Below, piece by piece: positions 1 to 42,437 of a stretch of DNA of 42,437 bases. The DNA is from Alphaproteobacteria bacterium (lineage in GTDB: Bacteria > Pseudomonadota > Alphaproteobacteria > Rhizobiales > Aestuariivirgaceae). The translations under genes and the position numbers were made by a program. Under the pieces are notes generated by a model. It was not told the origin of the DNA. It worked only from the letters and a program-made list of their open reading frames with translations, and made no database searches. Each line of letters opens with the position of its first letter. Within the stretch, counting starts at the first letter, position 1. The stretch is from positions 1 through 42,437 of the forward strand of contig JAGRLX010000182.1 in the NCBI GenBank assembly GCA_020441605.1, written 5' to 3'.

Positions 1-1055
1 AGCGCCAGCAGGTTGGTCTGGAAGGCAATTTCGTCGATGACGCCAATGATCTGGGTAATCTGTTGTGATGATCTTTCGATTCCGTTCATGGCTTCGATGG
101 CCTTCTTGACGACATCGCCGCTACGTGCAGCGTCGTCCTTCGCGGAAGCCACCACATCGCGCGCGTGCACCGCCCCCGTCGCGGTCTTTTTTACCGTGGC
201 AGTGATCTCTGCCACTGCCGCCGCCGTCTCCTCGAGATTGGCTGCCTGCGACTCGGTGCGCCGCGATAGATCGTCCGAGGCCGTCGATATCTCCTGGGTT
301 CCGGAATTGATGGTATGCATGCCGCCGGAGACCGTCACGATCGTGTCCTCCAGTTGCTCCAACGCCGCGTTGAAGTCGGCCTGCAGCTTTCTGTATGCCT
401 CGGGCATGTCATCGGTTATGCGGTAGGACAGATCCTTCGACGCCAGCCGCAGCAAGCCATTGCCGATCGACCGCGCGACGAGTTCTCGCTCATTGGCAAT
501 GGCCGCTGCTTCCGCCCGCTTCTTTTCCTCTTCAGCGGTTGCAAGATAGACCGAGATCGCAATGTCCATGTCGAGCAAAGCCGACTTGACCAGCGCCGCG
601 AGCATCCGACTGGCAGCATCAGACCTGCGCTTGCGGCCAAATCCCAGTCCCCACCGCGGCCAGGTCTCGCGCATGATGGCCTTGATGAGGTCCTCGAGAA
701 TCAGCGCATAGCCGCCAATATACCAGCGGGGCTCCAGTCCGATGCGCGCATGGGTGCTGCCGATGGTCGTGACCTTGTTGACATAGACCTGATCGAAAGC
801 TCCAGAGCTGATATTCATCCAATGGTCGAGTTGCGATGCCTTGGCACGGGCAATCATCGCCTCGCCACCGAACAACCGGGCCACCTGCGGAGTGCGGCGA
901 ACGACGTCGTAAAATCTATCCAGGGACCTGGCGAGATGGCGCTCAATCATCGGCCGAACCAGCCTGAGGTCCTGCCTGACCCGTTCATCGACTTGCAGGA
1001 AGCCGAGCCGTTCGGACAGCGTCTCAACGACCTCGTCGGCATGGTGGCGGGACAT
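1..1055 (-). CDS. Globin-coupled methyl-accepting chemotaxis protein (C-terminus beyond window)
   Basis: Partial gene: about 351 codons are readable from the ATG at 1055 (GGAG about 11 nt upstream) and the frame stays open to the window edge. Residues 1-160 look like a protoglobin sensor domain of the HemAT type; STHARIGLEPRWYIGGY carries the expected proximal haem ligand His102. A helical linker and HAMP-like stretch follow (about 190-260). The beginning of the MCP signalling domain comes next, ending in the hallmark IGVIDEIAFQTNLLA hairpin tip, which contacts CheA/CheW. There is no membrane segment, so this is a soluble cytoplasmic receptor. Family knowledge: such receptors bind O2 at haem and drive aerotaxis through CheA. 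The ligand is inferred, not shown. A PilZ gene lies 131 nt upstream on the same strand. Confidence 0.9.
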   Translation of the reverse strand, partial: MSRHHADEVVETLSERLGFLQVDERVRQDLRLVRPMIERHLARSLDRFYDVVRRTPQVARLFGGEAMIARAKASQLDHWMNISSGAFDQVYVNKVTTIGSTHARIGLEPRWYIGGYALILEDLIKAIMRETWPRWGLGFGRKRRSDAASRMLAALVKSALLDMDIAISVYLATAEEEKKRAEAAAIANERELVARSIGNGLLRLASKDLSYRITDDMPEAYRKLQADFNAALEQLEDTIVTVSGGMHTINSGTQEISTASDDLSRRTESQAANLEETAAAVAEITATVKKTATGAVHARDVVASAKDDAARSGDVVKKAIEAMNGIERSSQQITQIIGVIDEIAFQTNLLA

Positions 1056-1186
1056 GAATGGGCTACTCCTCTTTCTTGACTCGGAAGAATTGCCGCCAAT
1101 TGGCTGGCGGTATCTGAATCGGCGGCGCGATCTGCTCGAATTGAAGGGTCATCGCTTGCGCGGAGCTTAAGCAGCGGAAAGAACGA

Positions 1187-1525
1187 TCAAAATCCGCTTT
1201 CACCGGCGAGTTCAGCGAGAAACTCCTGGACTCTTGCCGATGGACCATGAGAGGTGACGAATTGCAGACCGGCCGTACAGCCGGCCACCCAGCGCACCAC
1301 GCAGGTCGCAGGGCCGGTTTCCATGCTTGTCACGATCACTCTGGAGTTGACCGCGGGCCGGAGTATGGCGTCGAAGCTAATGCCGATGCCGCCGGCGGAG
1401 ATGTCGCGGATTACGCAGACAGTTTCGTGACCATCCATGGCGATACGGGCATTGACCTTGCATTGATGGCGTGGCACCCACCGCCGCCGCTCGAGAACGC
1501 TCGCCTTAGGCTGGTCGAATTTCAT
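1187..1525 (-). CDS. PilZ domain protein (probable c-di-GMP effector)
   Basis: A 112-residue single-domain protein. Both halves of the PilZ c-di-GMP-binding signature are visible: an arginine motif RRRWVPR (R15-x3-R19) and D41-x-S43-x2-G46 in RDISAGGIGI, followed by the beta-barrel continuation up to about residue 90. Stand-alone PilZ proteins bind cyclic di-GMP and usually alter motility, exopolysaccharide or chemotaxis through a protein partner, which cannot be deduced here. It lies upstream of the globin-coupled chemoreceptor on the same strand (131 nt gap), so co-transcription is possible. The ribosome binding site before the ATG is weak (GGGCAC). There is no signal peptide or transmembrane segment. 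Confidence 0.85.
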   Translation of the reverse strand: MKFDQPKASVLERRRWVPRHQCKVNARIAMDGHETVCVIRDISAGGIGISFDAILRPAVNSRVIVTSMETGPATCVVRWVAGCTAGLQFVTSHGPSARVQEFLAELAGESGF

Positions 1526-1703
1526 GGTGAGTGCCCAGGTTTGACTGCCATGGGCAACACTTAGGTCAGGGAGCTTGCCCTGAACTGGTCATTTCGCATC
1601 AGGCCAGCAATGGACTGACATGCAAGGCGAGGGATGCGCCAAGCCTGGAACGCCTCTGCGGCACCTCGACGGTCGAGTGACTTGCTGAGCGCCTGTCAAC
1701 CCA

Positions 1704-1745
1704 AAGGCAATCACAGCCCAGACCCGAGATCTGGGCCATTGCCTT
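1704..1745 (-). terminator. Long hairpin, probable terminator of the glutamate-synthase-like operon
   Basis: Two nested pairs of complementary arms: AAGGCAAT (1704-1711) with ATTGCCTT (1738-1745), and GCCCAGA (1716-1722) with TCTGGGC (1730-1736), around a 7-nt loop. Read on the minus strand it starts about 43 nt after the stop of the gene ending at 1789 and is followed by only a short T tract (CCTTTGGG). The stem is strong but the U tract is poor, so termination is inferred. A smaller inverted repeat, TCAGGG-N6-CCCTGA, sits at 1566-1583, closer to the PilZ start. Confidence 0.6.
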
Positions 1746-1788
1746 AGTCGTAAGAAGACAGCCGGTACCCGTCACCCCTGGAACTGGG

Positions 1789-4347
1789 CTACTCGGCGGC
1801 GGCAACAGTCGTACCACGTCTGGCCCCAGCGAGCGGAATGCCAAAGGCCCTGGACGAAGCGAGCGAAATGGCGCGCAGATCTTCAGGCTCAATGTTGCGC
1901 ACATCCGTCTTGCCGGTGCATCGGGCCATTATCGACGCCTCAGCCGACATAGCGTTGATGATTGAGGAAGCTGCATCGACGCGCTCGTCGAGCGACCGGT
2001 CACCGAAAAACTGCAGGCCGCCCGCAGTCATCTCGCCGCCCAAAGCAAGGGCGAGCGTCATGCCGATGGCACCTGCCTTCGCGCCAAGTCCGATCAGTTT
2101 GGCAATATCGGTGCCCGAACGCACGCCGCCGAAATAGATGAAGTCGATGTCCTCTTCGCGATTGAGCTTGCGGACGATGCGCATTGCATCCCGCAAAACC
2201 GTGAAATCGGGATAGCCTGAAAGCTCCGGCCAGCTCCCGGCAAGTCCCGCCGACCCATCCAGCAGCACGACATCAAAACCATTGTCGAGCGCAAAGGGCA
2301 CGGCCTTGTCAAGATCGCCCGCCCGCGCCACCAGGCCGAGGATCTTGTCCTTCGCAGGCCTTTCGAAAGCAAAGGGCGCAAAGCCATCAGGAACCAGGTA
2401 GACATGACCCGCAGCGGCCGCGTCTGCCTTGTCACGGCCTGGCACAATCAGCTGGAGCCAGGCCGCAGCGGCGCCCGGCAGCGCCGACCGGCTGACATAG
2501 GCCGAGCCGACATTGGCAAGGGCGAGGGCCATGGGTTGCCTGAGTTCCACCGGAAGATCATCGATGCCCGCCGCCACCACCGGGATTTCGAGCTTCACCT
2601 TGCCGGCAAGATCGGTCGCCACGTTGCAGGAGTCGCGGTAGGGGTCGATGACCAGGCGAGAAAGATTGGCGGGCAACAGCACCAGGTCCTCGAACGAGGC
2701 GTGATGGTTCTCCGGGAAGGGACTGGCTTTCGGCGCCAGCCGCTTCTGCAGGATCGCCGCCTGGGTTCTGACATCATCAACCGGTGTTCGCGCCATCACG
2801 AAGATATCTTCACGGGTCTTGACCGAATAGTCCGATGAACCGGTCTCGGCGTCGCAGCGGTAACAGCGTGCAGCTTCTTCCTTCGCCGTCACATCGTTGT
2901 AGGTGGTCTCGATTTCCGGGAAGCTGACGGGATTGGCGCCCAGGCCGTTAAAGGTTTGCTCACGGCGTGGGAAGAGCTCCCAGTTGATGTCCTGGGCTGC
3001 CGCTACGCGGCGGGTCCTGTAGGGCGTGCGATAGGGCAAGGGCTCTGCAATCCCGTCGAGATGGGCTTTCACGTAATGGGCCGCGCGATGTCCGTGCATC
3101 ATCGCCATGACGATGGTTGAGCCACCGAATGCACCATCACCAGCCGCAAAGACCTTTGGATCGGCAGTGCGCATGGTCGCCCAGTCGGTCTTGACCCGGT
3201 CACCCGCCATCAGACCGGCCTTGGCCAGTTCCTCTGACTCTGCCTTCTGGCCCACCGCCATGATCACCATGCCGCAATCGAAATCGCGCTCCGAGCCAGG
3301 CACCGTCTCCGGTTTCCTGCGGCCATCGGGGCCGGGCTCTCCCAGCCTGGTTTCGACACAACGCAGGGCAAAGCGCCCGCCCTCGGTCACCACAGCAACC
3401 GGTTGGGTATTGTAGACGATCTCGATGTTCTCTTCGATCGCCTGCTTCAGTTCCTCCTTACGGGCCGGAATTTCCTTCGGGCCGCGCCGGTAGAGAACCT
3501 TCACATCCTTCACGCCCGGCATGCGCAGCGCAGCCCGGCAAGCATCCATCGCCACGTCGCCGCCGCCGATGACCAGCACCTTTTCGGGCAGGGTCGGCCG
3601 CTCGCCGGCATTGATCTTGCGCAGAAAGCCGACACCGTCGACCACATTGGGATGGGCTTCACCGGCAACGCCCATGGGCTTGCCCCACCACGAACCGATG
3701 GTCAGCAACACAGCATCGTGCCGGTTCTTCAACTCATCGAGCGTCACGTCCTTGCCCAGCGCCACGCCGCAATGCAGCGTGATACCCGGGCAATGGTTGA
3801 GGAGGCGCTGCATGTCTTCTTCGATGATTCCCGCCGGCAGGCGGAAGCCGGGAATGCCCCAAACCATCATCCCACCCGGCTTGTCCATCATTTCATAAAC
3901 GTGGACCTCGAACCCGGCTTCCGCCAGGTCCTGAGCAGCGGTGAGGCCGGCGGGACCCGCCCCCACGATACCGACCGTCTCCTGGCGGCTGACCTTGACG
4001 GCTGGCAAATGATGGTCCTTGCCGAGCTTGTCCATCACGTAACGCTTCAGATTACGAATGGCGAGCGGACCGTCGCTGTCAGCCCGGCGGCAGGCCGGTT
4101 CGCAGGGCGCATCGCAGACGCGGCCACAGATCGAGGAGAACGGATTGGTGGCGGTGATCGCCTCGAAAGCCTCGGCGAACTTCTCTTCCCAGATATAGGC
4201 GATGTAAGATGGCGCGTCGGTTCCCACCGGACAGGCCACCTGACAGGGTGCCGGCACGAAATGCGGGTCTGCCGTATCATCGCGGCCCGGCGCCTTCGGC
4301 GGGCGTACGCGGTTGATGTCGTACACGGTGATGACGTTGGTGCTCAT
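1789..4347 (-). CDS. GltD-like Fe-S/FAD/NAD(P)H oxidoreductase fused to a degenerate glutamate-synthase-like barrel
   Basis: 852 residues. The N-terminus has Cys35 and Cys39 (CQVACP) and Cys74, 78, 82, 86 (CGRVCDAPCEPAC), the arrangement expected for two [4Fe-4S] clusters in GltD/dihydropyrimidine-dehydrogenase-type subunits. An FAD dinucleotide fold follows (GAGPAG, 129-134), then a second nucleotide fold for NAD(P)H (VIGGGDVAMD, about 260) and the FAD-closing AAGDGAFGG (about 400-410). A CYRC pair near 505 ends the GltD-like part. Residues about 530-850 resemble the FMN TIM barrel of glutamate synthases (FGGVRSGTDIAKLIGLGA), but the 3Fe-4S cysteine cluster is missing, so this barrel is probably non-catalytic or structural. 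The usual GltD is about 450-500 residues. It is the last gene of a three-gene operon, 28 nt after the FMN subunit. Likely role: passing electrons from NAD(P)H to that subunit. Confidence 0.85.
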   Translation of the reverse strand: MSTNVITVYDINRVRPPKAPGRDDTADPHFVPAPCQVACPVGTDAPSYIAYIWEEKFAEAFEAITATNPFSSICGRVCDAPCEPACRRADSDGPLAIRNLKRYVMDKLGKDHHLPAVKVSRQETVGIVGAGPAGLTAAQDLAEAGFEVHVYEMMDKPGGMMVWGIPGFRLPAGIIEEDMQRLLNHCPGITLHCGVALGKDVTLDELKNRHDAVLLTIGSWWGKPMGVAGEAHPNVVDGVGFLRKINAGERPTLPEKVLVIGGGDVAMDACRAALRMPGVKDVKVLYRRGPKEIPARKEELKQAIEENIEIVYNTQPVAVVTEGGRFALRCVETRLGEPGPDGRRKPETVPGSERDFDCGMVIMAVGQKAESEELAKAGLMAGDRVKTDWATMRTADPKVFAAGDGAFGGSTIVMAMMHGHRAAHYVKAHLDGIAEPLPYRTPYRTRRVAAAQDINWELFPRREQTFNGLGANPVSFPEIETTYNDVTAKEEAARCYRCDAETGSSDYSVKTREDIFVMARTPVDDVRTQAAILQKRLAPKASPFPENHHASFEDLVLLPANLSRLVIDPYRDSCNVATDLAGKVKLEIPVVAAGIDDLPVELRQPMALALANVGSAYVSRSALPGAAAAWLQLIVPGRDKADAAAAGHVYLVPDGFAPFAFERPAKDKILGLVARAGDLDKAVPFALDNGFDVVLLDGSAGLAGSWPELSGYPDFTVLRDAMRIVRKLNREEDIDFIYFGGVRSGTDIAKLIGLGAKAGAIGMTLALALGGEMTAGGLQFFGDRSLDERVDAASSIINAMSAEASIMARCTGKTDVRNIEPEDLRAISLASSRAFGIPLAGARRGTTVAAAE

Positions 4348-4375
4348 CGCGAATTCCTGATGCTTTTCGTGTAGG

Positions 4376-6331
4376 TTAGGAGGCCCGGCGCAGTTCCCGC
4401 TCCTGCTCGCGGTATTCTGGGTGATAGGGCAAGCGGGTGATGGCCGCGGCTTCCGGCGTGAGAGCGACGAGGTCGTCGCGGCTCACCTGGTGCGGATCGG
4501 TATAGCCGAGCGCCTGGGTGATGGCGGCGATCTGCCAGCGCACCGACTCGAGGAAGTGATGAATATTCTGAGCTTCCACCGGGACGTTGTAACGCTTCTC
4601 GTGCTCGGGATCCTGGGTCGCGATGCCGGTGACACAGGTGCCGACATGGCACTGCAGGCAGGCGATGCAGCCGCCCGCGATGATCGCCGACGTGCCCATC
4701 GCCACGGCATGGGCGCCAAGCGCGAGGGCCTTGATCGTATCGACCCCATCCTTGATGCCGCCCATCAGCACGATTGGCATGTCGAGGCCACCGACCTCGG
4801 CCAACGCATCGCGTGCTTCCTGAATGGCCGACAGCGTCGGGATGCCGACGAATTCAAGTACTTCGTTGCCGGCAGCACCGGTCGAGCCCTGCATGCCGTC
4901 GAGTTCGACGAAGTCGAAGCCGTCCTTCCAGGCGATCTTGATGTCGTCGCGCACCCTGCCCGCACCGAGCTTGACCGAGACCGGCACGCGATAGCCGGTC
5001 GCCTCGCGGAATTCCTCGACCTTAATGACGAGATCGTCAGCCCCCAGAACATCGGGATGCCGCGACGGCGAGCGCAGGTCGATGCCAGCAGGAATGCCGC
5101 GGATGCGGGCGATCTCCGGCGTCACCTTTTTGGCCATCAACTGTCCGCCGAGCCCTGGCTTGGCACCTTGGCTGATGTAGATCTCAAGACCGTTGGCGCG
5201 CTGCATGTCGTGGATGTTCCAGCCCAAACGGCCGGCCAGGCACTGGTAGATGAGCTGATCGGCCTCGGCGCGCTGCTCGTTCGACATGCCGCCTTCGCCG
5301 GTATTTTCGGAGATGCCCGAAAGCCTGGAGGCGATGGCCAGGGCGAGCTTGGCCGATTTCGACAGGGCGCCGTAGGACATGGGCGCAATCATCACCGGCA
5401 TCGAGAGCTTCAGCGGATTGGCGCCGCTGCGTCCGCCCACTTCAGTGCTCAAGGTCACCTTGGACAGAACGTCCGGATCGGTCGCGGCACCTATCCGGAT
5501 ATCCTTCTTGAAGGCGATGTCAGAGAGATGCGGCATCGGACGAGCCGCGCCATACCCTCGAATACGATAACGCCCGATCTGCGACTTGATGTGGATGTCT
5601 TCCTGAACCTTGGCGTTCCAGTAGGCGTTGTCGCCGAAGGATTCAAAGAACGGGATGGCCCGCCGGCGCGGCTCGCTGCGCGGATAGCGCAGCTTCTTGC
5701 CCGCGTTCACGATCTTCTGGAACGTGCCCTTGAAGGAAATCTCGTATTTGTCGAGGAAGGCGCGGATCGAGTCAAGTTCGGCAGCCGGAATATCGGTGAG
5801 CATGGCATCGGTGCCCATCTCGCCGAGACGGCCCGCAACATAGATGTCACCGCCGGTCATGTCCTGGCCGACCTTCTCGCCCGAGTCGCCCAGGATGATC
5901 AGTCGGCCGCCATACATCATGTAGCCAGCCATGAAATTCGCATTGCCACAGGCGAGCAGCGTTCCCGCTTTCATGACCTGACCGGCGCGCGAACCGATAT
6001 TGCCCTTGACCACGATTTCGGCGCCGCGGATGGCAACGCCGGGAATGGCCGAGGCATTGCCGTTCACCACGATTGAACCGCCGAGCATGTTATCGCCAAC
6101 ACCCCAGCCGACATTGTTGTCGACGACGAAGCGCGGTCCATCGGTCAGGCCGGCACAGAAATACCCCGCCGATCCCCGTACATGCACCTTGATCGGATGG
6201 GTGAGACCCACACCGATGTGATGGCGTGCGTCCGGATTGAGCACCTCGACGTCAACCCCCTCCGCACCATATTTCCGCAGGAGTTCGTTGGCCTCGCGGA
6301 CGGGCGTTACGCTAAGGTCGATCTTTGCCAT
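4376..6331 (-). CDS. Glutamate-synthase-like protein: GXGXG domain fused to FMN/[3Fe-4S] synthase barrel
   Basis: 651 residues. The first ~210 form a right-handed beta-helix GXGXG domain (repeats such as MKAGTLLACGNANFMAGYMMYGGRL), as in the C-terminus of GltB or stand-alone GlxC/MgsB. Residues ~220-651 are the FMN-binding glutamate synthase barrel (GlxD/MgsC type), with IAPMSYGALS, ENTGEGG, SVKLGAG, LDGMQGSTGAA and GGIKDG. Cys555-x5-Cys561-x4-Cys566 matches the [3Fe-4S] ligand spacing of GltB. In rhizobial glxBCD and methylotroph mgsABC (as I know them) these two modules are separate proteins; here they are one chain with the order reversed relative to GltB. The ATG at 6331 lies 25 nt inside the preceding amidotransferase gene, indicating translational coupling. 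Expected chemistry: ammonia from the amidotransferase partner added to a 2-oxo acid/imine and reduced at FMN. The acceptor is unknown. Confidence 0.88.
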   Translation of the reverse strand: MAKIDLSVTPVREANELLRKYGAEGVDVEVLNPDARHHIGVGLTHPIKVHVRGSAGYFCAGLTDGPRFVVDNNVGWGVGDNMLGGSIVVNGNASAIPGVAIRGAEIVVKGNIGSRAGQVMKAGTLLACGNANFMAGYMMYGGRLIILGDSGEKVGQDMTGGDIYVAGRLGEMGTDAMLTDIPAAELDSIRAFLDKYEISFKGTFQKIVNAGKKLRYPRSEPRRRAIPFFESFGDNAYWNAKVQEDIHIKSQIGRYRIRGYGAARPMPHLSDIAFKKDIRIGAATDPDVLSKVTLSTEVGGRSGANPLKLSMPVMIAPMSYGALSKSAKLALAIASRLSGISENTGEGGMSNEQRAEADQLIYQCLAGRLGWNIHDMQRANGLEIYISQGAKPGLGGQLMAKKVTPEIARIRGIPAGIDLRSPSRHPDVLGADDLVIKVEEFREATGYRVPVSVKLGAGRVRDDIKIAWKDGFDFVELDGMQGSTGAAGNEVLEFVGIPTLSAIQEARDALAEVGGLDMPIVLMGGIKDGVDTIKALALGAHAVAMGTSAIIAGGCIACLQCHVGTCVTGIATQDPEHEKRYNVPVEAQNIHHFLESVRWQIAAITQALGYTDPHQVSRDDLVALTPEAAAITRLPYHPEYREQERELRRAS

Positions 6332-7224
6332 GTTTCGTAGGTTCCCGGAGCAGGTTCTGTGGTGTTGAGCGCACGACCGGGGAAGAGCCGGTTGAGCGAC
6401 ACTTCCTCGGAGGCAATGGCGATGATCTTGTCGTCCTCGTACTTGACCATTGGCTTGGCGGCGAGCCGGTCCTTGGCATAGCCGATCTCATCCTTGGTCG
6501 ACACGAGGAAGGAAAAGGTGCCGTCGAGATCCTCGATCGAGGACTTGAGCGCTTCCTTCAGCGTGATGCCATGCTTCAGTTTGTCGGCGAGATAGACGGC
6601 AATCAACTCCGAGTCATTGTCGGTGTTGAAGAAATAGCCTTGCTTTTCGAGCCGGCGCCGCATCTTGTAGTAGTTGGTGATTTGGCCGTTGTGGACGATC
6701 GAAATATCGGCGAAACCGGTAGCCCAGAACGGGTGGGTCGCTTCCGGCGCGACGTCCGATTCGGTTGCAAGACGCACGTGGCCGATGCCATGGGTGCCCT
6801 GGAAGTTCTCGATCTTGTAGATCCGGTCGACATCATGTGCGCCACCCAGGTCCTTGATGATGTCCAGGCTTTCGCCGATCGACGACAGCTTCGCAGCGTG
6901 CTCCATCTCGAAGGCAAACTTGGGCAGGTCGCCATCGAACTTCACCAGCGCCGCATAGGAAGACCCCTTGTGTTCCTCTTCGACGATCTGGGCCTGAAAT
7001 TCTTCCAGTTTCGCCTTAACCCGCGCGATGGCCTGCTTGGCATCTTCACCTTCACCAACGATGAAACGCAGGCGGAGATGGCCGGGCCGGCTCTCACGAT
7101 AGAGCGAAAATCCGGTGGAGTCGGGACCCCGATGCTGGCAGCCGTCCAGCATGTCGATGAGTGCCTTGCCGACCATCGCATTGGCGCTCTGGTCCTTGTA
7201 GAGAATTCCCGCGATACCGCACAT
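6307..7224 (-). CDS. glxB: Class II glutamine amidotransferase subunit (GlxB/MgsA-like)
   Basis: 305 residues from the ATG at 7224. A longer reading frame begins upstream, but this start is chosen for two reasons: it places Cys at position 2 (MCGIAGILYK), the N-terminal nucleophile of class II amidotransferases exposed after Met removal, and it has a GAGG ribosome binding site 9 nt away. Further Ntn glutaminase signatures are HVRLATES, VHNGQITNYY and NTDNDSELIA. The protein has only the glutaminase domain, so released ammonia must be used by a partner. The overlapping downstream GXGXG/FMN protein is the obvious one. First gene of the operon. The symbol follows the rhizobial glxB naming by resemblance; MgsA of N-methylglutamate synthase is a homologous alternative. 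Confidence 0.88.
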   Translation of the reverse strand: MCGIAGILYKDQSANAMVGKALIDMLDGCQHRGPDSTGFSLYRESRPGHLRLRFIVGEGEDAKQAIARVKAKLEEFQAQIVEEEHKGSSYAALVKFDGDLPKFAFEMEHAAKLSSIGESLDIIKDLGGAHDVDRIYKIENFQGTHGIGHVRLATESDVAPEATHPFWATGFADISIVHNGQITNYYKMRRRLEKQGYFFNTDNDSELIAVYLADKLKHGITLKEALKSSIEDLDGTFSFLVSTKDEIGYAKDRLAAKPMVKYEDDKIIAIASEEVSLNRLFPGRALNTTEPAPGTYETWQRSTLA

Positions 7225-7261
7225 GGAAAACCTCGTTTGAATGGTGGGCTTTGTGCTGTCT

Positions 7262-7291
7262 AATGTAGTCAATGAGTGAGGGCAAACTCAA
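7262..7291 (-). promoter_or_regulatory. Candidate sigma-70 promoter for the glutamate-synthase-like operon
   Basis: On the minus strand, -35 TTGAGT (7286-7291) and -10 TACATT (7262-7267) are separated by 18 nt. They lie about 40 nt upstream of the amidotransferase ATG at 7224. Recognised only by eye from the consensus. Confidence 0.4.
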
Positions 7292-7324
7292 GAAGCGAGT
7301 GAAATAAATTTTAATGCGAGGAAA

Positions 7325-7343
7325 TTGACCCCCGATAGGTCAA
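7325..7343. repeat. Inverted repeat TTGACC-N7-GGTCAA, possible operator
   Basis: Perfect 6-bp arms at 7325-7330 and 7338-7343, about 35 bp upstream of the candidate -35 of the leftward operon. The position would suit an activator or repressor site. The 7-bp spacer does not fit an FNR/FixK box. Regulator unknown. Confidence 0.4.
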
Positions 7344-7353
7344 ATATTGTAAC

Positions 7354-7378
7354 GGCGAACAATAGCCTCCTGTTCGCC
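7354..7378 (-). terminator. Hairpin downstream of adenine deaminase
   Basis: Perfect 8-bp arms GGCGAACA (7354-7361) and TGTTCGCC (7371-7378) around a 9-nt loop, 64 nt beyond the adenine deaminase stop on the minus strand. It is followed by GTTACAATATTTG rather than a clean U run, so it is only a probable terminator separating ade from the next operon. Confidence 0.45.
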
Positions 7379-7441
7379 CTCCCTGTCCGAACCGTTGCGG
7401 CCCGGCATTGCCCATTCCCCATTTGGAGTGGAATTATCCTA

Positions 7442-9133
7442 TCAAATCAATTGAAAACGATCAACATCAACGAGACCCATGTCCGTGATCTTGAGGTGAG
7501 GGATGACTGGCAACGGCAGGAACGCCACCTGAAGGAACGGTTCGGCAAGAATGGTGCCCAGCGCCTTCGCCGCGCCGCGCAGCGGCACAAGGGCTTCGCG
7601 CACCTCCTCGAAGCTTCGGTCGCTCATCAAGCCGGCAATGGGAAGGGCAAGTTCGGCCAGGACCGCCCCGTCTCGTGACACCACGAAACCTCCGCCAATC
7701 TCCGTCAGGCGGTTGATCGCAACAGCCATGTCGCCATCGTCAACCCCCACCACGCAGATATTGTGGCTGTCGTGGCCTACAGTCGAGGCAATCGCCCCGG
7801 CCTTCAGACCGAAGCCATGCACAAAACCGATCGCCACGTTTCCGTTGATGCCGTGGCGCTCGACCACCGCCACCTTGATCAGGTCCTGACCGGGATCGAC
7901 GGTGACCACGCCGTTTTCAGCCGGAAGGTTGCGCCGGAGATGCTGGGTAATGATCTTGCCGGGCGTGACGCCGATCACCGGAACATCCCGGCCGGTCCCG
8001 CGTGCCTGCAATTGCGTTGGCGAAACAGGCCTCGCCCGGACGCTACCAAAGCCGACGGGTGCCACCGGGCGCCGCGCCACGAAACAGGAATCGCTTACTA
8101 CCCGGCCGGCCGAGATCACCTGCGCCACCTGGCAGTCATCGATGCTGTCCAGCACCGCGAGGTCGGCCCGCCAGCCCGGCGCCACAAGGCCACGATCGTG
8201 GAGGCGGAAGGCGCGCGCCGCGGAAATGCTAGCAGCCCTGTAGGCCGCAAGGCGCGGCGCCCCATGGGCAATCGCCGTGCGGATCATGAAATCGAGATGA
8301 CCCTCTTCGGCGATATCCAGGGGGTTCCGGTCATCGGTGCAAAAGGCGATGAAAGGCGAATTCCGCTCGGTGATGATCGGGATGAGGGCGTGCAGGTCTT
8401 TGGATACCGAGCCTTCGCGGATCAGCACATGCATGCCCTTCGAGAGTTTCTCCAGGGCTTCCGCCGCTGTCGTTGTCTCATGATCGGTGCGTATGCCGGC
8501 GGACAGATAGCCATTCAGATCCAGTCCGCGCAGCAAAGGCGCGTGTCCGTCGATGTGGCGGCCGGCGAATAGCGCAAGTTTGCCGAGGCATTCGGGATCA
8601 AGATGCAGTACACCGGGAAAATTCATGAACTCGGCAAGCCCGATCACCTTTGGATGGTCCATGAACGGCCGCAGGTCGTCGGCCGTGAGGTTCGCTCCCG
8701 AGGTCTCGAGATGGGTGGCGGGCACACAACTCGACAATTGCACCCGTAGATCCATGACCGTTTCCATCGCGCAGGCGAGAAAATAGCGGATACCCTCGGT
8801 GCCCAGCACATTGGCGATCTCATGCGGGTCGCAGATGGCGGTGGTCACGCCATGGCGCAACACGCAGCGGTCGAATTCGAATGGCGTGACCAGCGATGAT
8901 TCCACATGCAGATGGGTATCGATGAAGCCTGGCACCACGGTCTTGCCGGAAATATCGATCTCGGCTCGGCCAGTGTAGTGACCGTGCGTGCCAACGATCC
9001 GATCCCCGCAGATCGCGATGTCAGAGGCGATGACCTCACCTGACACGAGATCGAAAAAGCAGCCACCCTTGAGAACGAGATCGGCGGGATGTGCGCCCTT
9101 TCCCTGGTCGATGGCGCTGCTGAGGTCGATCAT
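7442..9133 (-). CDS. ade: Adenine deaminase
   Basis: 563 residues from the ATG at 9133 (AAGGGA about 10 nt upstream); the longer frame upstream adds a non-conserved extension. An amidohydrolase with the metal-binding HLHVESS after VVPGFIDTH, the [10 protein letters not shown] motif typical of adenine deaminases, GHAPLLRG, and the catalytic-aspartate region FCTDDRNP. The C-terminal adenine deaminase domain is recognisable ([22 protein letters not shown], then EIGGGFVV). The reaction is adenine + H2O to hypoxanthine + ammonia, in the cytoplasm, usually with Mn/Fe. Length is normal for the AdeC/ADEaseII family. It starts 171 nt after the dehydrogenase gene ending at 9305, so it may have its own promoter (weak TTGATA/TAACAA match at 9226-9253). 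It fits the nitrogen-salvage character of the region. Confidence 0.92.
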
Positions 9134-9304
9134 GATGGCGTTTCCCTTGGGCTTCCGTACAGGGCTCCAAAATGATCCGGCATTCCAGCACGACAACCAT
9201 CCGTCGGCACCAACTGCAATTGCTATTGTTAACGTAGACGCCGTCCATATCAAGACATTGCGGCAGCCCCCGGCAAGTCATCCATGTTCACGCTGGCAGC
9301 GCTC

Positions 9305-10072
9305 TCAATGCGTGGCGGTCATCCCGCCATCGACGACGAGCGCGTGTCCGTTGACATAAGAGGCCCCGGACGTCGCGAGAAAGAGAACCGCGTGTGCGAC
9401 GTCTTCCGGCATGCCCCAACGGCCCACTGGCGTGGCCGCGCAGATCTTCGCATCAAAGGCGGTGTCCTGCTGCAGCGTCACATTGATATCGGTCCGGATA
9501 TAGCCGGGACAGACGGCATTGACTGTCACGCCTTCCGGCCCCAGTTCTGCGGCAAGCGCCCGTGTCAGGCCGAGCACGCCATGCTTGCTGGCCGTGTAAG
9601 CGGTCGCCGCCCGCTTGCCCTGCAGGCTGAGGATCGATGCAATCATGATGATGCGGCCGAACCTTGCAGCGACCATGGCGCGGGATGCCTCCCGCGAAAT
9701 GACATAAGCGGCGTTCAGATTCACGTCCAGGACCTGCCGCCAGCCGTCAGTTGTGCTGTCGAGGAACTTGCTGCGGTTGATGATCCCCGCGTTGTTGACC
9801 ACGATATCGGGCGCGCGTCCGGCCTCGCGGGCTTCACGGAAATAGTCGATGACGTCGCTTTCACGCGTGACGTCCAATTCAACAATGTCGGTGGGAATGG
9901 CCGGATTCGGCAGTCGAGCCGCTGTTTGCTCCAGTCCCTGCCGTCCACGGCCGCACAGGACCGTAGTCGCGCCGGCGTCATTGAGTGCGCAGGCGATCGC
10001 CCGGCCTATGCCGCGCGAGGCACCCGAGACGAATGCCCTGCGTCCCTGCAGGCTGAACGCGCTCGCACTCAT
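9305..10072 (-). CDS. Short-chain dehydrogenase/reductase (SDR), gluconate-5-dehydrogenase-like
   Basis: 255 residues, classical SDR. Cofactor motif SGASRGIG (16-23), NNAG (NNAGIINRSKF), a serine in IASILSLQG, catalytic Tyr and Lys in YTASKHG, and PGYIRTD after them. The C-terminus GHALVVDGGM is standard. Overall wording resembles gluconate 5-dehydrogenase/3-oxoacyl-ACP-reductase-type members, but SDR substrates cannot be read from sequence. Its ATG overlaps the stop of the preceding SDR by 4 nt (ATGA, 10069-10072), so the two are co-translated. Last gene of the hyuA-hyuB-SDR-SDR operon. It probably oxidises or reduces an alcohol/carbonyl before or after the HyuAB step. Confidence 0.85.
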   Translation of the reverse strand: MSASAFSLQGRRAFVSGASRGIGRAIACALNDAGATTVLCGRGRQGLEQTAARLPNPAIPTDIVELDVTRESDVIDYFREAREAGRAPDIVVNNAGIINRSKFLDSTTDGWRQVLDVNLNAAYVISREASRAMVAARFGRIIMIASILSLQGKRAATAYTASKHGVLGLTRALAAELGPEGVTVNAVCPGYIRTDINVTLQQDTAFDAKICAATPVGRWGMPEDVAHAVLFLATSGASYVNGHALVVDGGMTATH

Positions 10073-10869
10073 GCGTCATCGCCCAGAACGATGGGCCCCC
10101 GGTAACTCTCGAAGTTCCCGCAGACGCCAATCGACTGACCACTGATGAACCGGGCCTGATCGGACGCCAGAAACAGCGCCATGGCCGCCACGTCCTCGGC
10201 GTCTACCGCAGTGTGCATGGAAACATTGTGCAGAACCCGCGGCCAGTATTGCGCCAGGCTCAGGCCCGCGGCGGCGGCCTGTTCGGCAATGACCCGCCGG
10301 ACCCGTGCGCCGTTGACGACACCCGGCAGAAGCGAGTTCACCCGGATATTGTATTCACCCAGTTCGACCGCCAGCACGTCCGTGAAGCCACGCACCGCAT
10401 ATTTCGAAACCGAATAGACCGACCGCCGGGGCATTCCCATCTTGCCAGCCACCGATGACAAGTTGAGGATGACACCGGATCGTTGCGCCTTCATGAGCGG
10501 AATTGCCATCCGGGCACAGTAGAACTGGCCATTCACGTTGACATCTATCGTGTGGCACCATTCTGCGACGGAGATGTCTTCAACGGGTTTAGTCGGCCCG
10601 GAGACACCGGCATTGTTCACCAGTACGTCGATGCCGCCGAGCCAGTCGATGGCCACCTGCATGAAACGGCCAGCCGATTGGGCATTGCCGACGTCGGCTT
10701 CCCAACCGCGCAGCCGGTCACCGGATGTGCCGCCCGTGGCACAGGCCGGATCGATATCGCAAATGGCAACCTTTGCACCCGCATCCACAAAATAGCTGGC
10801 GATCACCTGGCCGATGCCGCTGCCGCCAGCCGTCACCACCACCCGCCGCCCATCCATGCTGATGTTCAT
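10069..10869 (-). CDS. Short-chain dehydrogenase/reductase (SDR)
   Basis: 266 residues, classical SDR. The cofactor loop TAGGSGIG (13-20) lacks the usual TGxxxGIG glycine at its second position. Asp in ICDID after the second beta strand suggests NAD(H) preference. NNAGVSGP, NLSSVAGKMGMP and YSVSKYA supply the Asn-Ser-Tyr-Lys tetrad. The region after PGVVNGARV has an insertion typical of SDRs acting on bulkier substrates. AAGGA and GAGG lie before the ATG at 10869. It is separated by 90 nt from hyuB upstream and overlaps the next SDR by 4 nt. Together these suggest a two-step oxidation/reduction attached to the HyuAB reaction. Substrate unknown. Confidence 0.85.
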   Translation of the reverse strand: MNISMDGRRVVVTAGGSGIGQVIASYFVDAGAKVAICDIDPACATGGTSGDRLRGWEADVGNAQSAGRFMQVAIDWLGGIDVLVNNAGVSGPTKPVEDISVAEWCHTIDVNVNGQFYCARMAIPLMKAQRSGVILNLSSVAGKMGMPRRSVYSVSKYAVRGFTDVLAVELGEYNIRVNSLLPGVVNGARVRRVIAEQAAAAGLSLAQYWPRVLHNVSMHTAVDAEDVAAMALFLASDQARFISGQSIGVCGNFESYRGPIVLGDDA

Positions 10870-10959
10870 GGCCTCGTTCCTTCTGCGTTCGCGGCGGGTG
10901 TATCCGCCGGTTTGAAGACAGGCACGCGGCTGGCCGGCGCCTGGCCAGCCAGGCTCACC

Positions 10960-12741
10960 TCACGGTGCGGTGCGCAATTCCAGTTCCTTCCGCCGCGTCT
11001 GGGTCGCGTCCATGTCGACGGCAAAGCTCTCGTCAAGGACGACGCCGTAGACATCCCGGGCCCTTTGCCGGGTGATCCAGCCCTCCTGTGCGTTGTGCGC
11101 GACCTTTTGTGGATCACGGCGCAAGGGTGACCCGAAGCCGCCTCCGCCACAGGTGACCGCGACGATCCGTTCGCCCGGCGCCAGAGTGATCGACGTGACG
11201 CCCGGAAGTGTTTCAAGGCTGCCATCGAGCCGGCGGCGGAACTGCTTGGCATTGCCTGCCGTGCCGCCGCCCCGCACACCCTTGGCCGGGTTCTGGCACC
11301 CGTCCGACACAAAATTGATATCCATCGAACAGCCGACCGGACCATACTCGGCGGTGCTACTCGGTGCGCCGTTGAAGGTCCCGGCCCCTTCGGTGTCCGT
11401 GACCAGACGCTTGTCATAGATGCGCAGGGGATAGTGCAGTTCCGAAACCTCGATGCTGTCCTGGTAGAGCATGCCGGCATTGCCTGCGTGCGCGATGGTT
11501 ACCCAGGCATCCTGGGTCGGCGTGCCAGCGCCCCCGGTGTGTACGATGAACAACTGGTTGACAAAGGGACGCTTGCGGCGGGGATCCACCCCCGAGACCA
11601 CCGCCATCGTTCCTGGCAGAATGGCGCCCGCTTCCGCCTGTCCGGCCCGCTCGGTCATTTCCGCAATCGCGGTCTGAACCGGATTTGTGATCCGGTCGGC
11701 CACATTGGTGGTGGCGACCGAACAACTGGTCGGATGCTGCGGAATGCCGACAACGCCGCCTTCGCGAAGCAGGATATCGAGCCTCCGGAAACTTCCGGCA
11801 TTACGCGGAACATCCTCGGGGATGGCATTCAGCACACCGATCATCGCCGCCGTACGGGTGCAGGCCTCGCTGACATTGAGGCCACACGGCAGGGAGTCGA
11901 TATTGTCGCGCAGATCGACGGTAATCCGCCCTTCCTGGGGGTCGATGCTCACCGTCGCCTTTACCGTGATCCCCTCAGGCGGCGTGCCCGGTGCCGGGTC
12001 ATGGGTGGAGGACCTGGTGATTGTCCCCGCCGGCAGGCGCGAGATCGCCGAAGCCATGATCGTCTCGGAATAGGCGAACCATTCCTCGACATAGTCGTCG
12101 AGATCGTCCCAACCGATTTCAGCGGCGAGGCCGATCACCTCGCGCTCGGCGATCCGTGCCGCACCGACCATGGCAAGATAGTCGCCCCACCACTGGTCCG
12201 GCACACGGATGCGCAGCCGGCAGATCCGGATGATGTCCTCGATGTCCCTATAGTCACGCTGCACCTGGGTTGCCGCGAAGATCAGAGCACCCTCATTGTA
12301 GACGTCGCGGGCCGAGCCCATGTAGGTCGTTGGCAGCGAATTGCCGATATCTGCTTGGTGCGCCTTGACCACCGCCGTGAAGCGATGGCGGCCGCCGTCA
12401 TCCATGATCGGGACGAGGATGCTGAGATCGGCCGGGTGCGAGCAGCCGTGGTAAGGCGAATTGTGCAGATAGGCATCGCCGGCCTTGAGGTCCGGATGGA
12501 GATCCTTCATCGACTTGGCCATCAGGTCCGGACCCGAGAGCACGTGAATGGGAATGCTCTCCGCGGTCGCCAGCAGCCGGCAATCGGCTGTCACGATGCA
12601 GCATGAAAAATCCCGGGCCGTCGCCAGCACGCCCGATCTCCCGGTCCTGAGCAGCGTGTTTGCCATCTTGCGGGCGATGCCCTCCCAGCGGTTGGAGAGA
12701 ATTGCCAGGCGAACGCCATCCACATTTTGCCGCTTGTCCAT
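10960..12741 (-). CDS. hyuB: Hydantoinase B/oxoprolinase family protein (first pair)
   Basis: 593 residues from the ATG at 12741, which has GAGGAG 7 nt upstream; a TTG seven codons earlier is less likely. Recognisable HyuB features: an N-terminal ISNRWEGIARKMANTLLRTGRS-like region, LLATAESIPIHVLSG, GDAYLHNSPYHGCSHPADLSI, a central ITVDLRDNIDSLPCGLNVSEA, and a glycine-rich C-terminus (GVRGGGTAGN, TCGGGGFGSP). Family knowledge: HyuB pairs with HyuA in ATP-dependent N-methylhydantoinase, 5-oxoprolinase, caprolactamase, and acetone or acetophenone carboxylase; substrate cannot be assigned by eye. It lies 21 nt after hyuA and before two SDR genes. It differs clearly from the second HyuB in this window (22426-24132), so the two pairs are not a recent duplication. 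Confidence 0.9.
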   Translation of the reverse strand: MDKRQNVDGVRLAILSNRWEGIARKMANTLLRTGRSGVLATARDFSCCIVTADCRLLATAESIPIHVLSGPDLMAKSMKDLHPDLKAGDAYLHNSPYHGCSHPADLSILVPIMDDGGRHRFTAVVKAHQADIGNSLPTTYMGSARDVYNEGALIFAATQVQRDYRDIEDIIRICRLRIRVPDQWWGDYLAMVGAARIAEREVIGLAAEIGWDDLDDYVEEWFAYSETIMASAISRLPAGTITRSSTHDPAPGTPPEGITVKATVSIDPQEGRITVDLRDNIDSLPCGLNVSEACTRTAAMIGVLNAIPEDVPRNAGSFRRLDILLREGGVVGIPQHPTSCSVATTNVADRITNPVQTAIAEMTERAGQAEAGAILPGTMAVVSGVDPRRKRPFVNQLFIVHTGGAGTPTQDAWVTIAHAGNAGMLYQDSIEVSELHYPLRIYDKRLVTDTEGAGTFNGAPSSTAEYGPVGCSMDINFVSDGCQNPAKGVRGGGTAGNAKQFRRRLDGSLETLPGVTSITLAPGERIVAVTCGGGGFGSPLRRDPQKVAHNAQEGWITRQRARDVYGVVLDESFAVDMDATQTRRKELELRTAP

Positions 12742-12762
12742 CGCCAACTCCTCGCTGCCCAA

Positions 12763-14838
12763 TTACTTCATGCCACCCAGATTCAGGATCAGTGAACCAG
12801 ACGGCGCCTTGACCGCCTCGACTCCAGGATTGACCACCACTGTCGTCAGCGAGGACTCGACGATCGCCGGACCCATCGTGCGCCACCCCTCCTCCAGCAG
12901 ATCGAACACGCTCACCGGAGCATCAACGAACCCCTCGCCGGCGAAATAGCATCTTCGGCTCGTCTGCATATGGGCCGGCGCCGCGCCCCGCGACACGCGG
13001 CCGGTTCCCCTTTCGCGCAATTGACAGCGGACATGGGCCTGCCAACTGACAATTTCCACTGGCGAGCCGCGGTCGGCGAAGGCGAAAAGCTCCTCGTGAA
13101 CCGCGTGGAAGTTCTGAACCAGCTGAGCCAAATCCTCGGCACCATGGAGCCGCGACCCGTTGAGCGGGGCCTCGATGTCCCAGACCTGGCTCGGATAGTG
13201 GCCTTCGATACTGAAGTCGATGCTGTGGCCGACGATATCGTCGCCGGCCGTTTCGACGAAGGCACGGCAGCGCCCCTCGAGTTGGGCCAACACCTCGTTG
13301 GCCAGCGCAAAGGAGAACGTGTCGCTGCTGATGTGCCGCGTGATGTTGAAGTGGCGTGAGAGATCGCTCATCAGAGCGCCCGCGGCACTGAGCGCTGCAC
13401 CGGTTTCGGGTATGATGGCGGTCGGACACCGGAGCCGCTTGCCAATAAGTGCGGTATTGAAGCCAGCAGCACCTCCGCCGCCGATCAGGATCGCCTTCGA
13501 CGGATCGATGCCTTGTTTCACCGTCAGATCGTCGATGGCATTGACCATGTTCTGGGTGACGACATCGATGATCGCCGCGGCTGCATCTTCAAGAGACAAG
13601 CCAAGCGGCCTGGCCACGCGCGCCTCGATCGCCTTGCGCGCGGCCGCCGTATCCAGCGCCATCGCACCGCCAAGAAAATTGTCCGGATCGAGATAGCCCA
13701 GCACCAGCGCCGCATCGGTGACCGTGGGCTCGGTTCCGCCACGGCCATAGCAAACGGGCCCCGGCACGGCACCAGCACTCTTGGGCCCCACGCGCAGCAT
13801 GCCCCCACTATCAACCGAGGCAATAGAACCACCGCCGGCGCCCACCGATTTCACATCAACCGACGGGAATCCCGTCATGTGGCCACGGAACGACTGTCCA
13901 ATCCAGGTCTCCCGGGTCCAGGGAATTTTGCCGCCGCGGATCAGCGAAACGTCGTAGGTCGTGCCGCCCGTATCGGCCACGATGGCGGATTCCATGTTGG
14001 CGTCGATCCCGGCATAATAGCGGCCCGCGACCGGGGCCATCGCCGGTCCGGAATTGATCGAGTGGATAGGTGCCAAGGCGATCTCGTCGGCATCCATGAC
14101 GCCGCCCTGAGAGGTGACGACGAGCACCCGCCCGGGGAACCCCGCTTCCTTCAAGCTTGCGGCCAGATTGCGCATATAGGCACCCATCAGCGGCTTGAGC
14201 GAGGCATCGATGGCCGCCGACGATGTGCGCCGGTATTCGCGGATGATCGGATTGATCTGGTGCGACAGTGTCAGCGGCACCCCCGGCATGAATTCCTCGA
14301 TCATCTCGCCGACGCGCAGTTCGTGCGCCGGGTTGGCGACGGACCACAACAGGCCCACCGCGATCGCTTCAACTTTCACACTCTTGAGGCGGGCAATCGC
14401 GTCCATTACCGACGACTCGTCGAGTGGCGTCACGACATCACCGGCCGCGCCAATTCTTTCGGTGATCTCGAAGGTGAGATGACGCGGAATATAGGGTTCG
14501 GGATAGGGAACCTTGAAATTAAAGGGTTCGATGCGTCCACCTTCACGGAACACCAGCACATCCGGGTTGCCCTTGGTGGTCAGCAGGGCGGTCCGGGCTG
14601 TGCTGCCCGTAACGATTGCGTTGATCGCCCGCGTGGTACCATGGATGAACATCTGTCCCTTCGACAGCAGATCATGGCGGGTCATGCCCAGGGCATCGGC
14701 CGCCACCTGCACCGAATCGAGTACGCCAAGGATCGGATTTTCCGGCGTCGTTGGCGCCTTGAACATGTGAAGCGCGCCCGCCTCGTCCTCGACCAGGAGG
14801 TCAGTGAATGTCCCGCCGGTGTCACACGCAAACCGCAT
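12763..14838 (-). CDS. hyuA: Hydantoinase A/oxoprolinase family protein (first pair)
   Basis: 691 residues; ATG at 14838 with GAGGAG about 10 nt upstream. It begins with the ATP-phosphate motif DTGGTFTDLL of the ASKHA fold, then HGTTRAINAI, ALLTTKG, EITERIGAAGDV, REYRRTSSAAID, SQGGVMDADE, NSGPAMAP, VADTGGTTYDVSL, VKSVGAGGGSIA, GPVCYGRGGTEPTVTDA and IGGGGAAGFN: a full-length HyuA. It supplies ATP-dependent activation (phosphorylation of a carbonyl or enolate oxygen) for a HyuB partner, encoded 21 nt downstream. First gene of the leftward operon. A long leader (about 200 nt) reaches back to a promoter at 15046-15075 that carries the GntR-type palindrome, so expression is probably controlled by the divergent regulator. 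Confidence 0.92.
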   Translation of the reverse strand: MRFACDTGGTFTDLLVEDEAGALHMFKAPTTPENPILGVLDSVQVAADALGMTRHDLLSKGQMFIHGTTRAINAIVTGSTARTALLTTKGNPDVLVFREGGRIEPFNFKVPYPEPYIPRHLTFEITERIGAAGDVVTPLDESSVMDAIARLKSVKVEAIAVGLLWSVANPAHELRVGEMIEEFMPGVPLTLSHQINPIIREYRRTSSAAIDASLKPLMGAYMRNLAASLKEAGFPGRVLVVTSQGGVMDADEIALAPIHSINSGPAMAPVAGRYYAGIDANMESAIVADTGGTTYDVSLIRGGKIPWTRETWIGQSFRGHMTGFPSVDVKSVGAGGGSIASVDSGGMLRVGPKSAGAVPGPVCYGRGGTEPTVTDAALVLGYLDPDNFLGGAMALDTAAARKAIEARVARPLGLSLEDAAAAIIDVVTQNMVNAIDDLTVKQGIDPSKAILIGGGGAAGFNTALIGKRLRCPTAIIPETGAALSAAGALMSDLSRHFNITRHISSDTFSFALANEVLAQLEGRCRAFVETAGDDIVGHSIDFSIEGHYPSQVWDIEAPLNGSRLHGAEDLAQLVQNFHAVHEELFAFADRGSPVEIVSWQAHVRCQLRERGTGRVSRGAAPAHMQTSRRCYFAGEGFVDAPVSVFDLLEEGWRTMGPAIVESSLTTVVVNPGVEAVKAPSGSLILNLGGMK

Positions 14839-15045
14839 GGCAAAAAGTCTCCTCGTCTAGATGTACGGGCTCCCGCGTCCAGCCTCCGTGGACGTCATTT
14901 GCGAAATGCTCGCTGCACTTGCAGGACATTCACCATCGGCACCACGGGTCTCGCCCGAATGATGGAACGCCAATCCGACCTTCGATCTGACAACCCATGA
15001 AAGCATCACATCGGTTCCGTTCACTCCGCCAACTCGCGCGGAAAA

Positions 15046-15075
15046 AATCTAGTCATGATTGCCAGACACTGTCAA
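15046..15075 (-). promoter_or_regulatory. Promoter of the leftward hyuA-hyuB-SDR operon
   Basis: Minus strand: a perfect -35 TTGACA (15070-15075) and -10 TAGATT (15046-15051), 18 nt apart. The palindrome at 15076-15095 abuts the -35. The same operator, -35 and TAGATT followed by Ts recur at 16047-16094 before the ABC operon. Confidence 0.7.
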
Positions 15076-15088
15076 CATACGTTATAAC
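15059..15088 (+). promoter_or_regulatory. Candidate promoter of the GntR regulator gene
   Basis: Plus strand: -35 TTGCCA (15059-15064), 18-nt spacer, -10 TATAAC (15083-15088). The -10 lies inside the palindrome at 15076-15095, so a protein bound there would block this promoter, giving autorepression. It overlaps the divergent hyu promoter. Confidence 0.5.
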
Positions 15089-15095
15089 ATATATC
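15076..15095. promoter_or_regulatory. Operator 1, palindrome around GTTATAAC (probable GntR/FCD site)
   Basis: ATACGTTATAACATAT (15077-15092) is a near-perfect palindrome centred at 15084.5. Read toward hyuA, it aligns with the site before the ABC operon as GATAT[A/C]TGTTATAA[C/G][G/A]TAT[G/A], with the same distance (9.5 bp) from centre to the -35. The binding protein is inferred to be the adjacent GntR regulator. Confidence 0.65.
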
Positions 15096-15166
15096 ACCTG
15101 ACTGTTGCTGTCGCTGGATTTGTCCTGATCTTTCTTGTCCAAAGGGGGCCGAGCGGGAACAAGCGC

Positions 15167-15901
15167 ATGACTGAACCTCTGAAATTGCTTCGCCGGCATC
15201 CGAAGGTCAAACCGCAGAAATTGCAGCGGCTCAGCAAGACCACGCTCCAGGACCAGGCCTATTCTGAGATCAAGGAAGCCCTGATGAGCGGCCATTTCAC
15301 ACCGGGCGACATCCTGGTCATCAGGGCGCTCGCGGCTGAGATGGGCACCAGCATCATGCCGGTCCGCGACGCCCTGCAGCGTCTCGTTGCAGAGCGCGCC
15401 CTTACGCTGCTGCCGAGCCGGACCGTGCAGGTTCCGCTCATCAACCGCCGCGAGTTCGACCAGATGACGGCAATCCGCATACGCCTTGAATCGCTCGCCA
15501 CCGAGACCGCTGCGGCACGGGTGACGCCCGCCATGATCGCCAGTCTCAGGCACCAGAACCGGGCCATGATCGAAGCCATCGCCAAGCAGGATGCCGAGAA
15601 GGTGCTCGAAGCAAACAAGACCTTTCACTTCACCCTCTACCAGGCATCGGAATCAGAAATGCTGGTGGGCTTCATTGAATCGCTGTGGCTGCGAATTGGC
15701 CCGCTGCTCAAGACGCCCTGGCGCATGGCCAACGGCAACCGCGTCTTCGACAGCGCCCGCGACACCCATCAGCTGCTGATCGAAGCCCTCGAAGATCGCG
15801 ATACTGATCGCGCCGCCGCGGCCATCGTCAAAGATATCACCGACGCTGCCGAATGGTATCGCGGCCAGAACCACGCATTTTCCGGAGAAGTCGATGCCTA
15901 G
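15167..15901 (+). CDS. GntR-family (FCD) transcriptional regulator
   Basis: 244 residues from the ATG at 15167. The frame is open further upstream, but that part covers the promoter and operator, so the inner Met is the start; its ribosome binding site is weak. Residues ~25-92 form the winged helix-turn-helix (LQDQAYSEIKEALMSGHFTPGD, then ALAAEMGTSIMPVRDALQRLVAERAL, the GntR signature). Residues ~98-235 form an all-helical FCD ligand domain with N151/H154 (NKTFHFTLY) and H201 (DTHQLL) as likely metal or ligand residues. The third FCD histidine is not evident. FCD regulators respond to carboxylates or amino acid derivatives and usually repress. It sits between the leftward hyu operon and the rightward ABC operon, both with the same palindrome, so it probably controls both and itself. 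Confidence 0.9.
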   Translation: MTEPLKLLRRHPKVKPQKLQRLSKTTLQDQAYSEIKEALMSGHFTPGDILVIRALAAEMGTSIMPVRDALQRLVAERALTLLPSRTVQVPLINRREFDQMTAIRIRLESLATETAAARVTPAMIASLRHQNRAMIEAIAKQDAEKVLEANKTFHFTLYQASESEMLVGFIESLWLRIGPLLKTPWRMANGNRVFDSARDTHQLLIEALEDRDTDRAAAAIVKDITDAAEWYRGQNHAFSGEVDA

Positions 15902-16046
15902 ATCACGGCGTCAGGGACCTTCAACGGCACCACTGCAGCACAACGCGAGGCCGGCATTCGCGTGCGACGGGACAGCGAACGGATTCCTTAGTCGGGCGCG
16001 GCGCAACCCCACGCAAAGACATGCCTCCAAACCGTCCGGATCGATG

Positions 16047-16066
16047 ATATCTGTTATAAGATATAT
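16047..16066. promoter_or_regulatory. Operator 2, palindrome around GTTATAAG (probable GntR/FCD site)
   Basis: ATATCTGTTATAAGATAT (16047-16064) has inverted arms ATATCT/AGATAT and shares the GTTATAA core and flanks with operator 1. It ends right at the -35 of the ABC operon promoter, centred near -45 relative to the predicted start of transcription. That position suits an activator, or a repressor blocking RNA polymerase. Confidence 0.65.
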
Positions 16067-16094
16067 TGACATCACCTGCTGATGTGCCTAGATT
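16066..16094 (+). promoter_or_regulatory. Promoter of the ABC transporter/PxpBC/HyuBA operon
   Basis: Perfect -35 TTGACA (16066-16071), 17-nt spacer and -10 TAGATT (16089-16094), followed by a T tract. Very similar to the hyuA promoter at 15046-15075, including the T run after the -10. Confidence 0.7.
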
Positions 16095-16239
16095 TTTTTG
16101 CCAGTACAACGGTCCTGAACTGCTGTGACTCGAGGGATGTATCGATGATGTCTTCATTCCGAATCCCAGCCCGCTCTCCTCGGCCCCGATTGGAGCCTTG
16201 CGCTTCTCCCTCACTCACCAGCTGCGGAAGAAACCTGCC

Positions 16240-17331
16240 GTGCCAGAAAAAGATGTAGAACTGATCGGATGCACCCGGACCTTCGGGAGCGTGGCTGCCG
16301 TTCAAGACGTGAATCTTGAAGTCTATCGTGGAGAATTCCTGTCGGTCATCGGCCCGAGTGGATGCGGCAAGACGACCACCATGCGGCTCATCGCCGGACT
16401 CGACCAGCCCGACAAGGGTCAAGTCATCATTCGCGGCGAACATATGGAAGGTGTCCCACCCTACCGCCGCAATGTGGGTATGGTGTTCCAGTCCTTCGCG
16501 CTGTTCCCGCATCTCAATGTGCTCGACAACGTGGAATTCGGTCTGAAGATGCGCAACGTGCCGGCTGCCGAGAGACAGGCAAAGGGACAGCGCGCTTTGA
16601 AGGTCGTCGGCCTCGACGGATATGACAAGCGCCGCATCGACCAGCTCTCGGGCGGGCAGAAGCAGCGCGTGGCGCTCGCCCGCGCACTTGTCGTCGAGCC
16701 GGCATTGATCCTCCTTGATGAACCGCTGGGCGCGCTCGACGCGAGACTCCGTATCGAGATGCAGAGCGAACTCAAGTCGCTGCAACGGCAAATGGGCATA
16801 ACTTTCATTCACGTGTCCCACAATCAGGGCGAGGCCCTGGTCATGGCCGACCGTATCGCGGTGATGAACGCCGGCAGGTTCGAACAGATCGACACGCCCC
16901 AGGCCGTTTATCAGAAACCGAGAACGCGATTCGTGGCCGAGTTCGTGGGCCGCAACAACATCATCGAGGGCGTGGTAAAATCGCAAAAAGGCGACGACGT
17001 CCTAATCGAGACCCCCTTTGGCATTCTGGGAGCCAAAGCCGCCGGCCGCCGGTTCGAGGCCGGCTCCAAGGCAGCCATGGTGGTTCGCGCCGATCTGGTC
17101 CGGGCCCATACCGACACTGGAAAGAACGTGACGAACAAGATCACAGGCGTAATCAAGGGCCTCGAATATGCCGGCAGCGTGATTCTGATCGTGCTCGATG
17201 TCGGAAACGGCATGGAGTTGAAGCTCGAACAGCACGAGAGCCTGAGCCGCGCCGAGGGAGCGCCCCGGCATGGTGCAGAATTGACAGCGACATGGTCACC
17301 TGATGACGTCTATTTTTTGCCGGCACCTTAA
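16240..17331 (+). CDS. ABC transporter ATP-binding protein, PotA-type
   Basis: 363 residues if started at GTG 16240 (GGAAG 9 nt upstream); a TTG at 16198 would add 14 residues. The family's N-terminal alignment favours 16240, but the start is uncertain. Walker A GPSGCGKTT (38-46), Q-loop in VFQSFALFPH, signature LSGGQKQRVALARAL, Walker B LILLDEP, D-loop GALDA. The switch His is in HVSHNQGEAL, where Asn replaces the Asp more common in this family (HDQ). The C-terminal ~120 residues are a TOBE-like regulatory domain. Belongs to the spermidine/putrescine-type (CUT1/POPT) importer ATPases. First gene of the operon; the dimer energises the two permeases encoded at 18766 and 19686. Confidence 0.88.
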   Translation: MPEKDVELIGCTRTFGSVAAVQDVNLEVYRGEFLSVIGPSGCGKTTTMRLIAGLDQPDKGQVIIRGEHMEGVPPYRRNVGMVFQSFALFPHLNVLDNVEFGLKMRNVPAAERQAKGQRALKVVGLDGYDKRRIDQLSGGQKQRVALARALVVEPALILLDEPLGALDARLRIEMQSELKSLQRQMGITFIHVSHNQGEALVMADRIAVMNAGRFEQIDTPQAVYQKPRTRFVAEFVGRNNIIEGVVKSQKGDDVLIETPFGILGAKAAGRRFEAGSKAAMVVRADLVRAHTDTGKNVTNKITGVIKGLEYAGSVILIVLDVGNGMELKLEQHESLSRAEGAPRHGAELTATWSPDDVYFLPAP

Positions 17332-17383
17332 CAGGAAGGCCTGACCCAAATCGAGGCAGGCTTCATAACAAGGAGGAAGGAAC

Positions 17384-18688
17384 ATGACTGAGCATTGGAA
17401 GACCGCCTCGCGGCGGGATGTCTTGAAGGCCGGCCTCAAGGCCGGTGCGGCCTTCGGCGTCGCCGGTGTCGGCGGCATGACCATTCTGGGTGGCGCGGCC
17501 CAGGCCCGCGAAGCCTATGAAGACCTGCCGGCCGGTGAATCGGCGCCGGCTTCGGGACTTCAGCTCCGCACGATCGGTCTCGGCGTGTCGGTCCAGGACC
17601 GTTTCCTCAAGGAGTTCGAACGCCGCAGCGGCCACAAGACCTCGGGCAAGGTCACCGGCCTCACCCCGATGATCACCGAGTGGCTGGCGGGCGGCAATGC
17701 CAACTACGACACAAACGAAACCAACGCCAATCGCAATGCGGCGCTATGGAACGCCGGCCTGCTGCAGCCGATCCCGGTCGAGAAGGTTGCGCCATGGGCC
17801 AGCGCACGTGATCTCTTCACCAGTGACAAGGCCCTCGGCTTCGATGCCGAAACCGGCTGGCCACTGAAGGAAGTGTGGGTCGATCCGGCAACCCAGAAGG
17901 AATTCAAGCTGGTACCGCAGTTCTTCAATTGCGACTCGATCGGCTATCGCTACGATCTCATAAAGGAAGATATCGACAGCTGGGGTGCCCTTCTCGATCC
18001 GCGCTTCAAGGGCAAGGTGGGTATTCTCAACGACAGCCTGCTCACCCCCGGATGGTGTGCCGGCTACATGAAGAAGAACGGCCTGGCAGATATCAAGCAG
18101 TCGCACAACCTCAGCCACGATGAACTCGACAAGGTCATCGACTTCATGATCGAACGCAAGAAGGACGGTCAGTTCCGGGTTATCTGGGAAGACTACGGTC
18201 AATGCGTCAACCTCTTGGCCTCGGGCGAGATCTGGCTTGCCGACGCCTGGAACCCGGTGATCGAGGACGTCAAGAAACAGGGTGTCGTGTGCAAGTACGC
18301 CACGCCCAAGGAAGGCTTCACCGCATGGTTCCATGGCGTGGCCGTTGCGAAGGATACGCCAAACCTCCAGGCCGCACTCGACTACGTGAACTTCTGCCTG
18401 GAAGGCTGGTGGGGCGCGCAGGTGGCACCGCAGGGCTACTACTCCCCGACGACGACCTGCGAGAACTACCTCAAGAACAGCACGAAGTCTGACCCCGAAG
18501 GTAAGATCAACGATTACGACTGGTGGTACAATGGCGGCGGATCGCCCGATCCGAAGCCGGGTTGGCCGATCAATGGTCGCGACACCGGGTCCTTCGAGAA
18601 GCGCTGGGGCAACATCATGCACTGGATGACGTGGCCGGATGATCCCGACTATTACGCCCAGCGCTGGAACGACTTCCTGGCTGCCTGA
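17384..18688 (+). CDS. Periplasmic substrate-binding protein of the PotD type, Tat signal
   Basis: 434 residues; excellent ribosome binding site (AAGGAGGAAGG) before the ATG. The N-terminus carries a twin-arginine signal (SRRDVLKAGLKAG, hydrophobic core, predicted cleavage after AAQA at residue 41), implying export in folded form. The mature part has the type II binding-protein layout (GLGVSVQDRFLKEFERRSGHK..., SIGYRYDLI, DPRFKGKVGILND, GEIWLADAWNPV, FHGVAVAKDTPNLQAALDYVNFCL). The many Trp/Tyr near the C-terminus could line a ligand pocket. Ligand unknown: by position it should feed the HyuAB/PxpBC enzymes, so a cyclic amide or an amino-acid-like compound is more likely than a polyamine. A strong stem-loop follows the gene and may keep its message more abundant than that of the permeases. 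Confidence 0.9.
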   Translation: MTEHWKTASRRDVLKAGLKAGAAFGVAGVGGMTILGGAAQAREAYEDLPAGESAPASGLQLRTIGLGVSVQDRFLKEFERRSGHKTSGKVTGLTPMITEWLAGGNANYDTNETNANRNAALWNAGLLQPIPVEKVAPWASARDLFTSDKALGFDAETGWPLKEVWVDPATQKEFKLVPQFFNCDSIGYRYDLIKEDIDSWGALLDPRFKGKVGILNDSLLTPGWCAGYMKKNGLADIKQSHNLSHDELDKVIDFMIERKKDGQFRVIWEDYGQCVNLLASGEIWLADAWNPVIEDVKKQGVVCKYATPKEGFTAWFHGVAVAKDTPNLQAALDYVNFCLEGWWGAQVAPQGYYSPTTTCENYLKNSTKSDPEGKINDYDWWYNGGGSPDPKPGWPINGRDTGSFEKRWGNIMHWMTWPDDPDYYAQRWNDFLAA

Positions 18689-18704
18689 GGACTGACACAA
18701 GACC

Positions 18705-18737
18705 TTGCCGGGCCGGGTATCTCTCCGGGCCCGGCAA
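18705..18737 (+). terminator. Intra-operon stem-loop after the binding-protein gene (attenuator or mRNA stabiliser)
   Basis: Ten-base perfect arms TTGCCGGGCC (18705-18714) and GGCCCGGCAA (18728-18737) around a 13-nt loop, between the binding-protein stop and the permease start. No U run follows. A 3'-end-protecting or partially terminating hairpin, as is common after binding-protein genes, is more likely than full termination. Confidence 0.55.
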
Positions 18738-18765
18738 AGATTCCGATTGAACCAAGGAGCGCTGG

Positions 18766-19674
18766 ATGGCCGAGGCCGCTGTTACCGCCGGACATCAAGG
18801 ACAAAGCGATGAGAGTCGTGGTCGCCAGGGTGAATCCTCCCTGACACCCTGGCTGCTCCTGGCGCCTGGAACCATCTGGATCGCCCTCTTCGTCGGCATC
18901 CCGATGGTGAGCATCATCATCTTCGGTTTCTGGAAGTCCGGCTTTGCCGGACTTCAGCCGGCGTTCAGCTTCACGAATTATGCCCAGATCCTCGGAAGGC
19001 CGACGTTCTGGAAGATCACCCTCTGGACCTACGCGATCGTGGTCATGACTCTGGCCGGGGTCATCGTGCTGGCCTATCCTGCCGCCTACGCCATCTGGCG
19101 GGTCATTCGCGACGAGCGCTGGAAGACGGCCGTGTTGCTACTCTGCGTCGTACCTTTCTGGACCAGCTACCTGACCCGTGCCATCACCTGGCTTCCCATG
19201 TTCGGCCGTGAAGGCGTTGTGAACAAGCTCCTTATGTCCCTCGGCCTCATTAGCGAACCGATCGAATTGCTTCTCTACACGCCCTATTCGATGATGGTGG
19301 CCCTGTGGTTCCTCTACATCGTCTTCATGATCGGGCCGATCTATCACAGCATGACCAAGATCGACGAGGACGTCATGTCGGCTGCCTCGGTGCTGGGCGC
19401 CAATCCGGTACGCACGTTTTTCACCGTCGTGCTGCCCCTCACCCGTCCGGGCCTCATGGCCGGCTCGCTGTTCATCGTGGTACTTGGGCTCGGCGAATTC
19501 TTTACCGAGCGGGTCATCGGCGGCGCCCAGAACCCGATGCTCGCCGGACTCGTGCTCCGCCAGGTCGACATCTTCCAGTGGGCCTCGGCCTCGGCCATGG
19601 CCGTGCTCCTGACCGTCATGACACTGGTGACCGTTTCGATCATGCTGCGTTTCTTCGATCTCAAGAAAATCTGA
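18766..19674 (+). CDS. ABC transporter permease, PotB-type
   Basis: 302 residues; AAGGAG 7 nt before the ATG. About six hydrophobic segments after a polar N-terminal ~25 residues: WLLLAPGTIWIALFVGIPMVSIIIFG, WTYAIVVMTLAGVIVLAYPAAY, AVLLLCVVPFWTSYL, LLLYTPYSMMVALWFLYIVFMI, GLMAGSLFIVVLGLGEFF and the C-terminal MAVLLTVMTLVTVSIML. The cytoplasmic EAA loop that docks the ATPase is visible as DVMSAASVLGANPVRTFFTVVLPLTRPG. The WTSYLTRAITW stretch is typical of PotB/YdcU-type importers. Pairs with the next permease, 11 nt downstream. Confidence 0.9.
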   Translation: MAEAAVTAGHQGQSDESRGRQGESSLTPWLLLAPGTIWIALFVGIPMVSIIIFGFWKSGFAGLQPAFSFTNYAQILGRPTFWKITLWTYAIVVMTLAGVIVLAYPAAYAIWRVIRDERWKTAVLLLCVVPFWTSYLTRAITWLPMFGREGVVNKLLMSLGLISEPIELLLYTPYSMMVALWFLYIVFMIGPIYHSMTKIDEDVMSAASVLGANPVRTFFTVVLPLTRPGLMAGSLFIVVLGLGEFFTERVIGGAQNPMLAGLVLRQVDIFQWASASAMAVLLTVMTLVTVSIMLRFFDLKKI

Positions 19675-19685
19675 GCGCTGGGGCC

Positions 19686-20519
19686 ATGAGCAGACTGACA
19701 CGCACCATCTATCTTCTCTATATCGGGCTGATCCTCGTCGTCCTCTACTTCCCGTTCGTGATCATGGCGATTCTGTCGTTCCAGGGTCCGCGCGGGGGCC
19801 ATACTTTCCCTATGAACGGCACCAGCATCATCTGGTATTGGAAACTGTTCAATCCCGGCGCCGTCACCGAGTTCAGCGATGTTGGCGAATTCCTGGGCGA
19901 CTATCTGGCCGCCCTCCGCCGCTCGCTCATGCTTGCGATCGTCACCGCCGTCATCTCGACTGTATTCGGCATGATGGCGGCCCAGGTCTTCCGCCGGCCA
20001 TTCCGCGGCTCGTCCGCCATTTTCTACCTCTGGCTCCTGGGCATCATCGTCCCCGGCACCACGGTCAGCCTCGGACTTGCGCTGGTCTTCAAGCAGCTCG
20101 GCGTGCCCTTGCACTGGCTGACGACCGGACTAGCGGTTCACGTGATGTGGACCCTGCCATTTTCGCTGGTCATCTTCCTCATGTTCTACAACCGCTTCGA
20201 CAATTCGCTCGAAGATGCGGCCCTGACCCTCGGCGCCAACAAGTGGCGCACGTTCTGGCACGTGACTCTGCCGGTGATGCAGCCCGCCGTTCTCACCTCG
20301 CTGCTCTTCGCCTTTACCCTGTCACTCGACGAGTTCCAGCGCAGCTTGTTGATAACCGGCACGGAACAGACCCTGCCGCTCATGGTCATGGCATCGGTCA
20401 CCACGCGCGTCACACCATCGCTTTATGCGCTGGGCTCGATCACCACGCTGATGTCCTTCGCCGTGGTCACCATCTATCTCTGGATGCTTTCGCGCTCATT
20501 GAAGAGAGCACAGTCATGA
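19686..20519 (+). CDS. ABC transporter permease, PotC-type
   Basis: 277 residues from the ATG at 19686; the same frame is open for 127 codons upstream, but that stretch overlaps the previous permease and does not look like a permease. Hydrophobic helices start at IYLLYIGLILVVLYFPFVIMAIL. The EAA loop is DAALTLGANKWRTFWHVTLPVMQPAV, followed by LLFAFTLSLDEFQRSLLITG. The PotC-family pattern LDEF is present. Forms the heterodimeric membrane channel with the preceding permease. Its stop codon overlaps the ATG of a nine-codon mini-frame (ATGA at 20516), part of an unusual chain leading to the next gene. Confidence 0.9.
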   Translation: MSRLTRTIYLLYIGLILVVLYFPFVIMAILSFQGPRGGHTFPMNGTSIIWYWKLFNPGAVTEFSDVGEFLGDYLAALRRSLMLAIVTAVISTVFGMMAAQVFRRPFRGSSAIFYLWLLGIIVPGTTVSLGLALVFKQLGVPLHWLTTGLAVHVMWTLPFSLVIFLMFYNRFDNSLEDAALTLGANKWRTFWHVTLPVMQPAVLTSLLFAFTLSLDEFQRSLLITGTEQTLPLMVMASVTTRVTPSLYALGSITTLMSFAVVTIYLWMLSRSLKRAQS

Positions 20520-20571
20520 CCGACCAAGGCGCGAGAATGGCTTGATGTGGCAGGCGGGATCATCGTCATGA
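20516..20571 (+). promoter_or_regulatory. Two mini-ORFs forming a stop/start relay between permease and pxpB
   Basis: The permease stop overlaps an ATG (ATGA, 20516-20519) that opens 9 codons, 20516-20545. That stop overlaps the next ATG (TGATG, 20543-20547), which opens 8 codons, 20545-20571. That stop in turn overlaps the ATG of pxpB (ATGA, 20568-20571). Terminating ribosomes could re-initiate step by step. There is no evidence that the peptides have a function, and chance is possible. Confidence 0.35.
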
Positions 20572-21449
20572 TCTATGCCGAACCGCGCTTCCTGCCAGGC
20601 GGCGACCGCTTCATACAGGTCGAGCTGGGTGACGAGATGAGCTTCGACATGAACTTCCGGGTTCACTCCCTGGCGCGCATGCTGCGCGAGGCGAAGATCA
20701 AGGGCCTCGTCGAGCTCATTCCGGAAATGGCCTCGATGCTGCTATCCTACGATCCTGACATCATCTCCTTCGCTGACCTGGCTAAGGAAGTGCGGCGGAT
20801 GCAAGCCAACATGGGCGACCTCGACGGCCTGGAGCTTGAGAGCCGTCTCTACTACGTTCCCTTGCTCTACTTCGATCCGTGGACCGCAGCCTGCGTCGAG
20901 GATTACCGGACGAAGGTCGCGCCGAAACCGGTCCTCGATCCCGATCTCCTCTGCGAGGCCAATGGGCTTGGCTCGCGCGACGAGTTGAAGAAGGTTCATT
21001 CGCGGACTGAGTATTATGTCGCAGCCCTCGGTTTCTGGCCTGGACTTTGCTCACTCATGCCGCTCCATCCCGGCTCGCGTCTCACAGCCCCCAAGTACAA
21101 TCCGCCGCGCATGTGGACGCCCAAGGGCACGGTCGGACTCGGCGGTGCACTCACCTGCATCTATCCGGACCAGACGCCCGGAGGTTACCAGATCTTCGCC
21201 CGCACCCCCATGCCGATCTGGGACCGGCACCAGAAGCTGCATGCATTCAAGGACAGTCTCGCACTCTTTCATGCCGGCGACCGCGTGCGTTTCATCCCCA
21301 TCGACCGCAAGGAATACGACGAGATCGAAGCCGAGGTCGAAGCCGGAACCTATATCCACAATGCCGTCGACTATCAGAAATTTTCGATCCGGGCCTACAA
21401 GGCCTGGCTCGCGAACCTTCCGCCTGACACAACTGGGCGTGCGCCATGA
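20568..21449 (+). CDS. pxpB: PxpB/KipI-like carboxyltransferase-domain protein (5-oxoprolinase subunit B family)
   Basis: 293 residues from the ATG at 20568, chosen because the family begins with the PRFLPGGDRFIQVELGDE strand; a GTG at 20547 is in frame. N-terminal substrate-sensing half (NFRVHSLARMLREAKIKGLVELIPEMASMLLSYDP) and C-terminal AHS1 half: YYVAALGFWPGLCSLMPLH, APKYNPPRMWTPKGTVGLGGALTCIYPDQTPGGYQIFARTP. E. coli PxpB is about 218 residues, so this protein is longer by roughly 75, partly between the halves (about residues 80-140) and partly at the C-terminus. In PxpABC the B and C subunits cooperate to phosphorylate and activate 5-oxoproline for PxpA. No PxpA gene is seen here; instead hyuB and hyuA follow. 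Overlaps pxpC by 4 nt. Confidence 0.82.
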   Translation: MIYAEPRFLPGGDRFIQVELGDEMSFDMNFRVHSLARMLREAKIKGLVELIPEMASMLLSYDPDIISFADLAKEVRRMQANMGDLDGLELESRLYYVPLLYFDPWTAACVEDYRTKVAPKPVLDPDLLCEANGLGSRDELKKVHSRTEYYVAALGFWPGLCSLMPLHPGSRLTAPKYNPPRMWTPKGTVGLGGALTCIYPDQTPGGYQIFARTPMPIWDRHQKLHAFKDSLALFHAGDRVRFIPIDRKEYDEIEAEVEAGTYIHNAVDYQKFSIRAYKAWLANLPPDTTGRAP

Positions 21450-22429
21450 TGGCTTTTGAAGTCCTCAAGGCCGGCCTCGAGACCAGTGTGCAGGATCTGC
21501 CCGGCCGCATCGGCTACTGGGAACAGGGGTTTCCACCATCCGGCCCCATGGATTTCTGGTCCTTCCGCCTGGCAAACCTGCTCGTCGGCAATGACCAGAA
21601 TGCCGCCGCGCTGGAATGCCAGTTCCTCGGACCCACCCTGCGCTTTCTCACCGGTACCGTGTTCGCCGTCACTGGCGCCGACATGCGTCCGCAGCTTGAC
21701 GGAGAACCCCTTCCCCTGTGGCAGAGTTTCACTGCGAAGCCCGGCCAAGTTCTGGAACTCGGTCCAGCCATGGTCGGCGCGCGCAGCTACATCGCATTTG
21801 CCGGAGGCATCGATACGCCCCCAGTGCTTGGCTCACGATCGACCTTCCACATGGCCGGCGTTGGGGGCGTTGACGGCCATGCCTTGAAATCGGGGCAGCG
21901 CATCCCGATGGGCACATCGAACCCCACGCCAGGCATGGCAGTGAAATCCGATAGCCGTCCGCCGATCTGCGCCACCAGGTCGTGGGCGATTGCTGTGGTG
22001 CGGGGTCCCAACGACGACTGGATCGACGAGGCTGGTCACGATCGTTTCTTTGCCGCCGACTGGACATTGCTGGCCAAGAGCAATCGCACCGGCATGCGGC
22101 TCAGGGGACCGGACTTCACCTTCACCGAACGCGCCCGGAACAAACGGCCCGAACACGGCCAGGACCCGTCGAACATACTGGACCACGGCTATCCAGTCGG
22201 CGCTGTCAACCTGGCGGGCCAAACGCCAATCATTCTGGTCAACGACGGACCGAGCACCGGCGGATTCATCAATCCCTATACGGTTCCCTCGGCGGAGTTC
22301 TGGAAACTGGGCCAGGCGCCGCCCGGCAGCATCTTCCGCTTCCACGCGGTCACCCTCGACGAGGCCATCGCCGAACGCCGGCGCATCGACCGCCTGTGCA
22401 GCCTGGGCGCGATTATTCCCGCCGTGTGA
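21446..22429 (+). CDS. pxpC: PxpC/KipA-like carboxyltransferase-domain protein (5-oxoprolinase subunit C family)
   Basis: 327 residues, typical length. AHS2 (allophanate hydrolase subunit 2/urea carboxylase-like) domain throughout: FEVLKAGLETSVQDLPGRIGYWEQGFPPSGPMDFWSFRLANLLVGN, ALECQFLGPTLRF, ARSYIAFAGGI, SRSTFHMAGVGG, then VRGPNDDWI and RTGMRLRGPDF, with VNDGPSTGGFINPYTV near the end. Its ATG overlaps the pxpB stop (ATGA, 21446-21449) and its stop overlaps the GTG of hyuB (GTGA, 22426-22429), so stoichiometric co-translation is expected. Probably forms a complex with PxpB that acts together with the HyuA/HyuB pair rather than with PxpA. Confidence 0.87.
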   Translation: MMAFEVLKAGLETSVQDLPGRIGYWEQGFPPSGPMDFWSFRLANLLVGNDQNAAALECQFLGPTLRFLTGTVFAVTGADMRPQLDGEPLPLWQSFTAKPGQVLELGPAMVGARSYIAFAGGIDTPPVLGSRSTFHMAGVGGVDGHALKSGQRIPMGTSNPTPGMAVKSDSRPPICATRSWAIAVVRGPNDDWIDEAGHDRFFAADWTLLAKSNRTGMRLRGPDFTFTERARNKRPEHGQDPSNILDHGYPVGAVNLAGQTPIILVNDGPSTGGFINPYTVPSAEFWKLGQAPPGSIFRFHAVTLDEAIAERRRIDRLCSLGAIIPAV

Positions 22430-24132
22430 AGCGCCAGATGCAGCGCCAACGCCTGACAGTATCATCCTTCGGACTGAACCCAGCCACGCTCGAGGTCATT
22501 CATGGCAAGCTGATCGCCGCCGTAGATGAAATGGCGATCATCACCGCCCGCACCAGTATGAGCCCGGTGATCTACGAGGTCCTCGACTATGCCTGCGGCA
22601 TCTGCCGTGCTGACGGCGACCTTATCGCCCAGGCCAATGGCATCACGCTCTTCACTGGAACTTTTTCCGAGCAGATCCGCTTCATCCTGCGACGCTTTGG
22701 CGACGATATGGCGCCCGGCGACACATTCCTCACCAATGATCCCTACGAAGGCGGAACCCACGCCTGCGACATGGCGGTAATACGGCCAGTCTTCCATGAC
22801 GGTCGCAGGGTCGCATTCGCCATCAACGTCGCCCACTGGCTCGATGTCGGGGGCGCCGTAGCGGGAAGCATTCCCGTCAATGCCACCTCGATCTTCGAGG
22901 AGGGCCTTCGCCTATCGGGCGTGCGGCTCACGCGCAACGATAGCGTGTTGCCCGACATGATCGCGGTCATCACCGAGAATGTCCGCCTGCCCAAGTTGGC
23001 GCTGGGCGATCTCCGCGCTCAACTGGCGTCCGTCCAACGCGCCGCCAACCGCATCGAGGAAATCATTTCCGACTACGGGCTCGAGACGCTGGAGCGGAGC
23101 TTCATGGCGATCCTCGACCTCGCCGAACAGGAGAGCCGCGACGCCCTCGCACAGATTCCGGACGGCGAATATGTCTGCGCTGACGCGATCGATGGCGACG
23201 GAGTAAATGACGGTGCTATTCCCGTCCGCTGCCGGATCGTGAAGCAGGCTGACCGCCTAACCGTCGATTTTACCGGTTCGGCTGCGACCGCCAGTGGGCC
23301 GATCAATTGCTCTGAAGGTGCGACGCGCTCGGCCGTGAAAACCGTGTTCAAGGCAATCGTGGGACCCAGTGAGCCCTCAAACGAAGGCTGGTTCCGGCCT
23401 CTCGAGGTCATTCTGCCGCCCGGCACCGTGTTCAGCGCTGCGAAGCCCGCGCCCACCGGCTGGTACTACGAAGGCTCGGTTCATGCCTCGGAGCTTGTAT
23501 GGCGTGCGCTGGCGCCGTTCGCACCACAGCGTCTGTCGGCGGGGTCCTATGCCAGCCTGTGCGTGACCTACCTGACCATGCGGGCGGCGGATGGCAGCGA
23601 ACTCGTCCACATCGAGCCCCAGCACGGCGGCTGGGGCGCCTGCCATGACCGCGATGGCGCCTCAGGATTGATCTCGCTGACTGACGGCGACACCTACAAT
23701 TATTCGATCGAGCTGCTGGAAGCCAAGTTTCCGCTGCTTGCCGAACGTTATGGCTTTAACGTCGAAGGTGGTTCTGGCGCTGGGCGTTTTCGTGGAGGTT
23801 ACGGCCTCGTGCGGGAGTATCGCATCTTGTCGCCATCGGCCCAGGGTTATTGCGGGCTTGGCCGCACCCGGATCGCACCCTGGAGCATGGACAATGCAGC
23901 GCAAGGGTCGGTCAATTACGTCGAGATCGTCCGAACCAGCGGTGAAGTGACCCGGCACGGCCGCGAACCGAATTTCCTCCTCGCCAAGGGCGATGTCGTC
24001 CGCGTGGTGACCGGCGGCGGCGGCGGATGGGGTCCACCGGACATGCGCGAGCCCGCTCTCATTGCCCGCGACGTCGAGAACGGATTGATCTCGCCGGAAC
24101 AGGCGAAGGAAATGTACGGGGCCAGTCCATGA
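22426..24132 (+). CDS. hyuB: Hydantoinase B/oxoprolinase family protein (second pair)
   Basis: 568 residues from GTG 22426, chosen because every other junction in this stretch is a 4-nt overlap; the in-frame ATG at 22438 is the alternative. Characteristic HyuB segments: NPATLEVIHGKLIAAVDEMAIITARTSMSPVIYE, GDLIAQANGITLFTGTF, GDTFLTNDPYEGGTHACDMAVI, LTVDFTGSAATASGPINCS, HGGWGACHDRDG, NVEGGSGAGRFRGGYGLVREY and the closing VTGGGGGWGPP. This member looks closer to the N-methylhydantoinase/oxoprolinase type than the first HyuB in the window. Translation is coupled to pxpC upstream and hyuA downstream. Confidence 0.9.
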   Translation: MKRQMQRQRLTVSSFGLNPATLEVIHGKLIAAVDEMAIITARTSMSPVIYEVLDYACGICRADGDLIAQANGITLFTGTFSEQIRFILRRFGDDMAPGDTFLTNDPYEGGTHACDMAVIRPVFHDGRRVAFAINVAHWLDVGGAVAGSIPVNATSIFEEGLRLSGVRLTRNDSVLPDMIAVITENVRLPKLALGDLRAQLASVQRAANRIEEIISDYGLETLERSFMAILDLAEQESRDALAQIPDGEYVCADAIDGDGVNDGAIPVRCRIVKQADRLTVDFTGSAATASGPINCSEGATRSAVKTVFKAIVGPSEPSNEGWFRPLEVILPPGTVFSAAKPAPTGWYYEGSVHASELVWRALAPFAPQRLSAGSYASLCVTYLTMRAADGSELVHIEPQHGGWGACHDRDGASGLISLTDGDTYNYSIELLEAKFPLLAERYGFNVEGGSGAGRFRGGYGLVREYRILSPSAQGYCGLGRTRIAPWSMDNAAQGSVNYVEIVRTSGEVTRHGREPNFLLAKGDVVRVVTGGGGGWGPPDMREPALIARDVENGLISPEQAKEMYGASP

Positions 24133-26210
24133 TCCGCCTTGCGACCGATGTCGGTGGCACCTTCACCGATCTCGTCGGCTTCGACGATGCGACCGGCCGG
24201 TTGTTCACGGCAAAGAGCCTTACCACGCCGCATCACCATGCGCAGGGCGTTGTCGATGTCATTGTCCAGGCCATCGCAGAAGGTGGTCTTGATCCCGTCG
24301 CAATCGGCTACTTCGTGCACGGCGGAACGACGGTGATCAATGCCATCCTCGAGCGCAAAGGTGTTCGCACCGCGCTTGTAACCACCCGAGGTTTCCGCGA
24401 TGTCCTTGAGATCGGCCGGGGCAACCGGCCAGATCTTTACAATCTCCGGGCCAAGACCCCCGATCCCTTCGTGCCGCGGGCATTGCGCTTCGAAATTACT
24501 GAGCGAGTGGCGGCCGATGGCAGCGTCGTGCGACCCCTGGCCGAGGAGGAGCTTGCCCCGATCGCCGAGGCCTGCCGGAACCAACAGGTGCAGGCGGTCG
24601 CCATCGTCTTTCTCCATTCCTATCGCAATCCCGAGCATGAACGCAGATGTGCCGATGCCTTGCGGGCCATGCTGCCCGGCGTGACGATATGTGCAAGTCA
24701 TGAGATTTCCCGCGAATGGCGCGAGTACGAGCGGACCAGCACTGCGGTGCTAAATGCCTATGTGCAGCCGATTGCAGCCCGTTATGTCGAAAACTTGTCG
24801 GGTGAACTGGAGGCGCTGCGCATTAGCCGGCCCTATTACCTGATGCAGTCCAACGGCGGCGTCACCCGATTCGAACAGGCCGTCGAACGGCCGCTGACGC
24901 TGATCGAGTCTGGCCCGGCGGGCGGCGTGGCCGGCGCCATTCGTGTGGGCGAGGCCCTTGGCCTCGATGATGTGCTTTATCTCGACGTCGGCGGCACCAC
25001 CGCGAAGTGCAGCCTCATCCGGGCTGGGCGGCCAGAAATCCTGTCGCTTTACCGCCTCGAACACACTCGGACGTCGCCGGGGCACACAGTCCAGGTTCCG
25101 GTTGTCGATATCGTCGAGATCGGTGCGGGTGGAGGATCGATCATCCGGACCGATGCCGCGGGACGGCTGCGCGTCGGTCCTGACAGCGCCGGCGCCAATC
25201 CCGGCCCGGTCTGCTATGGCCTTGGCGGCAGCGAACCCACGCTGACAGATGCTGCGACCCTCCTCGGGTATTTGGACCCCGAACATTTCGCCGCCGGACG
25301 AATGAAGCTGGACGCATCAGCGGCACGGCGCAGCTTCGAGACGCTGGGCGCCTCAATCGGAAGGTCGGCCGAGGAGATCGCTGCCGATGCCTGGCGCATC
25401 GCCATCGCGAGTATGATCAGCGCGCTCAAGCTCGTGACGGTGGAGCGCGGTCATGATCCGCGCCGCCTGACACTCATTGTCAGCGGTGGAGCCGGTCCGC
25501 TGTTCGCCGCACAGCTCGGCGCGATCCTGCAATGCCGGCAGGTGGTCATTCCACCGTTCTCCGGCAATTTCTCCGCTTGGGGCATGTTGGCAGCTCCGCC
25601 ACGGTTTCACTTGCGCCACAGCTTCTATTGCCCGCTCGTCGACGCAAGCCTTGCCGCCGTGGTTTCGGCATTCGACGACCTCGCGGCACAGGCGCATGCA
25701 TTTCACGGAGCGGCCACCAAGCCCCGCCTGAGTCATTTCCTCGACATGCGCTACGCTGGCCAGGAACACAGCGTCACAGTAGAAATCGGCGCAAAGATGA
25801 CGGCCTCCGCCATCGCCACGCTGTTTCATACAGCCCATGAACGAGCCTACTCCTTTTCCATTCCCGACGGCGCGATAGAAATCACCAATGTGGCCATCAT
25901 GGCCGAACTCGATGTGGCACTGGTGAGCTTCCCGGCTGCCGGGTCCGAACAGGTAGCGATCACGCGCGCACCGCGCCGCGTCTATATTTCCCATGCAGCA
26001 GAAGTAACCACCGGCAACGGCGCCTGGTCGGCAACTCCGGTTTTCGAACGCCATTCCTTGCCGCCAGGCTGGTCGGCATCCGGTCCGGCCCTGATCGAGG
26101 AGAGCAGTTCGACCACGGTCGTCCATTCTGGACAGCGGGCACACGTGGCAATCGGTGGCATTCTCTGCATCGATCACGCATCTTCCGAGAATCAGCACGC
26201 CTTGGGCTAG
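24129..26210 (+). CDS. hyuA: Hydantoinase A/oxoprolinase family protein (second pair)
   Basis: 693 residues; the ATG overlaps the hyuB stop (ATGA, 24129-24132), and the frame open upstream of it is ignored. ASKHA ATPase motifs DVGGTFTDLVGF, HGGTTVINAI, TTRGFRDVLEIGRGNRPDLYNL, EITERVAADGSVV, REWREYERTSTAVLNAY, MQSNGGVTRFEQA, ESGPAGGVAGAI, LDVGGTTAKCSLI, IGAGGGSI, GPVCYGLGGSEPTLTDA and VSGGAGPLFAAQL: a complete, conventional HyuA. Partner of the HyuB encoded just before it. It phosphorylates the substrate with ATP so that ring opening or carboxylation can proceed. It shares the general plan but limited wording with the first HyuA (12763-14838), pointing to a different substrate or reaction step. 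Confidence 0.92.
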   Translation: MIRLATDVGGTFTDLVGFDDATGRLFTAKSLTTPHHHAQGVVDVIVQAIAEGGLDPVAIGYFVHGGTTVINAILERKGVRTALVTTRGFRDVLEIGRGNRPDLYNLRAKTPDPFVPRALRFEITERVAADGSVVRPLAEEELAPIAEACRNQQVQAVAIVFLHSYRNPEHERRCADALRAMLPGVTICASHEISREWREYERTSTAVLNAYVQPIAARYVENLSGELEALRISRPYYLMQSNGGVTRFEQAVERPLTLIESGPAGGVAGAIRVGEALGLDDVLYLDVGGTTAKCSLIRAGRPEILSLYRLEHTRTSPGHTVQVPVVDIVEIGAGGGSIIRTDAAGRLRVGPDSAGANPGPVCYGLGGSEPTLTDAATLLGYLDPEHFAAGRMKLDASAARRSFETLGASIGRSAEEIAADAWRIAIASMISALKLVTVERGHDPRRLTLIVSGGAGPLFAAQLGAILQCRQVVIPPFSGNFSAWGMLAAPPRFHLRHSFYCPLVDASLAAVVSAFDDLAAQAHAFHGAATKPRLSHFLDMRYAGQEHSVTVEIGAKMTASAIATLFHTAHERAYSFSIPDGAIEITNVAIMAELDVALVSFPAAGSEQVAITRAPRRVYISHAAEVTTGNGAWSATPVFERHSLPPGWSASGPALIEESSSTTVVHSGQRAHVAIGGILCIDHASSENQHALG

Positions 26211-26259
26211 ACTGCCAAGCGACTGCAACGTCCACTCACCACGAGGCCATAGCTCCCCC

Positions 26260-28959
26260 GTGTCTATCCGAAATCTCAAGTTCCTCTTTGCCCCCCGTTC
26301 AATTGCCCTGGTCGGCGCCAGCGAAAAGCCTGGCACCGTCGGACAGGTATTGGCGCAAAACCTGCTGGCGGGAGGATTCAAGGGCGAGGTGACGCTGGTC
26401 AATCCGCACCTCGATGCGCTGTCGGGCCATCCCGTCCTGCCAGATGTTGAAAGTCTCGCGTCAGCACCCGATCTCGCCGTCATCGCCACGCCGCCACCAA
26501 CCGTTCCCCATCTGATAGGAGCGCTCGGCACCAAGGGAACCAAAGCCGCCATCGTCATCACCGCGGGCTTCGGCGAGACCGGCGAGGCCGGCCGCAAACT
26601 CCAACAGACCATGCTGGAGGCCGCTCGCCCGCATCTGTTGCGAATCCTCGGGCCCAATTGCTTCGGCACCGTGATTCCACGCCTTGGTCTCAGCACCAGC
26701 TTCGGCCGGGTCATGCCGCCATCCGGCAGCATCGCCCTCGTTTCCCAGTCGGGCGCCATCAATGCCGCAGTAAGCGATTGGGCCGCGGCACGGCGCATCG
26801 GCTTCTCGCATCTCGTCTCTCTGGGAGGGATGGCGGACATCGATTTTGGCGATGTCCTCGACTATCTGGCCGGCGACACGACGACCAGCGCCATCCTACT
26901 CTATATCGAAGCGATCACCCAGCCACGCAAGTTCATGTCCGCCGCCCGCGCCGCCGCCCGCACTAAGCCGGTCATCGTGGTCAAGGCCGGCCGGAGTTCC
27001 AGTGGTGCTGCTGCCGCCGCCTCCCACACCGGCTCGTTGACTGGTGCCGACGATGTCTATGATGCCGCCTTCCGCCGCGCCGGCATGCTGCGTGTCGACC
27101 GCCTGGAACATCTGTTCGAAGCCGTCGAGGCCCTGAGCCTGCTTGCACGGCCAGCGGGCTCGCGCCTCGCCATCATCAGCAATGGCGGAGGGTTGGGTGT
27201 CATGGCCGCCGATGCCGCGGCGGCCGAACGGATCAGCCTTGCCAAACTGGACCAGGCCACGATTGCTCAACTGGACGCGGCACTGCCCCCCACGTGGTCA
27301 CGGCACAACCCCGTCGATGTCATTGGCGATGCCTCGGATTCCCGCTATGTCGCGGCCCTCGATGCCGTGGCCAGCGATCCCAATCTCGATGCCGTGCTCG
27401 TCATTCATTGCCCCACAGCGATCCAGTCCAGCACACAAATCGCCGAAGCAGTGGTTGAGCGGATCGGCGACGGCCTGAAGGTTCCCGTCTTTGCCTGCTG
27501 GGCTGGCGGTGTCTCGGTGGTCGAGGGACGCGAAAGGCTGTCTGCATCCGGAATCGCAAATTTCAATACACCTGAAGAAGCCGTGAGAGCCTTCGCGCAG
27601 ATTGCCACTTTCTGGCGGAACCAGGAACATCTTCTGGAGGTACCTCCCGCCCGGCCCGTCGACCTCGCTGCCGACCAGGCCGGTGCGCGGCGTATCCTTG
27701 ACGATGCTCAGCGGCGCCATCTTGCCTGGCTCGATGCTGGACAGGCGCTGTTGCTCATGGAAGCCTATGGTATCCCTGTAGCCAAGTCGGTGGTTTGCCG
27801 CGACGCCGGTGAAGTGGCGCGCGCCACCGAAGCTATCGGCGGACCTGTGGCCTTGAAGGTTGTCTCGACCCAGATCCTGCACAAGTCGGACGTTGGCGGT
27901 GTCATGCTCGGGCTTGAGAGCGGCGATCAGGCCCGAAAAGCGGCCGAAGCCATGATTGACCGCCTGGCCCGCCTCGATCCGGCGCCGCATATCGACGGCT
28001 TTCTGGTTCAGGCGATGATCAGGCGGCCACAGGCCCGCAGTCTCCTGGTGGGCATGACCTGCGATCATACATTTGGCCCCGTGGTCGTGTTCGGCCATGG
28101 CGGCACCGCCGTCGAGGTGATCGCCGACCGGTCCATCGGCCTGCCACCAATCAACCGCAAGCTCGCCCGCGACATGATTGAGCGCACCCGCGTCCACCGT
28201 CTGCTCCAAGCTTACCGTGACGTACCCGAGGCCGATCTCGATGCCGTCGCCAGCACTCTGGTCCAAGTGTCGCGGCTGATCATCGACAATCCGGACATCG
28301 TTGAACTCGACATCAACCCGCTCCTCGCCGACGAAACCGGCGTGATCGCCGTCGATGTTCGGGTTCGCATCGCGCCGGACGCTCAGATCGGTGATCGCCG
28401 GCTGTCGATCAGTCCCTATCCGCGCGACCTCGTGGCAACGCTGGCCCTGCCGGACGGCAGCGGCCTCGTGCTGCGCCCAGTAACACCGGAAGACGGTCGT
28501 TCGCTGACGCGAATGCTCGAACGGTGCAATGCCGGGCCAGGTGGCTTCCTGACCCGTGATGCCACGGCCTATCTCACGGCACCGCGGGCGACACAGATCG
28601 ACTACGATCGCCAGATGGCCTGGGTCGCCGAGCGGCCCGGTCAATCGCAGGACGCGCTGGGCGCCATCTGCATGAACGCCGATCCTGATAACGAATACGC
28701 CGAAGTCGTCCTCGCGGCCGGACCAGATGCAAACCCCGAGGACATCGTCGATATACTCTTGAGCCAAGTGATTGCTCTCGCGAGAACGCGCGGTATCGGC
28801 ACTCTCACGGCCAATCTCGACTGGTCTAGCACGCGCCTGGCAGCGCTCCTCCAGGCGCAGGGCTTTGCAGGGGCAACTTCCGGCAGATCATCGATCCTAG
28901 ACCCACTCACATTGCGGCTTGCCGTCACGCCCAGCGGCGGAGGGACATCGCACGCTTGA
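26260..28959 (+). CDS. NDP-forming acyl-CoA synthetase with C-terminal GNAT-like domain (Pat-like)
   Basis: 899 residues from GTG 26260 (weak ribosome binding site). CoA-binding Rossmann domain (APRSIALVGASEKPGTVG, ~10-135, ending ILGPNCFG) and ligase domain (ALVSQSGAINAA, LYIEAI). His256 in SHTGSLTGADDVYDAAFRRAG is the expected phosphohistidine; as I recall, Salmonella Pat lacks it, so this enzyme may still make acyl-CoA. An ATP-grasp domain follows (LLMEAYGIPVAKS to VVFGHGGTAVEVIADRSIGLPPIN, ~495-690; ELDINPL ~725). Residues ~755-899 resemble a weak GNAT acetyltransferase domain (LRPVTPEDGRSLTRMLERC, ARTRGIGTLTANLDW). It follows hyuA after 49 nt with no terminator seen, so it may be co-transcribed. 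Its 3' end overlaps the convergent dehydrogenase gene by 35 bp. Confidence 0.85.
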   Translation: MSIRNLKFLFAPRSIALVGASEKPGTVGQVLAQNLLAGGFKGEVTLVNPHLDALSGHPVLPDVESLASAPDLAVIATPPPTVPHLIGALGTKGTKAAIVITAGFGETGEAGRKLQQTMLEAARPHLLRILGPNCFGTVIPRLGLSTSFGRVMPPSGSIALVSQSGAINAAVSDWAAARRIGFSHLVSLGGMADIDFGDVLDYLAGDTTTSAILLYIEAITQPRKFMSAARAAARTKPVIVVKAGRSSSGAAAAASHTGSLTGADDVYDAAFRRAGMLRVDRLEHLFEAVEALSLLARPAGSRLAIISNGGGLGVMAADAAAAERISLAKLDQATIAQLDAALPPTWSRHNPVDVIGDASDSRYVAALDAVASDPNLDAVLVIHCPTAIQSSTQIAEAVVERIGDGLKVPVFACWAGGVSVVEGRERLSASGIANFNTPEEAVRAFAQIATFWRNQEHLLEVPPARPVDLAADQAGARRILDDAQRRHLAWLDAGQALLLMEAYGIPVAKSVVCRDAGEVARATEAIGGPVALKVVSTQILHKSDVGGVMLGLESGDQARKAAEAMIDRLARLDPAPHIDGFLVQAMIRRPQARSLLVGMTCDHTFGPVVVFGHGGTAVEVIADRSIGLPPINRKLARDMIERTRVHRLLQAYRDVPEADLDAVASTLVQVSRLIIDNPDIVELDINPLLADETGVIAVDVRVRIAPDAQIGDRRLSISPYPRDLVATLALPDGSGLVLRPVTPEDGRSLTRMLERCNAGPGGFLTRDATAYLTAPRATQIDYDRQMAWVAERPGQSQDALGAICMNADPDNEYAEVVLAAGPDANPEDIVDILLSQVIALARTRGIGTLTANLDWSSTRLAALLQAQGFAGATSGRSSILDPLTLRLAVTPSGGGTSHA

Positions 28960-30031
28960 CCCGTTCTTGGGCAATCTCCTGGGCTACGGCACGGGCCGCC
29001 TTTTTCTCACGCGCGGCGCGTGCCAGTATCTCATTTGTGTTTTGCCGGATCTTGGCCTCGACGATCTCCAGTGCCGCCGCTTCCGTTCCGCCATGGTACT
29101 CGGTCACCGCCGCGATGACCCCACCTGCGTTGGCGATGAAGTCCGGCACAATAAGGACGCCACTAGCCTGCATGATCGCCTCTGCGGTAGCCGTGGCGGG
29201 TATATTGGCACCTTCGATGACGATCTTCGCCTTCAGCTCGCTGGCGTTGGCCTCCGTGATGACATCAGGGCGCGCCGCCGGCACCCAGATATCACAATCG
29301 ACGCCGATGACCGCGGCGCCATCCGCCTTGCGGCCCTCGGGATAATCAAGGACGCTGCCGCCCTCGCCCTTGATTTTCGTGAGGACAGAGACATCGATGC
29401 CGTCCGGATGGATCAGCGTTCCCCGGTTATCGGAAGCCGCGACCAGAACGCTCCCGCGCACCACGAGTTCTCGGGCAGCATGGCGGCCAACCGCGCCGAA
29501 CCCCTGCACCGCGACCCTTGCGCCCTTCAGGGTCATGCCCCTCGCCTCTGCCGCCACTTCTGCCGCCACCGCGCAACCAAGGCCTGTGGCACCTATCTGG
29601 TCAATGGGAATGCCGCCAAGTTCGCGCGGCAATCCCACCGCACGGCCGATTTCGTCGCGCACCCATGCCATGCTGCGTTCATCGGTACCCATATCTGGTC
29701 CCGGCACGTAATCAACGAGATGACGGATACCGCCGGCGAAAGCCCGGATGAGTTCCTCCTTGGCGCCGGCAGGCATGCCCGGATCCGCGAAGATGACCGC
29801 CTTTCCGCCACCATGCGGCAGACTGGCGGCAGCATTCTTGAGAGTCATGGCCCGCGCGAGCCGGCTGCATTCCGCGAGCGAGACATCGGGTGCCATCCGC
29901 ACTCCACCAACCGCAGGACCGCATGCAACGTTGTCGATGACCACAATGGCCCCGTAGTCCGGCCGACGTCCGAAAAGATGCAGAACTTTGCAGGGTCCGA
30001 GATCGTCGGACATCGGCGGCAAATCATTCAT
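28925..30031 (-). CDS. Glu/Leu/Phe/Val-family amino acid dehydrogenase, leucine/valine type
   Basis: 368 residues from the ATG at 30031 (AGAGGA about 8 nt upstream); a GTG at 30049 is in frame but less likely. N-terminal dimerisation/substrate domain with Lys65 and catalytic Lys77 in MTLKNAAASLPHGGGKAVIFADP, wording close to leucine dehydrogenase. The Rossmann fold follows with GFGAVG near residue 180 and EGANIPATATAEAI downstream. Reaction: L-amino acid + NAD+ + H2O to 2-oxo acid + NH3 + NADH. Its operon mates are 2-oxo acid dehydrogenase E1/E2 genes, so branched-chain amino acids are the most plausible substrates. Its start overlaps the E2 stop by 8 nt, and its end overlaps the convergent acyl-CoA synthetase by 35 bp. 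Confidence 0.87.
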   Translation of the reverse strand: MNDLPPMSDDLGPCKVLHLFGRRPDYGAIVVIDNVACGPAVGGVRMAPDVSLAECSRLARAMTLKNAAASLPHGGGKAVIFADPGMPAGAKEELIRAFAGGIRHLVDYVPGPDMGTDERSMAWVRDEIGRAVGLPRELGGIPIDQIGATGLGCAVAAEVAAEARGMTLKGARVAVQGFGAVGRHAARELVVRGSVLVAASDNRGTLIHPDGIDVSVLTKIKGEGGSVLDYPEGRKADGAAVIGVDCDIWVPAARPDVITEANASELKAKIVIEGANIPATATAEAIMQASGVLIVPDFIANAGGVIAAVTEYHGGTEAAALEIVEAKIRQNTNEILARAAREKKAARAVAQEIAQERVKRAMSLRRWA

Positions 30032-31133
30032 CGCTTTGTTCCTCTTCACTATCGTCTCGATCTTCGCCCTCCAGATGGCGCTGCATCGCCATCAGGAATC
30101 GGACTGCCTCGCCACCGGTGATGGCCCGGTGGTCAAAGGAGAGCGACAACGGCAGCAGACGGCTCGGCTTCGCCTGCCCGTCGACCATTCGGACCCCATC
30201 GAAGATTCGGCCAGCTCCGATGATCGCCACTTGTGGCGGGACAATCACCAGGCTGGCATGAAGTCCGCCGAGCATTCCGAAATTCGATAGGGTGATCGTC
30301 TGTTCCGCGAGTTCCGCTGGGGCCAGGCTGCGGTCGACCACTGCTGCCTTCAGTCGATTGATTTCACAGCGCAATGTCCGCCGGTTGGGCGGCTCAGTCA
30401 TCCTCATCCGGAGAGTCGGCACGAAGAGGCCCTCGGCCGTGTCCTGTGCCAACCCCATGTTGATGTGATCATGCAAAGTCAGTGCCTGGACCGCAGGGTC
30501 ATAGCGCGCGTTGAGGCGTGGCTCGACCAGAACCGCCGCTCGCAACGCAAGAATCAGCCGCAACGTCACATCGCTCTTGTCTGGCCAGATCGAAATGTCC
30601 GCAACCTCCGTTACCGTCGCCGGAACGATGGCCGACCCGGATCGTGCCATGTTGTCCGCCATGCTGCGCCGGGCGCCTCGTAACGCGATGACTTGTCCCG
30701 CCCCTTGCGACGGGCATGCAGACTCAAGATCCGCTGAAGTGATGACACCATCAGGACCACTGCCCACGATGCCGGCAAGGTCGACGCCAAGTTGGCGGGC
30801 GCGGGCCCGCAGTGCCGGACTGATCCGGACGGGATTGCGGGACTGTTGAGCAGCCTCGGGCAATACCCCTACCAGAGCGGGCGCCGCGGATTCCGCCGTA
30901 TCTCCGACGAACTCTACCAGCGGCGCTCCCACCTTCAGGATGTCTCCCGGCTTGCCGTGGATCGCCGCGATGCGGCCAGCCTGCGGCGACGGGATCTCGA
31001 CCACCGCCTTCGCTGTCTCGACGGCTGCGAGCGGCTGTCCTGGCACCACCCGGTCACCAGGCGCGACGTGCCAGCTCACGATCTCGGCCTCGACCAGCCC
31101 CTCGCCAAGATCGGGAAGCGCGAAGCTGGTCAT
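30024..31133 (-). CDS. bkdB: 2-oxo acid dehydrogenase E2, dihydrolipoamide acyltransferase (branched-chain type)
   Basis: 369 residues, compact. One lipoyl domain (1-78) with lipoylation Lys42 in VETAKAVVEIP, a short linker, an E1/E3-binding domain (ISPALRARARQLGVDLAGIVGSGPDGVITSADL, ~104-136), and a CoA-acyltransferase domain to ~355. The active-site motif reads S-F-D-H-R-A-I-T-G-G: His335 is present, but the Asp of the usual DHRxxDG is Thr339. The very acidic tail (EDRDDSEEEQSDE) is unusual. It should move the branched acyl group from E1 to CoA. It overlaps E1beta by 4 nt (ATGA, 31130-31133) and the dehydrogenase downstream by 8 nt. No E3 gene is nearby, so E3 would come from elsewhere. Confidence 0.85.
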   Translation of the reverse strand: MTSFALPDLGEGLVEAEIVSWHVAPGDRVVPGQPLAAVETAKAVVEIPSPQAGRIAAIHGKPGDILKVGAPLVEFVGDTAESAAPALVGVLPEAAQQSRNPVRISPALRARARQLGVDLAGIVGSGPDGVITSADLESACPSQGAGQVIALRGARRSMADNMARSGSAIVPATVTEVADISIWPDKSDVTLRLILALRAAVLVEPRLNARYDPAVQALTLHDHINMGLAQDTAEGLFVPTLRMRMTEPPNRRTLRCEINRLKAAVVDRSLAPAELAEQTITLSNFGMLGGLHASLVIVPPQVAIIGAGRIFDGVRMVDGQAKPSRLLPLSLSFDHRAITGGEAVRFLMAMQRHLEGEDRDDSEEEQSDE

Positions 31134-32110
31134 GTGTACCTCATTGCCTGGGAGACAGCGTCGACGATCTGCTGCTGTTGCGGCATGTAGCGTGCTTCGA
31201 GCCGCGGCAAGGGCATCACCGTATCGGCGCCCGCCACACGGATCACCGGTGCCAGCAACGACATGAGGTCATGCTGAGCGATCCGCGCCACCACCTCGGC
31301 GCCGAAACCGCAGCTGAGTGGTGCCTCCTGCACCACCACGCAGCGCTTGGTCTTTTCAACCGACTGGAGAACCGTCGCGGCATCGAACGGCGAAAGCGTG
31401 GCGACGTCGATGACCTCGCACAGGATATCCGAAGCGGCGAGTTCATCCGCCGCGGCGCGGACTTCCTGCATCATGGCACCCCAACCGACCAGTGTCACGT
31501 CGCGTCCGTCGCGCTCCACGATGCAGCGATCGAGCGGCATGGACACGCCATCGTCGCGCACCCTCTCCCTGAAGGCCCGATAGAGGCGCGTCGGTTCGAG
31601 AAAGACCACCGGGTCCGGCGACCGTACCGCGGCCAGCAGCAAACCATAGGCCCGCGAAGGCGTTGATGGCACTACCACCCGCAAGCCAGGAATATGGGCG
31701 AACATTGCCTCGGCGCTCTCCGAATGGTGCTCCGGCGCATGGACACCACCGCCAAACGGCGTGCGCATCACCATCGGGCAACAAAGGCGCCCCCGCGTGC
31801 GGTTGCGCATACGGCTCGCATGATTAGCCAGCTGATCGATGCAGGAATACATGAACCCCATGAACTGGATTTCCGCCACCGGCCGATAGCCACTTGCAGC
31901 AAGACCCACCGAGAGGCCGGCGATCAAGGCCTCCGACAGCGGCGTGTCGCGCACCCGGCCGTCTCCGAAGGCCTTCCAGAGCCCCTCCGTCGCGCGGAAG
32001 ACACCGCCGTTGCGCCCAACGTCTTCCCCGAGCAACAAGACTTTTGGATCGTCCCGCATTGCCCTGTGCAGCGCAAGGTTGACCGCCTCCACCAGATTGA
32101 TTTCAGCCAT
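31130..32110 (-). CDS. bkdA2: 2-oxo acid dehydrogenase E1 beta subunit
   Basis: 326 residues from the ATG at 32110; the longer frame upstream lies inside E1alpha and is not homologous. Transketolase-like Pyr domain with LGEDVGRNGGVFRATEGLWKAFGDGRVRDTPLSEALIAGLSVGLAASGYRPVAEIQFMGF, where the Glu of GED activates thiamine diphosphate. Then RTPFGGGVHAPEHHSES, PSTPSRAYGLLLAAVRSPDPVVFLEP and the C-terminal domain (VTLVGWGAMM, EVIDVATLSPFD, EAPLSCGFGAEVVARI). Normal length for bacterial E1beta. Forms a heterotetramer with the E1alpha encoded upstream (8-nt overlap) and feeds E2 downstream (4-nt overlap). Confidence 0.9.
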   Translation of the reverse strand: MAEINLVEAVNLALHRAMRDDPKVLLLGEDVGRNGGVFRATEGLWKAFGDGRVRDTPLSEALIAGLSVGLAASGYRPVAEIQFMGFMYSCIDQLANHASRMRNRTRGRLCCPMVMRTPFGGGVHAPEHHSESAEAMFAHIPGLRVVVPSTPSRAYGLLLAAVRSPDPVVFLEPTRLYRAFRERVRDDGVSMPLDRCIVERDGRDVTLVGWGAMMQEVRAAADELAASDILCEVIDVATLSPFDAATVLQSVEKTKRCVVVQEAPLSCGFGAEVVARIAQHDLMSLLAPVIRVAGADTVMPLPRLEARYMPQQQQIVDAVSQAMRYT

Positions 32111-33188
32111 CACTCTGCCCCCGTCTGCCGAGGCGCACGCGCTGTGAATGGAGCGGCATTGGAAGCTCAGCAAAAAGATGGTCGAACATTGCTTCCGGAG
32201 CCTGCGGCGGGATCGCCAGATAGTCATTGACCGCCTTCTCGACCCGGTCGGCGCAATCGTGGAGCAGAGCCTCCTCCTGCTCGGTGTTCCAGGCCTCCCG
32301 CGCCACCAGCCAGGATCGCATACGGCGCAACGGCTCCAGTGCCCAGCGTTCGGTGACTTCCGCCTCGTCACGATAGCGCCGCGCGTCATCAGCCGTAGTA
32401 TGGTCCGACAGACGATAGGTGAGGGCCTCGATCAGTGTTGCTCCACCGCCGTCCCTGGCGCGGCTGAGAGCGCGGTCCACGGCATCCGCGACGGCGATTA
32501 CATCGTTGCCGTCGACCTGCTCACCTGGAAGGCCCGCGGCAATTGCCTTTTGCGCGAGAGTTTCTGCCGCCGTTTGCACCACATGCGAAGTGGAAATTGC
32601 CCAGCAGTTGTTGGCGATCACGAACACTGCCGGAAGGCGCCAGGCACCACAGATGTTCAGAGCCTCGTAGAAGTCACCTTTGGATGTCGACCCATCGCCA
32701 CCAAGCGTCACGCTGGCTTGGCTATTCCCATCCATGCTGAGGGCGAGGGCCACACCAGCACCATGGGGAAACTGGCTGCCTACCGGCACAGAGATGGGAA
32801 AATCTTGGCGGCAGGCCTCGTAGTTGCTGCCCCGCTCGTCACCGCCCCAATAGAGAAAGAGTTCGACTGGGCTGACACCGCGCCACAACAGCGCGCCATG
32901 TTCGCGGAACGAAGGCACAAGCACATCGTCCTCCCGCATTGCCGCCGCCACGCCGACGCCCACGGCCTCTTGTCCCAGCGACGATGCATAGGTTCCAAGT
33001 TTCCCAGTCCGCTGCAACTGGATGGCCTGTTGGTCAAAGGCCCGGGCGAACACCATTCCGCGATAGAGCGCAGCAAGCCCATCCGGGTCCGACCAACTTG
33101 CGGGCAACGTCGCCAGCTCTTGTCCATCCCGTCCAAGGTAGGAACGAAATGGTATCGAAAACTGCGCCACCTGCCGCGTCTCTACCAT
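32103..33188 (-). CDS. bkdA1: 2-oxo acid dehydrogenase E1 alpha subunit
   Basis: 361 residues from the ATG at 33188, preceded by a strong ribosome binding site (GGAGGGG); the frame extends 100 codons upstream without conserved sequence. The ThDP motif runs from GDGSTSKGD (starting at residue 164) to NN at 193-194, the canonical GDG-x(~26)-NN. Also YASSLGQEAVGVGVAAAMREDDVLVPSFREHG, VPVGSQFPHGAG, and the SDHTTADDARRYRDEAE phosphorylation-loop-like stretch. It decarboxylates the 2-oxo acid and acylates the E2 lipoyl group. Branched-chain 2-oxo acids are inferred from the co-encoded Leu/Val-type dehydrogenase; pyruvate or acetoin E1 are homologous alternatives. First gene of the operon; an FNR-like box lies about 80 bp upstream. 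Confidence 0.9.
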   Translation of the reverse strand: MVETRQVAQFSIPFRSYLGRDGQELATLPASWSDPDGLAALYRGMVFARAFDQQAIQLQRTGKLGTYASSLGQEAVGVGVAAAMREDDVLVPSFREHGALLWRGVSPVELFLYWGGDERGSNYEACRQDFPISVPVGSQFPHGAGVALALSMDGNSQASVTLGGDGSTSKGDFYEALNICGAWRLPAVFVIANNCWAISTSHVVQTAAETLAQKAIAAGLPGEQVDGNDVIAVADAVDRALSRARDGGGATLIEALTYRLSDHTTADDARRYRDEAEVTERWALEPLRRMRSWLVAREAWNTEQEEALLHDCADRVEKAVNDYLAIPPQAPEAMFDHLFAELPMPLHSQRVRLGRRGQSDG

Positions 33189-33266
33189 TTGACACCCCTC
33201 CGCCGTGCAAATGAAGCGCCGGCTAATTAAAGTGGGAATTGGTCGCATCTCTGGTGGCTGGAGGCA

Positions 33267-33280
33267 TTGACCAGGATCAA
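33267..33280. promoter_or_regulatory. FNR/FixK-like box (TTGAC-CAGG-ATCAA)
   Basis: TTGA-N6-TCAA, one base off the full FNR consensus TTGAT-N4-ATCAA. Centred about 85 bp upstream of the E1alpha start, where it could act on the leftward operon. No convincing -10 element was found at the matching distance. Confidence 0.45.
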
Positions 33281-33541
33281 GGTGGCGATGAGGTCCGCCC
33301 GCCGGTGCTCGGCTGATATTCTTGCGCGGGATGCGACTACAATGTACCCGGCCGTTCATGGCGCTTGCGCGCCAAAGGCATTCAATATTCTGCCTACGAA
33401 TGTTTTTGTGCCAGGCGATCAAGGTCAGGCGCCGCAGCATCTCGAGCCGCCTTCTATGACTTCGATAGCCGGCAATGCAGGACACCATGGCCGGACTGCA
33501 GTCGAGCGCCTGTTTGCGCGTGCGGCGCGAAACGGTCCCAC

Positions 33542-33555
33542 TTGATCAGCATCAA
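33542..33555. promoter_or_regulatory. FNR/FixK box, perfect consensus (TTGAT-CAGC-ATCAA)
   Basis: An exact match to TTGAT-N4-ATCAA, centred at 33548.5 and about 100 bp upstream of the ATG at 33648. A TGTGAT at 33583-33588 is a possible -10, which would put the box near -46, compatible with activation by FNR/FixK/Dnr-type regulators under low oxygen. Confidence 0.7.
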
Positions 33556-33647
33556 AGACATATCGCCTGCGCCGCTGCTTTTTGTGATGCAAACGAGTTG
33601 CTCGCTTGGCTCCCAAGCGGTGGGACGTACGATAAGGAGAACGTCGA

Positions 33648-33905
33648 ATGATAATGAAAGTAGAGCGGGATATGGGTGAGCCGGGGTCAGCGGACGTGAA
33701 GAAGCTGTTCGGCCATGTTGAGCCAACGACGGTTGCTGCGATCCTGGAACTCGCGCCAACCATGGCCGAACTCGAAGTGGCCGCCGCCTGGCTCAATGGC
33801 CAGGGGGAAACGCTCACCCGGCGTCATCAGCCTCATGGGAAAGCGTCCGAGATACTGAGTCTGATTCCGCGGCCTGACGACGAGTACGAACGCCAAGGTC
33901 CCTGA
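33648..33905 (+). CDS. Small protein of unknown function (85 aa)
   Basis: I do not recognise a named family. The gene looks real: AAGGAGA lies 7 nt before the ATG, it follows the perfect FNR box, and the next gene starts 17 nt after its stop. The product is acidic-to-neutral and mostly helical, with a core VKKLFGHVEPTTVAAILELAPTMAELEVAAAWLNGQGE and a C-terminal KASEILSLIPRPDDEYE. There is no signal peptide, membrane segment or cysteine pair. Similar small helical proteins with an LFG...VAEIL...TxAELE pattern occur, as far as I recall, as hypothetical proteins in alphaproteobacteria. By context it is a candidate low-oxygen-induced accessory protein. Confidence 0.65.
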   Translation: MIMKVERDMGEPGSADVKKLFGHVEPTTVAAILELAPTMAELEVAAAWLNGQGETLTRRHQPHGKASEILSLIPRPDDEYERQGP

Positions 33906-33922
33906 ACTGGCGGCGCCGAACC

Positions 33923-35023
33923 GTGGTCCGTGTGTTGCTTGCAGGAGATGTCATGCTGGGACGCGGTATAGACCAGATCTTGCCCAATCCAGGCGACGAC
34001 AGGATCTATGAATCCTACATGACTTCGGCCAGCGACTACGTGAGGCTGGCCGAAAAGGCCAGTGGGAAAATACCCCGCGGCGTAGGCCTTGGTTATGTCT
34101 GGGGCGATGCCGCCGAAGTTCTGGCGCAGTCTCGGCCTGACTTCGGTCTGGTCAATCTCGAGACCGCAGTGACGGATTGCGGGCGGCCAGAGCCCAAGGG
34201 CATCAATTACAGGATGTCGACAGCCAATGCCGAAAGTCTGAGCCAACTTGGCATCGGCTGCTGCGCATTGGCCAACAACCATGTTCTCGACTGGGGACCG
34301 GACGGCCTGAACCAGACAATCGCAACCCTCCACCATCTGGGAATCGCGACGGCGGGCGCCGGGCGAGACCTGCAAGCCGCTGCGCGGCCGGCCATACTCC
34401 AGTCTGCAGGGCAAAGACTCTTGGTCTTCGCCTTCGCCACCGGCGATAGTGGCGTGCCCCGCGGCTGGGAGGCGACATCCTCCACCCCCGGCATCCATCG
34501 GCTGGCCGGGCTTGATTCCAAAAGCCTAGCGACTATCCGTCGACTAGTTGCGCAGTACAAGAAACGAGGTGACATCGCCGTGGCGTCGATTCACTGGGGT
34601 GACAACTGGGGTTACAAGGTGGCCGAGACGCACCAGTTTTTTGCCAGGGGACTGATCGACGTGGCCGGCATCGACCTCGTTCACGGACACTCCTCGCATC
34701 ACCCGAAGGGCTGGGAGATCCACAATGGCAATCTGATTCTTTACGGATGCGGCGATCTCATCAACGACTATGAGGGCATCGCCGGAGTGGAGAAATACAG
34801 GAGCGACATCGTTGCGATCTACCTGGCAGACATCGACCCGGCCACCGACGCACGGTTGACAGCACTTTCAATCGTGCCGATGCACATCCGCAATTTTCGC
34901 CTGTCACGCGCATCGGACGAGGAACTCCAATGGCTGTGCCGTGTTCTTAACTTGCATGGTGCTGCCAATGGGGCGAGACTCGCGGCCAGTTCGCGAGGTA
35001 CCATAGATCTTGTATGGGACTGA
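33923..35023 (+). CDS. CapA-family metallophosphatase-like protein (poly-gamma-glutamate capsule protein family)
   Basis: 366 residues from GTG 33923. The PGA_cap (CapA) domain spans nearly all of it: LLAGDVMLGRGID at the N-terminus, VNLETAVTD, ALANNHVLDWGPDGL, VASIHWGDNWGY, DLVHGHSSHHPKGWEIHNGNLILYGCGDLINDY. These are the metal-ligand positions of the calcineurin-like fold. No signal peptide or anchor is seen, unlike the Bacillus capsule protein, so it is probably cytoplasmic with a function other than capsule making; the true substrate is unknown. It sits between the small unknown protein (17 nt) and pncB (25 nt). CapA-like next to pncB also occurs in the M. tuberculosis DosR regulon (Rv0574c/Rv0573c, from memory). 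Confidence 0.87.
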   Translation: MVRVLLAGDVMLGRGIDQILPNPGDDRIYESYMTSASDYVRLAEKASGKIPRGVGLGYVWGDAAEVLAQSRPDFGLVNLETAVTDCGRPEPKGINYRMSTANAESLSQLGIGCCALANNHVLDWGPDGLNQTIATLHHLGIATAGAGRDLQAAARPAILQSAGQRLLVFAFATGDSGVPRGWEATSSTPGIHRLAGLDSKSLATIRRLVAQYKKRGDIAVASIHWGDNWGYKVAETHQFFARGLIDVAGIDLVHGHSSHHPKGWEIHNGNLILYGCGDLINDYEGIAGVEKYRSDIVAIYLADIDPATDARLTALSIVPMHIRNFRLSRASDEELQWLCRVLNLHGAANGARLAASSRGTIDLVWD

Positions 35024-35048
35024 TGCGCCAGGAGACGGAGCAAGCGAT

Positions 35049-36410
35049 ATGACAGACGCGCAGCGCCAGCACGTTCCCGATCCATTGTTCACTGATTTCT
35101 ATGAACTCACCATGATGCAATCCTACCTGCGTGAAGGCATGAGCGGCACCGCCGTCTTCAGCCTCTTCGTCCGGCGATTGCCCGATCATCGCAACTATCT
35201 GCTGGCATGCGGGCTGGACGGCGTCTTGTCCGCAATTGAAGCCTTTCGCCTCGGGCCTGAAGACCTTCGCTATCTTGCTTCCCTTGACATCTTCTCATCC
35301 GAATTCCTTGGCTGGCTGCGGGATTTTCGTTTCACCGGAGACATTCATGCTCTGCCCGAAGGAACGCCAGCCTTCGGCAACGAGCCAATTCTTGAAGTCG
35401 TGGCCCCGCTGCCCGAAGCTCAATACTTCGAAACCTTTATCATCAACCAAATTCACCTGCAGACCCTGCTTGCCTCGAAGGCGTCGCGCGTGGTCACAGC
35501 GGCGCAGGGCCGCAAGGTTGTCGATTTCGGCGCCCGGCGTATGCATGGCGTCGAGGCCGCCGCCGCCGCGGCCCGGGCCTTCCACATCGCCGGTGTTGAT
35601 GCCACCTCCAACGTATCGGCAGCGCGCAGCCACGGCTTGCCGCTGACCGGTACCATGGGACATAGTTATGTCCAGGCCCATGACCGCGAAGCCGACGCCT
35701 TTAGGGCTTTTGCGAAGACGTTTCCGGGAACCACCATTCTCATCGACACCTATGACACTGAGAGGGCTGCCAGACAGATCGTTGATCTCACTAGGTCTGA
35801 AGGCGCCGGTTTTCGCATCTCGGCCGTAAGGCTCGATTCCGGCGATCTGGAAGCCCTCTCCCGCCATGTGCGCCGCCTGCTCGATTCCGCCGGGCTGGGG
35901 CAGATCAGGATATTGGCCAGCGGCGGCCTCGACGAATGGAAGATTGCGCGTCTGGTCGAGACAGGCGCCCCGATCGACGGTTTCGGTGTGGGGACAGCCA
36001 TGGGCGTTTCTGAAGACGACCCTGCGCTCGACATCGTTTACAAGCTGACCGAATACAACGGAAAAGGACGGTTGAAGCTTTCAACCGCAAAGTCAACGTT
36101 GCCTGGTCAAAAGCAGGTCTTTCGCATGGAAAGTGGCGGCAAAGTGTCTGGTGATACCATTGTGCGTGTTCAGGACACCGCTGCGGGCCGTCCGCTGCTC
36201 CGGGAGGTCATGCGGAACGGCCAACGCCTCGCGGCAGGGCACGACACGTTGCCCATTGCGCGAGGGCGGGCGCACGCGGAACGAGCACTCCTACCGGCCG
36301 GTCTTCTCGACCTCGATGCGGCCAAACCACCTTACGCCGTCGCTATCGGACCGGCTCTCGCCGCCGATGAACGCCAACTCCGCGAACAGCTCACCAAGCA
36401 ACTTTCATGA
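35049..36410 (+). CDS. pncB: Nicotinate phosphoribosyltransferase
   Basis: 453 residues from the ATG at 35049 (GGAG repeats upstream; a TTG 13 codons earlier is rejected). FTDFYELTMMQSYL at the N-terminus, FNRxxP-like region replaced by NYLLACGLDGVL, EGTPAFGNEPILEV, INQIHLQTLLASKASRVV, DFGARRMHGVEA, GTMGHSYVQAHD with the autophosphorylated His205, LIDTYDTERAA, AVRLDSGD and ASGGLDEWKI plus GFGVGTAMG for phosphoribosyl binding. Reaction: nicotinate + PRPP + ATP to nicotinate mononucleotide, in NAD salvage in the cytoplasm. The sequence style is that of the long actinobacterial/PncB2-like group rather than the E. coli type. Third gene of the putative FNR-controlled operon. Confidence 0.93.
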   Translation: MTDAQRQHVPDPLFTDFYELTMMQSYLREGMSGTAVFSLFVRRLPDHRNYLLACGLDGVLSAIEAFRLGPEDLRYLASLDIFSSEFLGWLRDFRFTGDIHALPEGTPAFGNEPILEVVAPLPEAQYFETFIINQIHLQTLLASKASRVVTAAQGRKVVDFGARRMHGVEAAAAAARAFHIAGVDATSNVSAARSHGLPLTGTMGHSYVQAHDREADAFRAFAKTFPGTTILIDTYDTERAARQIVDLTRSEGAGFRISAVRLDSGDLEALSRHVRRLLDSAGLGQIRILASGGLDEWKIARLVETGAPIDGFGVGTAMGVSEDDPALDIVYKLTEYNGKGRLKLSTAKSTLPGQKQVFRMESGGKVSGDTIVRVQDTAAGRPLLREVMRNGQRLAAGHDTLPIARGRAHAERALLPAGLLDLDAAKPPYAVAIGPALAADERQLREQLTKQLS

Positions 36411-36556
36411 AGCAACATTTCGTCGTCATGAAACTTTGCGAAGGTCGAAGGCTGCGCCCTACCGCCTGGCCCGGTCAAAAGGTCGGGTCCATGAGCGTTT
36501 GCCAGACCGGGACATGGATTGGCTGCGCCGCGGGCACATGATCTTTCGAGGATTGA

Positions 36557-38401
36557 ATGAGCACCCAGCAGCTGCTTCTCTTTGGTCTGTTCGGCTTGAT
36601 CCTCCTGACCCTGCTCTGGGGCCGCATCCGCCATGATCTGGTTGCCGCCGGTGGTTTGCTGATCGCAGTCGCCCTCGGACTCGTTCCCCAGGACCAGGCG
36701 TTCAGCGGGTTCTCCAATCCGGCCGTCGTCGTGGTGGCGCTGGTGCTCGTCGCCTCGGCCGCCTTCGAGAATACCGGCGCCCTGGGATTGCTCGCCAGCC
36801 GCCTGGTGAAGGAAGAGCGGCCGCTCTACATGCATATTGCGCTGACTGGTGGCGTCGGTGCGACGCTCTCGGCCGTCATCAACAATGTTGCGGCATTGGC
36901 GATCCTGATGCCGATCGATATCCAGGCTGCGCGGCGCGCTGGCCGGCCGCCGAGCCTCACATTGATGTGCCTGGCCTTCGCGACCATTCTCGGCGGCATG
37001 CTGACCCTGATCGGCACCCCACCCAACATTATCGCTTCCGTTATCCGGCAGGAAAAGATTGGCGAAGCCTATGGCATGTTTACCTTCACCCCGGTGGGAC
37101 TGGCGGTGGCCGCGGCGGGGCTGGTCTTTGTGGCCATTGTCGGGTGGCGGCTCGTGCCGCAGCGCGGTGACGATGCCGCAGCTCTCCTCGAACCGTCGCA
37201 GTTTCTCGCGGAACTTGAGATCGCCGAGAATGCCGAGCTGGTCGGCAAGGCACTCGGCGAGCTGGAGACAGCGGCCGAAAAACATGATCTCCTGCTGATC
37301 GGAAAGCGTGGCAAGGATGGGCAGTTCAGCGCGTCACGCTGGTCCAGTCTTGCCGCCCGCGATCGCGTCATAGTGGAAGGGCCAAGCGATACCATCGCCG
37401 CATTCATCAAGGCAACCGGCCTGCAGCAGGTCCGTGAAGACGGTGCCAAGCAGGACTCGGTGAAAGCGAAGAAGCAGAGTGGCGCCGACGCGGACAGCGA
37501 AAATGAAAAGGGAACCAAGGATAAGGACGATCCGGCGGCCCGCGCCGCCCGTGAGATTGTAGAAGTGGTGGTCACGGCGGAGTCCCGTCTCGTTGGCCAA
37601 AGCGCGACCAGCATGTTCCTGCGGAGTCGCTTCAACATCGTCCTTCTGGCCATAGCCCGGCGCGGTGCACGGCTGACCGGCGACATGCGCCATCGGCGGA
37701 TTCAGGCCGGCGACGTCATCCTCATCGCGGGGAAAGGAGCCTATGCCCCTGAGATCATCCGAAGCCTCGGTGTCATTCCCGTCGGCCATATTGATGTGGC
37801 GCCCATCAAAATGACCAATGTCGCCGTGGTGATCGGCGTGTTCATTGCCGCGTTGGTCTTAGCCACCGCGGGCCTGGTAAACTTCACCGTCGCCATCACC
37901 ATGGCCGTTGCCATCTATGCGGCCTTTGGGTTCGTTCCGGCACGCGATTTTTACCAGAAGATTGAGTGGCCCGTGGTGGTGATGCTGGCCTGCCTGCTTC
38001 CCATTGGCACTGCCTTCGAGTCGCTCGGTGGTACCGCACTCATAGCCGGAACCCTGTCGCAAGCCTCTCAGTCCTATCACCCGGTCATCGCACTGATCGC
38101 CATCATGGTTGTCACCATGACCTTGTCCGACGTACTCAACAACGTCGCTACCATGATCATCACCGGCCCGATCGCAATCGAACTGGCCCAAACCCTGCAT
38201 GTCAATCCCGATACCTTCCTGATGGGAACCGCAATCGCCGCCTCCTGTGCCTTTCTCACGCCCATAGGTCACAAGAACAACACACTGATCATGGGACCAG
38301 GAGGTTACCGCTTCTCCGACTACTGGCGCATGGGCTTGCCGCTTGAGATTATCGTGCTCGCAGTCAGCATCCCGATGCTGCTGCTGATGTTTCCGCTCTG
38401 A
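36557..38401 (+). CDS. SLC13/DASS-family transporter with two central TrkA-C (RCK_C) domains
   Basis: 614 residues. Membrane half 1 (about 5-200) has TM segments LLLFGLFGLILLTLLWG, AAGGLLIAVALGLV and VVVVALVLVASAAF. The substrate/Na+ motifs are SAVINNVAALAILMP and TLIGTPPNIIAS. A cytoplasmic insert follows (about 205-420) with two TrkA-C-like units (EIAENAELVGKALGEL..., VVVTAESRLVGQSATSMFLRSRF...GDVILIAGK) joined by a highly charged linker rich in Lys/Asp/Glu (~298-330). Membrane half 2 (about 425-614) repeats the signatures: SDVLNNVATMIITGP and FLTPIGHKNNTLIMGPGGY. Family members move sulfate, dicarboxylates, citrate or other anions with Na+/H+. The substrate cannot be read; RCK-C inserts suggest regulation by a small ligand. 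It starts 146 nt after pncB, so it may be transcribed separately. Confidence 0.9.
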   Translation: MSTQQLLLFGLFGLILLTLLWGRIRHDLVAAGGLLIAVALGLVPQDQAFSGFSNPAVVVVALVLVASAAFENTGALGLLASRLVKEERPLYMHIALTGGVGATLSAVINNVAALAILMPIDIQAARRAGRPPSLTLMCLAFATILGGMLTLIGTPPNIIASVIRQEKIGEAYGMFTFTPVGLAVAAAGLVFVAIVGWRLVPQRGDDAAALLEPSQFLAELEIAENAELVGKALGELETAAEKHDLLLIGKRGKDGQFSASRWSSLAARDRVIVEGPSDTIAAFIKATGLQQVREDGAKQDSVKAKKQSGADADSENEKGTKDKDDPAARAAREIVEVVVTAESRLVGQSATSMFLRSRFNIVLLAIARRGARLTGDMRHRRIQAGDVILIAGKGAYAPEIIRSLGVIPVGHIDVAPIKMTNVAVVIGVFIAALVLATAGLVNFTVAITMAVAIYAAFGFVPARDFYQKIEWPVVVMLACLLPIGTAFESLGGTALIAGTLSQASQSYHPVIALIAIMVVTMTLSDVLNNVATMIITGPIAIELAQTLHVNPDTFLMGTAIAASCAFLTPIGHKNNTLIMGPGGYRFSDYWRMGLPLEIIVLAVSIPMLLLMFPL

Positions 38402-38426
38402 CCCGACGCCCAACGGCGGCCGGGCT

Positions 38427-41138
38427 CTAGAAGCCTGGATCCCGCGCTGCCCAGTAGCCGTCAAAGCGTCTGGCGAGTCCGTTGACCACTGGTCCGGCGA
38501 TGACCGGCACAAGGCTGCAAGCGGCAATGAGCATCCAGCCCACCCGATCGGGAGGGGCCATGCCAAGCAGATGCGACAGGAACGGCACATAAATCGCAAC
38601 GGCAAGCAAGCCCACGCAAAGTGCCAGTGCCACCCAGATCCATCGATTGCGGGTCACCTCGTTGACGAGAAATCCGCTATCCGAGGCGCGCATGTTGAAG
38701 ACATGCCATAACTGGGCCAACGCGAGCGTCAGGAAAGATACCGCGAGCGCCGCCTCCGCCCCCAAATCGAATACGGCAAGGGCAGCCAAGAAGGCCCCCA
38801 GCGTGGAGGTCGCGATTACCAGCGCATGCAACAGCACGGATAGCCAATGCTTTCGCATGATGATCGGTTCCGCCGGATCGCGCGGCGGATGCGCCATGAC
38901 ACTTCTCTGGCCTTCGCCGATACCAAGAGCAAAGGCCGGGAACACGTCCGTCACCAGGTTGAGGTAGAGGATCTGCAGCGGCAACAGCGGCAAAGGCAAG
39001 CCACCGAGCGCAGCCAGCGCAATCAGCAGGATCTCGCTGAGATTGCACGACAGCAGATAGATGACGAATTTTCGTATGTTACCAAAGATGATGCGGCCAT
39101 AGCGCATGGCGACGACAATCGACGGAAAGGAATCGTCCCGCAACACGATGTCAGCAGCCTCCCGGGCCACTTCCGTGCCTCGCTGACCCATGGCGACGCC
39201 GATGTCCGCCTTACGCAACGCGGGTGCATCGTTGATCCCATCGCCGGTCATTGCAACGACATGGCCCGCATCCTGGAAGAGCTTCACGAGTTCAAGCTTG
39301 GTCTCGGGATTGACGCGCGCGAAGATGGCGGCCTCGGTCAATTCCCGACGCATCCTGTTCGACATCGTCCTGATGTCCGCAAGGCCGGTCGCGTCGACAG
39401 TCACGGCTGACCCATGATCAAGTCCGATATCCGCAGCAATGGCATTCGCCGTTCCGGCGTGATCGCCGGTTACCATCACCACCCGTACCCCGGCGAGCCG
39501 GCAGGCCGCAATGGCCCCCGACACGTCCGCCCGAGGCGGATCACGCATACCGATAAGGCCGAGCAGGACAAGCTTCTTATAAGGCTCATCAGCGGCAGAC
39601 TTCGTCTGTTTGAGGGCTATGGCAAGGACCCTGAGGCCAAGCCCAGCCATTTCCTCATTGCGAGCTTTCCAGACCTCCCGGTCCTTATTGCGCAAGGAAC
39701 GCAGGCCATTGATGGTCAGAACTCGTGTACTGGCAGCTATGACCGCCTCGGGAGCGCCCTTCACCGCATATTCGAAAACCTTCTTCGCGCCATGCACCGT
39801 CGCCATCATTCTGTGAGCGGCGCTGAAGGGAAATTCATGCACTCGCGGCGCCGAAGCCGTGAGGTCCGTCCGGCTCAGCCCGATTGCCGCGCCAGCATCG
39901 AGCAGCGCAAGTTCCATGGGATCACCACGGAAACTCTCGTCCGATGGTCCGTCTTCAGTCGGTTGCAGCGGGGCGTTGTTGCACAGCATGGCCAGGCGCA
40001 ACATCTCCATCGCGACATGACCGACATCGCTCCACGCCTTGCCATCAACAACCGTGAAGGCATCCGACGCTGCATCGGCCTGCACAGACACATCCACGTC
40101 CGCATCGGCGAGCCGCAATCGGGTCACTGCCATCCGGTTCTCTGTCAGCGTTCCGGTCTTGTCGGTGAGTATGATCGTCGTTGCACCCAGGGTTTCCACC
40201 GCCGACAGAGTCTTGACCAGCGCATTTCGGCGCGCCATTCGCCACATGCCCCGCGCAAGCGCCACGGTAGCCACGATCGGCAGGCCCTCCGGCACGGCGG
40301 CCACGGCAAGCGCCACCGCCGTCCGAACCATGTCGACGAGATCCTGTCCCGCAAGAATTCCGGCGACGGCAATGGCCGCGGTGATGATGAGCGTTGCCCA
40401 GACCAGCTGTGCACCCAAACGGTCGAGCCGCTTTTCCAATGGCGAGACTTCCGCATCCGCCTGCTCAGTGAGCGCTGCAATCCGGCCAAGCTCCGTTGCC
40501 ATGCCTGTTGCGACGACTACTCCTACCGCCGTACCCCGGGTCACCGCGGTCCCCTTGAAGGCCATGTTGAATCGCTCATCCAGGGGAACGGCAGTTGCAA
40601 TGGCTTGAACCTGCTTGGCGACAGGCAAGGATTCGCCGGTGAGGGCCGATTCATCGCATTGGAGGTCCCTGCTCCGAATCAACCGCAGATCTGCTGTCAC
40701 CACCATTCCCGCTTCGAGAATGACGATATCACCTGGCACGATTTCCTCTGCCGCGAGGGTCAAGTCGCTGCCTTCGCGCCGGACTCGCGCGTGAACATGC
40801 GAGAGTCTTCGGAGCGACTCCATGGATTGCATCGCCCTATATTCGGCAGTGAAGCCTATGGCGGCATTGATTAGCAAAACCACGACAATGGCAATGCCTT
40901 CGGTCAAGCCCGCGAACAAGACTGATAACCCGGCAGCGGTGGCGAGAAGATAGACGACGAGGCTTTCGAACTGGGCGACCAGGATGCGCAAGGGGCTTCG
41001 CTGCCTTGCTGCCTGCAACCGGTTGGGACCATGCCGGCTGCGCCGAACCCTAGCCTCGTGCCCGGTAAGCCCCCGCTTGGGGTCAACCCGCATCGTTTCG
41101 AGCACATCCGTTACCGCGCTGAGATGGGCATCTTTCAT
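38427..41138 (-). CDS. P-type cation-transporting ATPase (P2-type)
   Basis: 903 residues from the ATG at 41138; an extension of 57 codons upstream has no family features. Cation ATPase N-terminus (AVTDVLETMRVDPKRGLTGHEARVRRSRHGPN), actuator TGES (167-170), M4 motif VPEGLPIV (283-289), phosphorylation Asp326 in DKTGTLTEN, nucleotide-domain VKGAPEAV, and the hinge MTGDGINDAPALRKADIGVAMG. M5-M6 shows NLSEILLIALAALGG and LNLVTDVFPAFALG, close to the NLVTDxxPAxALG pattern of SERCA/PMCA-like and mycobacterial CtpF-like pumps. About ten TM segments. Ca2+ is the likeliest ion, but Mn2+ or Na+/K+ cannot be excluded. Convergent with the SLC13 gene (25 bp between stops); no clear terminator. The ribosome binding site is weak. 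Confidence 0.92.
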   Translation of the reverse strand: MKDAHLSAVTDVLETMRVDPKRGLTGHEARVRRSRHGPNRLQAARQRSPLRILVAQFESLVVYLLATAAGLSVLFAGLTEGIAIVVVLLINAAIGFTAEYRAMQSMESLRRLSHVHARVRREGSDLTLAAEEIVPGDIVILEAGMVVTADLRLIRSRDLQCDESALTGESLPVAKQVQAIATAVPLDERFNMAFKGTAVTRGTAVGVVVATGMATELGRIAALTEQADAEVSPLEKRLDRLGAQLVWATLIITAAIAVAGILAGQDLVDMVRTAVALAVAAVPEGLPIVATVALARGMWRMARRNALVKTLSAVETLGATTIILTDKTGTLTENRMAVTRLRLADADVDVSVQADAASDAFTVVDGKAWSDVGHVAMEMLRLAMLCNNAPLQPTEDGPSDESFRGDPMELALLDAGAAIGLSRTDLTASAPRVHEFPFSAAHRMMATVHGAKKVFEYAVKGAPEAVIAASTRVLTINGLRSLRNKDREVWKARNEEMAGLGLRVLAIALKQTKSAADEPYKKLVLLGLIGMRDPPRADVSGAIAACRLAGVRVVMVTGDHAGTANAIAADIGLDHGSAVTVDATGLADIRTMSNRMRRELTEAAIFARVNPETKLELVKLFQDAGHVVAMTGDGINDAPALRKADIGVAMGQRGTEVAREAADIVLRDDSFPSIVVAMRYGRIIFGNIRKFVIYLLSCNLSEILLIALAALGGLPLPLLPLQILYLNLVTDVFPAFALGIGEGQRSVMAHPPRDPAEPIIMRKHWLSVLLHALVIATSTLGAFLAALAVFDLGAEAALAVSFLTLALAQLWHVFNMRASDSGFLVNEVTRNRWIWVALALCVGLLAVAIYVPFLSHLLGMAPPDRVGWMLIAACSLVPVIAGPVVNGLARRFDGYWAARDPGF

Positions 41139-41414
41139 CGTCCGGATGGACCGTCCTTTACTCGTCGGTATCAGATCGCTTTTGCCAGCTTTACCAGCGA
41201 TGGCAACCGCCAATCGGTTGTGGCAGCTGCCGCGCATATCCCCTGACAGCCCATGGACAAGGTGTTGGCATGGCTCACCCGGGCTCCATGCGGCGATCGC
41301 GGACCACAAAACCAGTCACGACTTGCCGCTGACTGATGCCGAGGCACTGCCAACAGACAGACCGTCAAGGCATGCCACACCAAAGACCCCTCAATATTCG
41401 ATCGTTGGCTCGGC
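41139..41414. other. 276-bp intergenic region
   Basis: Between the ATPase start and the acetamidase stop, both on the minus strand. I see no gene, no FNR-type box and no convincing terminator; only a short repeat, GGCATGG...CCATGC, near 41267-41292. Confidence 0.4.
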
Positions 41415-42404
41415 TCACCCCAACAAGGCCTTGGCGATCGAAGCACCGAGGGTATATTTCGGATCGACCATGTTGCCGAGCCGAACCCGCCCCGCCTGGG
41501 TCAGCAGCATGTAGGCGTCGAGTTCGTCGAAGCCATAGTCGCTCGCCATCCACCGCACCAGTTCCCGATAGGCGATGCGCGCCGCATCTTCCATGGGCCG
41601 GCCGGAACCGATGGTCATGATGCATTGTTCATTCTCAAGCCGCGCCCACTTGAAGGTCCAACCCTTGATCAGGTCGACCTGCACCGTCGTCACCGTCGGA
41701 TGCTCGATGGCGACACCACAAAGTTCGCCGTCCCCCTGCGCCGCATGGCAATCGCCAAGGTAGAGTAGCGCACCGGGCGCATTCACCGGCAGGTAGATGA
41801 CGGCGCCAGGAGCCACATCGGGCAAGTCCATGTTGCCGCCATAGTAGTCCGGCTGCAGCGAGGTGATCGCCTCGATCTCCGGCGATGTGCCGATGGTTCC
41901 GATGAAGGGCTCGTAGGGCAGCGTGATCCTGTCGTTCCACTTGACGCCCGTTGTGGGATCGACATGAACTTTCTTGACCCGCTCCGGCAAGGGCGCGTTG
42001 AGCAGCGCGGTATCGCCCGTGCCGACAAGACCGCCAAACTCCGGAATGAGGCAGGTCGTCCCTGCCGGTTGTGGCCCCCGTGGCCGGATCTCCTTGATGT
42101 AGACCGCCAGGCAATCGCCCTTTTCGGCTCCATTCACGAAGATCGGGCCGTTCTGCGGATTGAGATAGGGGAAATTGAGGATCTGGCTGGGAACGTCCGT
42201 CTCGCTCTTGATCTGCCCTTCGAAGGCATCGTGGGTCTCGACCGAAATCTCCGCACCCGGATCAACCCTCAAAACCGGGGAGGCATAGGGCCCGTACACA
42301 TAGTGATACTTGCCCTGATCGGCCTCCGTCATGTTGTGGACCTTGGTGACCTTGCCCTTGGCGACGCCGCTGCGCGCCATGATCGAATGTTCCAGCCAAG
42401 ACAT
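41415..42404 (-). CDS. Acetamidase/formamidase family protein
   Basis: 329 residues; the ATG at 42404 has GAGGAG about 8 nt upstream. FmdA_AmdA family from end to end: VLRVDPGAEISVETHDAFEGQI, LNPQNGPIFVNGAEKGDCLAVYI, PEFGGL, YEPFIGTIGTSPE, GGNMDLPDVAPGAVIYLPVNAPGALLYLGDCHAAQGDGELCGVAIE (metal/active-site His, Asp and Glu), then a C-terminal segment with DAYMLLTQAGRVRLGNMVDPKYTLGASI. Family reaction: hydrolysis of formamide or acetamide to the acid and ammonia, in the cytoplasm, probably Zn-dependent. Whether this one prefers formamide, acetamide or another small amide cannot be told. It fits the nitrogen-scavenging content of the window. Its promoter would lie beyond the window edge. Confidence 0.9.
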   Translation of the reverse strand: MSWLEHSIMARSGVAKGKVTKVHNMTEADQGKYHYVYGPYASPVLRVDPGAEISVETHDAFEGQIKSETDVPSQILNFPYLNPQNGPIFVNGAEKGDCLAVYIKEIRPRGPQPAGTTCLIPEFGGLVGTGDTALLNAPLPERVKKVHVDPTTGVKWNDRITLPYEPFIGTIGTSPEIEAITSLQPDYYGGNMDLPDVAPGAVIYLPVNAPGALLYLGDCHAAQGDGELCGVAIEHPTVTTVQVDLIKGWTFKWARLENEQCIMTIGSGRPMEDAARIAYRELVRWMASDYGFDELDAYMLLTQAGRVRLGNMVDPKYTLGASIAKALLG

Positions 42405-42437
42405 CTCTTTCTCCTCGTTTCATTGCTCCGCTACGCC

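What the first reader, a model, noticed from the sequence alone, without database searches (positions are those of the whole stretch)
9305..28959. Catabolic island with two different HyuA/HyuB pairs, PxpB/PxpC without PxpA, a PotABCD-type importer, two SDRs and an acyl-CoA synthetase
HyuA/HyuB enzymes use ATP to open hydantoins, 5-oxoproline or caprolactam, or to carboxylate ketones. PxpB and PxpC normally work with PxpA on 5-oxoproline, but no PxpA-like (LamB/YcsF) gene is present; hyuB-hyuA takes its place in the overlapping chain pxpB-pxpC-hyuB-hyuA. One testable idea is that PxpBC and HyuBA form one four-subunit ATP-dependent lactamase or carboxylase. The other HyuAB pair plus SDRs would process the product or a second ring. 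I know of no characterised pathway with this exact set, but I cannot search for precedents.
Basis: partly seen in the sequence, partly recalled or inferred. Interest (0 to 1): 0.75.

Follow-up and report, generated by a model that had tools for sequence, protein, structure and literature searches.

The report
Catabolic regulon pairing two enzyme modules
A bacterium carries two back-to-back gene sets, apparently under one switch, that probably import and break down a nitrogen-containing compound, in which a carboxylase-like enzyme pair lacks its usual neighbouring partners and sits instead beside a different ATP-driven ring-opening enzyme.

Summary
In detail: 9305-28959 carries HyuAB1, two SDRs, a PotABCD-type importer, PxpB/PxpC, HyuBA2 and an ADP-forming acyl-CoA ligase; no PxpA-like gene was found in 42 kb. 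New here: two near-identical promoter/operator cassettes in mirror image flank a GntR gene and face the two operons, so this looks like one regulon. PxpBC are not ordinary PxpBC: they score best against the carboxyltransferase part of urea carboxylase, and 54 of 64 related loci also carry PxpA, 45 of 64 biotin carboxylase. In the window neither, nor a biotin carrier, was found, yet 130 of 132 near-invariant residues are kept. The four-subunit idea is not supported: HyuBA2 relatives stand without PxpBC in all 8 neighbourhoods read, and 58 of 64 PxpBC loci have no Hyu gene. Best reading: separate enzymes of one pathway. Some HyuAB1 relatives stand with carbonic anhydrase or beta-keto-acid cleavage enzyme, so HyuAB1 may be a ketone carboxylase. 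PxpB and HyuB probably share two other contigs (equal contig lengths), so the combination is rare but not unique. No whole genome is held, so PxpA and a dedicated biotin carboxylase elsewhere cannot be excluded. New variant of known kinds; substrate unknown.

The parts
9305..10072 (-). SDR oxidoreductase a
   Evidence: Pfam adh_short_C2 1.5e-63
10069..10869 (-). SDR oxidoreductase b
   Evidence: Pfam adh_short_C2 5.5e-50
10960..12762 (-). HyuB1, beta subunit, 600 aa; metal-ligand positions Asp/His/Asp/His kept
   Evidence: Pfam Hydantoinase_B 7e-116; alignment to HyuB2
12763..14838 (-). HyuA1, ATP-binding alpha subunit, 691 aa; both DxGGT motifs and GxxPGP kept
   Evidence: nearest solved structure caprolactamase alpha 6yra
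15042..15096 (-). promoter/operator cassette facing the hyuAB1-SDR operon (TTGACA-18-TAGATT, operator core GTTATAAC)
15167..15901 (+). GntR/FCD regulator (ORF from 15059; ATG at 15167 preferred by eye)
   Evidence: Pfam FCD 2e-23, GntR 6e-16
16045..16098 (+). promoter/operator cassette facing the importer-pxpBC-hyuBA-CoA ligase operon (TTGACA-17-TAGATT, operator core GTTATAAG)
16198..17331 (+). PotA-type ABC ATPase (true start uncertain)
17384..18688 (+). PotD/PotF-fold binding protein with a twin-arginine-type leader (by eye)
18766..19674 (+). PotB-type permease
19686..20519 (+). PotC-type permease
20568..21449 (+). PxpB-like, CT_C_D, urea-carboxylase CT type
21446..22429 (+). PxpC-like, CT_A_B, urea-carboxylase CT type
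22438..24132 (+). HyuB2, 564 aa; Asp50, His108, Asp111, His133 align with the caprolactamase metal ligands
24129..26210 (+). HyuA2, 693 aa; both DxGGT motifs and GxxPGP kept
26260..28959 (+). ADP-forming acyl-CoA ligase; most listed relatives carry a C-terminal GNAT domain, which Pfam does not find here
1789..9253 (-). possible continuation of the minus operon: adenine deaminase 7442-9253, GATase 6307-7272, glutamate-synthase-like 4376-6331, FAD/NAD oxidoreductase 1789-4347
   Evidence: same strand, 51 nt behind the SDR; the operator word occurs only at the two sites near gntR

Best explanation
The island is one GntR-controlled catabolic regulon of two divergent operons (paired cassettes shown by sequence; control by this GntR is inferred). 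The plus operon imports a small nitrogen-containing compound through a PotABCD-type transporter (fold of the binding protein predicted, ligand unknown). HyuBA2 is a self-sufficient ATP-dependent amidohydrolase of the two-subunit hydantoinase/oxoprolinase branch that opens a cyclic amide or hydantoin (inferred from motifs and relatives). PxpB/PxpC are a separate enzyme, a carboxyltransferase pair of the urea-carboxylase type, acting on an amide or ureido group of the same pathway; its biotin carboxylase, biotin carrier and perhaps PxpA must come from elsewhere in the genome, or have become dispensable (inferred). The minus operon (HyuAB1 plus two SDRs) handles the carbon skeleton: the SDRs make a ketone and HyuAB1 carboxylates it to a beta-keto acid, or opens a second lactam, and the ADP-forming ligase makes the CoA ester (inferred from relatives).
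For: Twin cassettes: local alignment score 25 against at most 13 in 2004 control comparisons; operator word 4 hits against 0.03 expected, in two sites. Urea-carboxylase type: PxpB 186 bits against TIGR02712, 90 against PxpB; PxpC 314 against 177 for PxpC. Usual partners: PxpA in 54, biotin carboxylase in 45, both in 42 of 64 loci; among 34 loci with at least 8 kb on both sides, PxpA 31 and biotin carboxylase 25; no Hyu gene in 58 of 64. Window PxpBC keeps 130 of 132 near-invariant columns. HyuBA2 relatives without PxpBC: 8 of 8 read; 6 of the 8 have the importer genes directly downstream. HyuAB1 relatives: Cupriavidus HyuA-HyuB-gamma carbonic anhydrase facing SDR-SDR-BKACE, with GntR and a Glu/Leu/Phe/Val dehydrogenase; Rhizobium BT03 BKACE, SDR and CoA transferase; G393 HyuAB facing two SDRs. 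Complete ATP and metal motifs in both pairs.
Against: No assay, no ligand. Tight packing of pxpBC and hyuBA, and their probable co-occurrence on two further contigs, would also fit a joint function. Keeping the conserved residues is not specific: first PxpBC pairs of loci without neighbouring PxpA differ at only 1 to 5 of the 132 columns. Caprolactamase itself needs bicarbonate (PMC8453981), so carbonic anhydrase beside HyuAB does not decide carboxylase against lactamase; both window pairs have two-subunit lengths, which by PMC5214803 is the hydrolase pattern. BKACE stands near HyuAB1 relatives in only 2, carbonic anhydrase in 1 of 7 loci read. SDRs are common genes. Promoter-like sites in the region (4) are no more than chance (3.4); only the twin match is significant.
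Confidence: 0.6

Rival explanations
1. The native biotin-dependent set is split: PxpA, biotin carboxylase and carrier are encoded elsewhere in the same genome and PxpBC works with them as in related loci; HyuBA2 is only a neighbour in the same regulon.
For: 42 of 64 related loci have both PxpA and biotin carboxylase; window PxpBC is not degraded; four of five genomes with a PxpBC pair lacking a neighbouring PxpA have LamB/YcsF genes elsewhere.
Against: In those genomes at least two of the PxpA genes (on contig C16 of G002, C116 of G368) stand with their own AccC and PxpBC, and the fifth genome, G001, has none. The window's genome cannot be searched.
Confidence: 0.3
2. PxpBC and HyuBA2 are four subunits of one ATP-dependent lactamase or carboxylase.
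For: pxpB-pxpC-hyuB-hyuA spaced -4, 8 and -4 nt; PxpB P0003 and HyuB P0130 both list a 628,521-base contig, P0066 and P0214 both a 133,786-base contig; G001 has PxpBC and HyuBA in one region and no PxpA match.
Against: Each pair occurs without the other in most relatives seen. No PxpB's list of 120 carries the contig lengths of HyuB relatives P0122, P0125, P0127 and P0128. HyuA and HyuB alone keep complete motifs.
Confidence: 0.08
3. PxpBC is a left-over or a KipI/KipA-like regulator and has no catalytic role here.
For: No BC, BCCP or PxpA found in the window; sources name some homologues 'KipI family sensor histidine kinase inhibitor'; in the relative L017 a histidine kinase gene (1135-2544) lies between PxpB and PxpC.
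Against: 130 of 132 near-invariant columns kept; a separate clade with three relatives at 77-85% identity and 100/100 support; no histidine kinase among the window ORFs scanned with Pfam.
Confidence: 0.05

Closest known systems
PxpABC prokaryotic 5-oxoprolinase (E. coli, B. subtilis, C. glutamicum)
   Same: CT_C_D and CT_A_B pair, gene order pxpB-pxpC with a short overlap
   Different: no PxpA; both proteins below the PxpB and PxpC equivalog cut-offs and closer to urea carboxylase CT; E. coli PxpBC shares 73 of 132 conserved columns
Urea carboxylase CT domain
   Same: best family score for both proteins; 3va7 is the best PDB match for PxpC and second for PxpB
   Different: separate proteins; no biotin carboxylase or biotin carrier in the window; below the cut-off of the whole-enzyme model
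LamB/YcsF-(Cpn60-like)-PotABCD-PxpBC-AccBC clusters (L005, L009, L020, L034, L050)
   Same: closest kind of cluster for PxpBC, importer and GntR included
   Different: window lacks PxpA, AccB and AccC and has HyuBA and a CoA ligase; its importer is at most 31% identical to any importer compared
hyuB-hyuA-PotABCD clusters of Rhizobiales/Rhodobacterales plasmids (Aminobacter, Rhizobium tumorigenes, Leisingera)
   Same: HyuB 57-60% (55% in R. tumorigenes), HyuA 53-54% identical; importer of the same type
   Different: no PxpBC, LuxR- instead of GntR-type regulator; importer downstream, not upstream
Caprolactamase CapAB and the solved N-methylhydantoinase 7hk5
   Same: ATP-dependent hydrolases of this family with the same motifs
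   Different: below the caprolactamase cut-offs (543 and 450 of 1000 bits for the alpha subunits)
Acetophenone carboxylase operon (ApcABCDE plus benzoylacetate-CoA ligase; PMC5214803, passages)
   Same: logic of ATP-dependent carboxylase plus CoA ligase
   Different: no genes for alpha', gamma or epsilon subunits seen here

Membership tests
PxpABC 5-oxoprolinase | PxpA (LamB/YcsF) encoded with PxpBC | tested here: not met
   none in 42 kb by phmmer with E. coli PxpA; rest of the genome not held
PxpABC 5-oxoprolinase | scores above the PxpB and PxpC equivalog cut-offs | tested here: not met
   89.8 of 145.55 and 177.2 of 500 bits; PxpC does pass the broader domain model TIGR00724, 269 of 230
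PxpABC 5-oxoprolinase | hydrolyses 5-oxoproline | not testable with these tools
   needs assay
Biotin-dependent (urea-type) carboxylase | CT domain of urea-carboxylase type | tested here: met
   best score of both proteins, PDB matches; the whole-enzyme cut-off of 1303.85 bits is not reached, nor could be by CT parts alone
Biotin-dependent (urea-type) carboxylase | biotin carboxylase and biotin carrier | tested here: not met
   none found in the window; elsewhere in the genome unknown
Hydantoinase/oxoprolinase (two-subunit Hyd branch) | two subunits only, alpha about 690 and beta about 560-600 aa, no gamma subunit | tested here: met
   691/600 and 693/564 aa; gaps between neighbouring genes of each operon at most 90 nt; small ORFs were not scanned with a gamma-subunit profile; criteria from PMC5214803 section 7
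Hydantoinase/oxoprolinase (two-subunit Hyd branch) | ATP motifs DxGGT x2 and GxxPGP, metal ligands D/H/D/H | tested here: met
   both pairs
Hydantoinase/oxoprolinase (two-subunit Hyd branch) | gene order hydA-hydB (PMC5214803) | tested here: inconclusive
   met by pair 1; pair 2 is B-A, but so is characterised capBA (PMC8453981)
Acetone/acetophenone carboxylase | gamma subunit (and alpha', epsilon for Apc), longer alpha and beta | tested here: not met
   lengths and gene spacing; a carboxylase without them is not excluded
Caprolactamase | NCBIfam equivalog cut-off | tested here: not met
   543 (HyuA1), 450 (HyuA2), 246 (HyuB1), 230 (HyuB2) of 1000 bits
PotABCD polyamine importer | ATPase, two permeases and a PotD/PotF-fold binding protein | tested here: met
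PotABCD polyamine importer | binds polyamines | not testable with these tools
   the same fold also binds GABA and opines

The most novel reading that the evidence does not exclude
HyuBA2 has replaced the PxpA/biotin-carboxylase/biotin-carrier part of an ancestral biotin-dependent enzyme: it makes the activated one-carbon unit (carboxyphosphate, as proposed for its ketone-carboxylase kin) or the phospho-activated amide and hands it to the PxpBC carboxyltransferase pair, giving a biotin-free hybrid carboxylase/amidohydrolase.
Probability: 0.08. Interest if true: 0.85.

Novelty: new variant of a known kind. Interest (0 to 1): 0.45.

Why it matters
It defines a testable regulon with two ATP-dependent Hyu enzymes and a carboxyltransferase pair without its usual neighbours. 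It also shows that, in this subfamily, genes named PxpB/PxpC (5-oxoprolinase) sit near biotin carboxylase in 45 of 64 loci and resemble urea-carboxylase-type carboxyltransferases, so the 5-oxoprolinase name is doubtful for them. If PxpBC here works without biotin carboxylase and PxpA, that would bear on how PxpBC uses ATP.

Tried and rejected
Four-subunit complex: rejected as the main reading for the reasons given. Hyu near PxpBC in five genomes (G001, G002, G197, G290, G368; loci L015, L016, L095, L096) as support for partnership: discounted, because these carry 14 to 40 HyuB matches each, some of them fragments (the two other genomes of that call have 13 and 2). Importer ancestry as a clue to the substrate: the tree leaves the window's importer on its own long branch. 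The binding protein scores 100-107 bits with all 6 Hyu-linked relatives and 47-81 with 26 others from PxpBC loci, but 131 and 119 with those of L023 and L047, which lie in PxpA-bearing loci, so this was dropped as evidence. Lineage of the window: k-mer comparison only hints at Hyphomicrobiales. The place of the window's PxpBC differs between the two trees, apart from its firm clade of four. Searches in 385 (class), 299 (order), 397 (order), 76 (order), 31 (order) and 384 (family) genomes gave no second genome with pxpBC and hyuBA in tandem in the stretches read; they used PxpB or HyuB2 alone, were evenly drawn samples except, and around some weaker hits only about 1.5 kb on either side was read. 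The contig-length matches suggest co-location, not adjacency. The CoA ligase search listed no relative on those two contigs. Rfam gave nothing at gathering scores. Paper searches for precedents listed no paper whose title or abstract start tells of a pxpBC-hyuBA operon; only open-licence PMC papers are held, and three were looked into: PMC8453981 (passages), PMC5214803 (passages and section 7), PMC13274462 (passages).
Full report
What is there. Minus strand: HyuA1 12763-14838, HyuB1 10960-12762, SDRs 10069-10869 and 9305-10072. Plus strand: GntR/FCD regulator about 15167-15901, PotABCD-type importer 16198-20519, PxpB 20568-21449, PxpC 21446-22429, HyuB2 22438-24132, HyuA2 24129-26210, ADP-forming acyl-CoA ligase to 28959. 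Spacing in the four-gene chain is -4, 8 and -4 nt. PxpA, biotin carboxylase and a biotin carrier were not found in the window with E. coli PxpA, AccC and AccB as queries nor by a biotin-motif scan. No whole genome is held.

One regulon. Two cassettes in mirror image flank the GntR gene. The minus-strand one (15096 to 15042) reads TGATATATGTTATAACGTATGTTGACA, 18 nt, TAGATT; the plus-strand one (16045 to 16098) reads TGATATCTGTTATAAGATATATTGACA, 17 nt, TAGATT. Their local alignment scores 25 against a maximum of 13 in 2004 control comparisons with the rest of the window. The operator word, with up to 2 mismatches, has 4 hits (two sites, both strands) against 0.03 expected and none elsewhere in the window. 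Promoter-like hits alone are at chance level (4 found, 3.4 expected). The cassettes face the two operons; control by this GntR is inferred.

What PxpBC is. Both proteins score best against urea carboxylase (186 and 314 bits) and below the PxpB and PxpC equivalog cut-offs; PxpC does pass the broader domain model TIGR00724 (269 of 230.2). I aligned 30 of the 120 listed homologues of PxpB and scanned species genomes with that alignment: 64 loci. In these, PxpA is present in 54, biotin carboxylase in 45, both in 42, Hyu genes in 6, Hyu in tandem with pxp genes in 2 (L046, L061), where HyuA sits beside a complete PxpA-AccC-PxpBC set. Seven loci have neither PxpA nor biotin carboxylase, three of them on short pieces of 5-8 kb. 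Of the 34 loci with at least 8 kb on both sides of PxpB, 31 have PxpA, 25 biotin carboxylase, and 2 neither (L015, L016). The window's PxpBC keeps 130 of 132 columns that are near-invariant (97%) in 54 PxpA-linked rows; first pairs of loci without neighbouring PxpA also differ at only 1 to 5, so this shows an intact protein, not a partner. In one tree the window groups, at 84%, with PxpA-bearing loci, in another with a mixed set; in the second it forms a firm clade (100/100) with three PxpB of the protein search at 77-85% identity. So this is a sound carboxyltransferase-type pair whose usual partners are not next door.

What HyuBA2 is. It has both ATP motifs, the adenosine motif and the four metal ligands. 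The best solved match is an N-methylhydantoinase (7hk5). Of 1006 plasmid records with a HyuA2 match, 30 listed, I read 5 neighbourhoods and 3 more found in 397 genomes of one order: none has PxpBC; 6 of 8 have importer genes directly downstream, one is interrupted by insertion sequences behind an ATPase fragment, and the haloarchaeal one has another importer. Among homologues of HyuB2 the nearest (76-84%) list contigs of 11,962, 11,312, 641,769 and 15,905 bases besides shorter ones, lengths that do not occur in the PxpB list, while P0130 (69%) and P0214 (62%) list contigs of 628,521 and 133,786 bases, exactly the lengths listed for PxpB P0003 (78%) and P0066 (66%). I infer that PxpB and HyuB share those two contigs; adjacency is not shown. 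Both lists show only the best 120 and one contig length per cluster.

What HyuAB1 is. The best solved match is caprolactamase alpha. I read 4 of 12 listed plasmid neighbourhoods (996 records matched) and three genomic ones (L130, L131, L132). SDR-like genes are near in 7 of 7, with two divergent SDRs in L126 and L130; BKACE in 2 of 7; a gamma carbonic anhydrase in 1 (Cupriavidus, directly behind HyuB). In Enhydrobacter the closest HyuA1 relative of that genome (61%, of 31 candidates) lies about 4 kb from its PxpABC genes. BKACE uses beta-keto acids (recalled; its Pfam name says so), which suggests a ketone carboxylase, and the window's CoA ligase could play the part of the benzoylacetate-CoA ligase in the apc operon (PMC5214803, passages). 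Against this, both Hyu pairs have the lengths and gene number of hydrolases by that paper's criteria (section 7), and caprolactamase also needs bicarbonate (PMC8453981, passages).

Controls that weakened leads. The genomes with PxpBC and Hyu genes in one region (such as L015, L095) hold 14 to 40 HyuB matches in 1.8-3.9 Mb, so nearness of Hyu and PxpBC there means little. LamB/YcsF is present elsewhere in four of five such genomes and absent from G001.

Mechanism. Shown by sequence: gene content, intact motifs, twin cassettes, partners not found in 42 kb. Inferred: import, ring opening by HyuBA2, carboxyl transfer by PxpBC with partners from elsewhere, ketone carboxylation or second ring opening by HyuAB1, CoA activation. 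The assumed role of PxpBC in 5-oxoprolinase, phosphorylation of 5-oxoproline, is taken from PMC13274462 (passages). Verdict: real, coherent, rare, and a new variant of known kinds rather than a demonstrated new enzyme.

Noticed in passing
L008:3311-4918, L001:4118-5638, L004:3372-4856 and others: A Cpn60/TCP1-like protein (62 bits to Cpn60_TCP1 for L008) sits between the PxpA-like gene and the ABC ATPase; proteins like it were found in 29 of 64 PxpBC loci by phmmer, not in all of them at that place. A chaperonin-like gene in a carboxylase-type cluster is unexplained.
   Followed up: partly
L015:10001-15055, L095, L097: Duplicated PxpB-PxpC-PxpB'-PxpC' set beside a divergent fused E1 2-oxoacid dehydrogenase gene, with BKACE behind it in L015 and L095; the second pair differs at 17-19 of 132 near-invariant columns.
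   Followed up: partly
L017:1135-2544: A histidine kinase gene lies between PxpB and PxpC on the same strand, of interest because the family includes the kinase inhibitor KipI.
   Followed up: no
   Followed up: no
window 1789-9253: Adenine deaminase followed by a GATase, a glutamate-synthase-like protein with GXGXG domain and a large FAD/NAD oxidoreductase, on the same strand 51 nt behind the SDRs; may belong to the regulon.
   Followed up: partly
window 28925-33488: Glu/Leu/Phe/Val dehydrogenase plus E2, E1-beta and E1-alpha of a 2-oxoacid dehydrogenase, converging on the CoA ligase; the Cupriavidus HyuAB1 relative also has such a dehydrogenase and an indolepyruvate oxidoreductase nearby.
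   Followed up: no
L046:3877-11856, L061:339-6423: Tandem HyuA-PxpA-AccC-PxpB-PxpC (with HyuB upstream in L046): a complete Pxp and biotin carboxylase set joined to a Hyu gene.
   Followed up: partly
window 41415-42404: Acetamidase/formamidase family gene.
   Followed up: no
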